From NCBI RefSeq assembly GCF_008065115.1, contig NZ_CP042913.1, positions 5,653,257 through 5,717,256 on the forward strand: a stretch of DNA of 64,000 nucleotides, read 5' to 3'. The notes beneath the pieces are model-generated. The model ran no database searches, was not told the origin of the DNA, and saw nothing but the letters and a program-made list of their open reading frames with translations. Positions 1 to 64,000 of the stretch are shown here, one piece after another. Within the stretch, counting starts at the first letter, position 1; each line of letters starts with the position of its first letter. Source of the stretch: Bythopirellula goksoeyrii (GTDB taxonomy: Bacteria > Planctomycetota > Planctomycetia > Pirellulales > Lacipirellulaceae). The translations under genes were made by a program, and so were the position numbers.

Positions 1-1
1 G

Positions 2-1030
2 ACTGGCCTGAAACTTCAAGCAGATCTGTTCTCGGATGCCATGGGTGGTGTCAGTGCATCGCCCAACGGCTTGAATCTGACTGGGGATTACTCCGTGAAA
101 TTCGATTCCTGGGCGAATACCATCGGCCCCTTCCCTATCGGCGGGGGCGGCTCGACGAACTTTACTACCTTCGGAATCCTCACTGCAGGTACATTTAGTC
201 AGACCAATTACTCCTCGGACGGCTTGCATTTTTCCTACTCTGGTGAAGGGGAATCATCCCTTGACTATCGCGCTCATTCCGTTGAGGATCAGGATCAGTC
301 CGGCTATACAGTCGACTCAAGTCCCAACGTCACCTTCCATGCGGGCGTACAGAATGTTCCTGGTTCGGAGAACGGCGTGCCCGGCATAGGTGTGCCACTC
401 TACAACGATGCTGTTGGCACAGGACGCACGGTTCCTCAGGCCCAGATTGATCTCTTCGCGGGAATCTCGGACCAAACCGGGGTAATCAATGGTGGTACCG
501 CTGGTTTTCAGTGGAACGAAGTGGAAATCAGGAAAGTCGGTAAAATTGTTGACTGGTTTGTGAATGGAATCAAGCTCGTCACGGTCGACATTACCCCTTT
601 CGCAGATCAAGTCGGTGGGGGAAATATTTCATTTGGCCATACCGATTTTAACAACACCTCGTCGACCGAACTCGGTGCCATGGATCTGTTATTCTCTTTG
701 GTGGACAATATCGAAGTCACGGCCCTCACGGCGATGGACGATGCGGACTTCGATGAAGATGGCGATGTCGATGGCAAGGATTTCATCTCCTGGCAGCGCG
801 GCTTTGGCATCAATGATGGGTCGGCCCAACTTGCCGATGGCGATGCCACGGGTGATGGAAACGTTAATGGTGACGACCTGGTAGTTTGGCAGGGACAATA
901 TGGGACGCCACTTTCAGTAAACGCTGCCGCCGTACCCGAACCGACTACTTGGGCCTCCTTAGCCGTTGCCGCAATGTTGGCCTCTGTATGGTTCTCCCCA
1001 CGTCGAGCGTTTGCCTCGCATCGTGCGTAA
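2..1030 (+). CDS. PEP-CTERM secreted protein with dockerin-like EF-hands, 5' end outside window
   Basis: The frame is open from base 2 and its first codons (TGLKLQADLFSDAM) align with RGMKLQANLTDGIF near residue 71 of the next protein. The true start is therefore left of the window and the ATG at 41 is internal. The body is a beta-rich extracellular domain shared with the downstream paralogue (SPNGLNLTGDYSVKFDSWAN). Near the C-terminus are two calcium-loop motifs, DFDEDGDVDGKDF and DATGDGNVNGDDL, typical of planctomycete dockerin-type I repeats. It ends with a VPEPTTW motif, a hydrophobic stretch and basic residues, i.e. a PEP-CTERM sorting signal cleaved by an exosortase-type system. It probably acts at the cell surface; no enzymatic role can be inferred. 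Confidence 0.8.
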   Translation, partial: TGLKLQADLFSDAMGGVSASPNGLNLTGDYSVKFDSWANTIGPFPIGGGGSTNFTTFGILTAGTFSQTNYSSDGLHFSYSGEGESSLDYRAHSVEDQDQSGYTVDSSPNVTFHAGVQNVPGSENGVPGIGVPLYNDAVGTGRTVPQAQIDLFAGISDQTGVINGGTAGFQWNEVEIRKVGKIVDWFVNGIKLVTVDITPFADQVGGGNISFGHTDFNNTSSTELGAMDLLFSLVDNIEVTALTAMDDADFDEDGDVDGKDFISWQRGFGINDGSAQLADGDATGDGNVNGDDLVVWQGQYGTPLSVNAAAVPEPTTWASLAVAAMLASVWFSPRRAFASHRA

Positions 1031-1106
1031 ATATGGAAATTGCTTTACTTTCGTTTAGTTCAATCTTTGAATCTATCACCTGTGTTTGTTTGAAAGGACC
1101 CGTCTA

Positions 1107-2054
1107 ATGAAGAATCGATTTGTACCTATCCTTAGTGCAATGCTTGTTGCAGCGGCCAGTAGCTCCGCATGGGCTGCGCTTTTTACCCAAAACTTTGATG
1201 TCGATGACACTGCTAACTGGACCGTCAACAACGGCCCAAGCGATGAGGCGCACGACATCTTTTTCGACTACAGTACCGTCGGTATCCCTTCTGCACCTAA
1301 TTCTGCCGGCACGACCCGCGGAATGAAGCTGCAAGCAAATCTTACCGATGGCATATTTTCCGGCATGAGCGTATCGCCTAATGGACAAAGTTTCTCCGGC
1401 GATTACGTGGTGGAATTTGATGCTTGGGCCAACTTCAATGGTCCTTTCCCTGGTGGCGGCAGTGGTTCGACCAATCTAGCGACCTTTGGAATCGGTACGA
1501 CTGGAACAACTGCTCAATGGGCCGGCGGCGTCCAAGATAGTGTCTGGTTTGCTGCTACTGGCGATGGCGGCTCATCGGCCGATTGGCGCGCCTATTCGAC
1601 GGCTGCTTCCACTTCATACGCTGAGGGCGATCCCATTTATGCGGCGGCAAGTCGTAATGCCCCAGACCCCTACTACGCCGGTTTTGGGAATCTTGCTTCG
1701 CCTGCCGCGCAACTTGGTTTGTTTCCTCAACAGACTGGCAATACCCAAGTCGGAACTTTTGGCATGGCATGGCATGAAGTCTCGATAAAGAAATTGGGAA
1801 CGACAGCCACTTGGAGTGTTGACGGAACTCTGATCGCCACCATTGACCTGACCACTGTCACACTTGGTGGTGATAACATTTTCTTCGGTCACTCCGATAT
1901 TAACGCCACATCGTCCTCTGATGCGAATGACGCGGCATTGTTGTTCACGTTGATCGACAATGTCAATGTTGATGCCATCCCTGAACCAGCCTCTTTCGCC
2001 CTGCTGGGCTTGAGCCTGTTCGGTTTGGTTGCCGCAGGACGCAAACGCAGCTAA
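1107..2054 (+). CDS. PEP-CTERM secreted protein, tandem paralogue without dockerin
   Basis: The ATG at 1107 is preceded by AAAGGA at 1093-1098 and opens a clear signal peptide (MKNRFVPILSAMLVAAASSS), so the longer reading from 1086 is rejected. The 315-residue product shares its whole extracellular domain with the preceding gene, including NFDVDDTANWTVNNGP at the N-terminus, GGGSGSTNLATFGI in the middle and FFGHSDINATSSSDAND near the end. It goes directly from that domain to the IPEPASFALLGLSLFG sorting signal, without the EF-hand segment of the first copy. A strong terminator follows. The function of this domain is unknown to me; it looks like a tandem duplication in which one copy gained or lost the dockerin. 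Confidence 0.85.
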   Translation: MKNRFVPILSAMLVAAASSSAWAALFTQNFDVDDTANWTVNNGPSDEAHDIFFDYSTVGIPSAPNSAGTTRGMKLQANLTDGIFSGMSVSPNGQSFSGDYVVEFDAWANFNGPFPGGGSGSTNLATFGIGTTGTTAQWAGGVQDSVWFAATGDGGSSADWRAYSTAASTSYAEGDPIYAAASRNAPDPYYAGFGNLASPAAQLGLFPQQTGNTQVGTFGMAWHEVSIKKLGTTATWSVDGTLIATIDLTTVTLGGDNIFFGHSDINATSSSDANDAALLFTLIDNVNVDAIPEPASFALLGLSLFGLVAAGRKRS

Positions 2055-2080
2055 GTTCCACTTGTTACCTCGATAACCTA

Positions 2081-2120
2081 AAGCCCAGGCAGGAGACAAG
2101 TTTCCTCCTGGGCCTTTTTT
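2081..2120 (+). terminator. Rho-independent terminator after the PEP-CTERM pair
   Basis: GCCCAGG-C-AGG and CCT-CCTGGGC form a 10-bp GC-rich stem with one bulged C around a loop of about 10 nt, followed directly by six T. It lies 27 bases after the stop codon at 2054. From about 2121 to the DUF1559 start at 2348 I see nothing else of note. Confidence 0.85.
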
Positions 2121-2347
2121 GTTTCCGCAAAGTATCGACCCAAGCAGAATCCAGAGTGTTGCGGAGAACCGCAGAGGGCAAAATGCCTCGTTCGAGCCGT
2201 GGTATGCGCAATTGCTAGTAAAAACTGCGCTCTCTGTTGTTGTCGATTTGGCAGCGCGGGGTAACAATGGAGGATGGCCCCTCTATTTAACTAGGGGCGT
2301 ACGTGCGCTAAGCTATTAATTCGATCCATTTATTGCAGGTCCCTGTC

Positions 2348-3484
2348 ATGAAGCAATCCACCAAGTTGTTTACTCCCCGAACCGGTTTCACCTTGGTAGA
2401 GCTATTGGTGGTAATCGCCATCATCGGGGTGCTGGTGGCACTTCTGCTACCCGCCATCCAGGCCGCTAGAGAGGCTGCCCGACGAAGCCAATGCTTGAAT
2501 AACCTCAAGCAATTGGGATTGGGTTCGCTCAACCATGAGAGTACTCACGGTTTTTATCCCACGGGGGGATGGAGTTACGATTGGGGGCCTGATCCGGATC
2601 GTGGCTTTGGCGAAGACCAGCCTGCTGGATGGATGTACGGACTTCTGCCGTTTATCGAACAACAAAACTTACGCAATTTGGGATCGGGAACGACAATCGG
2701 CTCCGCCGCCCATCAAGCAGCAATGACTTCTCTATTTCAAACGAATGTTGCTGGGTACCGATGCCCCACGCGCGGCGGTGCGGCTTTGCCTCTTTCAGTT
2801 TGGAATCCAACCGTGAAGAATGTCGGTTCCTGGGTGCGGAGTATGTCTACTACCTCGGGTATCATGAGAGGTGACTATGCGGGTAATTCGGGAACATCGT
2901 TTGTTTGGGACGGTGCCGAGTGGTTCGGTAGTGCCCCCTCTGCAACCAACGGTGACTACACAGCTGTCGATGCATATATAAGTACTAGAATGTCTCAACT
3001 ACCTACTAATTCTTGTGAACCAGCTACCGGATTTGCCGGGCTTCTTTACAAGCGCTGCCAGAGTGGCGTCATCCACGTTCGTAGCGAGATCTCCCTGAAT
3101 CAAATTGAGGATGGCACCTCAAATACTTACTTGATCGGTGAAAGGTATATGCAACCAGCAGAATACAATGGAGCCGCTAGTTCGAGTGATCCGGGATATT
3201 CACTCAGCTCAAACCAATCTGCCTACTGTGGATATGAATGGGACAATCAGCGCAAAGCATGGAATCCGGATCCAATTGTGGAAGCCGCCAATCTCGCTGA
3301 ATTGCGTCAACCTCGTGCCGATACGGATAATTTTGAGTCCACCTCTATCTTTGGTAGTGCTCATCCTGGGGCATTCAACATGGTTTACTGCGATGGATCA
3401 GTTCGCTCGATCAGCTATGACGTGGACAAGTTTGTCCACAGTTACTCGGCGAGTCGATTGGATGGCCAAGTGATTCCCCAATAG
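2348..3484 (+). CDS. DUF1559 pseudopilin-like protein
   Basis: The N-terminus has the type IV pilin/type II secretion prepilin signature ([20 protein letters not shown]), with the expected cleavage before F. It is followed by [15 protein letters not shown], the planctomycete DUF1559 hallmark. The C-terminus has the H-x9-DG motif ([12 protein letters not shown]). The ATG at 2348 is used rather than the in-frame TTG at 2333. Length is about 378 residues, normal for the family. Planctomycetes carry many such proteins and their role is not established; they are membrane-anchored through the N-terminal helix and probably exposed outside the cytoplasmic membrane. It is a single gene with no obvious operon partner; the lipoprotein at 3601 is convergent. 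Confidence 0.9.
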
Positions 3485-3600
3485 GTGTGACCTACCACTA
3501 GGTCCCTTCTATGGATCTCTGCCAGAGTCCGAGACAAGTGAAATCCACAAAAATGCTTCGGCAGAAGCCCTGGGTATCTCAGTTTGGTAAATCGAGCAGC

Positions 3601-4218
3601 CTACTTGCTCTTTAACTTGAAGATGACTCGCTTGTTGACAATGTCTGGATCATCACGCGATACTTCATGTCCTAGTGTGGTCTCGGTATTGTATTTGGCC
3701 GGTATCGTTTCTTTTCCGTTCTCAATTCGTGAAATCCGAACCTTGTAGATGCCCGCTTGAATACCCGGCGGCGTATCCGGAGTAGGCCTTTTCTCCTTTG
3801 GGATCAGCGGGTAGGCCGTTCCCGTCGCAATCTCGCCGACCGCTTGCTGAACCGCACCACCGAGAAACTCCTCGGGATCGTAGGTAACTGTTCCACTCTC
3901 GAGGGGTCTGCCGTCTAGTAGGACATCGCAAGAAAAGCTCATTAAGCCGATTTGTGAAGCTTGCCATGTGCGGATCCGTTCTGCAACTTCCTCGGCTGAA
4001 ACCTTTCCATCCGTATTCGTATCGAGGTTCTTTAACGCAGCACTGAGCCCTGGGGCATTCTCTAGCTCCTCGCCAGCGACAAACCCATCGCCATCGGTAT
4101 CGTATATAGCCATTGCCCGATCCCCAGCATCGCCCGGATCGAAAGAGGGAAGCTGAACGCTGTTCGGCCCACCGCTACATCCGACAAGGAGAATTGGCAG
4201 ACAGAGGGTTTTGAGCAT
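3601..4218 (-). CDS. EF-hand lipoprotein
   Basis: The start is the ATG at 4218, since it opens a lipoprotein signal (MLKTLCLPILLVGC) and has GAGG upstream; the upstream ATG at 4278 would add 20 non-signal residues. The mature protein begins at the lipobox Cys, residue 14. Residues about 35-75 hold a pair of EF-hands (YDTDGDGFVAGEEL, LDTNTDGKVSAEEV) that should bind calcium. The remaining ~120 residues resemble the transthyretin/carboxypeptidase-regulatory-like domain of planctomycete lipoproteins (GTVTYDPEEF, GIYKVRISRIENGKETIPAKY). Length 205 residues. It is probably anchored in a membrane facing the periplasm; no enzymatic activity is suggested. Confidence 0.8.
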   Translation of the reverse strand: MLKTLCLPILLVGCSGGPNSVQLPSFDPGDAGDRAMAIYDTDGDGFVAGEELENAPGLSAALKNLDTNTDGKVSAEEVAERIRTWQASQIGLMSFSCDVLLDGRPLESGTVTYDPEEFLGGAVQQAVGEIATGTAYPLIPKEKRPTPDTPPGIQAGIYKVRISRIENGKETIPAKYNTETTLGHEVSRDDPDIVNKRVIFKLKSK

Positions 4219-4354
4219 GTGCTTGACCTCGGGACTCGAGGCAAATCCGCGGCGATATATAGCAAAGTTGGTAATCACGGTATCTTAACCTGTCTTTCTG
4301 AGAAACTTCGAAAGTGGAAAAAATGTACAAAGAACGGCAATCCAGTCCGCCAAG

Positions 4355-4437
4355 CGGAGGGCAAGGGATTCGAACCCTCAACCCCTTGCGGGGCATCTGA
4401 TTTCGAGTCAGACTGCTGGCCAATTCGCATACCCTCC
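4355..4437 (-). tRNA. tRNA-Ser(CGA)
   Basis: On the minus strand, GGAGGGT pairs with GCCCTCC to form the acceptor stem, with discriminator G73 as usual for serine tRNA. The anticodon arm is TCTGA-CTCGAAA-TCAGA, giving anticodon CGA. The long variable arm contains CCCC-GCAA-GGGG, diagnostic of class II tRNA, and the T arm carries GGTTCGAATCC. No CCA is encoded at the 3' end. The total of 83 nt fits a serine tRNA. Confidence 0.93.
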
Positions 4438-4842
4438 AGCGTATTCCTCTCGCGCGGAGCGACAGGAATATTCCAATTTAATCGCTCTCGGCCCCGCAGG
4501 CAATGAGAGGAAGAAATAGGCCGCGGACAAACGCGGATTTAGCGGATTTGCGCAGACTACTCATGACCGAGATTGGCTGAGCTTCGTTTCATTTCGATAA
4601 TGGCCCAATGAAAATAGTTCAATCTGATCCGCGATCATCCGCCCAATCTGTGTTTATCTGCGTTCCATTTCTTCTTCGCTATGGGTCATTGTGACTTAGA
4701 CCTTGCACATTCAACCAATTGTGCGGGTTCTTCACCCTATGCCACGTATGCACGGCGGGTGTGAAAAACCGCAGATGCTAGCAGGGGGCGCCGATACTTG
4801 CTGTATCCTGACTTCCCTCCAGCGTTTGTAGTGAGAACCCCT
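4438..4842. other. Non-coding stretch containing a long imperfect inverted repeat
   Basis: No convincing gene between the tRNA and the ORF at 4843. The main content is the inverted repeat at 4510-4674 described separately; short open frames here are not supported. Confidence 0.6.
4510..4674. repeat. Imperfect inverted repeat, arms about 50 nt
   Basis: The left arm starts GAAGAAATAGG (4510) and continues through CGCGGACAAACGCGGATT. The right arm, read on the other strand from 4674, starts GAAGAAATGG and continues CGCAGATAAACACAGATT, then both share CGGAT. The arms match at most positions over about 50 nt and are separated by about 60 nt. The sequence style (alternating CGCGGA/AAACGC units) looks like a dispersed bacterial repeat, possibly a REP/MITE-type element rather than a terminator. 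Confidence 0.6.
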
Positions 4843-5136
4843 ATGGCGGCCCCAAAAACGATCCGTGTCGTTACTCGCGGCACGAACGGCGAGTTGCGAA
4901 CCCGCGACTATCAGCACGAAGAAGCCATTTTGAAGATGCACACGCAGATCGGCATCGACGATTGCAGCACCGACTTGAGTTTGCGGGGTATGCCGGTTTT
5001 TCGGGGGCTGATCGGTCCCATGCCCGAAACCAAAGGGATCGTCCGCTACGAAACCCCCGAAGTGTTCGAAGCCCTCACCAAAGAATGGGGCGCCACTCCC
5101 GCCGGCCGCCGTTCCCGTCGACGCAAGACGGTCTAG
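4843..5136 (+). CDS. Small conserved-looking cytoplasmic protein of unknown function
   Basis: 97 residues from the ATG at 4843 (an in-frame TTG at 4798 would add 15 residues with no support). No signal peptide or membrane segment. The middle is acidic and ordered-looking (HTQIGIDDCSTDL, GLIGPMPETKGIVRYETPEVFEALTKEW), and the tail is strongly basic (RRSRRRKTV), which could contact nucleic acid. I do not recognise the family. Codon use and length look like a real gene, and it stands alone between the tRNA region and a convergent gene. Confidence 0.55.
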   Translation: MAAPKTIRVVTRGTNGELRTRDYQHEEAILKMHTQIGIDDCSTDLSLRGMPVFRGLIGPMPETKGIVRYETPEVFEALTKEWGATPAGRRSRRRKTV

Positions 5137-5144
5137 AGTCGAAC

Positions 5145-5204
5145 GAAAGTTGAGGGTTGAGAGTCAGGTCCTGTCACTCAACTTTCAACACTACACCCTC
5201 AACT
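5145..5204. repeat. Two overlapping inverted repeats between convergent genes
   Basis: GAAAGTTGAG (5145-5154) pairs perfectly with CTCAACTTTC (5177-5186), and AGTTGAGGGT (5148-5157) pairs perfectly with ACCCTCAACT (5195-5204). The left arm can thus choose between two right arms, giving mutually exclusive hairpins. It sits between the stop of the plus-strand gene (5136) and the stop of the minus-strand gene (5209), where a bidirectional terminator would be expected. No long T run follows, so termination is not certain. Confidence 0.5.
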
Positions 5205-5208
5205 CTAC

Positions 5209-5922
5209 CTACCGATACCGCGAATTCACTGCCGGTGTTTGCCAATTGCCTGTGGCTTGTCGCGGTGGATCGCTCGGCATCACTTGTCCCCCGTACCCTG
5301 AGTTGCTTGTGGCTGCCGGTCGTGCTGCAATGGTTGCGCTGCGATAAGACGAAGTTGGTGAACCGGCCGTCATCGGTTGAACATTCCCAAGCGGCTGAGC
5401 GCTGGCAAGGGCTTGGTTGCTGCCGGACGTGGCATCGCCACTCACGGCCACTCGCGTGATGACTTCACGTTCGGCTGTGCGAAATTCCGTGACGGGAACT
5501 TGAACCGTTTTGGTCTCTGGAACCCAGGTTGTACGAGTCACGGGGATCTGCACGTCGACCACTTGCTCTTGCCAGGTGGTCACTGGATGGACCGATTGTT
5601 CCCAATAAGGCGTGATAAACGGATTCCACCGCCCGACAAGCGTTTGGGTCGTCTGATTCTGAGTCACAGGGACACGATATCGCTGTTGATGCGTGATGTT
5701 TTCGGTGGTCGTCTTGGGGACAAGCACCGTTTGCTGACGATCCTGCATCACGGTGGTAGGGACCGACTGCCGCACTATTTGCCGAGTTACCTGATAGCGC
5801 ACTCCGTCGCGTTCTTCGTAAGTCACCTGGGGAGCGGCAGTCTCTTGGGCAGTAGAAGCGAGCGATCCTAATCCAACAAACATGGAGGAAAGCACGACAG
5901 TCCATCGTCGAGCGACAGGCAT
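5209..5922 (-). CDS. Secreted Thr/Val/Gln-rich protein, YTV-like cell-surface candidate
   Basis: 237 residues starting with a signal peptide (MPVARRWTVVLSSMFVGLGS, cleavage near STAQE). The mature protein is dominated by repeated beta-strand-like segments rich in T, V and Q: VRQSVPTTVMQD, QTVLVPKTTTENITHQQRYR, VPVTQNQTTQTLVGRW and WVPETKTVQVPVTEFRTAER. This pattern is seen in planctomycete-specific surface proteins (YTV-type); the match is by style, not by a defined motif, so the assignment is tentative. A Ser/Ala/Pro-rich low-complexity tail of about 75 residues follows. Probably a structural envelope component. Confidence 0.55.
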   Translation of the reverse strand: MPVARRWTVVLSSMFVGLGSLASTAQETAAPQVTYEERDGVRYQVTRQIVRQSVPTTVMQDRQQTVLVPKTTTENITHQQRYRVPVTQNQTTQTLVGRWNPFITPYWEQSVHPVTTWQEQVVDVQIPVTRTTWVPETKTVQVPVTEFRTAEREVITRVAVSGDATSGSNQALASAQPLGNVQPMTAGSPTSSYRSATIAARPAATSNSGYGGQVMPSDPPRQATGNWQTPAVNSRYR

Positions 5923-6117
5923 TTCATACCTCGGCGATTGCAGATTTTCAGTAGTTTGGCAAGTTCGTGGGGGTCGGCCACGATATCAATCGAGAAAACC
6001 GAATCTCGATAGGTAGGATTTCTTCGTTATTCATCGGCCAACGAGCGCCAGAATCATCAGTCCCAAGCTAGACTGCTAGCATCGAAAGTGTAGAGACTCT
6101 AAAATTGCTGCATAGTC

Positions 6118-6163
6118 GGAGGCACACTTGCCTCCGGGATTCCCGGACCGCTTGACGGTCCGG
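6118..6163. repeat. Two adjacent perfect hairpins upstream of the Trm112-like gene
   Basis: GGAGGCA-CACT-TGCCTCC (6118-6135) is a 7-bp stem with a 4-nt loop. CCGGACCG-CTTGA-CGGTCCGG (6143-6163) is an 8-bp stem with a 5-nt loop, 7 nt further on. Both are perfect. They lie about 50 bases before the TTG start at 6213, in the 290-base gap following the divergent gene at 5922. They could be a transcript leader structure or a small interspersed repeat. Confidence 0.55.
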
Positions 6164-6212
6164 CCAGGTATCTCTGATAAGTTAAAGTTCGTTCCTGCAT
6201 AAGGCCACTCCT

Positions 6213-6470
6213 TTGATCGATCCCCAACTACTTGAAATCCTTCGGTGCCCCGATGATCGCTCGACGCTCACACTTGCAGACACCGATTTGGTTGAGAAAG
6301 TGAATCAAGAGATACTCGCCGGTAAGCTTTCGAATGTTGGTGGTCAACCGGTGAAGAAGCCGATTGACGGGGGTATTCTGCGGGCTGCGGGCGACTTGCT
6401 ATATCCCATTATCTCCGGCATCCCGGTGATGCTTCACGATGAAGCGATCGACGTCACTCAACTCGCATAA
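6213..6470 (+). CDS. Trm112/UPF0434-family protein
   Basis: 85 residues. The N-terminus IDPQLLEILRCPDDRSTL is the Trm112p-like signature and the C-terminus has the usual LLYPIISGIPVML segment before an acidic end. In bacteria these proteins resemble the methyltransferase-activating subunit Trm112, but only one cysteine of the usual zinc site is present, so metal binding is unlikely. The start is TTG at 6213 with AAGG at 6201-6204. It is followed after 17 bases by the HIT gene, probably in one transcript. Confidence 0.8.
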   Translation: MIDPQLLEILRCPDDRSTLTLADTDLVEKVNQEILAGKLSNVGGQPVKKPIDGGILRAAGDLLYPIISGIPVMLHDEAIDVTQLA

Positions 6471-6487
6471 CTGCAGATTTGTTTGCC

Positions 6488-6832
6488 ATGGAAAAAACAC
6501 TCTTTGAGAAAATCGCCGACAAGGAAATACCCGCCGAGATCGTTTACGAGGACGATCAATGTGTCGCCTTTCGCGATGTGAATCCTCAGGCCCCTACGCA
6601 CGTGCTGGTAATCCCCCGCGAGCCGATCCCGTCGCTGGAAAGCCTCGCTGAAACCAATGCGCCCCTCTTGGGCCATCTGTGGATGGTGATCCGCGATGTT
6701 GCCCGGCAAGAAGGGATCGCGCAAGGGGGTTACCGCGTAGTTGTCAACTGTGGCCAAGATGGCGGCCAGACTGTCGACCACTTGCATTTTCATGTACTTG
6801 GTGGCCGACCTCTCCAATGGCCACCAGGGTAA
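6488..6832 (+). CDS. HIT-family nucleotide phosphoramidase (HinT-like)
   Basis: 114 residues from the ATG at 6488 (an in-frame TTG at 6479 adds three residues). The protein has the full histidine triad near the C-terminus (HLHFHVLGGR), where the middle His is the catalytic nucleophile. The conserved N-terminal helix and strand (EKTLFEKIADKEIPAEIVYE, PTHVLVIPREP) match HinT. The expected reaction is hydrolysis of AMP-lysine or similar adenosine phosphoramidates in the cytoplasm. Cotranscription with the Trm112-like gene is likely from the 17-base gap. Confidence 0.9.
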   Translation: MEKTLFEKIADKEIPAEIVYEDDQCVAFRDVNPQAPTHVLVIPREPIPSLESLAETNAPLLGHLWMVIRDVARQEGIAQGGYRVVVNCGQDGGQTVDHLHFHVLGGRPLQWPPG

Positions 6833-6959
6833 CAGGCAAAAAGTTGAAAGGGTGCGGACACAATTCGGAGGACTTCCGTCTCTGCCTCCAGTAACCTGAT
6901 GACCTTGAATATCGAAGCATTTGGTTTGAGGGTGCCCTGCAGAATCGGCTGGCGATGAC

Positions 6960-8333
6960 TCATTTTCTCGGAGTCAAATCCCTCTTTGTTTCTGCGAGTG
7001 GAAGGGTTCGATTCCGCCAGTCTTCGATCGCTTGTGTTAAGCGATCTACAATATCCGGATGTTCTCCGGCAAGATCTTTTTCTTCGTGCGGATCATCTCG
7101 CAAATGGTAGAGATGAAATGGAGCACTGTCCCACTCGTGCAGGTTACGGTATTGAGTCGTGTCCTTGCCATTGTACCGCACAATCAATTTCCACTGATCC
7201 TCCACGCACCACAGATATTGCAAAGTGTCGTCAGGACTGCCAATCGTCACATTGTGGGTCGAATAACAGACGCCGAAGACTTGCTTGCGGTCCTTTCGGG
7301 CCTCGGCATCCAACAGATTGATTCCAGGCAGGTTTGCGGGGATCTCGATGCCTGCCACCGCGGCTATGGTAGGGAAGAGGTCGATGGCATGGGCGAAGTC
7401 TACCATCCTCCCCGCCTCCAAGTGTCCCGGCCATGAGATCATGATGGGAGTGCGGATACCTTTTTCGTAGGGTGAACTCTTGGATCGCTGTGCATAGGCT
7501 TTCCAGAGTTTTTGATTCGGATCGTCGGCATTGGTACTCGGCGCTGCCCAGCCGTTATCGCAGATGTAAAGTACCACAGTGTTATCCGCGACCCCCTTCT
7601 TCTTAAGGTAACCTAGCAACTCTCCGCAAGTTTCATCGAACCATTCGCACGTGGCATAGTATTTGGCAACGTCTGCAGCGAGGTCTGGTTTATTGTACTT
7701 TTCAAGCAGCCGCTGAGGCGGATTGTGCGGCTCATGTGGCAGAAGAGGTGCATACCAGAGGAAGAAAGGCTTCTGCTGATCGAGTGCCAAATCGATGAAG
7801 TCTGTCACTGGTTGCATTCCTTCGCGTCCGATCTTGAGACCCATGTCTCCGTGACGGCCATTGCGTGCCGGGTCACCATGAGTCATGCCATGAGTGAAGC
7901 CACCATCCTGATAAGATCCTTCCCACCATTTGCCTGATTGATGGGTCAAGTAACCGTTTAAAGATAACATCTGGATAAAGTTAGGCTGCTTGTAGAAGCT
8001 TTCGCGTAATGACTTATCCAGCACAGCTCGATTATTGTGCCCGTCGACGTCGTTTCCCGTTATTCCGTGCTGAAATGGATAAAGCCCCGTCAGCATAGTA
8101 GCCAACGAAGGCCGGCAGAGGGGAGCCGCCACATAACCGCGATCGAACAATAAACTACGACTCGCCAATTCATCAAGATGAGGAGTTTGAACCGAGGGAT
8201 GTCCCATGAATCCGTAGTCGGTCCAAGCCTGATCATCGCTGATGATTAGAACGATATTGGGTCTGCTTGGTTCAGAAGCAATCAAAGGCAAGCACAGCCC
8301 AACTGGCAGTATGAAGCTGAGAGTAGGTTTCAT
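6960..8333 (-). CDS. Secreted S1-type sulfatase with variant active-site motif
   Basis: 457 residues from the ATG at 8333, which opens a signal peptide (MKPTLSFILPVGLCLPLIAS); a start at 8393 would bury it. RPNIVLIISDDQAW holds the metal-binding aspartates, and the active-site motif is CRPSLATMLTG. The Cys that should become formylglycine is present, but the usual Arg at position +4 (C-x-P-S-R) is Leu. GKWWEGSYQ and the later D-N motif (YICDNGWA) fit the fold. It hydrolyses sulfate esters, probably on sulfated polysaccharides, outside the cytoplasm. The ThuA gene lies upstream on the same strand, 136 bases away, and may be cotranscribed. Confidence 0.88.
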   Translation of the reverse strand: MKPTLSFILPVGLCLPLIASEPSRPNIVLIISDDQAWTDYGFMGHPSVQTPHLDELASRSLLFDRGYVAAPLCRPSLATMLTGLYPFQHGITGNDVDGHNNRAVLDKSLRESFYKQPNFIQMLSLNGYLTHQSGKWWEGSYQDGGFTHGMTHGDPARNGRHGDMGLKIGREGMQPVTDFIDLALDQQKPFFLWYAPLLPHEPHNPPQRLLEKYNKPDLAADVAKYYATCEWFDETCGELLGYLKKKGVADNTVVLYICDNGWAAPSTNADDPNQKLWKAYAQRSKSSPYEKGIRTPIMISWPGHLEAGRMVDFAHAIDLFPTIAAVAGIEIPANLPGINLLDAEARKDRKQVFGVCYSTHNVTIGSPDDTLQYLWCVEDQWKLIVRYNGKDTTQYRNLHEWDSAPFHLYHLRDDPHEEKDLAGEHPDIVDRLTQAIEDWRNRTLPLAETKRDLTPRK

Positions 8334-8469
8334 TCTTTCAAACAATTGGAACTGGAAAGCGGAGGAAATTCCCTCTGATCTCGAAGGACGCATCCCGACC
8401 TGAAGGATTTTTGATTAGATAGCTCGTAGTCAAGAGATCATAAAGTCTTATTCTTGTTGCAAACTGGAA

Positions 8470-9336
8470 TCAGTCAATCCGTGCGTCGAGAGTAACCAGT
8501 TCATTGAAACGGTCAACGTTTCTCCTTCCTGCCCAAGCGATGCCGCGCAAGAGGACTGCCCGGAAAATTGGATCGTCAAAGGTCCACATGTAGTGCCCAG
8601 GGATCGAAACGAACACCCGTCCGCGTCCGTGCTCAACGGTCCAAAACAAGGGGCGGGGCTCTCCCTCCTCAACACCTGTCCCCAGGAGAGAGATTTGTGA
8701 AGGATCCCCTCGAAGGCGCCAATAACTCTCGTCGACCCAATCAACTTCGGTGAGATTCCGCGCGATCGGGTGATGGGGATTATGACTGAAGTCGACGTGA
8801 ATCGGACCGTGACGATATCCGATGGAACCACCAAGAGACGCCAGACCAATTCGCTTGGCCATCTCTTGTTCGCCACCCCGGCCATCGACGGCCCAATGGA
8901 TGTAGACGGCTCCTCCTCCACGCGCCAGGAAAGGATCGATTGCCGCTGCTCTTTCGTCGTTCCAACGTCCACGTTGGTAAAAGACGAGCACGTCCGCCGC
9001 GTCGATCTGTTTCTCGTCGGGAAACTCCCATGCAGTATCGACCTTGGTATGCTTAACGCAGGCCAACATGCGCGACCAGACTTTTTGCCAATTCGGATAA
9101 TCGTGCTCACCTAAGTCGTGATCTTTCGGACCGGCCACCAACACGACGCGAAGAGGTTCCTCCTCTACAAGAGGCTTCGCTCCGGCCAGAAGTCTTTCGA
9201 CCTCCTCATGGGAACGAGCAGGAGGAACTTCCCCTTCGGCATACTCAGGCATGCTGAATGTGTGTTCCTCGCCCATGGCACAAGCTGGACCGAACACGAA
9301 TAGCAGAAGTACGAGAATCAGATACTTGAAACGCAT
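8470..9336 (-). CDS. Secreted ThuA-like protein (class I glutamine amidotransferase fold)
   Basis: 288 residues from the ATG at 9336, preceded by GAGAGGA, giving a signal peptide (MRFKYLILVLLLFVFGPACA); the upstream in-frame start at 9504 is rejected. Segments such as LRVVLVAGPKDHDLGEHDYP, VLVFYQRGRW, GGGAVYIHWAVDG and VFVSIPGHYMWTF are those of ThuA-domain (trehalose utilisation-like) proteins, common in planctomycetes beside sulfatases and dehydrogenases. The biochemical role is unresolved in the family. It is located outside the cytoplasm by its signal. It is the first gene of a probable pair with the sulfatase downstream. Confidence 0.8.
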   Translation of the reverse strand: MRFKYLILVLLLFVFGPACAMGEEHTFSMPEYAEGEVPPARSHEEVERLLAGAKPLVEEEPLRVVLVAGPKDHDLGEHDYPNWQKVWSRMLACVKHTKVDTAWEFPDEKQIDAADVLVFYQRGRWNDERAAAIDPFLARGGGAVYIHWAVDGRGGEQEMAKRIGLASLGGSIGYRHGPIHVDFSHNPHHPIARNLTEVDWVDESYWRLRGDPSQISLLGTGVEEGEPRPLFWTVEHGRGRVFVSIPGHYMWTFDDPIFRAVLLRGIAWAGRRNVDRFNELVTLDARID

Positions 9337-9489
9337 GAGATTCCTCTCCGTTTGAACAAAAAGCTTAGTCGATATCTTCTGTAATCCGAGTATAGGCCAA
9401 TCGAACACTTTGAGCCACGGCTCGAAAGCGTGAAGGGCATTACCAAAAGGGATCAAATACGCTAATATCGTAGACCTTATTGTGACCGC

Positions 9490-9530
9490 GTCCCCGTAGC
9501 TCAACTGGATAGAGTGTCGGCCTCCGAAGC
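9490..9530 (+). pseudogene. tRNA-Arg(CCG) 5' half, truncated in the anticodon stem
   Basis: GTCCCCG (acceptor), TA, GCTC-AACTGGATA-GAGT (D arm), then TCGGC-CTCCGAA with anticodon CCG form a textbook tRNA-Arg 5' half. The 3' anticodon stem should read GCCGA, but only GC remains before the sequence departs (TACCTCGTGAC). No variable loop, T arm or matching CGGGGAC acceptor strand follows. Anticodon-stem breakpoints are typical attachment sites for tyrosine recombinases, so this is read as the left junction of an integrated element or as a remnant of one. Confidence 0.75.
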
Positions 9531-9747
9531 TACCTCGTGACTACTTAGGCTACTTGCGGCAACGAGAGAAATACCTTGTTTTACAGAGTGAAACTACATT
9601 CTCTCGATTGGCGTTTGGGTCGATAAATCTACCTATGTCGTCCCAGTTCGACCGGAAATGTAGTGCGAGATTTTCTGGCGAGGCCCTTGATTCTCTAATT
9701 GGACTCTTTGGTAAATGAGGAATTGCCTCAGCCAAAGGAGCACCAAA

Positions 9748-10137
9748 ATGAAGACTCAATCTCTGGAGTTACGATTCACTCTAACGCTCGATTCAACTTC
9801 TACTGCTCACCTGACTGAGCTTTTCATGGCAGCCATCCAGGTGATGCGTGAATCCGAGCAGCGTGTACCACCGACACCAATAGAACCGCTGCCAGACCCA
9901 CCAAAGCCGAGCGGCGAACCAGAATCGACGAGCAGCAATGAACCGCTTATCGATGCGAGGCAAGTTGCCTCATTTCTCAATGTGTCGACTAGGACCGTGT
10001 GGCGAATACTAAGTTCTGGACAAATCCCTCATCCCGTTCGAATCGGCAGGGCCGTGCGGTGGAATTGCGATGAAATCAGGTCATGGGCGAGAGCTGGTTG
10101 TCCTTCACAAGACGAGTGGCGTCACACGAAATCCTAG
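9748..10137 (+). CDS. AlpA/excisionase-like helix-turn-helix protein
   Basis: 129 residues from the ATG at 9748, supported by AAAGGAG at 9734-9740. The C-terminal half is a MerR/AlpA-type winged helix (IDARQVASFLNVSTRTVWRI then HPVRIGRAVRWNCDEIRSWA), the helix-turn-helix_17 family often called excisionase-like. The N-terminal half is a short helical segment followed by a Pro/Glu/Ser-rich linker (residues about 40-68). In mobile elements such proteins bend attachment-site DNA or regulate the element's genes. It is the first gene after the broken tRNA-Arg, which supports an integrated element; no recombinase is seen. Confidence 0.75.
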   Translation: MKTQSLELRFTLTLDSTSTAHLTELFMAAIQVMRESEQRVPPTPIEPLPDPPKPSGEPESTSSNEPLIDARQVASFLNVSTRTVWRILSSGQIPHPVRIGRAVRWNCDEIRSWARAGCPSQDEWRHTKS

Positions 10138-10488
10138 GACGGCTTACGGACCAACCCTAGCTGACCGGTAGTCCGCCAAATTCGGTTGGTGACAACTGCT
10201 GCCAAAGCCTGATAGTGTAGCTCTGCTAACTTGTGCGGGCCGACGATTCGCGTCGCCTCGAACTTATTAACGGAGTTAAGTATGTGAACCGACGGCGAAA
10301 GCCCTGAATCAGCAGCATCCGCTTTAGTGCGGAATGACTCGCTTGAAGAATTGTGTGTTCTTGTGATTTTCCCAAATCGACACTAACCCACTTCCTCACG
10401 CATAGTCAACGGTCAATCGACAAATGTCGCACAGGACCGGTACGCCCTGGCAATCAGGCTTCTCGCGTCTTTTCACGGAGGAACAGAA
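10138..10488. other. Non-coding gap in the element-like region
   Basis: No credible gene, hairpin or repeat seen in these 351 bases, apart from the ribosome binding site GGAGGA at 10478-10483 for the next gene. Confidence 0.4.
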
Positions 10489-11439
10489 ATGGTGCATCTA
10501 TCACGCAGCGACAAACAATCGGTTCGCTATCGGCAATTCCAAGAAGGCTACGCTAAAGTGCCCGCCGTCCAACTTCGAGCACTGCTTGAAGGTTACCGGC
10601 AACGAATATTCCGCCGTGACGAGGTGCGTGTGTTCGCAGCCACCTGGGAGGCCGCCGCCCTACACAGGGACAGCAAAGTATCGCTCTATCGAATCCTCAA
10701 CTGCAACGCGAAGCATCATCCACGCCATCGGCGTATGTCCCACGTGGAAATCGACTCCGCTGCGAGCAAGCTCGCCACCCAACTTCCTAAATTGGAGCAG
10801 CAACTCGCAGAATGCAACGACGACTGCCAGTGGTCGGCAACCACAAAGCCGGTTGCTCGACGAGTTCTGCGACACGTAGCTCGCGGAGGTGCGACGACCG
10901 TTGAGGCCCTGTTCTATTTTGCCTTCTTCATGTGTCGCATTCCACAACGCAAGCCGATGCAACGCCTTCGTCCACAAGAACACTATGCTCGCTTCCGCTA
11001 TGCGGACTTTCAGGAATGGACAGGCGTGCTGCGTACCTCACAGTCACGGCTTCTCCAGCGAATACTGGATAGGGGATTCCTCAATACGGAAGAGGTCCAC
11101 AAACAAAATGAGAATGTCTACGGACAGCTCTACATCGACGGCCCGATGCTTTCGCTAGTGCGACCGAGACAATCAAATTGCCGCCGCCGTCGAGGCCGAA
11201 TAAAAGCCAATACGCCGCCACCGCAGAAAATGACAACTCCTCTTGAAGGTATTGGCAACACCCCCTTCAAGATGCGGGCAACTCTAATAAACGGGAATCC
11301 TAAAACAGAAATCAAAAGACCAGAGAAGGCTTTGAAATTGAAGGAAGGACATTTTGCATGCCATGCCGACGCTGAACTACGGAGGATTGCACTGCGAGCA
11401 GCTCAGATGGCAGAGCAATGTCAATCGCAAGCAGCGTAG
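10489..11439 (+). CDS. Basic protein of unknown function, element-borne
   Basis: 316 residues from ATG 10489 with GGAGGA five bases upstream. The protein is rich in Arg and Gln, with no signal peptide or membrane helix. Residues about 135-215 look like a winged-helix region (ARRVLRHVARGGATTVEALF, then FQEWTGVLRTSQSRLLQRIL), and a basic patch follows (RPRQSNCRRRRGRIK). This suggests DNA binding, for instance a replication or regulatory protein of an integrative element, but I do not recognise the family. It lies between the HTH gene and two small genes, all on the plus strand. Confidence 0.55.
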   Translation: MVHLSRSDKQSVRYRQFQEGYAKVPAVQLRALLEGYRQRIFRRDEVRVFAATWEAAALHRDSKVSLYRILNCNAKHHPRHRRMSHVEIDSAASKLATQLPKLEQQLAECNDDCQWSATTKPVARRVLRHVARGGATTVEALFYFAFFMCRIPQRKPMQRLRPQEHYARFRYADFQEWTGVLRTSQSRLLQRILDRGFLNTEEVHKQNENVYGQLYIDGPMLSLVRPRQSNCRRRRGRIKANTPPPQKMTTPLEGIGNTPFKMRATLINGNPKTEIKRPEKALKLKEGHFACHADAELRRIALRAAQMAEQCQSQAA

Positions 11440-11587
11440 CAGACGCTTGTAATGTAGAAATTAGGTTTTGATTGCACTTTCCAGGGAGAGTGAATGTAGA
11501 ACTGCGTGTAGTTCCGTAGCTCTTGGCTGGCGGTCTACAGCTGCGTTAGAATCGCAGATTGTCTACGAGTTGTAATTCGACTGCTGA

Positions 11588-11917
11588 GTGGTTCCCACGC
11601 AAAGCGATGTCCGCGAGACGATTGCTCAGTTAGTGAAGAAACGTGACGAACGTCGCGACTCTTTTGCTAGCGGCATCAAGCTCGCAATGGAAACCCCCTT
11701 CGGCAAAGATGCCGAAGAAGTCCGCAATGTGCTCAGCAAGCACGGCGTTAGCTCCCGACTAGGGGAGCAAGTCGTTCAGCTTGCCGAGCAACAGGCATCG
11801 TTTTCGGTGTTTGGCATTGTGGACGCATTGACACGGATTGCCGGTCGTTATGAAAACGCCGGTGACCGTTTATTTGTGGACCAAAAGGCAGCCTCGCTCT
11901 TGAGCTTGGCTGCTTAG
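11588..11917 (+). CDS. Small element-borne protein, unknown function
   Basis: 109 residues starting at GTG 11588. Entirely helical in appearance (RETIAQLVKKRDERRDSF), and its C-terminus (ASFSVFGIVDALTRIAGRYE) resembles the end of DUF932-type phage and plasmid proteins. That comparison rests on a short stretch and is weak. It lies 46 bases before the next small gene, so the two are likely cotranscribed. Confidence 0.5.
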   Translation: MVPTQSDVRETIAQLVKKRDERRDSFASGIKLAMETPFGKDAEEVRNVLSKHGVSSRLGEQVVQLAEQQASFSVFGIVDALTRIAGRYENAGDRLFVDQKAASLLSLAA

Positions 11918-11963
11918 GTCCTTTTTCTCTGTCCTCCATTTAGGCAAGAAAGGAGATGATACG

Positions 11964-12197
11964 ATGTCGGAAAACAATCGACCCGTTCATCAAGTTCGTA
12001 TTGGTAAGATTAAGGCCGCTGTTTTTGAGAACGGCGACAACGCTCCTCGCAAGGTCCAGTTCACCGCCCTCTACAAAGAAGGAGAGGAGTGGCGAGGTTC
12101 AGCTAGTTTTGCTCGTGAGGATTTGCCGCTGCTGATAAAAGTAGCGGACCAAGTCCACAGTTATCTGTACGAGCAGAACGGTTCTGCTGGCCAGTAA
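11964..12197 (+). CDS. Small plasmid/phage-type protein of 77 residues
   Basis: The ATG at 11964 has a strong AAAGGAG about eight bases upstream. The sequence pattern (PVHQVRIGKIKAAVFENGD, QFTALYKEGEEWRGSASF, REDLPLLIKVADQVHSYLYE) belongs to a small family I associate with plasmids, phages and genomic islands, with a short beta-sheet followed by a helix. The role is unknown. Its presence supports the view that 9.5-12.2 kb derives from a mobile element. Confidence 0.65.
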   Translation: MSENNRPVHQVRIGKIKAAVFENGDNAPRKVQFTALYKEGEEWRGSASFAREDLPLLIKVADQVHSYLYEQNGSAGQ

Positions 12198-13059
12198 AAG
12201 GTTTCTTGAGGCCACCATGCACCACCGGCCTCTCAGTTTAATGAGACCAAAGTTTGCACGCCGACATGCAGTGCAGTCAAGAGCACTGCCGCTAGATAAT
12301 AGGGCCTAAATAGGCTTCGGTCCCAGAGTTTGGAGAAGTCAATTTATCGAACTCACAGCGGTCATTTCGACCGACGCGGATTCGCGAAAACCGCTTCTGT
12401 TGGAAGTCTGGTACTCCTGTGCAGTTTAGCAAGTCGCGTTTCGACGCTGCGGAGGGGGCATCCTGGTGCACGTACGAAATCTTCAAACTCGCACGGGTGA
12501 GGAACACCTCACGCATTTCGGACAATTGCTCGAACGGAGAGGTTGATGCAACCGCGTTGAATTTCAGTGACCGCAAGATGCATGCGGTCTGGTACATTGC
12601 GCCAAGCAAAGCTTGGGAAAGGGGGAAGAGATGTAGGGATACAACTTTGAAACCTTTCATCGGAACCTTGCGGGTGGAAAGCCCGTCCAGTAGAGCCTGA
12701 CCAGCAACTGGAAGAGAGTCTTGCGTGGTGGCAGGGTAACCTGTCCTGCGAAGCGTAGATATCGAGTCCGAAAGCCATGCTATTGAGCGTCGAAAGACCA
12801 TTCGTGGGAGCCTTTGCCTTTGTACCACCAAGGGCCACGCTGCGGTACCGTTATGGTCTGGTATCAACAGTCCTGCCGGCGTCGGAATGGAACATGTGCA
12901 AACGGACAATAGGGGTTCCCCAGGAACTTGGGAGATCCTGCCGTCTCCTCGGCTATTCCCGGTTGGAGTACCGGGTTACCAACTCCAGGCCTTGGCGGCG
13001 CACTCGTCTGCCAAGGAGCGAACTAACGAGTGCCACCGAGGTACCGCCAAGCGACGGCA
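12198..13059. other. Gene-poor stretch of unknown origin, possibly decayed
   Basis: Open frames exist on both strands but none has a plausible start, motif or homologue-like pattern. Several compact inverted motifs occur (for example GGAGATCCTGCCGTCTCC near 12940). The style of 12700-13050, dense in short pairings, made me consider a decayed group II intron, but I could not find domain V or reverse transcriptase motifs. It runs directly into the lipoprotein fragment at 13060. Confidence 0.35.
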
Positions 13060-13152
13060 ATGCGCGAGCTGGTTCCAGGCAGCTACACTGCCGGGGGCAT
13101 CGACATGGAAATCGGAGAGGACAATCTGAACCTGGACTTCGATCTGAAGTAG
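13060..13152 (+). pseudogene. 3' fragment of a small lipoprotein gene
   Basis: The last 30 codons match the end of the intact lipoprotein at 33924-34385: here MRELVPGSYTAGGIDMEIGE then DNLNLDFDLK, there MRSLVPASYAGGIDMEIAED then NLNLDFDLK. Upstream of the ATG-like codon at 13060 the similarity stops. The fragment is directly followed by the same repeat that follows the intact gene, so a segment carrying the gene end plus the repeat was copied. Confidence 0.8.
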
Positions 13153-13173
13153 CAAGGACGAAGGGGCCGCTGT

Positions 13174-13403
13174 GCCCAATCGCTATGCCCGCGAACCGGG
13201 AGTTTCGTAAGACCAGGGGCATCCCAATTCAACATTGCGCGCATATTTTTGGACGAAGTCGTGCGCCTCGGATTGGCATCTTCGTTATCTTAAGCGTATC
13301 TGGTATTGAACTTCGCAGGCATTGGCGAACGAAAATTCTGATACGCCGCACTTCGCCGATACGGATTCAAAACGGCTACTCGCTAGAATCTATTGACGTA
13401 ACG
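13174..13403 (+). repeat. Dispersed repeat R1, copy a (IS4-element end)
   Basis: Shares the run from CCCAATCG through CAATTCAACATTGCGCGCAT, GGCATCTTCGTTATCTT and CTTCGCAGGCATTGGCGA with 34404-34559. On the opposite strand it matches 32334-32104. The match to the latter continues to TCTATTGACG-AACGC, which is the 3' end of the IS4-type transposase fragment. The repeat is therefore best read as a leftover end of that insertion sequence. Confidence 0.75.
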
Positions 13404-13460
13404 CAAAGCGGCCGCTCGCTGCGGTTGGCATCCGGTTTTCGTCTACCGAAGCGACGTCTG

Positions 13461-13610
13461 ACAGACCGAATCACGGCAGCAGGTCCGCTGTTGGATTTGC
13501 CCCCAGCCGGGGCAGCTGGGGGCGAACTTTTTGTCTTGGTGGCTGATTGTCTTGGTGACTGAGTCATCCGCATGCGGAATAACTTTTCCTTTGATCCCCT
13601 TGAGTTGACG
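13461..13610 (+). repeat. Mosaic repeat T, copy a
   Basis: Matches 59751-59918 from ACAGA-CGAATCAC-GCAG through the hairpin and T run. It continues through a TTGTCTTGG-GACTGA unit (two units here, three in the other copy), the palindrome TCCGCATGCGGA and the box AATAACTTTTCCTTTGAT. The second half also occurs at 34557-34653. Here it ends 33 bases before the MFS transporter; the other two copies end at a DUF1559 gene. Confidence 0.75.
13497..13533 (+). terminator. Terminator-like hairpin inside repeat T, copy a
   Basis: TTGCCCCCAGC pairs with GCTGGGGGCGA around a CGGGGCA loop, 11 bp with one G-T pair, followed by AC and five T. The equivalent hairpin at 59786 keeps pairing through changed bases, which supports a selected RNA structure. 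Confidence 0.7.
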
Positions 13611-13642
13611 GACACTACCTGAGGATTGAAATCGGGGATCGT

Positions 13643-15253
13643 ATGAAAAGCCGCCTGCTATTCTGGTCAATTACTGCATCACTTGCGGGGTTCCTTTTCG
13701 GCTTCGACACGATCGTTATTTCGGGCGCGGAAGAAGACATCCAGCGGCTCTGGCAGTTAGACGGTTTCTGGCACGGACTGTGTATGAGTGCTGCCCTGTG
13801 GGGGACGGTCATCGGCTCGATCTTTGGCGGTATGCCTGCGGCCAAATTCGGGCGTCGTAAATGCCTGATCGCGGTCGGATTCCTGTATTTCATTTCAGCG
13901 GTCGCGTCCGCCATTGCTCCGGAACCGTGGACCTTCATGATTGCACGGTTCATCGGTGGGCTGGGCGTAGGAGCAGCGACGATCTCGGCACCGATGTTTA
14001 TCGCTGAAATCTCGCCTGCGAATAACCGTGGCAAGCTGGCGGGCATGTTTCAGTTCAACATCGTGTTCGGCATCCTGGTGGCTTTCGCCTCCAACTGGTT
14101 AGTCGGCAATACGGTTGGCGAGGCCATTGCCTGGCGGCTGATGCTCGGTCTTGAGGCCGTGCCTGCTCTGGTCTACACCATTCTGTCCTTCACGCTGCCG
14201 GAAAGTCCGCGCTGGCTGATTACACATGCGAATCGGCGGGACGACGGCAGGAAGGTTTTCAGTCAGATCAATCCGGACATGACGGACGCCGAACTTGAAG
14301 CGCTGGTGGACGAAGTCGAGGCTTCTGTCGCCGACAAGCAGAAGACGGCCCACTTTTGGACACGGCATTTACAAGTTCCGATCATGCTGGCGTTTCTAAT
14401 CGCATTCTTCAACCAGTTCTCTGGCATCAACATTATCCTGTACTTTGCGCCGCGCCTGTTGGGTCTGGCGGGTCTATCAGATCCACTGATGGCTTCCATT
14501 TTGTTGGGAATCACGATGCTGATTTTCACCTTTGCGGGGCTGGCCCTGATCGACAAGCTCGGCCGTCGAACCCTCCTTTACATTGGTTCAGTCGGCTACA
14601 TCGCGTCGCTCGGCATCTGTGCATGGGCCTTCCTGAGTACGCCGGCTTTCAACGTCGTTTCCGCTGCTGGTGATTTAGAGTACGCGGCCGATACGGTCAT
14701 CGCGATCGAAGCTGGTGAGCGATTCGTGGCGGAGAAGGATCGTCCAGGCGTTTACGCTGCTTACAACGACGCCAAGGCAGCGCTGAGTAAGGCCAGTTCG
14801 CTGGCTGCCTACGAGGGGCAGCCGGCAGTGATCCCTGAGGAAGCATCTTATGAAGAGACCAAAGCCCTCGCCGAGGAAGCGACAACCGAGGCCAAGCAGT
14901 TCCTGGGTTTCAAGAGCACGCTCGTGCTGTTCTGTCTTATCGGCTTTATGGCCGCTCACGCCATCGGCCAGGGCACGGTGATTTGGGTGTTTATCGGCGA
15001 GATCTTTCCAAACGATCATCGAGCCGCCGGTCAGGCACTCGGCAGCGCTACGCACTGGGTTTGTGCCGCGGGCCTGAGCTTCCTGTTCCCCATTGCCATG
15101 GAACACTTCGTGCCTGGACAGCTCTTTGGGTTCTTCACCTGCATGATGGTACTGCAACTCACCTGGGTGACGTTCATGGTTCCGGAAACCAAAGGCATTC
15201 CACTGGAAGAGATGCAGGCACAACTCGGCATCGCAGAGGAGAATCAACATTGA
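13643..15253 (+). CDS. MFS sugar:proton symporter (SP family), probable fructose importer
   Basis: 536 residues with sugar-porter motifs in order: FGRRK after TM2-3, RFIGGLGVGAATISAPMFIA, PESPRWL before the central loop, NQFSGINIILYFAP in TM7, DKLGRR between TM8 and TM9, and VPETKG after TM12. Residues about 340-420 form an unusually long hydrophilic, Ala/Glu-rich insert between TM9 and TM10, where most relatives have a short loop. It should import a hexose. The overlap with a fructokinase (TTGA, 15250-15253) and the many GH32 genes in the window point to fructose. The start ATG 13643 follows GGGGAT; repeat T lies directly upstream. Confidence 0.9.
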   Translation: MKSRLLFWSITASLAGFLFGFDTIVISGAEEDIQRLWQLDGFWHGLCMSAALWGTVIGSIFGGMPAAKFGRRKCLIAVGFLYFISAVASAIAPEPWTFMIARFIGGLGVGAATISAPMFIAEISPANNRGKLAGMFQFNIVFGILVAFASNWLVGNTVGEAIAWRLMLGLEAVPALVYTILSFTLPESPRWLITHANRRDDGRKVFSQINPDMTDAELEALVDEVEASVADKQKTAHFWTRHLQVPIMLAFLIAFFNQFSGINIILYFAPRLLGLAGLSDPLMASILLGITMLIFTFAGLALIDKLGRRTLLYIGSVGYIASLGICAWAFLSTPAFNVVSAAGDLEYAADTVIAIEAGERFVAEKDRPGVYAAYNDAKAALSKASSLAAYEGQPAVIPEEASYEETKALAEEATTEAKQFLGFKSTLVLFCLIGFMAAHAIGQGTVIWVFIGEIFPNDHRAAGQALGSATHWVCAAGLSFLFPIAMEHFVPGQLFGFFTCMMVLQLTWVTFMVPETKGIPLEEMQAQLGIAEENQH

Positions 15254-16152
15254 AACGTCACACGATCGTTGGAATCGGTGAAATCCTGTGGGATGTTTTT
15301 CCGGATTGTTCGCGGTTCGGTGGAGCGCCTGCGAATTTTGCTTGCAGCGCGGCTGGACTTGGACGCGAACGGGTTGGCGTTCATATGGTAAGTAGCGTCG
15401 GCACGGATGACTTAGGGACTCGCGCGGTGGCTGCACTTGGCCATCGTAGCGTTGGTACTTCATACGTCGAATCGCAGGACAAACCAACGGGACAAGTTCG
15501 AGTTGAGTTAGACGAAATGGGCCGCGCGAACTATGAATTCGCGTCTGATACGGCCTGGGACAATCTCATCTGGTCAGATGATTTGGCGGAGCTTGCACGG
15601 CGAACGGACGCTTGTTGCTTCGGCACACTTGGCCAGCGTAGCGAACGCTCGTGTGCAACGATCCAGAAGTTCGTTTCGTCCACGGCGTCATCCAAGCTAC
15701 GTGTCTTCGACGTGAACCTACGACCGCCATTCGTTTCCGATGCCGTTCTGCTTGACTCGCTCAGGCTTGCAAACGTTTTGAAGTTGAACGACGAAGAGCT
15801 GCCGGTGGTTGCGGAGCTTTGTGGTTTGTCGGGAACGAACCAAGACGTGATGCGGCAGCTTGCAGAGCGTTTTGAACTTCGCGCGGTTGCTCTCACCCGT
15901 GGAGCAGAAGGCGCGGTTTTGTTGCGGGGTAGCCAAGTCAGCGAGCACGCTGGGGTGAAGACAAACGTCGTTGACACTGTGGGCGCAGGTGACGCGTTCA
16001 CGGCTGCGTTGTCTCTTGGACTGCTTGACCGAAGCAACTTGCAAGAAATCAATGAAGCGGCGTGTTCGGCGGCAGCCTTCGTTTGTTCACAAAGCGGCGC
16101 CACGCCGCATATGTCGCCGCTGAACGATTACTCAAGGTGTATGAAAACATGA
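15250..16152 (+). CDS. PfkB-family fructokinase
   Basis: 300 residues from the TTG at 15250, whose last base pair overlaps the stop TGA of the transporter (TTGA), so translation is probably coupled. The N-terminus IVGIGEILWDVFPD and FGGAPANFA is typical of bacterial fructokinases, and the C-terminal signature DTVGAGDAFTAAL holds the catalytic Asp and anion hole. It phosphorylates fructose to fructose 6-phosphate in the cytoplasm using ATP. Specificity is inferred from the family pattern and from the partner transporter and surrounding GH32 enzymes. Confidence 0.88.
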   Translation: MKRHTIVGIGEILWDVFPDCSRFGGAPANFACSAAGLGRERVGVHMVSSVGTDDLGTRAVAALGHRSVGTSYVESQDKPTGQVRVELDEMGRANYEFASDTAWDNLIWSDDLAELARRTDACCFGTLGQRSERSCATIQKFVSSTASSKLRVFDVNLRPPFVSDAVLLDSLRLANVLKLNDEELPVVAELCGLSGTNQDVMRQLAERFELRAVALTRGAEGAVLLRGSQVSEHAGVKTNVVDTVGAGDAFTAALSLGLLDRSNLQEINEAACSAAAFVCSQSGATPHMSPLNDYSRCMKT

Positions 16153-16458
16153 AATCTTCGTGCGTGATTCTTCTTGTCATTCTCAGGTTCGCAAGCGGTA
16201 CCTCATGTTGGGGATGGCGCGCAATTTGGGATTGGTAATGCGCCACTTATTCGGAATCGGGACTCCAAGGAGCCTCCAAAAAGACGGCGACAGTCTCTTT
16301 GTTGCCTACATTCGACATGCTACGGCTAGTGGCAGTAAACCCTCCAGTGCCGGCCGGCGTGAAGACATATTGTTCTCTATTAACTTGTGGTTGATAGTGC
16401 TATCTTGCACGTCTACTCGATTCCGTCAAAGGCAAAAGCAGATTAGGAGTATGTCCAG
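16153..16458. other. Non-coding gap
   Basis: I see no gene or clear signal in these 306 bases, except AGGAG at 16445-16449 serving the next gene. Confidence 0.4.
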
Positions 16459-17733
16459 ATGAACGGGGTATTGAGAGTCACTTTAGCCGGGGTGCTTCAA
16501 GCCGCGATTGTAATCGTAGCAAATGCGGAGGATTGGCCGCAGTGGCAGGGGGCCATTCGCGATGGCAAATCGAACGAGATGGGACTGCTCACCTCGTGGG
16601 ACGAGGGGGGACCTCCACGTCAATGGCTCTATCAAGACTGCGGGTACGGTTTCGGGGGCCCAGCAATTGTCGGCGATCGCCTCTATATCATGGGCACGCG
16701 TCATGGTGAAGAATTCTTGTTTTGCTTAGACACCGAAACTGGAAGTGAGCTATTCAAAACAAAGATCGGGGCATTGTACGAGAACGACTGGGGCGATGGT
16801 CCTAGAGGTACACCAACAGTCGTCGACGGCAAAATCTACGCGCTTGCCGCCAGGGGAAACCTGGCGTGCGTAAACGCCAGCACCGGCGAGGAAATATGGT
16901 CGACCTCGCTACTAGATATTGGCGGCAAGATCCCTGAGTGGGGATATGCCGAATCACCCTTGGTGCTAGAGGACCGAGTACTCTGTACTCCGGGCGGATC
17001 TGATGGAGCGATCGTCGCGCTCGACCGTGCAAATGGGCAGGTCATTTGGAGGTGCGAAGACCTCTCTGAAGAAGCACACTACTCTTCGCTAGTCCTGGCG
17101 GAGGATGGCGGGCGTCGTATCGCGGTTCAGCTCTTGGCTTCGCAGTTAGTGGGTGTTGACCCTGAGCATGGCGAGCTGCTTTGGAGCCTGCCTTGGGGCG
17201 GTACGGTGGCTGTCGTCCCTACGCCAACTGTCAGAGGCAAGGAAGTCTATGCGTCTTCTGGATATGGAGCGGGCTGTATGCTAATCCGCCTCAATGGCTC
17301 CGCCGAGCCGGAGGTAATTTTCTCCAACAAACTGATGAGCAATCACCACGGTGGAATTATTCGGTTGGACGATTACGTCTACGGGTACGCCGATGGCAAG
17401 GGATGGCTATGTCAGTCCTGCGCCAATGGCAAGCGGGTATGGCGTGAGCGAGAAGCCTTCGGTAAGGGGGCCATCAGTTATGCCGACGGACATTTCTATT
17501 GTCTCAGCGAAGATGACGGTGAGGTCGCCTTGGTTGAACCATCGCCCGACGGGTGGGAAGAACGCGGGCGTTTTCGCCTTTCGCCACAGACCGAGCTGCG
17601 TAAGCCAGAAGGCAAGATCTGGACCCACCCTGTAATTGCCAACGGTCGACTTTATCTCCGAGACCTGGAGTACGTCTTTTGCTACGACATACAAGACAAG
17701 ACGCGTAGTTCGATTAAGGCAGATGGACCTTAG
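16459..17733 (+). CDS. Secreted PQQ-type beta-propeller protein
   Basis: 424 residues beginning with a signal peptide (residues 1-23, ends VIVANAEDWPQW). The body is a run of quinoprotein-like propeller blades: DWPQWQGAIRDG, FLFCLDTETGSELFKTKI, LACVNASTGEEIWSTSL, IVALDRANGQVIWRC and LVGVDPEHGELLWSL. These WD40-like PQQ repeats occur in planctomycete secreted proteins and in BamB; the residues that bind PQQ and calcium in alcohol dehydrogenases are not evident, so catalysis is doubtful. The SD AGGAG is nine bases before ATG 16459. It follows the transporter and kinase after 306 bases and may be a separate unit. Confidence 0.82.
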   Translation: MNGVLRVTLAGVLQAAIVIVANAEDWPQWQGAIRDGKSNEMGLLTSWDEGGPPRQWLYQDCGYGFGGPAIVGDRLYIMGTRHGEEFLFCLDTETGSELFKTKIGALYENDWGDGPRGTPTVVDGKIYALAARGNLACVNASTGEEIWSTSLLDIGGKIPEWGYAESPLVLEDRVLCTPGGSDGAIVALDRANGQVIWRCEDLSEEAHYSSLVLAEDGGRRIAVQLLASQLVGVDPEHGELLWSLPWGGTVAVVPTPTVRGKEVYASSGYGAGCMLIRLNGSAEPEVIFSNKLMSNHHGGIIRLDDYVYGYADGKGWLCQSCANGKRVWREREAFGKGAISYADGHFYCLSEDDGEVALVEPSPDGWEERGRFRLSPQTELRKPEGKIWTHPVIANGRLYLRDLEYVFCYDIQDKTRSSIKADGP

Positions 17734-18415
17734 TCCCTTAAAATGAGACCAGGGCCGGAACGAGAACTCAGCCGCTTTGAAGCCTCTTGATGTGGAGAGA
17801 AAATACCAAGGAGGTTGGACCACCCGTACACGTTTCCGGTGGATCGCTAAGTACAGAGGTCTAAACGGCCTCTGCAGATAGCTGCCGTCCTAACTCGCAG
17901 CCGCGGGACACAAGCTGAGGGTTTGAAGGCGGTTGGTGCAACTTCAGCGGCTAAGGCGTTCGCCGAACTGAACGAGGTGTCATTTCGCCAAGGACACCTC
18001 TGCGCGCCTGCGGCCCGCCAAATCCGCCGAAGATGGTCCAACTGTCAGTTGTGCGATCCCATTTTTCGCTGTTTTCTTCGAGACGGAGGTGTCCACGACC
18101 GCCATCTCGAACCGCTCCCAAAATCAGATTGGTTTGAGCTTCCCAGATTTGGGAGTATGATTTCCGCCGTAAGTCCTTTTTGCTGTTCTAGTTGACGTGG
18201 TTGGCTATGACGGATTCTGTACGTTTGTTTAATTGCACCCGATTCTCAGCGCGGTCGCCCACAACAACTGGTGCAGCGATCAACTCATCAACCGGGCGGT
18301 GCGATTTGCCCGCCGCGCATGCCAAGGGAAAAGTAAGCTGACAATTATTTCGCCTTCCTGTATCTCTCATTCGCGTGGTTCACGCTCAGTTTTGCGCACG
18401 TTCTGGGATAGGCTC
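17734..18415. other. Gene-free region between convergent units
   Basis: About 680 bases separate the propeller gene (plus) from the GH32 gene (minus). Short open frames on both strands lack starts and motifs. I see no tRNA, strong hairpin or copy of the window's repeats here. Confidence 0.4.
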
Positions 18416-20131
18416 CTATTTCCAAATGGAATTAAGTTCCCGTAACTCTATTGATGTGGCCGTAGCAGCACCACCGCGTGCGAAGGCCGCAATACTCCTG
18501 TTGGCATCATCAGCGCGTAATTTACATGGCATGTAGATCTGTCCGCCGTTCGCAAAAATCTCTATCGATGTGCGATCCACGATACACCGCAGGCGAATGC
18601 TCCCATCTTTTGCCTTGAGGGGGGCTCTTGATTCACCAAAAACCAGTTCCTCATCTTCGACGTTGTAGATAATTTCTTCACCTCGAATACTCAATCCAAT
18701 TTCTTCCGCATCACCGATGTCGAGAACCGCTTCGATGTCGAAGAGTTCACCTTCAATGCCGGGTGCCGGGACACTTTGGTCTGCAGGGATAGGGACATCT
18801 GTCCACTCATGCTCATTTGCATACAGCTTCTCGATTTCCTTCACAGGATTCGCAAACATGCGAAGACCTTCATCCGTAGTATGCAGCGTCAATACTACGG
18901 GAAAACCGATCATCTGGTTGAATGGCATGCCTGGTGAGTCGTTCGTTCCCCATGTCATTTGAATGCGTCGGCCATCTTCCTTGGGAATATCACTGAATGT
19001 CTGAGAAGCGTAGAAGCAGTCGCCATAATTGAACTTAATCTCTCCGCCTTCTGGTTTGTAATGACTTCCATCGAAATCACCGATGAAGTAATCTCCTGCA
19101 CCCCCATAAAGGATCCATTTCTTGTTGTCTTCATCGCCATCCACTGCCAATTGGAACAATTCCGGGCACTCATGAAAGGACTTGAGTACACTCTGAAGCT
19201 CCCATCGCTTCAAGTCTGGAGAACGGAAGAACGCCATGCGATTGTCGCTCAAGAAAAGGACAATTACCCATTCTTTTGTTTCTTCCCACCAGATGACCTT
19301 CGGATCGCGATTGCCTTCATTGATGTGGCCCTGTACCGGTTGATCGTGCTTTGTCCACGTGCGACCACGGTCGTTACTATAAGCGACGCCCTGCGTAAAA
19401 GGCTTCCCTTCGGACCACGGACTTGCGTCACCGGCATTGGTGTAAATGGTAATCAATGGCGGTTCATCACCTGTTTGGAAACCGGTCGTGTTGTTCCAAT
19501 CGACAACGCCTGAGCCTGAGAACATGGTTCCATACTCATCAAGTTGGAGGGCATCACCAATTTCCTCCCAATGGACCAAGTCGGTGCTGACAGCATGGCC
19601 CCACGTCATATTGCCCCAATCCCAACCGTATGGATTGTGCTGGTAAAACAAATGATATTCTCCACCGTAGTACATCATGCCGTTAGGATCATTGTTCCAG
19701 CCTCGTTTGGAACTGAAGTGAAGCTGCGGGCGCAATTTCTCTTGGTAGACTTCATCCTCCCCGGGATAAGTACTGTCCACACGAATGGCAAAAAAGCTGT
19801 CCAACTGCTCGGCAGTGAGTCGTTCCGCTCTTAGTGTAGCCCTTTTACCTGCGAATTCTTTTGTCTCGATAAATGCCCACCAATCTGTCTTGTCTCTGGC
19901 AAGGTTAATCACCAGTTCGCGTACCTTCTTACCGTCAACCACCAGTGAAAGGATTTTATCCGGAGCTTCATTCTCAACGGGCAGTAGGATGTACTTTTCA
20001 TCTAGCACTACTTCCCGTTCGATTCCCTCATGGACATCTTCCTGAGCGAAGACCGGCGCTGTTAGAGAGAGCATTGCAGCCAGACCTGCGGCCACGAATC
20101 CTGCCCGCATTACTTCGTGTTTTTTCTTCAT
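18416..20131 (-). CDS. Secreted GH32 fructan hydrolase (copy 1, class I)
   Basis: 571 residues from the ATG at 20131. Signal peptide about residues 1-29 (GLAAMLSLTAPVFAQED). Residues 35-128 are an N-terminal beta-domain (EREVVLDEKYILLPVENEAP to TYPGEDEVY) also found alone at 47764, similar to the accessory domain in front of many Bacteroidetes GH32 enzymes. The five-bladed propeller follows with all catalytic motifs: NNDPNG (nucleophile near 148), NRDPK (stabiliser near 276) and HECPELF (acid/base near 321). A GH32C beta-sandwich ends in IELRELNSIWK. Expected activity is exo-hydrolysis of levan, inulin or sucrose-type linkages. It lies last in a minus-strand run of CAZyme genes. Confidence 0.92.
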   Translation of the reverse strand: MKKKHEVMRAGFVAAGLAAMLSLTAPVFAQEDVHEGIEREVVLDEKYILLPVENEAPDKILSLVVDGKKVRELVINLARDKTDWWAFIETKEFAGKRATLRAERLTAEQLDSFFAIRVDSTYPGEDEVYQEKLRPQLHFSSKRGWNNDPNGMMYYGGEYHLFYQHNPYGWDWGNMTWGHAVSTDLVHWEEIGDALQLDEYGTMFSGSGVVDWNNTTGFQTGDEPPLITIYTNAGDASPWSEGKPFTQGVAYSNDRGRTWTKHDQPVQGHINEGNRDPKVIWWEETKEWVIVLFLSDNRMAFFRSPDLKRWELQSVLKSFHECPELFQLAVDGDEDNKKWILYGGAGDYFIGDFDGSHYKPEGGEIKFNYGDCFYASQTFSDIPKEDGRRIQMTWGTNDSPGMPFNQMIGFPVVLTLHTTDEGLRMFANPVKEIEKLYANEHEWTDVPIPADQSVPAPGIEGELFDIEAVLDIGDAEEIGLSIRGEEIIYNVEDEELVFGESRAPLKAKDGSIRLRCIVDRTSIEIFANGGQIYMPCKLRADDANRSIAAFARGGAATATSIELRELNSIWK

Positions 20132-20242
20132 TCTCTTCTTCTCCTTCATCTTGCTCTGACCAGCCACTGTACTCTTCTTATGGCTCAATATTTCCATCCG
20201 GCTTCGGAAGGCTGTCCCAGTTCTACGCTGTGTGCCCCCTGC

Positions 20243-21799
20243 CTAGGGTTCGAGATAGACGCGAGTGTAGGGGCTGGAAAGATAAGTGTTGAAACTCCGT
20301 GATTTGTATTTGACTACCCTTCCGTGATTGCTGAAGAAATCTATGTGAGATGCAGCGTGCTTGTCGATCTTGATTTCTGCTGTCCATGCTTCTTGCTCTG
20401 CATCGAACTTCATGTCACTCCAGTGGTCTTCTCCGATTCGTTGCCATAGAAAAGCTGCACTGGCTTCGGAGCCCCGGTCGTAGATCCACCATATCCTGCC
20501 GCTCTCCGCTTTTGGACCGTCCTCGAAACGCACGGTTACTAGAAGTTTGTCGTCGGAAATCTCATGGCTTATTGAAGGTGGTTCCAACATGGGTTCTAAG
20601 TCATCGAAGAAATGCCCGAGTATGAATGCCGGTAAATTATCATTCTCTTGAGCTGCATGATGTAGTTCCTGCCCGTGTCCGCCGTTTGGCTGATAATACG
20701 TGGGGATTCTTGGGAAGTTTTGCGCCGCCTGCAGAATGCTATATGAATTGAAATCGTGGGTTGTAGGATCAAAAAGCATCTCCACGCCTCTTTCCCTTAG
20801 CTGATCCATGTTTCTTGTTACGAAGATATAGTCTGCCATTTCCAGTGCGAGTTTACGGATGTCATCCCAACTGTGCCCGGCTTCCAGGGCCTCGTAGTTG
20901 TAATTGGACCCAAAGGTTCCACCAATGAATCCCGTGTAGAATTCTTTTTCGCGCTCGAGACGAATCTCGCCCTTTTCCACCTTTTCAAAGAAGCGTTTAT
21001 TGTCCGCTTCCAATGCGTCCCATGCCTTTCTATCGCATAGGCGTATTGGTGAATCAGAGATTGTTCCGACCTCTGAGTAAAGTGCTGTGATTCGTTCATC
21101 ACTGATGAGTGAGACCGTTGGCGAGGAGCCATGCTTAGATCCGCCCGATGCAGCAACCTTGCCCTTTTCGAAATGGTCTTTCTCAGCATAGGCCGCAGTA
21201 ACTGCACGCATGATCGTTGCGGGCCATCCCCAGTATTGGACGGCATAATGAGGATTGAGTGTCTCAATAAAGCGCCTGGATAATCCTTCACGAAAGTCCC
21301 GCGGTTCACCGCCGATGGTTGTCTGGACCAAGCCAACGCCGCCGGCAATAAGAGCAGCGTCTAAACTGCTGATGCGAGCATCGTTTTTCAATACCTCAGG
21401 TTCTTCATAGTCGGTAGTCAGATGGAATCCCTTCGCTTTGCAATCTACTGGCACAACCATACGAAGAGGCACACGGTATTCCTGCCCCTCCCAGGCTTCA
21501 CCGACACGAATAGTGACACATTTCTGGCGTGTCGGCGGATTGCCTTCAACGACATGCCAGTCTTTGATGACCTCGACTGCGAGTGTGCTCGCGTCGCGGA
21601 TTTCATCCATGTCGAAAAGTGTGGTCTCCGCAAAACATGGCATGCACGATGCGCCCACAAAAAACACAACTATTGACCTCAGCGCAGCCAATGGGCCTAG
21701 GGCGCCCAGCGGAAGCCCGGTATTTAGCGAGTAAAACGCTAGCAACGGGTTCTTTCGCTGCGCAGTCATCAATAAAAAATACATAAAGCTGAATTTCAT
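20243..21799 (-). CDS. Secreted alpha/beta-hydrolase, PhoPQ-activated pathogenicity-related-like
   Basis: 518 residues from the ATG at 21799, fixed by a strong AGGAGGAG upstream. A long N-terminal segment with a hydrophobic stretch (residues about 30-55) acts as signal or anchor. The motif GGSKHG in KVAASGGSKHGSSPTVS is a nucleophile-elbow variant like the GGSKRG of PhoPQ-regulated proteins. A late His (NGGHGQELHH) could complete a triad, and the C-terminal ~100 residues form a beta-sandwich-like tail (ISDDKLLVTVRFEDGPKAES). Substrate unknown; placed between two GH32 genes, it could deacylate the same glycan. Family assignment is moderate. Confidence 0.6.
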   Translation of the reverse strand: MKFSFMYFLLMTAQRKNPLLAFYSLNTGLPLGALGPLAALRSIVVFFVGASCMPCFAETTLFDMDEIRDASTLAVEVIKDWHVVEGNPPTRQKCVTIRVGEAWEGQEYRVPLRMVVPVDCKAKGFHLTTDYEEPEVLKNDARISSLDAALIAGGVGLVQTTIGGEPRDFREGLSRRFIETLNPHYAVQYWGWPATIMRAVTAAYAEKDHFEKGKVAASGGSKHGSSPTVSLISDERITALYSEVGTISDSPIRLCDRKAWDALEADNKRFFEKVEKGEIRLEREKEFYTGFIGGTFGSNYNYEALEAGHSWDDIRKLALEMADYIFVTRNMDQLRERGVEMLFDPTTHDFNSYSILQAAQNFPRIPTYYQPNGGHGQELHHAAQENDNLPAFILGHFFDDLEPMLEPPSISHEISDDKLLVTVRFEDGPKAESGRIWWIYDRGSEASAAFLWQRIGEDHWSDMKFDAEQEAWTAEIKIDKHAASHIDFFSNHGRVVKYKSRSFNTYLSSPYTRVYLEP

Positions 21800-21895
21800 G
21801 AAACTCCTCCTATTTCGGAACCGCCTGGCCCTGCAGCCCGCCTACGACGGCCTGCGTTTCCGAAACCGCGGGATAGTCGCAGGGAATCGAAGGCT

Positions 21896-22000
21896 AGTGC
21901 TTTGTCATTGGCTAGTTTTAGGGTTGGTGTCTACGCATCTAAAATTGCAGAAATAGGTTGCGTCGACGCCAACCCTAAACATGAAAGTTGTCAAAGCACT
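21896..22000. repeat. Long hairpin between two CAZyme genes
   Basis: AGTGCTTTG (21896-21904) pairs with CAAAGCACT (21992-22000). Inside it, TTTAGGGTTGGTGTCTACGC (from 21917) pairs with GCGTCGACGCCAACCCTAAA (to 21979) with two imperfect positions. The loop is about 20 nt. It lies just past the stop codon of the GH32 gene (22015, minus strand), so it may act as a terminator or transcript-stabilising structure, or be a small palindromic element. Confidence 0.7.
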
Positions 22001-22014
22001 CGGTTTGAGTTTCT

Positions 22015-23760
22015 TTATTTCCATATGGACTCAAGTTCCCGGAGCTTGATGGATCTGATTTCTGCTGCACCATCTCGTGCGAAGGCTGCTATCGTCTTGT
22101 TGTCATCATCAGCGCGTAATTTACATGGCATGTAGATCTGTCCGCCGTTCGCAAAAATCTCTACAGATGTGCGATCCACGATACACCGCAGGCGAATGCT
22201 GCCATCGCTTGCCTTGAGGGGTGCAGTTTGCTCACCGAAAACCAGTTGCTCTTCTTTGGGGTGATAGACGATTTCTTCACCACGGATACTCAACCCAAGT
22301 TCTCCCGCATCGCCGACATCGAGAACCGCTTCAATGTCGAAGAGTTCACCTTCGACGCCAGGAGCGGGGAAGCTATCGTCTGCACGGATAGCGACATTGG
22401 TCCACTCATGCTCTTTTGCATACAGCTTCTCGATTTCCTTCACAGGATTCGCAAACATGCGAAGACCCTCCTCAGTTGTGTGCAGGGTCAGCACCACGGG
22501 GAAGGTCATCATCTGATCAAAAGGCATGCCCGGAGCATGATTTAAGCCCCATCCGATTTGGATGCGACGGCCATCCTCCTTGGGAACATTGTTGAAGGTC
22601 TGAGATGCATAGAAGCAGTTGCCATAAGAGTATCGGGTCAATTTACCTTCGGGTGTGTAGTGACTTCCATCGAAATCACCGATGAAGTAATCGCCGGTCC
22701 CTCCGTAAAAAATCCATTTCTTATTGTCTTCATTGCCGTCCACGGCCAACTGGAATAATTCCGCACACTCGTTCGCCTCTCCGGTCTCCAGAATGCTTTG
22801 CAGTTCCCAGCGCTTGAGGTCTTTTGATCGGAAGAAAGCCATCTCGCCGGTATCGAGCCACAATACAATTACCCATTCCTGCGTTTCTTCCCACCAAATC
22901 ACCTTCGGATCCCGGTTGTTGCCCTTCACATGGCCCTGTACAGGATTGCCTTCGTACTTGGTCCAGGTGCGCCCACGATCGTTACTATAGGCGATAGCTT
23001 GCGTAAAGGGCTGCCCTTCAGACCATGGGCCTGCGTCGCATTCGCCGGAATAGGTAAAGATGCAAATCAAAGGAGCTTCGTCACCGGTCTGGAAACCGGT
23101 TGTGTTATTCCAGTCAACCACACCCGAACCGGAGAAGATGGTTCCGTACTCATCCAGATGTACAGCATCTCCCAACTCTTCCCAATGAAGCAGGTCTCTG
23201 CTAACCGCGTGGCCCCATGTCATATTTCCCCCGAGCGCGCTATAGGGGTTGTGCTGATAGAACAAATGATATTCACCTTTGTAAACCATCATGCCGTTCG
23301 GATCATTATTCCATCCCCGCCTTGAAGAGAAGTGCAATTGGGGGCGCAGTTTCTCGGTGTAAACTTCGTCTTCACCTGGAAACGTATTATCAACACGAAT
23401 GGCAAAGAAGCTGTCCAACTGGTCATCGGCGAGTCGCAACGCTCTGAGAGTGGCCCGCTTTCCACTGAATTCCTGCGTCTCCGTGAAAAACCAATAAGCT
23501 GGCTCACCTTGGGCAAGTCGAATCTTAAATTCGCGAACTTTCTCGCCATCCACCTCAAGTTCAAGTACTTGAGTTTCGCATTCATCTTCATTAATCTCGC
23601 TCGCTACGGGAAAAATTATGTACTTCTCATCAAGAACAAGTTCCCGCGCGACACCCTCGAGGGCATTTTCCTGCGCGAAGACCTGCAGTGTTGAAAACAT
23701 GGCCCCTGTCAATGCAATCCGAACCAATCCTAATTTCAATCCGGTGTATCTATTCTTCAT
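22015..23760 (-). CDS. Secreted GH32 fructan hydrolase (copy 2, class I)
   Basis: 581 residues; ATG 23760 follows AAGGAGAT. Signal peptide to about residue 29 (FSTLQVFAQEN). Same architecture as copy 1 and clearly a close paralogue: accessory beta-domain (residues 38-135), then a propeller with NNDPNG (Asp near 153), NRDPK (Asp near 284) and NECAELF (Glu near 331), and a GH32C domain ending IKLRELESIWK. The third motif reads ECAE instead of the usual ECP. It should hydrolyse beta-fructofuranosyl linkages outside the cytoplasm. It sits 28 bases after the GH32 gene at 23789 in the direction of transcription, so the two are probably cotranscribed. Confidence 0.92.
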   Translation of the reverse strand: MKNRYTGLKLGLVRIALTGAMFSTLQVFAQENALEGVARELVLDEKYIIFPVASEINEDECETQVLELEVDGEKVREFKIRLAQGEPAYWFFTETQEFSGKRATLRALRLADDQLDSFFAIRVDNTFPGEDEVYTEKLRPQLHFSSRRGWNNDPNGMMVYKGEYHLFYQHNPYSALGGNMTWGHAVSRDLLHWEELGDAVHLDEYGTIFSGSGVVDWNNTTGFQTGDEAPLICIFTYSGECDAGPWSEGQPFTQAIAYSNDRGRTWTKYEGNPVQGHVKGNNRDPKVIWWEETQEWVIVLWLDTGEMAFFRSKDLKRWELQSILETGEANECAELFQLAVDGNEDNKKWIFYGGTGDYFIGDFDGSHYTPEGKLTRYSYGNCFYASQTFNNVPKEDGRRIQIGWGLNHAPGMPFDQMMTFPVVLTLHTTEEGLRMFANPVKEIEKLYAKEHEWTNVAIRADDSFPAPGVEGELFDIEAVLDVGDAGELGLSIRGEEIVYHPKEEQLVFGEQTAPLKASDGSIRLRCIVDRTSVEIFANGGQIYMPCKLRADDDNKTIAAFARDGAAEIRSIKLRELESIWK

Positions 23761-23788
23761 GTCCTATATCTCCTTAGTGCAAAGGCCT

Positions 23789-25990
23789 TCAACGATCCTG
23801 GCGGGTAATAGCACGCTTACCGACCGGCGGTTCTTTCACCGTCCCTTCCGCCGCGGCAGCAGCGGTGTCGTAGACCGACCGCATCTTCCAGCCCCTGACC
23901 GAGGCCTTGGCGTCTGCACCATCTGCGAAGACTTCGACGCCGAGGCGTTTGTAACCGTCCTCCATGCCGGTGGTAACAGCCTGGCGGCTGTTCGCAAAAA
24001 CATCGACCATACCCTTGTCGAGGTAGACCGTCAGTTCGAGCGATTCGCCGTCCTCCAGTTCGAAGGGCGCCTTTACCTCACCCACGACGAGCTTTTTCTC
24101 GTCGGCGAGGTATCCGATGCGCATGGGGTCTCCGTCGTCGCCACAGAAGACGTTGAGGCCGAAGGCCTCCGCATCCGTAGGCTCGAAGACCGCACTGATT
24201 TCGGTTGCCGGGCCCGCAATCCTCTCGAGCTGCTTCCGCTGGCCCGCGGCAACCGAGACAGCGCCTTCGTCGGCTTCGTCATAGCGCAAACCCTGCAGTT
24301 CCTGAAGGGGTTTCTGCAGCAGCTTGCCGTCGACGAGGCTTATTTCACGCGGAAGCGACTGGCGGCCGCTGAAGTCCTCCCACATGCCGTCCGTCATCCA
24401 GGCCCACATGACGCGGCGCCCATCGGGAGTTAGCAACGATTCCGGCGCGAAGAAATCGGCATCGCGCCAGTTCATCAGGTGATGCTCCGTGGGCAGGTAC
24501 TTTTCGTCCTTGAAATCGCCGAGGAAGTAGCGGCAGCCCAGGCGGTGGCTGATGCAGAGCAGCATCCACTTGTCGCCGATCTTGACCATGTTGGCGCAGG
24601 AAACGTCTTCGTCGGGATCGAGGCCTAAGTCTTCCCAGGGTGTATCATCGTGGAAGAGCTTGCCCATGAACTCCCAATTCTTCAAGTCGCCGGACTTCAT
24701 CAGTTGCGGCGGCCCCCCACCCGAGATGGCGTAATAGGTGTCGTTGTTGAGCCAGCAATCAGGGTCCCAGTTGTTGCTGTCGGCCTCTTTGCCATCGGGC
24801 CCCATCGGGATGACGGGAATCGCCTCACTCCACGAATTGAGCGTGTCGTCGAGGGCGATCTGCACCACGTTCCGCTCCCGTCCTTCGCCGTGGTAGATGA
24901 TCGCTGGCTTGCCTTCCTTGGTAAGAAAAGCCGTGCCGCTGAACATCCCGTAGCCGCCGTTCACGGGCGGTGCGAGGGTGGTTTCGTGCCATTTCCAGTT
25001 CACCATGTCCTTGCTCGAGAGGTGAGCGAAGCAGCATCCGACGCTGTTTCTGTAGATGTAGTGAAAGTGATAGCGACCCTTGTAGTAGATGGCCGCATTT
25101 GGATCGCCCGGATCGGCAGCGCTGGGGCCAGGGTGAAAAATGTGGTAGGTCATCCAGTGCTCGGGTATCACCTCCGGCATGGCCGGCGTTTCGCCCGTCC
25201 ATGCCGAGTACTCTGCCAATTCCCGCCAGCCATCCCCATCGAAGTCCAACGCCTCCTCCTTCTCCGCGGCAATGGCGGCCCCGCCCGCACCGAGCCACAG
25301 GCGGCCATCCTCCAACCAGGCTTTCTCCCTCAGTTCCGTGAAGACGAGGCGCCCGGTACTATCCTTCATCTCGTCGCCTTCGAAGTCGAACCATGCCCAT
25401 GGCTTGATGTCCGATGCCTTATTGGGCTTCAGCGTCTTGAGCTGGTCCGGGGTCAGCGCCTGCGCATAGATACGGGCGTCTTCGATGGCCCCGACAATGG
25501 CTCCCCCACCTCCGATGTGCCTGCGGCCGAAGACAACGATCTGACCGTCCTCCTCGAAGAGGTCAAGCAGCTCGGCGTTGTAGGAGGTCAACTCCTCACC
25601 ATTGCGGTAGATGGCGACCTTGCCGCCGCCGTATACGACGGCCATCTGGATCAGGGCGTCTGCACCAATCTCCTCGGTGGGGTAGTCCTGCTCCTCGTGG
25701 GTTCGCGTGAAATTTTCGCTGCCGGCCATCCATTTCCCGTCCTGGATCTCGCCGAAGACAATGGCGTCGAATTGCGTGCCACGTTGCAGTGTCAGCGCGC
25801 TGCCTGCACGGTATTCACTCTCATTGAGCATCACCCAGGAGACAAGGGTCTTCTCCCCTGGTTCAGCGGCGGTAGCACAGAATGGGCCGCCGCACAGAAG
25901 GAGGCCTACCAGAAGAGCCGAGAGTAAGGTTCTATGCTGAGTTGTTTTCACTTTTGCTGACGGTAAACATTCTGCGTGCTTTTTACACAT
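23789..25990 (-). CDS. Secreted GH32 enzyme with N-terminal LamG-like domain (class II)
   Basis: 733 residues. The signal peptide (residues about 18-42) is nearly identical to that of the GH51 enzyme at 61688. Residues about 45-215 look like a concanavalin-type LamG domain (VSWVMLNESEY, AIYRNGEELTSYNAELLDLF, GAIEDARIYAQALTPDQLK), which could bind glycan. The propeller uses the divergent motif set GDPNAAIYYKGRYHFHY, NWDPDCW and EDVSCANM instead of NDPNG, RDP and ECP. The nucleophile and stabiliser Asp are kept, while the acid/base is likely the Glu or Asp of EDVSC. The tail after KMRSVYD is Ala/basic-rich. Substrate is presumably a fructan or related furanoside. Confidence 0.85.
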   Translation of the reverse strand: MCKKHAECLPSAKVKTTQHRTLLSALLVGLLLCGGPFCATAAEPGEKTLVSWVMLNESEYRAGSALTLQRGTQFDAIVFGEIQDGKWMAGSENFTRTHEEQDYPTEEIGADALIQMAVVYGGGKVAIYRNGEELTSYNAELLDLFEEDGQIVVFGRRHIGGGGAIVGAIEDARIYAQALTPDQLKTLKPNKASDIKPWAWFDFEGDEMKDSTGRLVFTELREKAWLEDGRLWLGAGGAAIAAEKEEALDFDGDGWRELAEYSAWTGETPAMPEVIPEHWMTYHIFHPGPSAADPGDPNAAIYYKGRYHFHYIYRNSVGCCFAHLSSKDMVNWKWHETTLAPPVNGGYGMFSGTAFLTKEGKPAIIYHGEGRERNVVQIALDDTLNSWSEAIPVIPMGPDGKEADSNNWDPDCWLNNDTYYAISGGGPPQLMKSGDLKNWEFMGKLFHDDTPWEDLGLDPDEDVSCANMVKIGDKWMLLCISHRLGCRYFLGDFKDEKYLPTEHHLMNWRDADFFAPESLLTPDGRRVMWAWMTDGMWEDFSGRQSLPREISLVDGKLLQKPLQELQGLRYDEADEGAVSVAAGQRKQLERIAGPATEISAVFEPTDAEAFGLNVFCGDDGDPMRIGYLADEKKLVVGEVKAPFELEDGESLELTVYLDKGMVDVFANSRQAVTTGMEDGYKRLGVEVFADGADAKASVRGWKMRSVYDTAAAAAEGTVKEPPVGKRAITRQDR

Positions 25991-26034
25991 CTTCTTTCAC
26001 ACCTAGGCTGACTTTTCTTAATTAATCCAGCACC

Positions 26035-26088
26035 TTAATTCCAAATAGAATAAAGTTCCCGAGAGATAATTCCATTGATAGATCGCAA
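26035..26088 (-). pseudogene. Relic of a class I GH32 C-terminus
   Basis: On the minus strand these 18 codons read LRSINGIISRELYSIWN then stop, matching the conserved GH32 tail IRSIKLRELESIWK of copy 2 and SLKARELKSIWD of the gene at 52794. Nothing of the catalytic domain remains. A similar decayed stretch precedes the GH51 gene (about 61628), so the relic travels with the leader described there. Confidence 0.6.
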
Positions 26089-26106
26089 CTGACGAGTGAC
26101 TAACCA

Positions 26107-27564
26107 TCAGTAGATGGATTTCATAGACCAACAGGTTACTTTATTCACCTTGACGTCGGCTCCGTTGGCATACAGGGCAATATGCTGATTTTCGGGTTCG
26201 TATTCATGCCAGGCGACTGCGGCCTGGCGGTCATTGGCGAACACTTCAATCATCCCTTTGTCGATGAATATGCGTAACGTGAGGTCCTCGCCATCTTTCA
26301 GCCTAAAGGGTAGTTCAACATAATCCAGCGTGATCGTGTCGCGATCCGTACCCGATGCGATTTTGAACCCGTTTTCACCCTTTGCGTTGGCGAGAATGCG
26401 TAGCCCAAATTCGCTGGCCTGGGGAGCATCGAAGACAACTTCCAGCTCAATCGTGTCGCCCTCCATATCCTCCAGCACCTGGGTGTCCCCAGACTTAATG
26501 GTGATGTCCTCTACCTCTTTTTGATGGGTGCGAAGTTGGGTCAATTCTCTCAACGGCCTAATCTCTAGCATGCCGTCATCGTCAAGACTGAGTTCTCGGG
26601 GCAGCGATTGAATACCCGACTGAAGTTCTTCCATCAATCGGTCAAACTTCTTCGTCCGCGCAACACGCTGGTCGACGAATACCCCGGGTGTCGACCAGGC
26701 CCACATCACTCGGCGCCCATCAGGGGTGAGCAGCGATTCCGGCGCAAATAGATCCCACCCGGCCCAGTTCAGGAGGGCGTGATGATCTGGCAGGTATTGT
26801 CCGTCTTGGAAATCGCCCAAGTAATACCGGGCGCCCAGTCCATGGCTAATGCACAGCAGCATCCATTTGTCGCCGAGCTTAAACATGTTGGCGCAGGAAA
26901 CGTCTTCTTCCCTTGCCACGCCCAGGTCTGCGGGGAAATCCGGATGAAACAGTACGCCCTGGAAGAGCCAGTTCTTGAGGTCTTTCGAGGTGGCTATTGT
27001 CGGATCCTCTCCGCCACTGAGGGCGTAATAGGTGTCGCCTATGCGCCAGCAGTCGGGATCCCAGTGCCGCATGTCGGCCGGTTTGCCGTCGGCGGTTCTA
27101 GGTTCGACGGCCATGGGCTTCGTCCATTGGCTTAATGCATCATTTTTCGCGAATGCAATGTGGTTTCTATCGGAATCCGCGCCATGATAGATGATGGCCG
27201 CTTTGCCTTCTTTGGTGAGCAGCGCCGTACCGCTGAACATTCCGTGTCCCGCCAATGGGGGCGTCAATATCGTCTCCTGCCATTCCCAATGCACCATATC
27301 ATCACTGGTCACGTGTGCGAAGGAAGCGCCGTGACTCTGATAGATATAATGCAGGTGATATTTACCGCCGTAATAGATAGCGCAATTCGGATCCGCGGGA
27401 ACCGCCTTGCTTGGACCGGGGTGCGCCAGATGATAGGTCAACCAGGGTGCGGGAATCGGGTCCGGCATGGCGGGCGTTTCGATTTCGAAGGGCGCGGTGG
27501 CAAATCCAAGCACACAGAACTGCATCAGAAGAATCATGATCGACAACCTCTTTGTATCGTACAT
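26107..27564 (-). CDS. Secreted GH32 enzyme without accessory domains (class II)
   Basis: 485 residues from ATG 27564, which opens a signal peptide (MYDTKRLSIMILLMQF); starts further up fall in a direct repeat. It is a compact relative of the preceding class II enzyme: PADPNCAIYYGGKYHLHYIY, HWDPDCW and EEDVSCANMFKLGDKWMLL in the propeller, then LFAPESLLTPDGRRVMWAW and a GH32C domain ending WSMKSIY. Lacking the LamG domain, it starts almost directly at the propeller. Likely a fructosidase or related furanosidase acting on soluble fragments. It lies 66 bases from the GH127-type gene on the same strand when measured to its upstream repeat. Confidence 0.85.
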   Translation of the reverse strand: MYDTKRLSIMILLMQFCVLGFATAPFEIETPAMPDPIPAPWLTYHLAHPGPSKAVPADPNCAIYYGGKYHLHYIYQSHGASFAHVTSDDMVHWEWQETILTPPLAGHGMFSGTALLTKEGKAAIIYHGADSDRNHIAFAKNDALSQWTKPMAVEPRTADGKPADMRHWDPDCWRIGDTYYALSGGEDPTIATSKDLKNWLFQGVLFHPDFPADLGVAREEDVSCANMFKLGDKWMLLCISHGLGARYYLGDFQDGQYLPDHHALLNWAGWDLFAPESLLTPDGRRVMWAWSTPGVFVDQRVARTKKFDRLMEELQSGIQSLPRELSLDDDGMLEIRPLRELTQLRTHQKEVEDITIKSGDTQVLEDMEGDTIELEVVFDAPQASEFGLRILANAKGENGFKIASGTDRDTITLDYVELPFRLKDGEDLTLRIFIDKGMIEVFANDRQAAVAWHEYEPENQHIALYANGADVKVNKVTCWSMKSIY

Positions 27565-27581
27565 TTTCTGTTCTTGGTACG

Positions 27582-27617
27582 CCTGTGATTCCCGCATTGC
27601 CTGTGATTCCCGCATTG
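27582..27617. repeat. 18-bp tandem direct duplication at a gene 5' end
   Basis: CCTGTGATTCCCGCATTG occurs twice without a gap at 27582-27599 and 27600-27617, just upstream of the GH32 start at 27564. If an upstream in-frame start were used, the duplication would encode a repeated MRESQA unit. Confidence 0.85.
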
Positions 27618-27680
27618 TTAGTCTTCACTACGCCCGCAGCGGATAGAGAACATCACCTCGTCTTCTTCTTGCTCTGGCAG

Positions 27681-30014
27681 CTATTGAGCAACCACCTCGA
27701 TACTTGCCCAGTAGCCGGCCTCATCAGCCCAGCCATTAGCCAAGTTGGAAAGTGACAGCTTGGTTTTTTGCCCGGCAAAACTCGACAGGTCAACCTCCAC
27801 TTCCATCCATCCATCCGTCGAGGCTTCCTTGCCAATATCGGTTTCCTTTAGAAATACGCCGTTGCCTTTGATTAGCAGGGTCCAGTCGCCTTCAGGATGA
27901 TGGCCTACTACCAGCCGTAAAACCGGCTTGCCTTTCGGGACATCGACTTCGGCAAACAACTCGCATCCGATAGCTTCATTCAACGGATGTGTGACTAGGA
28001 CATTCTGCTTGCCATAGACTTCAGCGTTAATGCCAGGATTACTATCTTCCAGACAGTTCCTTGCGGACCATCCGGGGGCAAACTTTGCAACCTCTGCGCT
28101 GATGTCTATTGGCCGTGCTGCTCCCCGCACTCCCTCTATTCCGTGGTGTAGTGCGGCATATTCTGCTTTGGTCTGTCCGACGTCGGCAAAGGGCACAAGC
28201 GGGAATACCTTCTGATAGTCCCACTGCTGAACGGCGCAGGAGTAAATGACTGTTTTTGGCCACCAACCCTCTTTGGGGAGGCCGCCATGTGCTTTGATAG
28301 ATTCGTCAAGCGCAAGGACCTGCGGGCCGCGCACGAAGGCAACCATTTCCGATTCTGCATTCGTGTCGTCCACAAGGCGAACTTCAATGGGAATGGTAAC
28401 CTGAACCTTGTCGCCCGGAGTCCATTCTCTTTCAATCTCAACAAGACGATTATCCGATGCTGAGTAGGTCTTCCCATCTATAGAAGCCTGGAATCCTTCA
28501 GCCCACTCGGGCGCACGAAGTACAAGCGGGAAGCTCATGGCTTTCTCTGGATTTACTTCAATCTCGATGTCGCCATAGTCAGGATAATCTCCGCTCACAT
28601 TCAAAGTTACATCACCTTCAGCGCAGTGTAGAGCGTGCTTCCCGGGGATGTATTGAAGCAAAGCCGGCTTGCCGTTGAGCGTACCGGATGCATGAGCAGG
28701 AATCATGGCGATGCCACGCGGGATACTGCTCGAGCAGCAGGAAATGCCCGGCAGAGACGGGTCGTGGCTCGATTCGCCAAATCCCTTATATCCAATGAGC
28801 GGCGTGTAATAGGTCACTTCGCCGTCAAAGGGGGATTCAGCACCTGTGAGTGCGTTGTAGATGGTGCTTTCGAGCGCATCTGCATACTTGACCTCTCCAG
28901 TAAGCTCGAGGAGACGGGTGGTCAGTTGAAGCCAGGTAACGGTAACACAGCCCTCTGCACACTCACGGCCAGGACGCAAAAGGTGGTCCTCATCGAAATG
29001 CTCATTATAGCTGGTCGTACCCGTAATATAGAGACGGTTACTAGCAATATCATTCCACGCGTTTTTGCAGGCGGCAAGGTAACGTTCATCTGGATCGACG
29101 CGGTACAATTCAAGAAGTCCAACAAGATTTGACGTCATCTCATAGGCTTTTTTATTGGCCGTATCGAATACGCTTCCGTGATCCAAGAGGCTCTTCAGAA
29201 TTCCACTGCCCTCTTCTTTTGCTTCCGTTGAAGGGTCCTCTTTTCGATCCCAGGATTCGATGATGTAATGACAGAAGTCAAGGTAGCGCTGCTCGCCTGT
29301 TAACCGGTACAGTGTGGCCATGGGCTCGAGCACACTCGTGGCGGCCATGCCTTCATGGGCACTGGCACGCCGCAGGCTATTCCCCTTTACGACAAAAGTT
29401 TCATGGAGTAGATCGGCGGCGCGCTTACTTGCCTCGAGGGCTTTCTCGTCACCCGTTACTTGGTAGTACGAAAGCAAACCGATGAGGTTGTACTTGTGCA
29501 TCCAAACGTCCCAGATGGGGCCACGCCAATCCACGCCATCACCCTGGTAAAAGTGATCTTTCTCTACGTAGGTGCCGAGATATCCGTTGTCAAGCTGACA
29601 GGAGATAAGTTCTTTGACGGCGTACTCCATGCGCTGTTTGAGGCGATCATCGCCCGTGAAACTATAGGCATGGCTGGCGGCGTGGAGGAACTTCCCAATG
29701 TGCTCGCCCACCCACCACTGCACTCCCGGGCGATGTTTGAAAGGCTCCAGCAGCAAATCTAGATCCAGGGTGAGCAGACGTTTCTCCACGTTGATTTGCA
29801 TGCGATCGTGAAGCCAACTGTCGCTGTAGGTTGTTGCCTGGATGTCTGCCGGCTCAAACGTAAACGTCACCTTGTCCGCGATGGCGGGTTTGACAACATC
29901 CGCGGGCATTGCTTGTGCGACCGGTGTCCACGCCCTGAGCAAGGCGAACGCCACCAGTCCGATCCCTGCTGCTGATCCCCAGAGTTTTGCTACTGCCACA
30001 CTATTCGTTTTCAT
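27681..30014 (-). CDS. GH127-type beta-L-arabinofuranosidase, secreted
   Basis: 777 residues from ATG 30014 with AAAGGA upstream; the start at 30113 would overlap the next gene and hide the signal (residues about 8-35). The core is an (alpha/alpha)6 barrel of the DUF1680 family, seen in GGVQWWVGEHIGKFLHAA-like and QLDNGYLGTYV segments. The GH127 zinc-cysteine site is conserved: EGC (Glu 354, Cys 356) and the CC pair (426-427) in GISCCSSSIPR, matching the Glu/Cys/Cys-Cys ligands and cysteine nucleophile of HypBA1. It should release beta-L-arabinofuranose from glycans. It follows the family A gene by 73 bases and is probably cotranscribed with it. Confidence 0.85.
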   Translation of the reverse strand: MKTNSVAVAKLWGSAAGIGLVAFALLRAWTPVAQAMPADVVKPAIADKVTFTFEPADIQATTYSDSWLHDRMQINVEKRLLTLDLDLLLEPFKHRPGVQWWVGEHIGKFLHAASHAYSFTGDDRLKQRMEYAVKELISCQLDNGYLGTYVEKDHFYQGDGVDWRGPIWDVWMHKYNLIGLLSYYQVTGDEKALEASKRAADLLHETFVVKGNSLRRASAHEGMAATSVLEPMATLYRLTGEQRYLDFCHYIIESWDRKEDPSTEAKEEGSGILKSLLDHGSVFDTANKKAYEMTSNLVGLLELYRVDPDERYLAACKNAWNDIASNRLYITGTTSYNEHFDEDHLLRPGRECAEGCVTVTWLQLTTRLLELTGEVKYADALESTIYNALTGAESPFDGEVTYYTPLIGYKGFGESSHDPSLPGISCCSSSIPRGIAMIPAHASGTLNGKPALLQYIPGKHALHCAEGDVTLNVSGDYPDYGDIEIEVNPEKAMSFPLVLRAPEWAEGFQASIDGKTYSASDNRLVEIEREWTPGDKVQVTIPIEVRLVDDTNAESEMVAFVRGPQVLALDESIKAHGGLPKEGWWPKTVIYSCAVQQWDYQKVFPLVPFADVGQTKAEYAALHHGIEGVRGAARPIDISAEVAKFAPGWSARNCLEDSNPGINAEVYGKQNVLVTHPLNEAIGCELFAEVDVPKGKPVLRLVVGHHPEGDWTLLIKGNGVFLKETDIGKEASTDGWMEVEVDLSSFAGQKTKLSLSNLANGWADEAGYWASIEVVAQ

Positions 30015-30087
30015 AGTATTCCTTTCGTCTCTCGGTTGACCGTATCGCCTTATCGCCAAGCCGCTACGCTTGGCCTCTCTGTTACTT

Positions 30088-31836
30088 TTACATCCCCGCT
30101 GCATCTCGTCCAACAGTATCCGTGGGTCCAGTGAATCCCGGACCTCCGGCGCCCACGTATCCGTGACTTGCGCCGGAGGCGTCTGGGCTGACCCAGAAGG
30201 CGTAGAGCGAACCGTTGGTCAGATGGAACCGGAACCGAACGGGTTTGCCTGCGAGCGCCGCGAGGTCGTTGTTTTGCCAACTCACCTTCACAAGTGTTTT
30301 GTCGCCCGTGACCGCCGTGCAGTTCTTGACTGAAAACGGCTCGATTGCTTTGCCGTTTTCATCCAGCACTTCGACTTTCAACTCGCCCTCGGGGCAATCC
30401 ACATTGACGAACAGATGCTTGCCCTGAAAAGTTACTGGTCTCGTGGTGAGCGTTTCGGTGTTCGATTCCGCATCCATTGACGCGAAGCCGTCGCGACGCA
30501 GCATAGCCATGCCTGTTGAACCATCCTTGTCCCAACTATCGCCTTCACGTGGTTTGGCGTAACCACAGAAATAGAAGTACAACTTGTCACCCACGACCAG
30601 AGGCCCGCTGGCACACGATTGCACATTGCCAAACCGCCAGCTCTTTTCTTCCCAGGCACTGGATAGGAACCGCCCGCGATAGGGGCGGTCCCAGTGGAAA
30701 CCGTCTCGGCTGAATCCGAGCATAATATCATTGCGTTTTTGTAGGTTGAGTGGGCCGCAGTCTCCGTTCGTCGGCCCTTGCCAGATCGAGAATTGCCCGA
30801 TCATGATGCTCTCGTAAGGTGAAGCATCAAGGTTATATAATTGGGGGGCTATGTTCGAGAACCTTGAATCGGTATGGCGAACATCAAGGTCATCGGCACC
30901 AGTCCAGTTTACGGACTTCCCCCCAGCCTCACCACGATAGATCTTTTCTTTACCATTTTCGAACTCGATACGAGGTCCATTGAAAGTGACTTCCTTCATC
31001 ATCTCCGAAATAGTCGCACCTTCGATGTAAGAGCGTGCCCTGTCCTCAACTGGGCCTTCAGTCCGCTGACTAAGTACCCACACCTTGCGAAACGGGTTGT
31101 AAAAAGCCGTTGATCGGTCACCCCAGATGTCTACCTGCTCCTTCGGCTCGGACCAGTGAAGGCCATCAGGACTTGAACGGTAGACGAAAGACCAACCTGA
31201 ATCGTCCCAAGTAGATCCTGATGGACTTCGCCTGTTCACTGAGTGGGGATTCTCGGAGGCAAAGTATTTGAATCGTTCCCGGGGATCTTTGGCCGCGAGA
31301 TCCAGCATGACGGCAGAGGAGTCGAAGAAGCTGGGCTTGATCACGATGTTGGTGCCCGGCACGATGTCAAGTTCGGGCTTCTCCCAGTGGATGCCGTCCT
31401 CACTGCTAGCGTAGCGGGTGGAATGGGGTCGCGCGCCCGTATACCACAACTTGAAGAGCTCATCAGCCGGGTCGTAACATACCCCTCCACTGAAGGTCTT
31501 GGCGTACGATCCATATTTGTTTGACTCCCCGGGATTCCCCCGCTCGATCACGGGATTCTCCTGGCAATATTCGGGCTGATGAAAAGAACGCTGCAGCGTA
31601 GTTACTTCAATAAGGAAATCATCAACAAAGAGTTGGCGTCCCACATCAATAGGAATAACCTCAGGCGGATTCTCAAGGTAGGGAACCGGCATCGGGTCGC
31701 GTGAAATTGCACCATAATCCGGCGGCCATTGGTCCGGCAGTTCGATACCGTTGTAGAGCCTTTCCCCAGCACTCGCCGAACCAGCCGAAACCAGTAGTGC
31801 CAAGAACAGAAATGCTAACAATTTCCAGCTACTCAT
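30088..31836 (-). CDS. Secreted family A beta-propeller protein, copy 1
   Basis: 582 residues from ATG 31836, preceded by GGGGAGAAG; signal peptide ends near SAGSASAGE. Family A is defined here by three proteins in this window sharing YNGIELP-WPP at the start, DVGRQLFVDDFLIE, GG-CYDPAD-LFK-WYT, S-DGIHWEKPELD, WGDRST-FYNPFRKVWV, YESIM-GQFSIWQGP and a C-terminal beta-sandwich (HLFVNVDCPEGELKVEVLDE). The DGIHW-type repeats suggest a five-bladed propeller of the GH32/43/62/68 kind, with conserved acidic residues (VDD, YDP, WGDR) as candidate catalysts. I do not know a characterised member. It heads the minus-strand CAZyme run. Confidence 0.75.
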   Translation of the reverse strand: MSSWKLLAFLFLALLVSAGSASAGERLYNGIELPDQWPPDYGAISRDPMPVPYLENPPEVIPIDVGRQLFVDDFLIEVTTLQRSFHQPEYCQENPVIERGNPGESNKYGSYAKTFSGGVCYDPADELFKLWYTGARPHSTRYASSEDGIHWEKPELDIVPGTNIVIKPSFFDSSAVMLDLAAKDPRERFKYFASENPHSVNRRSPSGSTWDDSGWSFVYRSSPDGLHWSEPKEQVDIWGDRSTAFYNPFRKVWVLSQRTEGPVEDRARSYIEGATISEMMKEVTFNGPRIEFENGKEKIYRGEAGGKSVNWTGADDLDVRHTDSRFSNIAPQLYNLDASPYESIMIGQFSIWQGPTNGDCGPLNLQKRNDIMLGFSRDGFHWDRPYRGRFLSSAWEEKSWRFGNVQSCASGPLVVGDKLYFYFCGYAKPREGDSWDKDGSTGMAMLRRDGFASMDAESNTETLTTRPVTFQGKHLFVNVDCPEGELKVEVLDENGKAIEPFSVKNCTAVTGDKTLVKVSWQNNDLAALAGKPVRFRFHLTNGSLYAFWVSPDASGASHGYVGAGGPGFTGPTDTVGRDAAGM

Positions 31837-31859
31837 GACGCTTCTCCCCAGCTTCGTAA

Positions 31860-32132
31860 GTGGTTTCTTGCGCCGCAACGAATTACGCCATCCGCTGGCA
31901 AATCGAAATCTATTTTCGAACGTTAAAATCGGGGTGCCAAATTGAGAACAGGCTCTTCGAAACGTTGGAGCGACTTTTGAATTGTTTGAACGTGTACTCG
32001 ATCATCGCGGAGAAGATCATGTATCTATGCCAACTTGTCCGTGAGTGCCCGGTCCTCGACTGCGAAATCATCTTCGAACCGAGCGAATGGAAATTCGTCT
32101 ACGGCGTTTCGTCAATAGCTTCTATCGAGTAG
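31860..32132 (+). pseudogene. 3' remnant of an IS4/Tn5-type transposase
   Basis: The 90 codons read NYAIRWQIEIYFRTLKSGC, QIENRLFETLERLLNCLNVY, SIIAEKIMYLCQLVRECPVL then CEIIFEPSEWKFVYG. This is the C-terminal part of IS50/Tn5-type IS4 transposases, containing the Y-x2-R-x3-E-x6-K-like region with the last catalytic Glu (QIEIYFRTLKSG). The first two thirds of the transposase, including both catalytic Asp, are missing, so it is inactive. Its 3' end lies inside repeat R1, copy c. Confidence 0.85.
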
Positions 32133-32334
32133 CCGTTTTGAATCCGTATCGGCGTCGTGCGGCGTATCAGGATTTTCGTTCGCCAATGCCTGCGAGGTTC
32201 AATCCAGTGCGTCTAAGATAAAGAAGACGCCAATCCGGGGCGCACGAATGCGTCCAAAAATATGCGCGCAATGTTGAATTGGGGTGCCCATGGTCGTACG
32301 GAACTCACGGTTCGCCGACAAAGCGACTGGGCGC
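32104..32334 (-). repeat. Dispersed repeat R1, copy c (attached to transposase tail)
   Basis: Reverse complement of copy a (13174-13403), including CAATTCAACATTGCGCGCAT in one orientation, GGCATTGGCGAACGAAAAT and GATACGGATTCAAAACGGCT. Because it begins within the last codons of the transposase remnant, it defines the repeat as the 3' flank of that insertion sequence. Confidence 0.75.
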
Positions 32335-32489
32335 TGCAATGCGCCATCGCTGAGATACAACGCCACGGACTTGCGAATTTTGCCATTAGCCAGGATTATT
32401 GATGCTGGCGAATGTGGGATAGCCGTATTGGTAGAAGACCCCGATTCCAAGAACTGAAGTTGTAGAGGTTAGAGCAGGAGACAGACGCC

Positions 32490-33656
32490 ATGGCTTCGAA
32501 AACGCGAAGGTCTGACTTCCTAAGATTCACCGTAGTTGTGATTTTCGTGGCGGCATTCGCTGTCGGCGTCAATGCAGAGGAGAATCCCATCGTCGGCACG
32601 TGGGAGCTGACGTCGGTTTGGAGGAAGGGGGAGCAGAAGGGAAAGCACATCGTCTCCATGAATCCGGACCTCACGGGGACCGTCAAGGACTTGGAGGTCG
32701 GTTGGACGTCGAAACTTCGGAACGTCAAGTCGGAAGGCGGCGCGGTGAGCTTCAGCTTTTTCTACGGTGAAACCGAAGAGTATGAGATCGGCTTCAGAGG
32801 CACGCTCGTCGACGACCAGATCAAAGGAAGATTCACCATAGCGGGGAAGCACGCTGTTGTCATCGGCGCCCCTCTCTCCGCGGCCGAGGCAGAAGCAGCG
32901 TCTGCCCAGCAGGCGTCAGCCCGACGATCGGTGTTCGATTGCTACGAGGCGCGGAGCTTCACGAGTTCAGAGGGCAACACGCTGCCGTATCGATTGTTTG
33001 TTCCTCGAGATTACAACCCAGATAAGCAATATCCGATCGTACTCTTTCACCATGGTGGCGGAGGAGCCGGCAGTGACAACCGGCGCAACCTCGAAAGTGC
33101 CTGCGTGCGAGAATGGATTCTGCCGGAAGTGCAGGCGAAGAATCCGTGCTTCATCGTTGCACCTCAATTCCCCGACAAGGAGACCTTTCGCAGTAGAAGC
33201 ACTGAGTCAGCGACCGAGTTCATGAACGTCATTTTCCGGACCATGCATGAAATTCTCGACAGTCTGGAAACGGAGTTTTCCATCGACAAGAGCCGCGAAT
33301 ATGTGACGGGCCTGTCATTTGGAGGCGAATGCGTCTGGATGTCCATTGTCGAACGGCCGGATCGGTTTGCTGCGGCTGTGCCGATTTGCGCAACCGACGG
33401 GATCATCGGCATGGCCGCCGCCGAACGAGCAACGAAATTCGCCCAGTTGCCAGTTTGGATATTCCACGGCAATGCGGACGACACGGTGCCGGTAGATTCC
33501 TCGCGAAAGACGGTCAAAGCGTTGCGGGACACCGGCGGAAACCCAAAGTACACGGAGTACCCCGGCGTCGACCACTACAGTTGGGACAGAGCCTACCGGG
33601 ATCCGGGCCTGATTGAATGGTTGTTCGCTCAGTCCCAATCGCAAAGCCCGCGGTGA
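32490..33656 (+). CDS. Secreted esterase, feruloyl-esterase/PHB-depolymerase-like
   Basis: 388 residues; ATG 32490 follows AGGAG. Signal peptide residues 1-30 (VAAFAVGVNAEEN). Residues 31-125 form a small beta-domain (NPIVGTWELTSVWRKG, lipocalin-like). Residues 145-385 are an alpha/beta-hydrolase with oxyanion region FHHGGGGAGSDN, nucleophile elbow GLSFGG, catalytic Asp in GNADDTVP and His in VDHYSW. Such enzymes cleave acyl groups from plant polysaccharides or short polyesters. In this neighbourhood of furanosidases, a role in deacylating arabinofuranosyl side chains is plausible. It stands alone downstream of the transposase remnant. Confidence 0.8.
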   Translation: MASKTRRSDFLRFTVVVIFVAAFAVGVNAEENPIVGTWELTSVWRKGEQKGKHIVSMNPDLTGTVKDLEVGWTSKLRNVKSEGGAVSFSFFYGETEEYEIGFRGTLVDDQIKGRFTIAGKHAVVIGAPLSAAEAEAASAQQASARRSVFDCYEARSFTSSEGNTLPYRLFVPRDYNPDKQYPIVLFHHGGGGAGSDNRRNLESACVREWILPEVQAKNPCFIVAPQFPDKETFRSRSTESATEFMNVIFRTMHEILDSLETEFSIDKSREYVTGLSFGGECVWMSIVERPDRFAAAVPICATDGIIGMAAAERATKFAQLPVWIFHGNADDTVPVDSSRKTVKALRDTGGNPKYTEYPGVDHYSWDRAYRDPGLIEWLFAQSQSQSPR

Positions 33657-33923
33657 TGCGATTGGCAATGGCGTTGTAGCGTGCGTGTGCATGGAGAATC
33701 GTCTATCGATTACAGACAAGGTCAATCCACCATCCAGTCCAATCATCCCCGTGCCTTGGTGATTGGGCTCTCCAAGTTGACATGGAAACCGTTCCGCGAT
33801 AGCTTTGTCGGCAACGCACGGTCTGCTCAAAACGTGCAGCCATCTCGTCCTGTCTCTTGTCCTGGCTAGGGCCCGCGAGGCAGCTCGGTTTCTCTAAGTC
33901 ACTGACCAAGGAGTTTCAGAAAA

Positions 33924-34385
33924 ATGTTGCATTCGAAAGCGAGTTTACGTCTGAAGTCGCAACGGCAGCGCCTTGTCGTCTTGCCGACGTTAGTGGTCGT
34001 GATGGTTGCGTCGGCGACCTTGCTGATGGGGTGCGGCGGGGCAAAGGGCTCGGCGAATACCGCCCACTTGAAAGGCAAGATCACCCTGGATGGACAACCA
34101 ATTCCGTCCGACGCCTCCGGTTCGATTACCTTCAAGCCGACCCGCAGCGGCCAGGGACGGACAACCTTCTCGACGATCGACGACGGCGTGTACGATTCGC
34201 CCGACACGCCCAAAGGACCGGTGAAAATCTATCTCTCGATCCAGCAACCAACCGGAAGGATGATCAGTGAGGATGGGGGATCTGAGTCCGCCGAAATGCG
34301 CAGTCTGGTTCCGGCCAGCTACGCTGGCGGCATCGACATGGAGATCGCAGAGGACAATCTGAACCTGGACTTCGATCTGAAGTAG
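33924..34385 (+). CDS. Small planctomycete lipoprotein
   Basis: 153 residues with a long basic N-terminus, a hydrophobic helix and a lipobox (ATLLMGC), followed by a transthyretin-like beta domain (LKGKITLDGQPIP, GSITFKPTRSGQG, GPVKIYLSIQQPTG). AAGGAG lies upstream of ATG 33924. Such lipoproteins usually accompany DUF1559 genes, as here (34654) and at 60930. The last 30 codons are duplicated at 13060. Its function is unknown; a periplasm-facing binding or structural protein is likely. Confidence 0.8.
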   Translation: MLHSKASLRLKSQRQRLVVLPTLVVVMVASATLLMGCGGAKGSANTAHLKGKITLDGQPIPSDASGSITFKPTRSGQGRTTFSTIDDGVYDSPDTPKGPVKIYLSIQQPTGRMISEDGGSESAEMRSLVPASYAGGIDMEIAEDNLNLDFDLK

Positions 34386-34403
34386 CCAGGACGAAGGGAC
34401 CGC

Positions 34404-34559
34404 GCGCCCAATCGTTTGGTCCGCAAACCGTGAGTTCCCTACGACCACTGGTATCCCAATTCAACATTGCGCGCATATTTATGGACGAATTCGTGCGACT
34501 CGGATTGGCATCTTCGTTATCTTGGACGTACTGGATCGAACTTCGCAGGCATTGGCGAC
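34404..34559 (+). repeat. Dispersed repeat R1, copy b
   Basis: Same segment as copy a: CGCCCAATCG, AACCGTGAGTTCC, CAATTCAACATTGCGCGCAT, GGCATCTTCGTTATCTT and CTTCGCAGGCATTGGCGA. As in copy a, it directly follows the end of the lipoprotein gene, and it runs straight into repeat T. Confidence 0.75.
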
Positions 34560-34653
34560 TGAGTCATCCGCATGCGAAATAACTTTTCCTTTGATCCTGA
34601 TCCCGAATAACTTTTCCTTTGATCCCCTTGAGTTGGCATAGGAGGGCTACATC
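34557..34653 (+). repeat. Mosaic repeat T, copy b (downstream half only)
   Basis: Carries GACTGAGTCATCCGCATGCG, then two tandem AATAACTTTTCCTTTGATCC boxes, then CTTGAGTTGGCATAGGAGGG, CTACATC and the GTG start of the DUF1559 gene. The hairpin and TTGTCTTGG units of the full repeat are absent. The palindrome is degraded by one missing G. GGAGG here is the ribosome binding site. Confidence 0.7.
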
Positions 34654-35715
34654 GTGCGACAACGTCAAACTACCCGGAGTCAAACGGCCCAGAGTCAAAC
34701 GGCCCGGACAGACCACAGTCGGCGCGTTGGTTTTACTCTCGTCGAGCTATTGGTCGTAATCGCAATCATCGGCGTCCTGGTCTCGCTATTGCTGCCGGCG
34801 GTGCAGGCGGCGCGCGAGGCCGCCAGGCGCAACTCCTGCGTCAACAACCTGAAACAGCTGAGCCTCGCCATGCTCAACTACGAATCGGCCCAGGGGGGAT
34901 TTCCTCCGATGGCGCTTACGTGGACGCAGGAGGAATACGAAGAGCGCTACGACGGCACCGGACCGGGAAGTTGGTTTGACGACCACGGTTGGTACACCTA
35001 TGTAGCGCCTTACATCGAGCAAGCCGGTTTCACCAACGTACTCAACATCGACCTTTCGTTGAGTGACTGGAGCAATGAAGCGGCGCGCAAAGCATTCATG
35101 CCGATATACGCCTGCCCCTCGGACATTGGGTTGCAGAGAAACGAGTGGCCCGAACGCACGTGGGCGCGTATTCGCGGCAATTACGTGGCTAACGCCGGCA
35201 ACACCAGCTACGGCCAATACGATATGATAGACAATCCGTTTTTTGGTGCGCCGTTCGGGCCCCGCGACCCCACGCCGCTGCGCAAGATCACCGACGGCAC
35301 TTCCAACACGCTCCTGATGAGCGAGATCAAGGTCGTGCCCGAGTCCATCGAGTGGGGAGGTCCCATGTCCGACATCCAGACCGCTCTTGGCGGTCACGTG
35401 TTTACTGGCTGGAACTCCCCCAACTCGGGACAAGACGTTGTGGCTCGCCTCATCCCGCCGCTGGAGGATCTGGCCTCCAACAACATTCCCCCGCCCTGTA
35501 GGTCTCCTTGCGCTCTGCCCTTCGATTTTTCGGACCGCACAGTTGTTTTCACAGAGACGAAGATGCAGGCCATGGTCGCGCGCAGCCACCATCCCGGCGG
35601 CGTCAATACCTCGCGCTGCGACGGATCAGTGGCTTTCGTGTCAGACGACATCGACGAATTCGAATGGCGCGCGCTGACCTCCGCAGCTGGCGGCGAAGTA
35701 AACGGCGCACTGTGA
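34654..35715 (+). CDS. DUF1559 pseudopilin-like protein with GTG start
   Basis: 353 residues from GTG 34654, with AGGAGGG 12 bases upstream. The N-terminus has a repetitive Gln/Thr-rich stretch (RSQTAQSQTARTD) before the prepilin motif ([19 protein letters not shown]) and [15 protein letters not shown]. The C-terminal H-x9-DG motif is HPGGVNTSRCDG. It shares leader and first 30 residues with the gene at 59935, so both were founded by the same mobile 5' cassette. It lies 34 bases before the large ThuA/haem protein gene. Likely an envelope protein anchored by its N-terminal helix. Confidence 0.88.
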   Translation: MRQRQTTRSQTAQSQTARTDHSRRVGFTLVELLVVIAIIGVLVSLLLPAVQAAREAARRNSCVNNLKQLSLAMLNYESAQGGFPPMALTWTQEEYEERYDGTGPGSWFDDHGWYTYVAPYIEQAGFTNVLNIDLSLSDWSNEAARKAFMPIYACPSDIGLQRNEWPERTWARIRGNYVANAGNTSYGQYDMIDNPFFGAPFGPRDPTPLRKITDGTSNTLLMSEIKVVPESIEWGGPMSDIQTALGGHVFTGWNSPNSGQDVVARLIPPLEDLASNNIPPPCRSPCALPFDFSDRTVVFTETKMQAMVARSHHPGGVNTSRCDGSVAFVSDDIDEFEWRALTSAAGGEVNGAL

Positions 35716-35749
35716 GCTGCGAATCATTTTCCCTGGGATTCTCGACGCC

Positions 35750-38700
35750 ATGCAAATTTACCGACTCCGCCATTTGGCGCTTGGTTGGCTGTCTGTCACT
35801 CTGTTCGCCCTTTTGGGCGAGCTCGGCTGTTGGGCGGTTGGCGCCGAACAGCTGTCGCGCGACAACGGGCGACCTGATCACCGGCTGATCTTTCTGGGCG
35901 ACAGCGGCCCCCATCTGCCGGCGGCGCGCGCCGCGGTCTTGATTCCGGCGCTGCGCGGGCGCGGCATCGCCGTCGACTACTCCGAAGACCCGGATTTGCT
36001 CGCCTCCCCCAATCTGGCCCAATACGACGGCTTGATACTCTATGCCAACATCGACGCGATTACCCCTGAACAAGAAGCGGGATTGCTGGCTTTTGTCGAA
36101 GGGGGTAAGGGCTTTGTGCCGTTGCACTGCGCCTCGTATTGCTTTCGCAACAGCCAGAAGTTTGTCGACCTGGTTGGCGCCCAGTTTCAGGACCACGGCG
36201 CCGAGGTCTTCTCGACTCGCCTGACGCCGCGTGGCGAGCCGGTGTTTGACGGTTTCGGCGGTTTCGAAAGTTGGGACGAAACCTACATCCATCACCGCCA
36301 CAACGAGCGCGACCGAATTGTGCTCGAGTACCGCGACCAAGGTCCCCAGGCCGAAGGACGCTCCGGCGAGCCGTGGACATGGATCCGCCGACAGGGAAAG
36401 GGACGCGTTTTCTACACGGCATGGGGCCATGACCTGCGCACCTGGAGCCACCCCGGATTCCAGAATCTCATCGAACGCGGCGTTCGCTGGGCCTGCACAG
36501 GCGACCCGGGCCTGGTTCCCGATTTTGTCAATCCGCAACCGTTCGAGCCGCCGAGGATGGTCGACGGCGCCGGCAGCCTCGACGCCATGCAATACGACGA
36601 CGTGGGACCCAAGGTTCCCCATTACATGCCCGAAAGTGACGAGGACGGTCGGGGGCAGGCCCGCCACCTGATGCAGCGTCCGCAGCCGCCGGAAGAGTCG
36701 CTAAACTACTACGCGACGCCTGAGGGCTTTTCTTTACAGTTGTTTGCCGCCGAACCGGCTCTGGGGCCTAAGCCGATCGCCATGAACTGGGATGCCCGGG
36801 GCCGGCTGTGGGTGTGCGAATCGATCGACTATCCCAACGACTTGCAGCCTGCCGGGACGGGCAACGACCGGATTCGGATTTGCGAAGATTCCGACGGCGA
36901 CGGAAGAGCAGACAAGTTCACCGTGTTTGCCGAGCAGCTAAGCGTTCCGACCGCAATCACCTTCTATCGCGGCGGGGCGATCGTCCAGAACGGCACGGAA
37001 ACGATCTATCTCAAAGACGTCGACGGCGACGATCGCGCCGACCTTCGCGAGACGTTGATCACCGGCTGGGATATGAACGACACGCACGGCGGCGTGAGCA
37101 ATTTCCACTATGGCTTGGACAACTGGATCTGGGCGATGCAGGGCTACAATCCATCCACCCCGCGGTATCGAGACCCGGAAGGCGTGATGCGCGAAGGACA
37201 GTCCTTCGGCATGGGGTTCTTCCGGTTTCGGCTCGACCAGAGCGATCCGCCGCGGGTAGTCGACCTGGAGTTTCTGCGCTCGACGGACAACAACACGTGG
37301 GGACTGGGAATCAGCGAAGAAGGTCTCGTGTTCGGTTCCACCGCCAATAACAATCCGAGCGTCTTCATGCCCATTCCCAATCGCTATTATGAACGGGTCC
37401 TTGGCTTCTCGGCTGACATGCTGGGAACGATTGCTGATACGCCAAAGTTTTCGTCCCTCACCGACAAGGTGCGCCAGGTCGACCACTTCGGCGCCTACAC
37501 GGCCGGCACGGGACACGCGTTGTATACAGCGCGGGCCTATCCGCCGCAGTGGTGGAACAAGACGGCCTTTGTCTGCGGACCGACAGGACACTTGGTGGGG
37601 GTGTTTGTGCTGCGGCGCGACGGCGCCGGATACCGGTCGTCCAGCCCGAGCAACCTGGTTGCCAGCCGGGACGAGTGGTCGGCGCCCATCATGGCCGAGG
37701 TGGGGCCTGACGGCTTCGTGTGGGTTCTTGACTGGTACAACTACATCGTGCAACACAATCCCACGCCTGTGGGGTTCACCACCGGCAAGGGCGAGGCCTA
37801 CGAATCGGATCTCCGCGACAAGCGACACGGGCGCATCTACCGACTGCGATACGACGACGGCGAACAGACGTCCGCGCCCCCGCCGCTTCAGGCCGCGAGT
37901 CCCGCAGAGTTGACGGCGACGCTGCGCCACCCGACGAAGCTATGGCGACTGCATGCACAGCGTTTGCTGGTGGAGCGGGGAAACCGCGATGTGGCGCCGG
38001 CGTTGATCGAGATGGTGCGCGACGGCAGCATCGACGCGATCGGACTGAATGTGGGGGCCATCCACGCGTTGGGCGCCTTACGCGGATTGGGAGCGTTCGA
38101 CAAGCACGCCCTGCCCGCGGCGGTTGAGGCGCTGCACACCGCGCTGGCGCATCCGTCGGCGGGCGTGCGCCGCATTGCGATTGCCGCGTTGCCGCACAAC
38201 GAGACCTCGCGTACTGCGCTGCTGGAATGCGACGTGCTGCGCGACGACGACGCGCAAGTGCAGTTGGCCGCCGTCCTGGCTCTGTCCGACATGCCGCCAA
38301 GCAGGCAGGGCGCCGAGGCGCTTGTTGCGCTTCTAGCCGACGGGGCTGGGAGCGACCGCTGGATTGCCGACGCGCTAACCAGCGCAGCGGCCATGCACGG
38401 CGTGCAGTTCCTGCAAGAACTGGCCAGCAGCTTGCCGCGTGATTCGACCGACCGGCGATCGCTGCCAGCCGCCATTTCCCGGCTCGCCGGCGTCTTGGGT
38501 GAACACCTGGCTCGCGGCGACTTGGATGCGGGCGATCTGGAAGCGTTGCTCAATGCACTTGCCGATGCAGACGAGGGCCTCGCCTCGACGGTCATCGCCG
38601 CCGTCGCCAAGCACTGGCCTGAGGACCGGGCGGCGTCGTTGCCGCGCTCAGCCGAAGGAGCGATCATTCGCCTGCTGACGCACGTTTCGCTCGACGCCAA

Positions 38701-40228
38701 GAGCGACCTGTTGCGGCTAGCTCGACAGTGGCATGCCGGCGACATGGAAGAACTGCATCAACAGCAAGGCGAAATGCTGCGCGCGCAGGTAGCCAACGCT
38801 GATCTGCCCGACAGCGAGCGGATCTTCGCCGCGCAGGCGTGGGTGCGATTGGACCCGGACGACGGTTCCATCGTCGAAGAGTTGCTTAGCACAATCACCC
38901 CCCAGACGTCGCCGTCGCTGCTGGTCGGGCTACTTCAGGCGGCCGCTGAGAGTCGCTACGACGATTTCGGCGCAGAGCTGGTCCTGCTTTACGACGGCCT
39001 GCTTCCACAGGGCCGCGAAGCGGTGTTGGAACTTTTGCTTCAGCAGCCTGATTCGACTAACGCGCTGCTCGACGCGGTCGCCGCCAACGAAATCGACGTC
39101 GCCGCTCTGAGTCTTGAGCAGATTGCCGCTCTACGAGCACATCCCGTCGAGACCATTCGCAACCGGGCCGCCGAGTTGATCGTCGCCGGCGGCGTCAACC
39201 CCAACCCGGACCGGCAGAAAGTGCTGGCCGATTTACTGCCGGTCGCCGAGATCGCCGGCGACGCCGCCGAGGGCAAAAAACTGTTCGCCAAGCACTGCGC
39301 CGTATGCCATTCGCACGGAGGCACGGGCGCCACAGTCGGTCCTGATCTCACCGGCATGTTCGTGCATCCCAAGCGGGACGTCCTCGGCAACATCATCGAC
39401 CCCAGCCGCGACGTCGAAGGCAACTACCGCAGCTACTCGGTCATCGCCAATGGAAGAGTCTATGCCGGACTGTTCGCCGGCGAGTCGCGCACGACCATCA
39501 CCATGGTCGACTCTAGCGGCAAGCGCCATGTCATCCAGCGGAGCGACGTCGACGAAGTGTTTTCTAACGACCTGTCTCTAATGCCCGACGGTTTCGAAAA
39601 ACAGCTTTCGCCAACCGAACTGGCGAACGTGCTGGAATTCCTCGCTACGCCCCAGCGTTACGTCCCGCTCTCCCTGGCACGCGTCGCGACAGCAAGCAGC
39701 GCCAAGCCGCTGTTCGAGGGCCAGGCGGACGGTCCTGATCGACTGGTGCTGCCCGACTGGAAACCCAGAACCGTCGGCGGGGTGCCGTTCACGCTCGTCG
39801 ATCCGCAGCAAGGCGCTGTGCGAAACATACTGCTGTTTCGCAGCGATCGCTCGCCGCTCACGCAGCGCATGCCCGAGGCGGTGCGTCTTCGGTGCGGTTA
39901 CCAGGCCAAGACCTTGCACTTGCTAAGCGGCGTGAGCGGTTGGGGATTTCCCACCGAGAGCGAAAAGACGCCGTCGCTGATCATTCGCCTGCATTACCAG
40001 GGCGGTCGGACCGAGGAGCACGAATTAAGAAACGGCGTCCATTTTGCCGATTACATCCGTCGCGTCGATGTGCCCGGATCGGAGTTCGCATTCGCCATGC
40101 GGAACCAGCAGATGCGCTATCTGGCGATCAAGCCGGAACGCGAGGAGCAGATCGTCGACATCGAATTCGTCACGGCAAGCGACTCCACCGTGCCGATCGT
40201 GTTGGCGGTCACCGCCGAACTGCCATGA
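35750..40228 (+). CDS. Giant secreted ThuA / PVC dehydrogenase-like / HEAT / cytochrome c protein
   Basis: 1492 residues with signal peptide (LGELGCWAVGAEQ). Domains in order: ThuA-like residues about 40-270 (RLIFLGDSGPHLPAARAA, GKGFVPLHCASYCF); a six-bladed propeller of the planctomycete membrane-bound dehydrogenase type, about 310-690 (EGFSLQLFAAEP, WVCESIDYPNDL, DGDGRADKFTVFA); HEAT-like repeats about 700-1150; and a class I cytochrome c with CAVCH near 1183 and the distal Met in LTGMF. A C-terminal beta-domain ends the protein. It probably oxidises a sugar-type substrate and passes electrons to haem; the substrate is unknown. The permease and ribokinase genes follow within 140 bases. Confidence 0.88.
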   Translation: MQIYRLRHLALGWLSVTLFALLGELGCWAVGAEQLSRDNGRPDHRLIFLGDSGPHLPAARAAVLIPALRGRGIAVDYSEDPDLLASPNLAQYDGLILYANIDAITPEQEAGLLAFVEGGKGFVPLHCASYCFRNSQKFVDLVGAQFQDHGAEVFSTRLTPRGEPVFDGFGGFESWDETYIHHRHNERDRIVLEYRDQGPQAEGRSGEPWTWIRRQGKGRVFYTAWGHDLRTWSHPGFQNLIERGVRWACTGDPGLVPDFVNPQPFEPPRMVDGAGSLDAMQYDDVGPKVPHYMPESDEDGRGQARHLMQRPQPPEESLNYYATPEGFSLQLFAAEPALGPKPIAMNWDARGRLWVCESIDYPNDLQPAGTGNDRIRICEDSDGDGRADKFTVFAEQLSVPTAITFYRGGAIVQNGTETIYLKDVDGDDRADLRETLITGWDMNDTHGGVSNFHYGLDNWIWAMQGYNPSTPRYRDPEGVMREGQSFGMGFFRFRLDQSDPPRVVDLEFLRSTDNNTWGLGISEEGLVFGSTANNNPSVFMPIPNRYYERVLGFSADMLGTIADTPKFSSLTDKVRQVDHFGAYTAGTGHALYTARAYPPQWWNKTAFVCGPTGHLVGVFVLRRDGAGYRSSSPSNLVASRDEWSAPIMAEVGPDGFVWVLDWYNYIVQHNPTPVGFTTGKGEAYESDLRDKRHGRIYRLRYDDGEQTSAPPPLQAASPAELTATLRHPTKLWRLHAQRLLVERGNRDVAPALIEMVRDGSIDAIGLNVGAIHALGALRGLGAFDKHALPAAVEALHTALAHPSAGVRRIAIAALPHNETSRTALLECDVLRDDDAQVQLAAVLALSDMPPSRQGAEALVALLADGAGSDRWIADALTSAAAMHGVQFLQELASSLPRDSTDRRSLPAAISRLAGVLGEHLARGDLDAGDLEALLNALADADEGLASTVIAAVAKHWPEDRAASLPRSAEGAIIRLLTHVSLDAKSDLLRLARQWHAGDMEELHQQQGEMLRAQVANADLPDSERIFAAQAWVRLDPDDGSIVEELLSTITPQTSPSLLVGLLQAAAESRYDDFGAELVLLYDGLLPQGREAVLELLLQQPDSTNALLDAVAANEIDVAALSLEQIAALRAHPVETIRNRAAELIVAGGVNPNPDRQKVLADLLPVAEIAGDAAEGKKLFAKHCAVCHSHGGTGATVGPDLTGMFVHPKRDVLGNIIDPSRDVEGNYRSYSVIANGRVYAGLFAGESRTTITMVDSSGKRHVIQRSDVDEVFSNDLSLMPDGFEKQLSPTELANVLEFLATPQRYVPLSLARVATASSAKPLFEGQADGPDRLVLPDWKPRTVGGVPFTLVDPQQGAVRNILLFRSDRSPLTQRMPEAVRLRCGYQAKTLHLLSGVSGWGFPTESEKTPSLIIRLHYQGGRTEEHELRNGVHFADYIRRVDVPGSEFAFAMRNQQMRYLAIKPEREEQIVDIEFVTASDSTVPIVLAVTAELP

Positions 40229-40291
40229 CCGCTCCACCGCGCGCATGGTTAGGGCCCTACTAACGAAGAACAAGAACGAAACGGATTAACC

Positions 40292-41317
40292 ATGTTCACT
40301 GTCGAGTCTTACGTTGTTGCAGTGCTGATGTGCGTCATCACTATGCTCTGCTGGGGTTCGTGGGCAAATACGCAGAAACTTGCCAGTAAGGAATGGAAGT
40401 TCCAGCTATTCTACTGGGATTACTGCATCGGAATCCTGTTGACAACGCTGCTCTTGGCCTTCACCTTGGGCAGCGTTGGCGAGCAGGGCCGGCCGTTCAT
40501 GGAGGACGTTCGCCAGGCAGACGCTCAATACCTACAGAGCGCGTTTGTCGGCGGCGTCATATTTAACTTTGCAAACATCTTACTCGTCGTCGCCATCGAT
40601 ATCGCAGGCATGTCGGTCGCATTTCCCGTAGGGATTGGCCTGGCCCTCGCGCTGGGAGTGATCGACAATTACCGCAATCAGCCGGACACCTACACCATGG
40701 AGCTGCTGTTCGCAGGCGTGGCGTGCGTGGCGGCTGCGATCGTCGTCAACGCGCTGGCCTATCGCCGGCTTTCGACGGACAAAAAAGCGACCGCGCTAGG
40801 AGTGATCATCTCCGTAGTTTGCGGCGTCTCGATGGGTTTTTTCTACGGACGGGTGGCCGCCGCGATCTCAGGCGACATGGTCAATCCCGAGGCCGGGAAA
40901 TTGACGCCGTACACGGCGTTGGTGCTGTTCTCGCTCGGCCTGCTGCTGAGTAACTTCCTATTCAATTGGGTCGCGATGAAGTGGACCGTCAGCGGTGAGA
41001 AAGTCAACGCGATCGATTACTTCACGAAAGGCAATCCCCGGCTTCATCTGGTCGGGATCTTAGGTGGTTGCATCTGGGGGATTGGCATGTCGTTCAGCAT
41101 GATCGCTGGGGACGCTGCAGGCTACGCGATCTCCTACGGATTGGGTCAGGGCGCTACGCTCGTAGCCGCTTTCTGGGGAGTGTTTATCTGGCGCGAATTC
41201 AAGTCCGCGCCGGAGGGAACCAATACGTATCTCGCCGCCATGTTCGTGTTTTACATTATTGGTCTCGGCTTAATCATTGGAGCTAACAAGGAAGTGTTTG
41301 GCGGCGCAGCGACTTGA
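40292..41317 (+). CDS. Sugar permease of the GRP/RhaT-like drug/metabolite transporter superfamily
   Basis: 341 residues, ten predicted membrane segments, starting MCVITMLCWGSWANTQKLA, the glucose/ribose porter (GlcU/RbsU) signature. Repeats of WGSW, GVIFNFANILLVVAI and GLGQGATLVAAFWGVFIW support the family. It should import a monosaccharide by a cation gradient. The ribokinase gene begins 46 bases after its stop, so a pentose such as ribose is the likely cargo. It is 63 bases after the giant haem protein and likely in the same operon. Confidence 0.85.
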   Translation: MFTVESYVVAVLMCVITMLCWGSWANTQKLASKEWKFQLFYWDYCIGILLTTLLLAFTLGSVGEQGRPFMEDVRQADAQYLQSAFVGGVIFNFANILLVVAIDIAGMSVAFPVGIGLALALGVIDNYRNQPDTYTMELLFAGVACVAAAIVVNALAYRRLSTDKKATALGVIISVVCGVSMGFFYGRVAAAISGDMVNPEAGKLTPYTALVLFSLGLLLSNFLFNWVAMKWTVSGEKVNAIDYFTKGNPRLHLVGILGGCIWGIGMSFSMIAGDAAGYAISYGLGQGATLVAAFWGVFIWREFKSAPEGTNTYLAAMFVFYIIGLGLIIGANKEVFGGAAT

Positions 41318-41363
41318 ACCGCCGGACTCTCTGCGCGAGATGCGCGTCGAAGGAGCAGCAGGC

Positions 41364-42287
41364 ATGGGTAGTAAGATTGCAGTCGTCGGTAGTTCTAATA
41401 CCGACATGATTATCAAAATGGAGCGCATTCCCAAGCCGGGCGAAACCATCCTGGGAGGCGAATTCACAACTGCCCCCGGCGGAAAGGGCGCTAATCAGGC
41501 GGTTGCGGCGGCGCGGGCGGGCGGCGCGGTGCGATTGGTCGCACGTGTGGGGACGGACATGTTCGGCAATCAGGCCGTCGAGGGCTTCGTCGGTGACAAC
41601 ATCGACGTCAGCCACGTCCTGCGGGATCGCGGCGAGCCTTCGGGCGTTGCGCTGATCTTTGTCGATCACCAAGGTGAAAACAGCATCGCTGTCGCGTCCG
41701 GGGCGAATGGTCGTCTTAGCCCGGCGGATGTACAGGCCGCCACAGGGGCAATCGCCGAGGCCGACGTGCTTATCATGCAACTAGAAACGCCCCTTGATAC
41801 CGTCAGCGAAGCAGCCGCGATCGCCGCTAGGGCAGGCGTGAGGTCGATTCTCAATCCTGCGCCTGCCCAAGCACTCGACGACGAGCTCCTCCGTCGAATT
41901 TCTATTCTGACGCCCAATGAGAGCGAGGCGGAACTCCTCACCGGCTTGGCGATCAACACCGACGCGGACGCCGCAGAGGCGGCCAACGCTTTATCTCAAA
42001 AAGGCGTCGGCGTCGTTCTCATCACTCTGGGAGCCCGCGGAGTCTTTGTCCATGGCGACGGGGTGCACGACCTCGTCCCAGGTTTTGAGGTGGAAGCTGT
42101 TGACACGACCGCTGCGGGGGACGTCTTTAATGGGGCCCTGGCTGTTGCATTGGCGGAAGGCACTCCGCTAGGAGAGGCCGTCCATTTCGCAAACGCCGCG
42201 GCGGCCATCTCAGTAACCAGGCTTGGCGCCCAGCCCTCCGCTCCAAGTCGCCAGGAGATCGATGCCTTCTTGCGCGAGCGCAGCTGA
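41364..42287 (+). CDS. rbsK: Ribokinase
   Basis: 307 residues from ATG 41364 with AAGGAG eight bases upstream; the in-frame start at 41277 would overlap the permease. Signature residues match Escherichia coli RbsK: GSSNTDMIIKMERIPKPGET at the N-terminus, GGKGANQAVAAAR, and DTTAAGDVFNGAL with the catalytic Asp. It converts D-ribose to ribose 5-phosphate with ATP in the cytoplasm. Coupling to the permease suggests salvage of ribose or a similar pentose. Confidence 0.9.
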   Translation: MGSKIAVVGSSNTDMIIKMERIPKPGETILGGEFTTAPGGKGANQAVAAARAGGAVRLVARVGTDMFGNQAVEGFVGDNIDVSHVLRDRGEPSGVALIFVDHQGENSIAVASGANGRLSPADVQAATGAIAEADVLIMQLETPLDTVSEAAAIAARAGVRSILNPAPAQALDDELLRRISILTPNESEAELLTGLAINTDADAAEAANALSQKGVGVVLITLGARGVFVHGDGVHDLVPGFEVEAVDTTAAGDVFNGALAVALAEGTPLGEAVHFANAAAAISVTRLGAQPSAPSRQEIDAFLRERS

Positions 42288-42307
42288 TCATTTGGGCGTA
42301 TTCATGA

Positions 42308-42334
42308 TTGATATGTTGAAATGCGTAGTATAAT
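42308..42334 (+). promoter_or_regulatory. Sigma70-like promoter for the XylR-like regulator
   Basis: TTGATA (42308-42313) and a perfect TATAAT (42329-42334) separated by 15 bases, slightly short. A perfect hairpin GCGGCGG-TCG-CCGCCGC follows at 42344-42360, in the leader before ATG 42428. Confidence 0.5.
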
Positions 42335-42427
42335 CAAAGGGTTGCGGCGGTCGCCGCCGCTTCCGCGAATCACCACTCGCGCCGTGTGGCGTGAGCTTTA
42401 CATGTCCGCCAGCGTTTTCCGACCCCT

Positions 42428-43591
42428 ATGCCCGAACTGATCGGTCTAAACCTATTGCCCGACGAGGATTACCGCCTCGACGTGATACACGGCGTGGTCG
42501 ACTACGTCCGTCGCGAGCCGTCGCTGCGGTTGGCTACCTTCGGTGGGGTGCCCTACGTCCCGTGGGATGAACTGGGGAAGTTCCGCGGCGCCGGAGTGAT
42601 TGCCATGGCCCACACTCGCCGCGCTGTGCGGCGACTCGTGCAGCTGCGGCTGCCGGTGGTCAATGTCTCGTCTCAGATTCACCAGGACGAGTTGGCAAGC
42701 GTGACGACCGACGACGCGGCCGTCGGACGACTCGCTGCGGATCATCTCCTCAACTGCGGATTGAAGAAATTCGTCTGCGTGTATTATCCGCGCTGGGCCA
42801 ACGACGAGGCGCGGATGGCCGCGTTTCGCGACAGAGTTAGCCGGGCTGGTTTCCCCGTGGAGGCAGTCGCCGTTTCATTCTGCCAATCGGTCGAACGCTT
42901 GGAAACCGAACGGCCGGAAGTCGAGATCGAGAAGCTTGCCCGTAAACTGGACAAACTGTCACGGCCGGTAGGCATCTTTGCTACGCACGACGAGTTCTCA
43001 GCCGCTTCGGTCAACGCATTACGCTCGCTTGGAGCCAGCTTGCCATACGATGCGCCGATACTGGGCGTGACAAACAACAGGCTGATCTGCGCGTCGTGCG
43101 ACCCGCCCCTTTCCAGCATCGTGCAATCGGGCCAACGGGTCGGCTTCGAGGCGGCCGCTGTGCTGCATCGACTGCTCCGTGGCGAACGACTGGCTGAACG
43201 GCATCTTCACCTGCCGCCCCTTGAGGTCGCCGTACGTCGGTCTACCAATGTCCTAGCTACGCGGGACGTACTGGTCGCCGAGGCGATCGACCAGATACGG
43301 CTGCGGTCTAGCGAACCGTTTACTGTCGCTGAGCTGGCCGAGCTGATGTGTGTATCGCGTAGCGGGCTCTACAAACGATTCATGGCCGCCTTGGGACACA
43401 CGCCCAACGAAGAAATTCGGCGCGCCCGATTAGCTCGGGCCGAAAAGCTGCTCTCTACCACCGAACTGCAGATTCCCCGCGTGGCGTACGACTGCGGTTA
43501 TCGCAGCGTCGGAGCTTTCTGTCGCGCCTTCCGCCTTGCCGTCGGCGCAACTCCGATTGAATATCGCAAGAGGTCCCGCTCTTCCGCTTAG
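42428..43591 (+). CDS. XylR-like regulator: sugar-binding domain plus AraC HTH
   Basis: 387 residues. Residues 1-270 form a periplasmic-binding-protein-like (LacI-type) effector domain (LNLLPDEDYRLDVIHGVVDY, GVIAMAHTRRAVRRL, VTTDDAAVGRLAADHLLNCG). Residues about 285-385 are an AraC/XylS double helix-turn-helix (FTVAELAELMCVSRSGLYKR, ELQIPRVAYDCGYRSVGAFC). This is the architecture of E. coli XylR, an activator of pentose genes. It has its own promoter and probably senses a sugar handled by the neighbouring permease/ribokinase or sialate genes. Confidence 0.88.
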   Translation: MPELIGLNLLPDEDYRLDVIHGVVDYVRREPSLRLATFGGVPYVPWDELGKFRGAGVIAMAHTRRAVRRLVQLRLPVVNVSSQIHQDELASVTTDDAAVGRLAADHLLNCGLKKFVCVYYPRWANDEARMAAFRDRVSRAGFPVEAVAVSFCQSVERLETERPEVEIEKLARKLDKLSRPVGIFATHDEFSAASVNALRSLGASLPYDAPILGVTNNRLICASCDPPLSSIVQSGQRVGFEAAAVLHRLLRGERLAERHLHLPPLEVAVRRSTNVLATRDVLVAEAIDQIRLRSSEPFTVAELAELMCVSRSGLYKRFMAALGHTPNEEIRRARLARAEKLLSTTELQIPRVAYDCGYRSVGAFCRAFRLAVGATPIEYRKRSRSSA

Positions 43592-44127
43592 CGGCGAGTC
43601 CTCGCGCGCAGGATCCGGGGGGGTTATTTGCCGCCCCCTGTTTTGCATCTTTGCGTTTCAAACGGATCCGTGTCGAAGCTGCACGAGCCTAGACCACGCG
43701 TCTCGCAACGCATGCCGCGATCTCGCGAGATCGACGATCGTTCGCATTCAAGCCACCGCGAATAACCGGCGGTGGACTTTGCCTACGATCGCCCGCCCCG
43801 CCCCCGCGCAGTTGCCACGAGACGAGGCCGCAGCGACGCCCCATTCGTGACCGTGTCAACATTGCGCAAATATTTATGGATGATTTAGTAGGCAGATGCG
43901 CTGCTTGGACGTTACTATACATATCTCATTCGCACTCATCGCGTTTGAAGAGTGCGCCGCCGAGCGAGCGTCGCAAAGCTTGTGCAGGGGAATACAGCTT
44001 CTCCGCGTCGGCGCGGACTGACGAGCGGGCCCACGCCACTTACCAGCAGAGTCTCAAGGAAGAGTTGCCCGCGGTCGGCCGGATCTGAGAACTCCGGCTC
44101 ATCCGCTATTGAATCCCGGAGTTGCCG
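43592..44127. other. Gap with a short copy of repeat R1 (copy d)
   Basis: At 43856-43890 TCAACATTGCGCAAATATTT and TGGATGATTT match the core of R1 with several changes. The rest of the 536 bases shows no credible gene; high-GC frames on both strands lack starts and motifs. Confidence 0.5.
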
Positions 44128-45060
44128 ATGCCCCTACGCCTTACCGGTCTTATCGCCGCGACCTGCACGCCGATGCGTCCCGGCCACGCGATCGACCTGG
44201 ACGCGATCTGCCCGCTGACCGATCAGCTCGTGGCCGACGGGGTCGAGGGCCTCTACGTCTGCGGCAGCACCGGCGAAGGCGTGTCGATGACCACCGACGA
44301 GCGGAAACGGGTCGCCGAAGCGTTTCTCGCCGCGGCGGGCGGGCGCGTGCCTGTGATCGTCCACGTAGGCCACAATTCTCTGGCCGACGCCCGCGATCTG
44401 GCCCAACACGCGCAACGCGCCGGCGCCACGTTTACCTCCGCGGTCGCCCCGAATTATTTCCCGATCGCTAGCGTCGAGGTGCTGGTGGACGCGATGGCCA
44501 CGGTCGCCGCCGCCGCGCCGGAACTGCCGTTCTATTACTATCACATTCCGGCGATGACCGGCGTCGACCTCGACATGATCGAGTTCTTGCGACAGGCCGG
44601 CGATCGTATCGACAACTTCGCCGGGATCAAATACACCGCCAACTCGCTCGACGAATATCAGCAGTGCGTCGCGCTGGACGACGGGCGATTCGACGTGCTG
44701 TACGGCTACGACGAACTGCTGCTGCCGTCGTTGGCAGTGGGCGCTCGGGGCGCGGTCGGCTGCACCTACAATATCGCCGCGCCGCTCTACCGCCGCATCA
44801 TCGAGGCTTTCGACGCCGGCGACCTGGCCCGTGCCCGCGCCGACCAGCTTCGGGCGGTGCAAATGATTCGGACGTTGTCCCGCTTCCCGTTCCTGCCGGC
44901 CGTCAAGGCGGTGCTGGCAGTCATCGGCGCGCCGTGCGGGACATGTCGGGCTCCGCAGCCACAGTTGCGCGACGCCGAGGTGCAAGAGCTTTGCGCCGAA
45001 CTTGAAGCAATCGGCTTTTTCGATTGGGCCCGCCGCACGACCGACGCCTTGCTCCGCTAA
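44128..45060 (+). CDS. nanA: N-acetylneuraminate lyase (DHDPS superfamily)
   Basis: 310 residues from ATG 44128 with GGAG upstream. TIM-barrel motifs fit sialate aldolases: GLIAATCTPM, CGSTGEGVSMTTDERK, YYYHIPAMTGVD with the catalytic Tyr, and FAGIKYTANS with the Schiff-base Lys. It should split N-acetylneuraminate into N-acetylmannosamine and pyruvate. The next gene, 31 bases downstream, fuses a sialate mutarotase-like Kelch domain to a sodium symporter, which supports the sialic acid role over dihydrodipicolinate synthesis. Confidence 0.85.
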   Translation: MPLRLTGLIAATCTPMRPGHAIDLDAICPLTDQLVADGVEGLYVCGSTGEGVSMTTDERKRVAEAFLAAAGGRVPVIVHVGHNSLADARDLAQHAQRAGATFTSAVAPNYFPIASVEVLVDAMATVAAAAPELPFYYYHIPAMTGVDLDMIEFLRQAGDRIDNFAGIKYTANSLDEYQQCVALDDGRFDVLYGYDELLLPSLAVGARGAVGCTYNIAAPLYRRIIEAFDAGDLARARADQLRAVQMIRTLSRFPFLPAVKAVLAVIGAPCGTCRAPQPQLRDAEVQELCAELEAIGFFDWARRTTDALLR

Positions 45061-45090
45061 ACTTAAGACGCAAGGGAAACCATCACGCTC

Positions 45091-47727
45091 GTGCGCATCT
45101 CGCTTTTGTTTACGTACCTGCTGGCGGCGACGGCCAGCCTACCAACGGCCATCGCCCAGACGTCCTCGTCGTCGGCAACGCTCAAAGCCACGTTGCAGTG
45201 GCAATCGCTTCCCGATCTGCCGGACGCGCTAGGCGTGGCCGGTCCATTTGTCGGCGTGCACAGCGATACGCTCATTGTGGCGGGAGGTGCGAACTTCCCT
45301 GAGCCGCATTGGGAGAACGACAAGTCCTGGCACGCAGACGCCTGGGTAATGACTCGCGAGGCAGACGGCAGCCTCCAATGGCGCACAGGCCTGGCGCTCG
45401 ATCACCCCGTCGCCTACGGAGCCGTAGCGGCCACTTCTCGCGGCGTCGTGTGCATGGGCGGCGACGACGGACAGCAGGTCGCTCAGCGATGTTTTGTCAT
45501 CGTCTGGGACGCTGCCCAAGAGACAATCGAACAACGCCCCCTGCCGCAACTGCCCGAGCCGTGCGCCTACGGCGCCGCGACAGCAATCGGGGAGGTCGTC
45601 TATTTGGCCTGCGGGCAGCGCGGCGCCACGCTCGATACGGCGAGCAACCACCTTTGGCGACTCGATCCCTCAGCGGATAGCCCCCAGTGGGAAGTCCTAC
45701 CGCCGTGCCCCGGCCCTCCGCGGGCGTTTAATATGACCGTTGCGCAGCATAACGGTTTTGACACGTGCATTTACGTCTTTGGCGGACGACGCCAGAAAGC
45801 AGACGTTGCCGGCCCCTCAGGCGTCGAGCCGTTGCACGACTTGTACGAGTACAATCCCCACCTCAACCTCTGGCGCCGCCGCGCCGATCTGCCGCAGCCG
45901 CTCATGGCCGGGACCGCTGTGGCCGTAGGGCAGTCGCACCTGTTCGCGCTCAGCGGGGCCGACGGAACGCTAATGACCAGGGCCGACTCGCTCAAGCTCG
46001 ATCACCCGGGCTTCCCGAAGCGGATGTTGGCGTACCATACCATTACCGACACGTGGATTGACGCCGGGGAGACGCCGGCCAATCCGGTCGCCACGCCTGT
46101 GGTGCGATGGGGCGATCGCTTCATATTAGCCTCCGGCGAGATCAAGCCTCGCGTGTGCACGAGCGAGGTTTGGGCCGTCGCCCCCACAATTGGCGCAGAG
46201 CCTTTTGGCAGCGTGAACTTCACCGTGTTAACGCTCTACCTGCTGGCGATGGTCGGCGTTGGCGTTTATTTCGCAAGCAAGAACAAGGACACCGACGACT
46301 ATTTCCGCGGCGGCAAAAAGATGCTGTGGTGGGCGTCGGGCTGCAGCATTTTTGCAACGATGCTTAGCTCGGTCACCTTCATGGCAATCCCCGCCAAGGC
46401 GTACGCGCAGGACCAAGTCTACTTGCTGGGGAATTTGATGATCCCGGTCGTTGCGCCAATCGCAGTCTATCTGGCCCTGCCGTTCTTCCGTCGCATCGAC
46501 GCCACCAGCGCGTACGAATACCTTGAAAAACGCTTCAACCGACCGGTCCGCTTGTTCGCCAGCGCGTCGTTCACGCTTTTCCACATCTTTCGCATGGGGA
46601 TCGTGATGTCGCTGGCGGCGCTTGCGCTGGCGACAATCACGCCCCTGACGCCGACGCAGAGCGTACTCATCATGGGCGTGCTGAGCGTCATCTACTGCAC
46701 TCTGGGGGGCGTCGAGGCGGTCATCTGGACCGATACGATTCAGACGGTCGTCTTACTGGGCGGAGCGCTGATTTGCTTCGCCGTGATGATCGCCGGATCT
46801 GACGGCGGGGCCGGCGATTTCTTCTCTACCGCGCTCGGCGACGGCAAGCTCCACTTCGCCAACTTCCACCTCGACCCGACCAGCGCATCGCTGGCAATCT
46901 GGGTCGTCCTGATCGGCGGCATCGGCCAGAACATTTCTTCCTACACGGCCGATCAAGCAGTCGTGCAGCGCTACATGACCACCCCCGATGAGCGGCGCGC
47001 CGCCGGCTCGATCTGGTTCGCCGCACTGCTGTCGATTCCCGCTACTTTTCTGTTTTACTACATGGGTACGGGACTCTACGTCTTCTATAAGTCGCACCCC
47101 GAGAGGCTCGATCCGACGTTCATGACCGATCAAATCCTGCCGTTGTTTATTGCCAACGAGCTGCCAATGGGCGTCGCCGGCCTGATTGTCGCCGGGATCT
47201 TCGCCGCGGCCCAGTCCACCGTCTCCACAAGCATGAACTCCACCGCGACCGCCGTCGTCACCGATTTCCTGCGGCCCTTCAATCTCCTGCAATCGGAACG
47301 CGCTTACCTCAACTCGGCACGGGCGCTGACTTTTGGCTTCGGCGTCCTGGGAACCGTCATCGGTCTGCTGTTCGTCAGCACCGAGATTCGTTCGCTCTTT
47401 GATCAATTCCTCAAGGTAATCGGCCTGTTCATGGGCGTCTTGGGCGGCCTGTTCGCGTTGGGCGTGCTGACCCGCCGCGTCTCGGGATGGGCCGCGCTGC
47501 TGGGCGCGGTGTTCGGCGCCGCGGTCATGGGCCTGCTGCCGATCTATTCGAACATTAACAGCTTTCTCTACGCTGCCATCGGCATCGCCGTCTGTTTCGG
47601 CGTCGGCTACCTGCTAAGCCTGTTCCTGCCGGCGCCGGCGCACGACATCGAGGGATTGACGCTGCTTAAACAGCCGGAACCTATATCATCAATCGTGACT
47701 TCTGAGCAGACGAAAAGTCACACATAG
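45091..47727 (+). CDS. NanM-like Kelch epimerase fused to a sodium:solute symporter
   Basis: 878 residues from GTG 45091. Signal peptide residues 1-22 (TASLPTAIAQ). Residues about 35-375 are a Kelch six-bladed propeller with the NanM pattern (WQSLPDLPDALGVAGPFVGV, LIVAGGANFPEPHWEN, VYLACGQRG, YVFGGRRQK). Residues about 385-850 form an SSS-family transporter with around 13 helices (DTDDYFRGGKKMLWWASGCS, NISSYTADQAVVQRY). NanM converts alpha to beta N-acetylneuraminate outside the cell; the symporter would import the product. Adjacent to nanA, the three activities form a compact sialic acid uptake and cleavage unit. Confidence 0.85.
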   Translation: MRISLLFTYLLAATASLPTAIAQTSSSSATLKATLQWQSLPDLPDALGVAGPFVGVHSDTLIVAGGANFPEPHWENDKSWHADAWVMTREADGSLQWRTGLALDHPVAYGAVAATSRGVVCMGGDDGQQVAQRCFVIVWDAAQETIEQRPLPQLPEPCAYGAATAIGEVVYLACGQRGATLDTASNHLWRLDPSADSPQWEVLPPCPGPPRAFNMTVAQHNGFDTCIYVFGGRRQKADVAGPSGVEPLHDLYEYNPHLNLWRRRADLPQPLMAGTAVAVGQSHLFALSGADGTLMTRADSLKLDHPGFPKRMLAYHTITDTWIDAGETPANPVATPVVRWGDRFILASGEIKPRVCTSEVWAVAPTIGAEPFGSVNFTVLTLYLLAMVGVGVYFASKNKDTDDYFRGGKKMLWWASGCSIFATMLSSVTFMAIPAKAYAQDQVYLLGNLMIPVVAPIAVYLALPFFRRIDATSAYEYLEKRFNRPVRLFASASFTLFHIFRMGIVMSLAALALATITPLTPTQSVLIMGVLSVIYCTLGGVEAVIWTDTIQTVVLLGGALICFAVMIAGSDGGAGDFFSTALGDGKLHFANFHLDPTSASLAIWVVLIGGIGQNISSYTADQAVVQRYMTTPDERRAAGSIWFAALLSIPATFLFYYMGTGLYVFYKSHPERLDPTFMTDQILPLFIANELPMGVAGLIVAGIFAAAQSTVSTSMNSTATAVVTDFLRPFNLLQSERAYLNSARALTFGFGVLGTVIGLLFVSTEIRSLFDQFLKVIGLFMGVLGGLFALGVLTRRVSGWAALLGAVFGAAVMGLLPIYSNINSFLYAAIGIAVCFGVGYLLSLFLPAPAHDIEGLTLLKQPEPISSIVTSEQTKSHT

Positions 47728-47763
47728 GAATCACAGCTCGCGCGCCGCTAGAGGAGACGTCCC

Positions 47764-48177
47764 ATGTCCGGTATCAGAAAAACTCTTCTTATCACGGCCT
47801 TTGTTGCCGTTTGCGCAATTCGATCATTTGCCGCCCAGCGCGAATTCACCTTCGATCGGAAGTATTTGAATCTGCCTGTACAAAACGAAGCCCCCGAATG
47901 CCTCGTAAGTCTCGAAGTCGAAGGCGAAAAAGTCCGTGAGTTCACCATCAATATCGCGCCTGGAGAACCTGACTACCGGGTCTACCTGGAGCTTAAAGAA
48001 TTTGCGGGAAAGAAGGGCAAGCTGATTGCCTCAAAGATATCCAACGACCAAATGAAGGGTTTCAAGGCTGCACACCAGGACGATACCTTCCCCGGAGAAG
48101 ATGAGCTCAACGTCAAGGGCGGCAGCGCCCACATCAAAGAACTGACCATCCACGAAATGAAGTCTATCTGGGACTGA
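47764..48177 (+). CDS. Secreted mini-protein: GH32 accessory domain without catalytic domain
   Basis: 137 residues from ATG 47764 with GAGGAG upstream; signal peptide about residues 1-25. Residues 27-115 (REFTFDRKYLNLPVQNEAPE to DTFPGEDE) align with the N-terminal accessory domain of the class I GH32 enzymes (EREVVLDEKYILLPVENEAP to STYPGEDE). Where those continue into the propeller, this one jumps to KGGSAHIKELTIHEMKSIWD, the extreme GH32 C-terminus (compare DGGSTTVNSLKARELKSIWD at 52794). The propeller and most of the sandwich, about 430 residues, are gone. The frame is intact with a good ribosome site, so it may be a non-catalytic glycan-binding protein. Confidence 0.8.
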   Translation: MSGIRKTLLITAFVAVCAIRSFAAQREFTFDRKYLNLPVQNEAPECLVSLEVEGEKVREFTINIAPGEPDYRVYLELKEFAGKKGKLIASKISNDQMKGFKAAHQDDTFPGEDELNVKGGSAHIKELTIHEMKSIWD

Positions 48178-48287
48178 ATAATCTAAGGTCCATAATCGAT
48201 GTGCATCATTGATGCCATAGGGTCGCCTCATAAACAACAAGTGAATTAGGAAAGAGTATTTTGAAACTAGAGAAAGAGACAAAAGAC

Positions 48288-49937
48288 ATGAAGAATTGGA
48301 AGATTGCAACATTGGTATTTGTGGGTCTGTTGACCCTATCGGGTTTGGCGAGTGCAGGGGAAACCCTCTACAATGGCATAGAATTGCCCGATGAATGGCC
48401 GCCTGAGTATCCCAAAATAACACGGGATCCGATGCCCGTTCCGTACCTTGAGGATCCGCCTTCGGTCATGCCCATTGACGTGGGGCGCCAACTCTTCGTC
48501 GATGATTTCCTCATTGAGGAGACCACGCTAAGTCGCACCTTTCACCAGCCGGAGTACTACGAGGAGCCGGTGATTGAGCCAGATGACACGAGAGCTGGAA
48601 TGTATGCTGCGCCCTTTAGCGGAGGGGCATGTTACGACCCGGCCGATAATCTCTTCAAGATGTGGTACACCCGCACAAGACCCCATGCCACCTGTTACGC
48701 AACCAGTAAAGATGGAATTCATTGGGAGAAGCCCGAACTAGATGTCGAGGCAGGTACCAACATTGTATTAAATCCAGAAGGATTCAACAGCACGGCGATC
48801 ATGTTGGATCAGTGGGCCAAGGATCCGAATGAAAGATTCAAATATTTCGCCAGCGAAAGGGCCGAGGGGATCGACGGATGGTTCGCAGGGCACCGTACCA
48901 GTGCCGATGGTATTCACTGGTCCGAGCTTAAGGAGACCAGACCAAGGATTTGGGGTGACCGGTCAACGGCCTTCTACAATCCCTTTCGCAAGGTATGGGT
49001 ATTCAGCCAGCGGACGGAAGACGAAAATGGGTGGAGGAGCAGGTCCTACGTCGAAGGGCCCACAGCCGAAGAAATGCTGGCCGAAATCAGATTCAACGAG
49101 TTGGATACGGTGGAAGGGAAATCTGTGCAGTGGGCCGGTGCCGACAAGCTCGATCCTCATCATACCGACGCCAGGTTCGCCCATATAGAACCGCAATTGT
49201 ACACCCTTGATGCGTCGCCGTATGAGAGCATCATGCTTGGGCAATTCTCGATATGGCAGGGGCCGGAGAACGGCCCATGCGGCGATCTCAACATACAGAA
49301 GCGAAACGATATTCTGTTGGGCTTCAGCCGTGACGGTTTCCACTGGGACCGCCCGTCCCGTCAACGGTTTATAGCCTCCACATGGGATAGAAGAAGTTGG
49401 CGCTATGGCAACGTACAGTCGTGTGCCGCAGGCCCACTGGTCGTAGGCGACAAACTTCACTTCTATTTTAGTGCCCACGCCGCGCCGAAGAGTAGGCGGT
49501 GGGATACGGATGCAGTCACGGGTCTGGCAATGTTGCGCCGTGATGGTTTCGCTTCTATGGATGCGAGCGGAAAAGCAGGAACACTGACGACGACCCACTT
49601 GACTTTCGAGGGCAAAAACCTGTTCGTGAACGTGGATTGTCCCGAGGGCGAATTGAAAGTCGAAATACTTGATGAAAACGGCGAGGCATTTAAGAACTTT
49701 ACCCTGGAGAAGTGCACGCCCATCTCAGTAGACAAGACGCTGGTGCGGGTGAACTGGAGAGGGAGCAAAGACTTGGCTGCCCTTTCAGGTAAACCTGTTC
49801 GCTTTCGTTTCAATCTGACGAATGGTTCGTTATATGCCTTCTGGGTAAGCCCTGATGAATCCGGCGCCAGCCATGGTCACATTGGGGCTGGCGGATCGGG
49901 ATTTACACGCCCCAAGGACACCGTGGGAAAAGATTAG
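48288..49937 (+). CDS. Secreted family A beta-propeller protein, copy 2
   Basis: 549 residues from ATG 48288 (MKNWKIATLVFVGLLTLSG signal peptide); the TTG at 48261 would only add residues before the signal. It matches copy 1 throughout: YNGIELPDEWPPEYPKITRD, DVGRQLFVDDFLIEETTL, FSGGACYDPADNLFKMWYT, SKDGIHWEKPELDVEAG, WGDRSTAFYNPFRKVWVFSQ, HTDARFAHIEPQLYTLDASP, YESIMLGQFSIWQGP and the beta-sandwich. It follows the mini GH32 derivative by 110 bases and precedes copy 3. Presumed glycan-active propeller; activity untested to my knowledge. Confidence 0.75.
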   Translation: MKNWKIATLVFVGLLTLSGLASAGETLYNGIELPDEWPPEYPKITRDPMPVPYLEDPPSVMPIDVGRQLFVDDFLIEETTLSRTFHQPEYYEEPVIEPDDTRAGMYAAPFSGGACYDPADNLFKMWYTRTRPHATCYATSKDGIHWEKPELDVEAGTNIVLNPEGFNSTAIMLDQWAKDPNERFKYFASERAEGIDGWFAGHRTSADGIHWSELKETRPRIWGDRSTAFYNPFRKVWVFSQRTEDENGWRSRSYVEGPTAEEMLAEIRFNELDTVEGKSVQWAGADKLDPHHTDARFAHIEPQLYTLDASPYESIMLGQFSIWQGPENGPCGDLNIQKRNDILLGFSRDGFHWDRPSRQRFIASTWDRRSWRYGNVQSCAAGPLVVGDKLHFYFSAHAAPKSRRWDTDAVTGLAMLRRDGFASMDASGKAGTLTTTHLTFEGKNLFVNVDCPEGELKVEILDENGEAFKNFTLEKCTPISVDKTLVRVNWRGSKDLAALSGKPVRFRFNLTNGSLYAFWVSPDESGASHGHIGAGGSGFTRPKDTVGKD

Positions 49938-50045
49938 GCTAACGCAGGCATGTAGCAACAATCGCAGGCAAGGTTCAATCTGCCTGTGACGAACATGGGC
50001 GGACCCTAGGGAAGATTCCAACCAATAGTTAGGAAAGACTTGAAG

Positions 50046-50180
50046 ATGAAGCAGTTTTCGATACTATCGGCAATTGCCCTGTTTATCGTGCCATCGGCGA
50101 TGGCGGAAAAGCTGTACGTTCGCCAAGATACATCCACTGACACGATAGACAATTATTTTCTTGACAGGATGACAGGCTAG
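50046..50180 (+). pseudogene. 44-codon secreted fragment ending in an inverted repeat
   Basis: ATG 50046 follows TAGGAAAGACTTGAAG and opens a perfect signal peptide (MKQFSILSAIALFIVPSAMA) plus 24 residues (EKLYVRQDTSTDTIDN). The frame then meets a TAG that lies inside the left arm of the inverted repeat at 50177. It looks like the 5' end of a secreted-protein gene cut off at that element; a functional micropeptide cannot be excluded. Confidence 0.5.
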
Positions 50181-50250
50181 GCTTTGGTTCAAAACTCCTT
50201 TTTTCTCGCTAGTGCTGCAGGCTACAAACGTGTTTTGAAACAAAGCCTAG
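50177..50250. repeat. 19-bp near-perfect inverted repeat (palindromic element)
   Basis: CTAGGCTTTGGTTCAAAAC (50177-50195) pairs with GTTTTGAAACAAAGCCTAG (50232-50250) with a single mismatch; loop 36 nt containing six T. GGCTAG and GCTTTG are shared with the start of the hairpin at 21896, suggesting a common palindromic element. No target duplication is obvious. Confidence 0.75.
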
Positions 50251-50280
50251 GGCAGGATTATTGAGTCGAGAGGAAACGTA

Positions 50281-52755
50281 ATGAAGAATCGGAAAGTAAT
50301 GAAAACAACATTAGCCTATGCATTCGTATTGGTCTTTTCAGGTATTACAAGCGCTCAGCCTGTCTGCCTCACGATTAGCCCCACCAATGCCGTTGCGGGC
50401 GATGAAATTACTGTGACAGGTTATGACGAAAATGGTGATTTTTTTGACTTGTCGACTTTGGATGTTATCGAGAGTAATTTTCATGGCATAGGAGATCCTT
50501 ATTATTCCTTACTCAAAGTCGGCGACGATCTGACAAACATAGATATTGTGGCCGGCAGAGTTGTGTTTGAGCTTATCGAAGAAATGTTGAGCGAGGATGT
50601 CGAAGAATGGGACTTCCTCTGCGTTCCCGGGGGAGAGGATGCAGCGTTCCGCATAGCCGGGGGAGACGGGCCATTCGAAACAGTTGCCGAGGCCATCGCG
50701 GCCGGCGGCACCTGCGAGGGCCAGATCTTGGCAGCCGCCCCTTTACCTAATCCTATCATTATTACCCCGAATGTGATGACCGTTTATGAAGAAGGCGAGA
50801 CTGAAGGTGACTTTGACGTATCGCTGGTGAATCAACCACCATCGGGACATACGATCACAGTTACGGTTGACCCCAATATCGGTGGACCGAGTGAAGATTT
50901 TATACTCATCGGTGGCAGCGGCCCCAATGGCAGTATCGACTTGACTTTCAATTCGGGCAACTGGAACGTTCCGCAAACGGTTGTCTTCAAAGCTATTGAC
51001 GATGACATCGCAGAACCCAATGACCGGCCCCGATTGTCGGAAGAGCATACAATACACCTTGTATCTTCCTATCCCGGCCATCCCACAGATGCAAACTTCG
51101 TGGGCGAGAATAGTGTGATTGCTACTGTTTTTGAAAACGACTTTCCCGACGGTGAGATTCTTTACAATGGTATCGAGCTGCCGTATCCGTGGCCGCCGCA
51201 GAACGACAAACTGACCCGCGAGGTAATGGTAGTTCCTTACCTGGACGCCCCTCCCGCCGTCATTCGTATTGACGTGGGAAGACAACTCTTCGTGGACGAT
51301 TTTCTCATTGAGACAACCACGCTGCATCGCAGCTTCCACCAGCCGGAGATTTACAGGGAACCGGTGATCAAACCGGAGGAAAAAAGCCCTGGAATGTACG
51401 CAGCACCATTCAGTGGAGGCGTTTGCTACGATCCGGCCGATAATCTATTCAAACTATGGTATACCCGCTATAGGCCGAGTGCCACCTGTTACGCAACCAG
51501 CAAAGACGGTATTAACTGGACCAAGCCCGAACTCGACGTCGAGGCCGGTACTAATATCGTTGTAAATCCTGAGAAGGGATTCAATAGCACGTCGATCATG
51601 CTGGATCAGTCGACCAAGAATCCCAATGAAAGGTTCAAATATTTCGCATCTGAGTATTTCGGCACCCGGGCCGACGGTGGAGTCTGGGGATTTAGCTATC
51701 GCATCAGCGCAGATGGCATCCACTGGTCCGAACCTATGGGCAATAATGACATCTGGGGCGACCGGTCGACCGTTTTCTACAATCCGTTTCGCAAGGTGTG
51801 GGTGCTCAGCCAGCGGACCGAGGGAAAAGGAGATGATTCAGTAGGCAGGAGCCGTTCCTACCTGGAAGGTGCAACAGCCATGGACATGGTGGAAAAGGTC
51901 ACCTACAACGAGTTTGAAAATGTTGAGGGAGAGTCCGTGCTTTGGACCGGCGCTGATGAACTTGATCCTCATCACACCGACGCCAGGTTCGCAGATGTAG
52001 AGCCACAATTATACACCCTTGATGCCTTTCCATACGAAAGCATCATGATCGGGCAGTTTTCTATTTGGCAGGGGCCGGAAAACGACATCTGCGGCGAGCA
52101 TAACATACAGAAGCGAAATGATATTCTGTTGGGCTACAGCCGTGACGGTTTCCACTGGGACCGCCCGTCCCGTGAACGCTTTATTGGATCTACATGGGAT
52201 AGAAGAAATTGGCGCTACGGCAACGTTCAATCATGCGCCTCGGGCTGCCTGGTGGTAGGCGACAAACTTTACTTCTATTTTAGCGCCCACCCGGCGCCTC
52301 GAAGTGAGGATTGGGATACGGATGCAGTAACCGGTCTGGCGATGTTGCGTCGTGATGGTTTCGCTTCTATGGATGCCAGCGGAAAAGCAGGAGCACTGAC
52401 GACGCGACCTTTGACTTTCGAGGGCGAACACCTGTTCGTCAACGTGGATTGTCCCGAGGGCGAGCTGAAAGTGGAAGTGCTAGACGAGAACCACAATGTA
52501 ATCGAGCCGTTTACCCTCGACCACTGTGAGCCCGTCTCAGTCGATAGGACACTGGTGCAGGTGAATTGGCAGCAAAGCGAGGATCTCGCCGCACTTGCCG
52601 GCAAGCCCGTGCGATTCCGGTTCCATCTGAGCAGCGGTTCGCTGTATGCCTTCTGGGTGAGTCCCGACGATTCCGCCGCAAGCCATGGATACGTCGGCGC
52701 CGGAGGGCCAGGATTCAGCGGACCGACCGACACCGTCGGAAAGAGTGCGCCATAA
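50281..52755 (+). CDS. Secreted family A protein with extra N-terminal domains, copy 3
   Basis: 824 residues; ATG 50281 after GAGGAAAC; signal peptide to about residue 24. Residues 25-150 are a beta-rich segment of unknown type (PVCLTISPTNAVAGDEITVT, VVFELIEEMLSEDVEEWDF). Residues about 160-285 resemble a Calx-beta-like calcium domain (VMTVYEEGETEGDFDVSLVN, AIDDDIAEPN). From residue 290 the family A module begins (YNGIELPYPWPPQNDKLTRE, DVGRQLFVDDFLIETTTL, FSGGVCYDPADNLFKLWYTR) and runs to the end. It is thus copies 1 and 2 with an added adhesion-like front end. A GH32 gene follows 38 bases later. Confidence 0.75.
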   Translation: MKNRKVMKTTLAYAFVLVFSGITSAQPVCLTISPTNAVAGDEITVTGYDENGDFFDLSTLDVIESNFHGIGDPYYSLLKVGDDLTNIDIVAGRVVFELIEEMLSEDVEEWDFLCVPGGEDAAFRIAGGDGPFETVAEAIAAGGTCEGQILAAAPLPNPIIITPNVMTVYEEGETEGDFDVSLVNQPPSGHTITVTVDPNIGGPSEDFILIGGSGPNGSIDLTFNSGNWNVPQTVVFKAIDDDIAEPNDRPRLSEEHTIHLVSSYPGHPTDANFVGENSVIATVFENDFPDGEILYNGIELPYPWPPQNDKLTREVMVVPYLDAPPAVIRIDVGRQLFVDDFLIETTTLHRSFHQPEIYREPVIKPEEKSPGMYAAPFSGGVCYDPADNLFKLWYTRYRPSATCYATSKDGINWTKPELDVEAGTNIVVNPEKGFNSTSIMLDQSTKNPNERFKYFASEYFGTRADGGVWGFSYRISADGIHWSEPMGNNDIWGDRSTVFYNPFRKVWVLSQRTEGKGDDSVGRSRSYLEGATAMDMVEKVTYNEFENVEGESVLWTGADELDPHHTDARFADVEPQLYTLDAFPYESIMIGQFSIWQGPENDICGEHNIQKRNDILLGYSRDGFHWDRPSRERFIGSTWDRRNWRYGNVQSCASGCLVVGDKLYFYFSAHPAPRSEDWDTDAVTGLAMLRRDGFASMDASGKAGALTTRPLTFEGEHLFVNVDCPEGELKVEVLDENHNVIEPFTLDHCEPVSVDRTLVQVNWQQSEDLAALAGKPVRFRFHLSSGSLYAFWVSPDDSAASHGYVGAGGPGFSGPTDTVGKSAP

Positions 52756-52793
52756 GAGGGACAAAAGGCCAAGGGATCTGAGGAGAAACAAAG

Positions 52794-54977
52794 TTGTCTG
52801 CAAAAACAAAGTTGTCTGCAAAAACACTGCCTCGCGTTCTCGGACTCGTGGTTACGCTCATGAGCGGTGTAGCGCTTGCGGCAGAAGACGTCCTGATTCA
52901 GAATTTTGAGCAGGAGTTGCACGATTCCGGCTGGACAATAGAAGGAGACGAGGGATTCGGAGATATCTCGAACTTGACGAGCGGGACAGGAGTTACGGGC
53001 TATCAACGCGAGGGGTTCGTCTACACGGCCCTGGCCGCCGGAAATGGCGCCCGCGGCACGTTGACCTCTCCCCTGTTTCTGATCGAGCGCGACTATCTCA
53101 ATTTCCTCATTGGCGGGGGTGGTTTCGAAGCTGAAACGTGCATGAACCTGGTTGTGGACGGCGAGATCGTCCGCACGGCAGTTGGGCCCAACACGGGGGC
53201 GGGCGGAACCAAGGCGCTCAAATGGCGCTCCTGGGACGTTGGATTCCTCAAGGGCAAGAAGGCGCGGATACAGATTGTCGATAATCGTGAGGGTGAATGG
53301 GGTTATATCGCAGTGGACTATGTCTACCAGAGCGACATCAAGATGGTGGCAATTGAGAATGCCGCCCGCGAATTCCACCTGGAGAAGAGGTATCTGAATC
53401 TTCCCGTCGTGTCAACGGGCCGCGAGAGCCTTATGCGATTGTTGATCGACGGAAAGCCGGTTCGGGAGTTCCTGATCACCCTGGCAGACGCGGATCCCGA
53501 GTACTGGGTCTATCTGGAGGTCGACGCATTCCAAGGGGAGGACGCGATTCTCCAGATGAGTCAATTGAACTCGAACGATAGACGCGGTTTCGATGCTATC
53601 TTTCAGGCCGATACATTTCCGGGTGAGCAGGCACTCTACAAAGAGAAGCTGCGTCCGCAATTCCACTTCACCTCCAAGCGGGGCTGGCTCAATGACCCCA
53701 ATGGTCTGGTGTACTACGACGGGGAATACCATCTCTTCTACCAGCACGGCCCCTTCGGCTGCAAAGGCGCCCAGGACAACCAGCATTGGGGACATGCCGT
53801 CAGCACAGATCTCGTGCACTGGACCGAGCTGGGCGATGCGGTTCATCCGGATGAGCTGGGAACCATATTCTCGGGATCGGGGGTGGTGGATTGGAACAAT
53901 TCTACGGGGTTCCAAACCGGGAATGAACCGCCCCTCGTGTTTGCGTACACCAGCGCCGGCAGCGTAAATCAATGGTCGAAGGGAAAACTCTTTACCCAGA
54001 GTATTGCCTACAGCAATGACCGGGGCAGGACCTTAACCAAATATGCAGGCAACCCTGTTCTGCCCAATATCGCGCCTATCAATCGGGATCCCAAGGTCCT
54101 CTGGTGGGAGGAGGGCCAGGAATGGGTCGTCATTCTGGAGCTTGATGAAACTTTCGGATTCTTTACCTCGAAGGATCTTAAGAAATGGGAGATGCAGAGT
54201 AACCTGTTGGACGGTCATTTTCACGACTGTCCGGAAATGTTTGAACTCTCTGTAGACGACGAGAACAATAAGAAGTGGGTCATCCATGACGGCACGGGCA
54301 ATTACTTCTGTGGCGATTTCGACGGCAGGAAATTCACCCCGGAGACCGAACTCATTACGCGCAACTACGGCAACTGTTTCTACGCAGGGCAAGCCTTTAG
54401 CAATGCGCCCGATGGGCGCTGCATCGAAGTGGCCTGGGGGTTGATGGAGTTCGAGCCGATCCCCGGTATGGCCTTTAATCAGCAGATCACATTTCCCGTT
54501 GATCTGACCTTGCGCAGCACAGAGGACGGCCCGCGGCTGTACACGAATCCGGTGAACGAAATCGAGATCCTTTACGGCAAGGAGCAGTCCTGGGCCGGCG
54601 TGACGCTTCAACCTGGTGAGAATCTCCTCTCAGAATTGAAGGGAGAACTCTACGACATCGAGGCAGAATTCTCTATCGGTGATGCACCGAGGTTCGGATT
54701 CTTGATTCAAGGTGTTCCGGTAATCTATGACGTGGAAGATGGCAAGCTCTCCAGCGGTAAGCTTGAAGCGCCTCTCAAGCCCCAAGATGGCAGCATCAAG
54801 CTCCGACTCCTGGTAGATCGTCTCTCCGTCGAGGTTTTCGCCAATGACGGGCGGATTTACATGCCCATCCGGGCACTCAACATGGATAGCAGCCGGGGAT
54901 TCGAGGTGTTCACGGACGGTGGCAGCACAACCGTCAACTCACTCAAGGCCCGCGAACTAAAGTCCATTTGGGATTGA
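52794..54977 (+). CDS. Secreted GH32 enzyme (class I) with jelly-roll front and variant acid/base motif
   Basis: 727 residues from TTG 52794 (or TTG 52812 in the duplicated leader); AGGAG lies near 52780. Signal peptide residues about 12-30. Residues 33-178 are an extra jelly-roll-like domain (NFEQELHDSGWTIEGDEGFG, SPLFLIERDYLNFLIGGGGF) as found beside levanases. The accessory domain follows (residues 192-280), then the propeller with LNDPNG (Asp 301) and NRDPK (Asp 432). The third motif reads HDCPEMF, so Asp 478 replaces the usual acid/base Glu. The GH32C domain ends LKARELKSIWD. Activity on fructans is expected, but may be weakened or altered by that change. Confidence 0.88.
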   Translation: MSAKTKLSAKTLPRVLGLVVTLMSGVALAAEDVLIQNFEQELHDSGWTIEGDEGFGDISNLTSGTGVTGYQREGFVYTALAAGNGARGTLTSPLFLIERDYLNFLIGGGGFEAETCMNLVVDGEIVRTAVGPNTGAGGTKALKWRSWDVGFLKGKKARIQIVDNREGEWGYIAVDYVYQSDIKMVAIENAAREFHLEKRYLNLPVVSTGRESLMRLLIDGKPVREFLITLADADPEYWVYLEVDAFQGEDAILQMSQLNSNDRRGFDAIFQADTFPGEQALYKEKLRPQFHFTSKRGWLNDPNGLVYYDGEYHLFYQHGPFGCKGAQDNQHWGHAVSTDLVHWTELGDAVHPDELGTIFSGSGVVDWNNSTGFQTGNEPPLVFAYTSAGSVNQWSKGKLFTQSIAYSNDRGRTLTKYAGNPVLPNIAPINRDPKVLWWEEGQEWVVILELDETFGFFTSKDLKKWEMQSNLLDGHFHDCPEMFELSVDDENNKKWVIHDGTGNYFCGDFDGRKFTPETELITRNYGNCFYAGQAFSNAPDGRCIEVAWGLMEFEPIPGMAFNQQITFPVDLTLRSTEDGPRLYTNPVNEIEILYGKEQSWAGVTLQPGENLLSELKGELYDIEAEFSIGDAPRFGFLIQGVPVIYDVEDGKLSSGKLEAPLKPQDGSIKLRLLVDRLSVEVFANDGRIYMPIRALNMDSSRGFEVFTDGGSTTVNSLKARELKSIWD

Positions 54978-55645
54978 TCAGCAGTCAGTCGAATGGATCT
55001 ACGCCCTTTGACAGGGGTGACAGATTCTCCTGTCGATCTCTGGTCATGATTGTAGAACCTCAAGACTCATGGGCTTGTCCTAAAGCCGGTTGAGCCAGAG
55101 CACCAGATCGCATCCCCCCAATCTCTTTTCGATGGCAAATCGATAATCCGCCGAGAAAGCCATGGGCGCCGATCCTCGAATTTCGGGTGATGCTGTACCC
55201 TGGGAATTGAGTGCGTCGGCCATTATGAGGTGCTGGCCCCCCTGCGCAACCCGATCGCCCACGCGTTTACCACGTGCAACGCCCCGCCCCACCGAGGGCG
55301 TGTGACACACGCATCAACATCGCGCACATTTTTCTGGACGATTTCGTGCGACCCAGCCCCGCAATCTAGTTACTCTGGCTTATGAAAGCGAACGTTGTCG
55401 GTCGCATGCGACTTGTCAACGCGAGCTTGTCCGTTTTGGCTCGGAAGTATTGTTGACTGGCCGGACGCCTTGTCATTACGCTTTCAAATACCTCGATCAC
55501 ACTGACTTTTCGATCACGATCACACTGACTTTTCTAAGAGCGCGTTGAATCCAAACGACTCATAATTGACCGCCGCGTGTGCGGAGAAGTGAATCGCGAC
55601 GCTCGCCCTTGTTGAAGCACCATTACTCAAGCAGAGGGAATCCCG
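54978..55645. other. Gap with repeat R1 (copy e) and a tandem duplication
   Basis: At 55313-55351 ATCAACATCGCGCACATTTT, TGGACGATTTCGTGCGAC match the R1 core. At about 55492-55534 GATCACACTGACTTTTC occurs twice in tandem. A minus-strand frame at 55080-55310 ends AIEKRLGGCDLVLWLNRL and could be the tail of a lost gene, but it has no credible start. No other gene seen in 668 bases. Confidence 0.5.
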
Positions 55646-58600
55646 ATGACTTACCGTAACTACCTAGCAACGGCCTTGGCTCTTGCATCCACTTTCGTTC
55701 TCTTAGCCGTCTGCAGTATTCCAACCTATGCCGTCACGCGCGACGACGCCCTCGCCGCGCGCTGGAAGCTGGGCGAGGACGCCACGCTCGGTGGCGTCAC
55801 GGGCGTCGAGGTGATTTCCGTCCCAGACGCGACGGGCAACTTGGAAAACACCCTCACGCAACTTATCGATGCTGATCACACCCTGAGCACGAACGATCCG
55901 CAGCGCGTCCCGGGTTTCAACCCCGGGGGTTTTGCGACGCACTTCGACGGGGGGTTCAACGGGGTCGATTTCACCGGCGGGGGTGACGCTTTGATCACCC
56001 AGACAGCTGACCTTGACACCAATGCATCCCTCGATTTTGCTGATGGTCCCTTCTCGATCTCGTTTTGGACCCAGGTTTCCCAGGACAACGAACAGTTCGT
56101 AAAGTTCTTTGCTGCACGAGACCCAAGCGATGATCAACTATTTTATGAATCTGAGGTCTTTTTCGAAGGACCTAATTTCATTACGGGCGTCGGCATCCGG
56201 ACCCCAACCGGCGAAGGCGGGGTCGGCACCGACTATGGCGGGGCGTTTGATTTTAATGGCTGGAACCTAATAACGATTGTGCGTGACAGGCCAGTAGGAG
56301 AAGACCCAACGATCGCCATATTTCACAACGGTGCCGAAGTTGCCAGAGAATTTGACGGTAGTGGCAGCCTGAGCATCCCTGGTCCTTTTGGTATCGGTGG
56401 CGAAAATGGGGCCGCTCCCCCGAACAGTGACATCAATGCGATCATCGACGAATTCCGCCTCTACAACGTCGCCCTCACCCCTGCGGAAGTCGCGGAGATC
56501 TACAACGGCGGCGACGGGGATGTGGCAGCGTCTTCGGAATTGCTCTTCCTGTGGGGCAATCGGGGGCTTACCGGCAGTTGGGGCGTTTCGGGCGGCTGGC
56601 AAAGCCAAGACCCGCCAGCCCTTCCTATGGATACGGCTGATATTCCAGTGAGTGGGGAGGAATTCTCCGACCCCGTTCAGGTGCTCATGGGCACGGTTTC
56701 CGTAGACACCGGCGATCAAGGCGCATGGTCGCTGCAGATCGACGCGGGGGCGGGCCTCAACGTGGCGAGCGGCAACAGCTTGCTCGTCCTCCAGGACGTG
56801 ACGACCGCAGCGACCAGCTCGATCACCGTGGCAGGCACACTCACTGCGTCGACCATCGACGCCCAAGGAACCGTCACGTTCGCCGACGGCGTGCTCGCCG
56901 TCGGTGACGGAACGATCGCCGCAGCTGCGACCAGCAGCGACGCGACGATCCAAAACAGCGGAGAGCTCTCGGTCGGCCAAATGACCGTCGGCAACGGCGA
57001 TGCGCTCGTGAAACAATCGGGCGGCACGTTGATCTTGGATCAATCGGGCGGCGCCAACAGTTTCGCCGCCGGCTCGTCGATCAACGTTGAGGGTGGCGCC
57101 CTGGCGGGAGTCAGCGACGCGACCAACAACGCGCTGGGATCGGCCGCCGTGAATATGGACGGTGGCAATCTCGTGCTCAGCAGTAGCCAGGCCGGCGCGG
57201 CGGCGTTCGACGTCGCCGTTGCGGTCAATTCCGACGGCGCCATCCGCGCCGCGCAGATCGGCACCGGGGCGCTGGCTAACGAGACGGTGACCCTTGGCGG
57301 GACCAACGGAGTTTCCTTGGCCACCGATGTCGTGGCAACGCTCGAAACGGCCGACGGCTATACGCTCAACCTGGCCGGCGACGTCGCCGGCGACGGGCGG
57401 CTCGCCTTCGCCTCCGGCGCCCAGGTCAATGTGACCGGCGCCGTCACTGCTAAGGTCGTCCAATTCTCGGGAGACACGAGCGGCATTACCGGCATAGGGA
57501 ATGTCGCGCCGGGCGAGGCGTATCTATTCGCGCCCACAGAGGACGTGTCCGAGATGTCAGTTGGCTTCGCCATCAGCGGCAACTCCGATGTGATCGTCGA
57601 GGGACAGGTCAACGGCTCGGTGGCCCTAAGCGATTCAAGCTATACGGGGACGACGATCATTCGGCGTGGCACGTTCCGCACCGGCGGTGGGGGCGGCGGT
57701 CCGATTGCCGGCGACTTCGACGTCGATAGCGATGTCGACGGCGCCGATTTTTTGCTCTGGCAGAGAAATCCAAGCGTTGGCAATCTCGGTGATTGGCAAG
57801 CGAACTACGGCGGCGGAGGCGGAGGCGGAGGCTTGCCCGCCGCCAGCCTTCTGCAATTCGAAGGCGTAACTCCGGGCGACCTTGCTGTGCTGGAAAGCGC
57901 CGACGCGACGTTTGAGCGCAACATCGGCACGGGGGCCGGCGAAGTGACCTGGGCCGGCTCGGGCGGCTTCGCCTCCAAAGGAGGGGGCGCGGGCGGACTG
58001 ACCGTCACGCTCAAGGGTGGCGCCGCGCTGAGCTTTAGCAGCGCCACTGCGGGCTTCAACGGCCATGCGTTGCAACTGGGATCGCCGACCGCCGACGGCA
58101 AGGTAGAATTGACCAACGATCTGAATCTGGAGAACGCCGAACGCGTCGTCCAAATCGCCGACAATCCCAACAGCGATCAGGACTTTGTGGAGATCTCCGG
58201 GGACATCTCCTCCACCGCCGGCGGAGCCGACGTACTGACGGTCACTGCCGAAAACGGCGAAGGGGCCTTCCAAAATGGGCTGCTGGTCCTGTCGGGCTCA
58301 AACAGCATGTCGAAGCTGCGTATCAAAGACGGGTCGGTCGACGTCAGCCTGCCGGCAGGGACCAATCTTGAGTTCGGCGGCAACGAGGGCGATCGTCCCG
58401 CCGTCTTGGTTGGTTCCGGCACGGCCAACCTCAACATCGGATCTGCCGGCGGCGAGGCGTCGTGGGCCGGTCCGGGCGGCTTCGGCGCACGCGGCGGAGA
58501 TCTGACCGTGACGCTGGAAGGGGGCGCGACGTTGGCCTGGGAGGACGCCGACACCGGGTTCAACGGGGCGGAGTTGCAACTGGGTTCCAACCACTCCGAT

Positions 58601-59644
58601 GGGACGACGACGTTCACCAACTCCGCCACCGGCTTCAACGGTGCAGCCGAACCTGCCGACCGCTTCATCAGGACCTTTGGCAACCCGCTCTCCGAATCCG
58701 ACGAAATCCTCATCACGGGCGATTTCGTCGACGGGTTCAATGAGTTGTTACATTTTGGCAAAAACTCGCGAGTGGTCTTCAGCGGCGACATGACCACCTC
58801 TGGCTTCTGGGGGACGTTTGGGGGGTTCGGACCCTTTGTGCCCATGACGTCGCAGATAAGCGCCACCAGCAACGTCTCTATCGGGACCGACGCTGGTGTT
58901 TTTGATGCGGCCAACTTGTTCGTTAACACCCAGAATTTTGATGTCGCCGGCGGCCTGTTCGTCGAAGCCGGGGGCGCCAGCTTGGGCGGAAACGGAAAGA
59001 TCTCCGTCGGCAGCCTGACTTTGAGCGGGTTAGCGCTTATCGCCCCCGGCAGTACCCTGCGACCGGGCCCCGACTTCGATGCCGTCGGCACGCTCGAGTT
59101 CGTGTTGGAAGAGCCGGGAAACGGAGGCGATTTTGAAACCAGTCGACTTCTAATGCTTACCGAGTCGACTTTCGAAATGGAGTTCATCAACGACGGCGGA
59201 CTGCAACACGATTCGGTTAACGTCGATGGGGTGCTTGCCGGCCCGGTATTCGCTCAAATCATGTTGGGCGAGGGAGCCGAAGACGTGTGGAATCTAGAAC
59301 TCGAGGCGCTCAACGATGTTAGCGGTCTGGTCACCGCCGGCGCGGAGTACGATCTGTTCACCTGGAATAATTTGATCGATTTAGTGATCAACGGCGAAAA
59401 CATAACGGCAATGGGCGCGAACATGACTGGAGATGTGATGAACGTCGCGGTGAACTCCACCGATTTCACCGGCGGGACGGTTCACTACGAGATTTTGTCG
59501 GACTTTTCAGGACGCGTCTATGTAACTGGTCTCACTGCGGCAGCCCTCGCGGCCAGCACGGCCGTCCCCGAGCCGGCAAGCTGGGCCATGGCGGCGGTCG
59601 CCGTGGTCGGAATGGTTGCTCGCCGTCGACGCAAGCTCATGTAG
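55646..59644 (+). CDS. Large secreted PEP-CTERM protein with LamG domain and beta-solenoid repeats
   Basis: 1332 residues; ATG 55646 after AGAGGGAA; signal peptide to about residue 30. Residues about 35-290 are a LamG/concanavalin-type domain (DDALAARWKLGEDATLGGVT, FSISFWTQVSQDNEQFVKFF, EFRLYNVALTPAEVAEIYNG). Residues about 340-1270 are low-complexity Gly/Ala/Thr-rich strands like autotransporter-associated beta-helix repeats (SITVAGTLTAS, NVEGGALAGVSDATNNALGS). A dockerin-like segment (DFDVDSDVDGADFLLWQRNP) and a polyglycine spacer near residue 725 split the solenoid. It ends in VPEPASWAMAAVAVVG then RRRR, a PEP-CTERM signal. Probable surface or matrix adhesin. Confidence 0.85.
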   Translation: MTYRNYLATALALASTFVLLAVCSIPTYAVTRDDALAARWKLGEDATLGGVTGVEVISVPDATGNLENTLTQLIDADHTLSTNDPQRVPGFNPGGFATHFDGGFNGVDFTGGGDALITQTADLDTNASLDFADGPFSISFWTQVSQDNEQFVKFFAARDPSDDQLFYESEVFFEGPNFITGVGIRTPTGEGGVGTDYGGAFDFNGWNLITIVRDRPVGEDPTIAIFHNGAEVAREFDGSGSLSIPGPFGIGGENGAAPPNSDINAIIDEFRLYNVALTPAEVAEIYNGGDGDVAASSELLFLWGNRGLTGSWGVSGGWQSQDPPALPMDTADIPVSGEEFSDPVQVLMGTVSVDTGDQGAWSLQIDAGAGLNVASGNSLLVLQDVTTAATSSITVAGTLTASTIDAQGTVTFADGVLAVGDGTIAAAATSSDATIQNSGELSVGQMTVGNGDALVKQSGGTLILDQSGGANSFAAGSSINVEGGALAGVSDATNNALGSAAVNMDGGNLVLSSSQAGAAAFDVAVAVNSDGAIRAAQIGTGALANETVTLGGTNGVSLATDVVATLETADGYTLNLAGDVAGDGRLAFASGAQVNVTGAVTAKVVQFSGDTSGITGIGNVAPGEAYLFAPTEDVSEMSVGFAISGNSDVIVEGQVNGSVALSDSSYTGTTIIRRGTFRTGGGGGGPIAGDFDVDSDVDGADFLLWQRNPSVGNLGDWQANYGGGGGGGGLPAASLLQFEGVTPGDLAVLESADATFERNIGTGAGEVTWAGSGGFASKGGGAGGLTVTLKGGAALSFSSATAGFNGHALQLGSPTADGKVELTNDLNLENAERVVQIADNPNSDQDFVEISGDISSTAGGADVLTVTAENGEGAFQNGLLVLSGSNSMSKLRIKDGSVDVSLPAGTNLEFGGNEGDRPAVLVGSGTANLNIGSAGGEASWAGPGGFGARGGDLTVTLEGGATLAWEDADTGFNGAELQLGSNHSDGTTTFTNSATGFNGAAEPADRFIRTFGNPLSESDEILITGDFVDGFNELLHFGKNSRVVFSGDMTTSGFWGTFGGFGPFVPMTSQISATSNVSIGTDAGVFDAANLFVNTQNFDVAGGLFVEAGGASLGGNGKISVGSLTLSGLALIAPGSTLRPGPDFDAVGTLEFVLEEPGNGGDFETSRLLMLTESTFEMEFINDGGLQHDSVNVDGVLAGPVFAQIMLGEGAEDVWNLELEALNDVSGLVTAGAEYDLFTWNNLIDLVINGENITAMGANMTGDVMNVAVNSTDFTGGTVHYEILSDFSGRVYVTGLTAAALAASTAVPEPASWAMAAVAVVGMVARRRRKLM

Positions 59645-59750
59645 ATTCAGGCGACATTTCTAGCGAGGGTGGTTACAGAGGGTAATCACGGGGCCAGGGT
59701 CCGCCGCCGGGCGGCTCCTGGCCTCCGCCCTCCCATTGCGACGTGTTGTG

Positions 59751-59934
59751 ACAGAACGAATCACGACAGCAGATCCGCTGTTGGGTTTGCTCCCCAGCCG
59801 GGGCAGCTGGGAGCAAACTTTTTTTGTCTTGGTGACTGATTGTCTTGGCGACTGATTGTTTTAGCGACTGAGTCATCCGCATGCGGAATAACTTTTCCTT
59901 TGATTCTGTTTAGTTGGCATAGGAGGGCTACATC
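59751..59934 (+). repeat. Mosaic repeat T, copy c (complete)
   Basis: Full copy: AATCACGACAGCAGATCCGC, hairpin with T run, three TTGTCTTGG-GACTGA-type units, GACTGAGTCATCCGCATGCG, AATAACTTTTCCTTTGAT, then TAGTTGGCATAGGAGGGCTA and the GTG start of the DUF1559 gene. It shares its first half with 13461-13610 and its second half with 34557-34653. With it, the whole gap from 59645 to 59934 is explained. Confidence 0.75.
59786..59827 (+). terminator. Terminator-like hairpin inside repeat T, copy c
   Basis: TTTGCTCCCCAGC pairs with GCTGGGAGCAAA (one bulged C) around CGGGGCA, followed by CTTTTTTT. Compared with copy a, a C-G pair has become T-A and a T-G pair has become T-A, so pairing is preserved. 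Confidence 0.75.
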
Positions 59935-60918
59935 GTGCGAAAACGTCAAACGGCCTGGAGTCAAACGGCCCGGACCGACCACGGTCGCCGCGTTGGTTTT
60001 ACTCTCGTCGAGCTCTTGGTCGTAATCGCAATCATCGGTGTCCTGGTCGCGCTATTGCTGCCGGCGGTGCAGGCGGCGCGGGAGTCGGCTCGGCGGATCC
60101 AGTGTAGCAACCATCTCAAACAAATGGGGCTGGCGGTACACAATTATCACGGCGCCAAAGAGGGGATCCCGCCCGGTCACATCAATGGTCAAGGCGGCGT
60201 CTGCTGGCCAGTGTTGATCATGCCGTATATGGAATTGTCGACCTTGGTCGATTCGCTCGATCTGACCGTGTCCTACTACTGCCAACCGCCCGAGGCCGTA
60301 CAGTTACAGATCCCCGGCTACTATTGTCCTTCGCGCCCTCGCGAGGTCACACTAAGCCATACCCTGTCGCTCCGATACGGTTGCCGGCAACGGGAGGGCG
60401 GCGCGCTGAACGATTACGCGATCAACGGCGGCAGCGGCGAACGCTATCCGTGGTTTGATGTCGATGACGGGCTTGGTTCCGGGGTGGGCTATCGACCCGA
60501 CTTTCAAAGCGGGCAGTTTAGCGACGGCGGCAACGTGTTCAAGAACTGGCAGCACTTGCTGGGCTTCAAACACGTGACCGACGGACTCACGCAGACGCTG
60601 CTGATTGGGGAGAAATTCGTCCATCCCGATTTCCAAGGAGATGCCGCGAAGGGCGACGGCACGTTTTGGAACAGCGACTTGCACAGCCCGACTGTCCGCG
60701 TGGGCGGGGAGAATTACTGGCTATCCAGCTCTGACTTGGACGACACCGTCTTGGATGACCCGATCCATATGCCCTTTGGCGGTCCGCACCCGGGCATCTG
60801 CCAATTCGTCATGTGTGATGGCAGCGTTCAGGCAATATCGTCGACCATCAACACGACGGTGCTTGGCTATCTGGCGGACCGCGCCGATGGTCAGGTGCTC
60901 CCCGAAGCAGCCTTTTAG
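59935..60918 (+). CDS. DUF1559 pseudopilin-like protein with GTG start
   Basis: 327 residues from GTG 59935, AGGAGGG upstream. Same leader and N-terminus as the gene at 34654 ([20 protein letters not shown]), then [20 protein letters not shown], and the H-x9-DG motif [12 protein letters not shown] near the end. The rest of the protein differs, so only the 5' cassette is shared. The lipoprotein gene starts 12 bases after the stop, indicating an operon. Likely an envelope protein anchored by its N-terminal helix. Confidence 0.9.
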
Positions 60919-60929
60919 CGGATAGAGAG

Positions 60930-61421
60930 ATGCCCCTGTCCAGCAGCAATAGAATGTCCAAACACTACGCTCTAGTACTCGTCGCCGCGGCAGCGACTGT
61001 CGTGTGCGGTTGCGGCGGCGGCGACTTGCCGACTTATCCGGTCTCCGGCAAAGTCGTGTTTGAGGACGGCCAGCCGTTGACCACCGGCGGAGTGGTTCTC
61101 TGCGATTCCGTGGATACTCGGTCGGAGGGCATGGGAGTCAACTCACGTGGAAAGATCAATGAAGACGGTACTTACGAACTGTTCACGTTTGAAAGGGGCG
61201 ACGGGGCGGTGGTCGGCAAACATCGCGTACTCGTGCGCGCCCAGCGGGACGCAGACGACTACCTGAAACGGGGGATCATCCCGCGGCCGGTGATCGACGA
61301 GCGGTTCGAAGCCTACGAAACATCGGGCCTGGAGTTGAACGTCGACGAAGGCGAGAACGAATTCCAGATTGTCGTGGCGCGGCCACGACGAATCATCGAA
61401 CGGCCCGTCCGGAACGAATGA
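60930..61421 (+). CDS. Small planctomycete lipoprotein paired with DUF1559
   Basis: 163 residues from ATG 60930 (ATG 60954 is an alternative and gives a tighter signal). The lipobox is VVCGC near residue 27. The mature part is a transthyretin-like domain (YPVSGKVVFEDGQPLTTGGV, GTYELFTFERGDGAVVGKHR), ending in a basic tail (RPRRIIERPVRNE). Pairing of such lipoproteins with DUF1559 genes recurs in planctomycetes and here. Function unknown. Confidence 0.8.
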   Translation: MPLSSSNRMSKHYALVLVAAAATVVCGCGGGDLPTYPVSGKVVFEDGQPLTTGGVVLCDSVDTRSEGMGVNSRGKINEDGTYELFTFERGDGAVVGKHRVLVRAQRDADDYLKRGIIPRPVIDERFEAYETSGLELNVDEGENEFQIVVARPRRIIERPVRNE

Positions 61422-61624
61422 CCGTGGACTAGTTTTACGAGCGTCATTCCAGATCGAGTTGGGAAGCGGTTGACGGACGACGCACGGAGGGCGCTATGAG
61501 AGCAAGCAGAGCGGACGACGACCAAGGCTGCGGAAACCCTGAAGAACGCAGTATTTCGAAATCGATTGGACTGTGCAAATGGCGCGCAATCACCGGTTTT
61601 GGGCTGGTTCTATCACGGTCGCTT

Positions 61625-61830
61625 TAATTCCATTAGGAATGAAGGTGCTGGATTAATGAAGAAGAGTTAGCTTCGGAGAAAAAGAAGATGGGTAGCAAGC
61701 ACGCGGGTTGTTCACCGAAGGCCAAAGTGGGAACAACTCAACATAGAACCTTAATCTCGGCTTATCTTGTGGGCCTCCTTTTGTGTGGCGGCCTATTCGG
61801 AGCTACCGCCGCTGGTCAAGCTGCCGAAGC
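61625..61830 (+). repeat. Leader plus signal-peptide cassette shared with the GH32 gene at 23789
   Basis: From ATTAGGAATGAAGGTGCTGG through GGATTAATGAAGAAGAG, the ATG and the codons for [20 protein letters not shown], the DNA closely matches the reverse complement of about 26050-25860 (ATTTGGAATTAAGGTGCTGG, and [20 protein letters not shown]). Similarity stops just after the signal cleavage region, where GH51 and LamG/GH32 sequences begin. Confidence 0.8.
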
Positions 61831-63364
61831 CAGACTTATCATTCACGCGGACCGCGGAGAGCAGACGATCAGCCGCTACATTTATGGGCACTTCGCGGAA
61901 CATCTGGGCCGCTGTATCTACGACGGCATTTGGGTCGGGGAAGATAGTCCTATCCCAAATACACGGGGCATTCGCAATGACATTGTCGAGGCCCTCAGGC
62001 AAATAGAAGTCCCTGTCATGCGCTGGCCAGGCGGGTGTTTCGCTGATGAGTACCACTGGATGGATGGTATAGGCCCTAGAGAAGACCGCCCCGTTATTCT
62101 CAATACACAGTCTGGTAAGAGACCCGAGAATAATCATTTCGGCACACATGAATTTATGGATTTCTGTGAGCAGGTCGGATGTGAACCATACATTTGTGGA
62201 AACGTTGGAAGTGGAACGGTGGAAGAGTTGTCCAAATGGGTGGAATACATGACCTTCGGCGGCTCCAGCACCATGGCAGATTTAAGGCGAAAGAACGGAC
62301 GTGACAAACCCTGGAAGGTTAAGTACTGGGCTGTCGGCAATGAAAACGAGGGATGCGGCGGAAGCATGCCTCCTGAATACTACGCCTATCTCTACCGTCG
62401 TTTTCAGACCTATATGAACTCATACTCAGGCAATGAGCTCTACAAAGTTGCATGTGGTCCAATCGGTACGGATTTCAATTGGCTGGATGTTCTCATGGAC
62501 AAGGCCACTGGATACATGAATGGAATCGCACTTCATAACTATGTGTGGTCAGGGGAACGCTCCCAATCATCAATCAATTTTGGAGAAGACGACTGGTTCT
62601 TCCTGCTGCGAAGGTCCTTTCGTCAAGAGGAGTTCATAAAGAGAAGTGTTGAAATCATGGACGAATATGATCCCGACAAAAATGTTGCAATCATCTTTGA
62701 TGAATGGGGCGCATGGCATGAGGAGGTCATGCCTGGCGTGAATCCATTTGATTGCTATCAGCAGAGCACATTACGCGACGCAATGGTGGCTGCTATTCAT
62801 TTCAATATATTTCATCGCTATGCCGACCGCATTCACATGGCCAACATTGCTCAAACCGTTAACGTGATTCAATCAATAATCCTGACCAAGAGTGAGAAGA
62901 TGATATTGACGCCCACATACCATGTCTTTGATATGTACAAGGTGCATCAGGACGCCACATACCTTCCAATGCAAATCGAATGTGGAACTTATTCACATGA
63001 AGCGGCATTGACTAAAGAAATGTCGGACGATTCACGTGACAGACCTTATGTTGACCACTTTGGCCCTTTGAACAAAATACCCGTCCTCACAGCCACTGCT
63101 TCCCGTGATGCGTCGGGCAAGATCCATATAGCTATAACCAACGTAGATCCGAACAATGGCGCAACGGTGAACTGTGAGATACAGGGCGCGGACATCAAGA
63201 ACGTATCGGGCACTATCCTGACCGCGCCGGAGATGAACACGCACAACACCTTCGACAAGCCGCATGCCCTCAAGCCGGAGGCTTTTGACGCTTTCGATCG
63301 GGAAGGTGAGAAGCTAGTGATCAGGATGCCGTCTAAGTCGATTGTCGCCTTGGAGCTGGACTGA
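61688..63364 (+). CDS. Secreted GH51 alpha-L-arabinofuranosidase
   Basis: 558 residues from ATG 61688; signal peptide residues about 20-42 ([16 protein letters not shown]). GH51 landmarks in order: [37 protein letters not shown], the acid/base in [10 protein letters not shown] (Glu 219) and the nucleophile in [12 protein letters not shown] (Glu 339), then a beta-sandwich end ([10 protein letters not shown]). It releases alpha-L-arabinofuranosyl groups. Many GH51 enzymes are cytoplasmic, so the export signal is notable and appears acquired from the GH32 gene cassette. A GH43-like gene follows after 64 bases. Confidence 0.92.
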
Positions 63365-63428
63365 CGGTGGTGGGCGTACACACGCGCATCGTTAGCCTTA
63401 TAACAATGGTTGCATAAAGGGAGGAAGA

Positions 63429-64000
63429 GTGTTGATTACCTTCAGACATCAGAACTTTCATCTTCTAATCAGGATGGCCATCGCGTCGGCTCTTGTGCTG
63501 GTTGCCGGGTTGGCCAACGGCGAAGCAACGCAGCAATCCACGGAATACAGTGCGTATCTAATGGCCTATTTCACGGATTACATTGACGATCCGTCGCCGG
63601 ACAGGGCTTACGGATTGCGTTATGCCTACAGTAAAGACGCGCGTAACTGGAAAGCCCTGAACAATGGCAAGCCCGTATTTGACGCTAAGGCCTACCTGCG
63701 TGATCCCTTTGTAAAGAGGGTCAAAGGCAAGTTCCATATGGTTCACACAAAAGGGATGGAATACCCGACAATATTCCATTGGGAATCTACGGACCTCATC
63801 AATTGGAAAGGCGGCGAGATAGATGTAGTCCACCCGTCAGGCAATAAAGCATGGGCTCCAGAGTTCTTCTATGTAGAATCTGAGGATCTCTTCTACGTCT
63901 ACTGGGCATCTAACTACGAAGATCTCCATACCATGCACTATGTAACGACAAAGGATTGGACTGACATTACGCCCGAAAGGTCAGACATCTTTTACAACAT
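63429..64000 (+). CDS. Secreted GH43-like propeller protein, 3' end outside window
   Basis: Open from GTG 63429 (or TTG 63432) with GGAGG about 8 bases upstream; 190 codons remain before the window ends without a stop. Signal peptide ends near VAGLANGEATQ. The sequence then shows five-bladed-propeller features of the GH43/GH32 clan: YGLRYAYSKDARNWKALNNG, AYLRDPFVKRVKGKFHMVHT with a D-P that could be the base or stabiliser, HWESTDLINWKGG and AWAPEFFYVESEDLFYVYWA. GH43 is favoured by RDPFV and AWAPE. Paired with GH51, an arabinan or arabinoxylan activity is likely. Confidence 0.75.
   Translation, partial: MLITFRHQNFHLLIRMAIASALVLVAGLANGEATQQSTEYSAYLMAYFTDYIDDPSPDRAYGLRYAYSKDARNWKALNNGKPVFDAKAYLRDPFVKRVKGKFHMVHTKGMEYPTIFHWESTDLINWKGGEIDVVHPSGNKAWAPEFFYVESEDLFYVYWASNYEDLHTMHYVTTKDWTDITPERSDIFYN

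Follow-up and report, generated by a model that had tools for sequence, protein, structure and literature searches.

Three secreted five-bladed propeller proteins from a GH32 gene island of Bythopirellula goksoeyrii belong to an unassigned family of putative glycosidases

What are the three similar secreted proteins that Bythopirellula goksoeyrii encodes among its fructan-hydrolase genes, and does this gene company reveal what they do? The window, the whole stretch of 64,000 nucleotides that we analysed, contains three intact open reading frames (copies 1 to 3; see table), as the first-pass annotation had reported, and pairwise comparison of their mature modules yielded identities of 69.7% (copies 2 and 1), 75.3% (copies 2 and 3) and 67.9% (copies 1 and 3). 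Compared with copy 2, the other two copies gave E values of 4.3e-253 and 8.2e-276; the likeness of the three is therefore not due to chance. The motifs FVDDFLIE, YDPAD, WGDRST and FSIWQGP occur in every copy, but DGIHWEKPELD, also listed as common to all, is found in two of them and reads DGINWTKPELD in copy 3. The catalytic motifs NDPNG, RDP and ECP are missing from all three copies, in agreement with the annotation; the letters RDP do turn up in copies 1 and 2, where they form part of the N-terminal leader (RDPMPVPY) and not a catalytic motif. The proteins begin with signal-peptide-like stretches, as judged by eye, and the additional N-terminal part of copy 3 had no Pfam match at E<=1e-4. 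The dN/dS values among the three copies and the relative L040 range from 0.10 to 0.13, revealing strong purifying selection on all copies. The genes form two clusters of opposite orientation, as described previously, and a truncated fourth paralogue lies 13.7 kb beyond the window end.

Table. Positions of the propeller genes and of neighbouring genes in the window.
Feature	Position	Strand	Remarks
GH32	18416..20197	-	
Protein without family assignment	20243..21799	-	Counterpart (96.4% nt) in L040/L061 comes after the counterpart of 22015..23760
GH32	22015..23760	-	Counterpart (88.3% nt) in L040/L061 comes after the fusion gene
GH32 with LamG-like N-terminal domain	23789..25990	-	No counterpart seen in L040/L061
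GH32	26107..27615	-	Counterpart (91.8% nt) in L040/L061 follows the propeller module in the same reading frame (fusion gene)
GH127 (beta-L-arabinofuranosidase family)	27681..30113	-	Directly adjoins copy 1, downstream
Copy 1	30088..31878	-	Start resembles a signal peptide (by eye); propeller of five blades, then C-terminal beta-sandwich; D at position 144
DHDPS/N-acetylneuraminate-lyase-like aldolase	44122..45060	+	Below NanA cut-offs
Kelch mutarotase-like domain fused to sodium:solute symporter	45091..47727	+	Pfam NANM above cut-off; NCBIfam mutarotase/NanM below
GH32 deletion remnant	47764..48176	+	DUF4980 domain and last GH32 residues; 111 bp before copy 2 ATG
Copy 2	48261..49937	+	ATG 48288; mature from ~48357; modelled by AlphaFold2
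Copy 3	50281..52755	+	~290 extra N-terminal residues, common module from ~51148; N at position 144
GH32	52794..54977	+	Starts 38 bp after copy 3
Alpha-L-arabinofuranosidase-type protein	61688..63364	+	ArfA-like, below NCBIfam cut-off; Pfam Alpha-L-AF_C above cut-off

The AlphaFold2 model of copy 2 (pLDDT 94.7, pTM 0.93) displays five blades followed by a C-terminal beta-sandwich, as in GH32 (blades counted from DSSP on the predicted strands). Foldseek returned 139 PDB matches at E<=0.001 for this model, and the best 50 of them comprise five-bladed GH32-, GH43-, GH130- and GH159-type enzymes, putative glycosidases and the propeller of a GalNAc deacetylase, where some of the GH family numbers are those to which we presume the PDB entries belong. 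Among these 50 matches the query-normalised TM score does not exceed 0.40, and superposition on GH32 gives an rmsd of roughly 16-19 Å. Profile searches against the PDB point in the same direction. The profile of the core family (up to 87 members) matched GH130 entry 9fj8 (3.2e-5) and GH32 entry 6r3u (1.7e-4) by whole-sequence E value, with no individual stretch reaching E=0.1 against 9fj8. The wide profile, built from 41 distant relatives and homologous to the core profile across 432 columns, matched GH130 entry 7fip at 4.7e-12 and GH32 entry 7vco at 4.9e-8; its best single stretch against 7fip (52-348, own E 9.8e-10) extends from blade 1 into blade 5 without covering all of the latter. Only short motif matches were obtained when the core profile was aligned by hhalign with the GH32s of the window or with GH130s. 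From the Foldseek placement and the GH130 profile match it follows that the proteins are members of the GH130/GH32/GH43-type superfamily, in keeping with the likeness to five-bladed propellers of the GH32/43/68 clan seen in the first-pass annotation, and that they fall into no family tested: copies 1 to 3 have no Pfam or NCBIfam match above cut-off. The analysis establishes homology, the predicted fold and a sequence kinship with GH130/GH32-type propellers that is remote yet significant.

GH130 (7fip, 9fj8, 5a7v), likewise five-bladed, has the lowest whole-sequence E values in the PDB for both profiles. NCBIfam beta-1,2-mannobiose phosphorylase was matched by 16 of the 87 core members (best 1.4e-4) and, at E<=0.01, by 7 of the 41 distant ones (best 4.1e-10), target-normalised TM scores reach 0.66 for the core model and 0.68 for the wide family, and the blade-2 motif RDSxTVWLD resembles EDPRITKID of GH130 by eye. 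The position equated by hand with the key GH130 Asp, however, is not invariant in the family, which moreover adds the C-terminal beta-sandwich and the signal-peptide-like start; PF04041 (GH130) matched neither the 87 core members (E<=0.1) nor the 41 distant ones (E<=0.01). With the levanases and inulinases of GH32 the family shares the fold, the 6r3u and 7vco profile matches and, in this lineage, gene company, and its FSGG/FSDG and RDS are reminiscent of FSGS and RDP, but it is devoid of the canonical NDPNG and EC residues; in the profile alignment the Glu of EC falls on a variable hydrophobic position. PF00251 (GH32) did not match copies 1 to 3 at E<=1, and was found weakly in 3/87 core members at E<=0.1 (best 0.0022) and in 2/41 distant ones (best 4.6e-4). 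No PF04616 (GH43) match occurred at E<=0.1 among the 87 core members. Filing under GH32, GH43 or GH130 was accordingly rejected, as no Pfam model scored above cut-off and the GH32 catalytic motifs are missing. For the wide family, BT_0996 heads the Foldseek list (1.6e-11), with the N-terminal propeller of BT_1020 at rank 49; we take these to be GH137 and GH143, both of rhamnogalacturonan-II breakdown. GH137 also gave a weak wide-profile match of about 1e-4, and the GH143-type model PF24067 is weakly matched by 10/87 core members (best 0.0013; query 12.8 bits against a cut-off of 27) and had no match in 39 genomes, that of B. goksoeyrii included.

The second-ranked structures raise the possibility of a different chemistry: the five-bladed proteins could be metal-dependent esterases or deacetylases similar to the GalNAc deacetylase of F. 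plautii. With the core model, Foldseek placed 6n1b second, and 6n1a is rank 2 in the PDB profile search for the wide family (8.3e-11). The F. plautii enzyme has a metal site, but no invariant His/Asp metal site was seen in the core alignment, and GH32 and GH130 match about equally well; we consider this reading very unlikely.

The core family is present in at least seven bacterial phyla, as judged by record titles, and looser relatives were found in 27 of 59 related genomes. We describe a widespread five-bladed family without a name, probably one of enzymes. Sample A2, like the neighbour count given below, excludes L049 (one stop) and L052 and L071 (out of frame), and the long-branch rows L005 and L039 were kept in A2 and the tree; A6 excludes L007, which is the same open reading frame as L006, and a stretch of 958 residues from L059.

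The family may already have been glimpsed in part in the literature. Lac161_ORF10 (AGW45555), the P. borealis propeller group and FURAN31 are planctomycete or verrucomicrobial, unclassified propeller proteins with KDP at a matching place, a likeness drawn from their published descriptions (PMC5342196, PMC5352709). Lac161_ORF10 is described as a 63.7 kDa soil metagenome enzyme on DNA assigned to Chthoniobacter, modelled as five-bladed on template 1vkd; its residues 130-234 give a GH_J-like match, KDP occupies 196-198, and it hydrolyses lactose with a Km of 3.2 mM (PMC5342196). That the present family is its beta-galactosidase family would agree with the described protein size, with KDP at 187-189 of copy 2 (558-aa numbering), close to the reported position, with KDP at the corresponding place in 18/87 core members (positions 178-240 in the 16 locatable ones), and with 1vkd as Foldseek rank 10 for the copy 2 model. 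Against it stand the kcat/Km on lactose of 2.7e3 per s per M and the four other disaccharides left uncleaved (PMC5342196). Furthermore, the P. borealis plasmid gene named in PMC5352709 was not recovered by plasmid searches, and the four DUF6807 genes detected in C. flavus are on other contigs or separated by ~165 kb from its family genes, so that no Lac161-like operon was seen. Identity with the Lac161_ORF10 family appears improbable to us.

The conserved residues offer clues to a putative active site. D201 and D263 (each 84/87), D266 (85/86), R227 (86/87) and W348 (87/87) are almost invariant in the core alignment, bearing out the conserved acidic residues noted at first pass; among 43 distant relatives, however, an acid is retained at position 263 in only 20 and at position 266 in only 18. 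D201, D263 and D266 are likely to be acids of a pocket rim, the shared pocket being suggested by strand order in the model. Position 144 is more variable (D in 64/87, N in 12, G in 5). The GH130 catalytic Asp, D142 of BT3780, coincides with D144 by hand alignment, whereas the alignment printed by HMMER places it on D151. The mutant D142N of BT3780 is dead (PMC4599007), and most of the family has D at both positions 144 and 89, which have become N144 and G89 in copies 2 and 3 and in the relative fused to GH32 (in copy 2, N144 is codon 48786-48788 and D201 is codon 48957-48959). Together with the fusion of the module to GH32 in L040/L041/L061, this raises the alternative that the module is in this lineage a degenerate, non-catalytic propeller, which binds glycan and aids GH32 like a carbohydrate-binding module. 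Yet all three copies, which are under the strong selection described above, preserve D201, R202, R227, D263, D266, W348, N352 and Q354. Copy 1 retains D144, and outside this lineage an entire clade (L064, L080, L091, L092, L097, L098) also has N144. We regard a purely binding role as unlikely.

With moderate confidence we favour the interpretation that copies 1 to 3 are secreted and represent an unassigned family of glycosidase-type enzymes built on a five-bladed beta-propeller, which putatively cleave a terminal glycosidic bond. The central funnel would bind a sugar, and carboxylates at the starts of innermost strands, D201 in blade 3 and D263/D266 in the loop into blade 4, would cleave the terminal bond, D144 of blade 2 assisting where present. 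Water may attack directly, the reaction being probably inverting. Rather tentatively, one can go further and envisage a new CAZy family beside GH130/GH137 whose catalytic apparatus would be unlike that of every known five-bladed family, with blade 3-4 carboxylates, an Arg/Lys-rich rim (R202, R227, R229, K315) and, in place of the GH130 acid, a residue that can switch among D, N and G; its substrate might be acidic or phosphate-assisted, and the GH32 fusion of one lineage a bifunctional fructan-glycan enzyme. If enzymatic, the family would explain part of the hidden glycan-degrading capacity of planctomycetes (PMC5352709). D201, D263, D266 and D144, as well as the natural GH32 fusion, represent clear targets for testing.

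Does the gene company indicate the substrate? The first-pass annotation had placed the proteins always beside GH32 genes and had deduced a glycosidase or lyase for furanosides. In the window this adjacency holds for copy 3 and in part for copy 2, which follows a remnant, but copy 1 adjoins GH127 and has GH32 one gene further on. Across the family, GH32 was detected within 8 kb in 4 of 80 loci, three of which are one near-identical contig, and GH32 adjacency was rejected as a mark of the whole family. Elsewhere a single one of 77 other loci had GH32 at this distance, with flanks often shorter than 8 kb (flanks of at least 5 kb on both sides are present at 38 of 77 loci whose open reading frame is intact); as a control, the GH32 HMMs built from the window detected 12/12 GH32 loci of other genomes, all of them strong PF00251 hits. 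Neither "always beside GH32" nor "for furanosides" follows from such a distribution. The nearest relatives by sequence, GH130, act on mannosides, those of the wider family by fold are GH137, GH43 and GH130, and no evidence supporting lyase activity was seen. Pfam searches of the 139 nearest-neighbour open reading frames (within 1.5 kb, 74 loci, near-duplicates L041, L061 and L043 left out) revealed GH32 once among the families listed, next to at least four sulfatases, four BNR_2, three GFO_IDH_MocA, three PhyH and three URO-D; no alternative neighbour dominates among the families listed, which are the first 25 out of 74 and out of 76, so that single matches may be hidden.

The link to GH32 is real but local, and the fructan-gene association looks confined to this bacterial lineage. 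Here the gene encoding the putative glycosidase would have been multiplied and placed with GH32 fructan hydrolases and arabinofuranosidases, once as a fusion, and its products probably trim a sugar that accompanies fructan or a plant or algal glycan rich in arabinofuranose. Six GH32 genes were found in the genome, all of them located within this single island. The fusion of the propeller module to GH32 is in frame and belongs to a sister lineage (L040/L041/L061), in which L061 shares part of the gene order of the island.

Each of the three intact copies of the propeller module begins with a signal-peptide-like stretch (judged by eye), and the mature parts are 67.9-75.3% identical in pairwise comparison. 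Copy 3 carries an N-terminal extension of about 290 residues, in which nothing matched Pfam at E≤1e-4. The window occupies 5653257-5717256 of the host genome (6.47 Mb, single contig), which also contains a truncated fourth copy in L124, the stretch past the window end. Two recombinase-like genes identified by eye lie downstream of it (L124:16061-17323 and 17488-18831), so its truncation may be the work of a mobile element. Searching the genome with the A2 profile of core family members revealed further, more distant paralogues; it produced 12 match rows at E≤0.001, several being fragments of a single gene. Pairwise dN/dS among the copies and their relative on contig L040 was 0.10-0.13; all copies are maintained.

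Module copies (window coordinates unless stated) and candidate active-site residues (numbered as in mature copy 2; adding 32 gives the numbering of the 558-aa ORF).
Feature	Position	Strand	Remark
Copy 1 module ORF	30088-31878	(-)	
Copy 2 module ORF	48261/48288-49937	(+)	
Copy 3 module ORF	50281-52755	(+)	
Fourth module copy	genome 5730921-5731340, also given as 5730912-5731313 (L124:13913-14314)		cut after about 130 residues; 13.7 kb beyond window end
Blade 1	S88-D/G89		candidate innermost-strand start
Blade 2	R143-D/N144		candidate innermost-strand start
Blade 3	D201-R202		candidate innermost-strand start
Loop to blade 4	D263/D266		candidate acids
Blade 5	W348, N352, Q354		candidate residues

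Copies 1-3 gave no match above cut-off in Pfam or NCBIfam. Among the 87 members aligned in A2, weak matches to the beta-1,2-mannobiose phosphorylase model (16 members, best 1.4e-4), PF24067 (BT_1020-like propeller; 10 members, best 0.0013) and the GH32 model (three members, best 0.0022) all point one way. The AlphaFold2 model computed with A2 (pLDDT 94.7, pTM 0.93) comprises strands that we assigned to five blades at residues 83-402, followed by a C-terminal beta-sandwich at 408-498. Foldseek matched the core model to GH32, GH43, GH130, GH159, 1vkd and the F. plautii GalNAc deacetylase propeller, with TM scores among the 50 matches listed of at most 0.40 (query-normalised) and 0.66 (target-normalised; 7fip). 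The A6 profile, built from 41 of the 43 distant relatives found and homologous to A2 across 432 columns, matched GH130 7fip at 4.7e-12 in one stretch that starts in blade 1 and extends into blade 5, 6n1a at 8.3e-11 and GH32 7vco at 4.9e-8; seven of its 41 members matched the NCBIfam beta-1,2-mannobiose phosphorylase (best 4.1e-10). For one distant member, a predicted structure (pLDDT 87.5) had its best fold match in BT_0996 (GH137) and target TM scores of 0.49-0.68 against GH130-type proteins. Taken together, these results settle the superfamily of the module; its family is none of those tested. Among the open-licence papers listed in literature searches, none named this family; it is a real, conserved and unassigned propeller family of glycosidase type, with an ordinary fold.

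In five-bladed propellers of such type the active site lies where the innermost strands begin. Among the corresponding candidates, D201 and D263 are each conserved in 84/87 core members and D266 in 85/86. Position 144 is Asp in 64 of the 87, Asn in 12 and Gly in five; position 89 is Asp in 61 and Gly in 26; Asp occupies 89, 144 and 201 together in 47. Copies 2 and 3 combine G89 with N144, and copy 1 combines G89 with D144. The 43 distant members retain D49 in 39 cases, an Asp in column 200 or 201 in 33, and an acid at 263 in 20 and at 266 in 18. For GH130 BT3780, PMC4599007 names N74, D142, K199, E227, E268 and D363 and reports mutant D142N as inactive. The GH130 Asp was equated with D144 by hand alignment and with D151 in the alignment printed by HMMER.

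A rival reading places Lac161_ORF10 (AGW45555) in the propeller family. PMC5342196 describes it as a beta-galactosidase, modelled as five-bladed, with KDP at 196-198. KDP occurs at the matching place in copies 1 and 2 (18/87 members in total); the AlphaFold2 model places it in the turn that joins strands 1 and 2 of blade 2, making it an unlikely catalytic element if the family is the same. PMC5352709 reports 18 beta-propeller proteins in P. borealis; since AGW45552 is, in PMC5342196, a dehydrogenase-like protein from the same cosmid as AGW45555, the citation in PMC5352709 may be meant for the Lac161_ORF10 gene. Two fusions recall Lac161_ORF7, a dehydrogenase/HEAT/cytochrome c protein: DUF6807-DUF7133-HEAT-cytochrome c (L124:9943-13878) and ThuA-DUF7133-HEAT-cytochrome c (window 35750-40228).

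Two peptide patterns searched over 84,980 species genomes returned 375 stretches, 313 of which encode a relative (tblastn E≤1e-3); the best 80 were retained, making the family count a lower bound. By record title, core members belong to Planctomycetota, Verrucomicrobiota, Armatimonadota, Poribacteria, Hydrogenedentota, Acidobacteriota and Bacteroidota, with one contig each labelled Actinomycetota and Pseudomonadota. The Pseudomonadota-labelled contig is near-identical to contigs bearing two other phylum labels, so binning labels are unsafe. Contigs L040, L041 and L061 are near-identical, yet filed as Verrucomicrobiales, Rhodobacterales and Planctomycetaceae MAGs, probably through binning errors in the public record. 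These three contigs form one clade with copies 1-3 (SH-aLRT 100). In an even draw of 294 genomes from the window's own phylum (five candidates scored per genome), 13 carried the core family at E≤1e-100; apart from the window's genome, each had one or two copies.

The first-pass annotation had the module always beside GH32 genes, which holds only locally. HMMs built from the window's GH32 proteins, which detected 12/12 strong control loci, found GH32 near the family in 4/80 loci: L040, L041, L061 and, about 7 kb off, L113. The GH32 link thus fades beyond the window's lineage. GH32 was present somewhere in 42 of the 49 carrier genomes examined (covering 50 of the 80 loci), and no dominant partner was found among nearest-neighbour ORFs (139 proteins from 74 loci). 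The furanoside substrates proposed from this context are equally a local argument. Genes for a sialate-lyase-like aldolase and for a Kelch-symporter fusion also precede copies 2 and 3, and from this context a nonulosonate or keto-acid sugar is about as plausible as a furanoside.

The six genes identified as GH32 (PF00251) in this genome share one 47-kb stretch (5672-5719 kb) with the three intact copies, and the recurrence in two clusters therefore reflects a single island, not independent events. L040 and L061 carry an in-frame fusion of the module to a GH32; L041 contains only part of this region. The GH32 half of the fusion shares 91.8% identity with window 26107-27615, while the closest relatives of its module half are copy 2 (82%) and the truncated copy (84% over 305 bp); the two halves were thus probably joined from different places. 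At synonymous sites the GH32 pair shows a dS of 0.19, against 0.83 between the closest two intact modules. Behind the fusion lie genes corresponding to the window's GH32 at 22015 (88.3% nt) and to its unassigned protein at 20243 (96.4%); they keep the order seen in the window but lack the GH127 (beta-L-arabinofuranosidase family) and LamG-GH32 genes, and the last GH32 there is nearest to that at L124:770-2488 (74%), not to 18416.

The unassigned 518-aa protein (20243-21799), within the GH32 cluster, matched Pfam only at 0.05 and NCBIfam not at all; it shares 96% nt identity with L061, where neighbouring GH32 counterparts share 88-92%. The 137-residue ORF at 47764-48176 is what an internal deletion has left of a GH32 gene: its DUF4980 domain joined to the last residues of a GH32. 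At the EC acid/base motif, the GH32 proteins 23789-25990 and 26107-27615 seem to read SCAN (by eye; MAFFT did not align SCAN to EC) and 52794-54977 to read DC, and the activity of all three may be altered. LamG-GH32 (23789-25990) and the ArfA-like arabinofuranosidase (61688-63364) have a similar signal-peptide segment, one version being SAKVKTTQHRTL, as if copied between genes. A large repetitive protein at 55646-59644 looks secreted and ends in a PEP-CTERM-like sorting signal (by eye).
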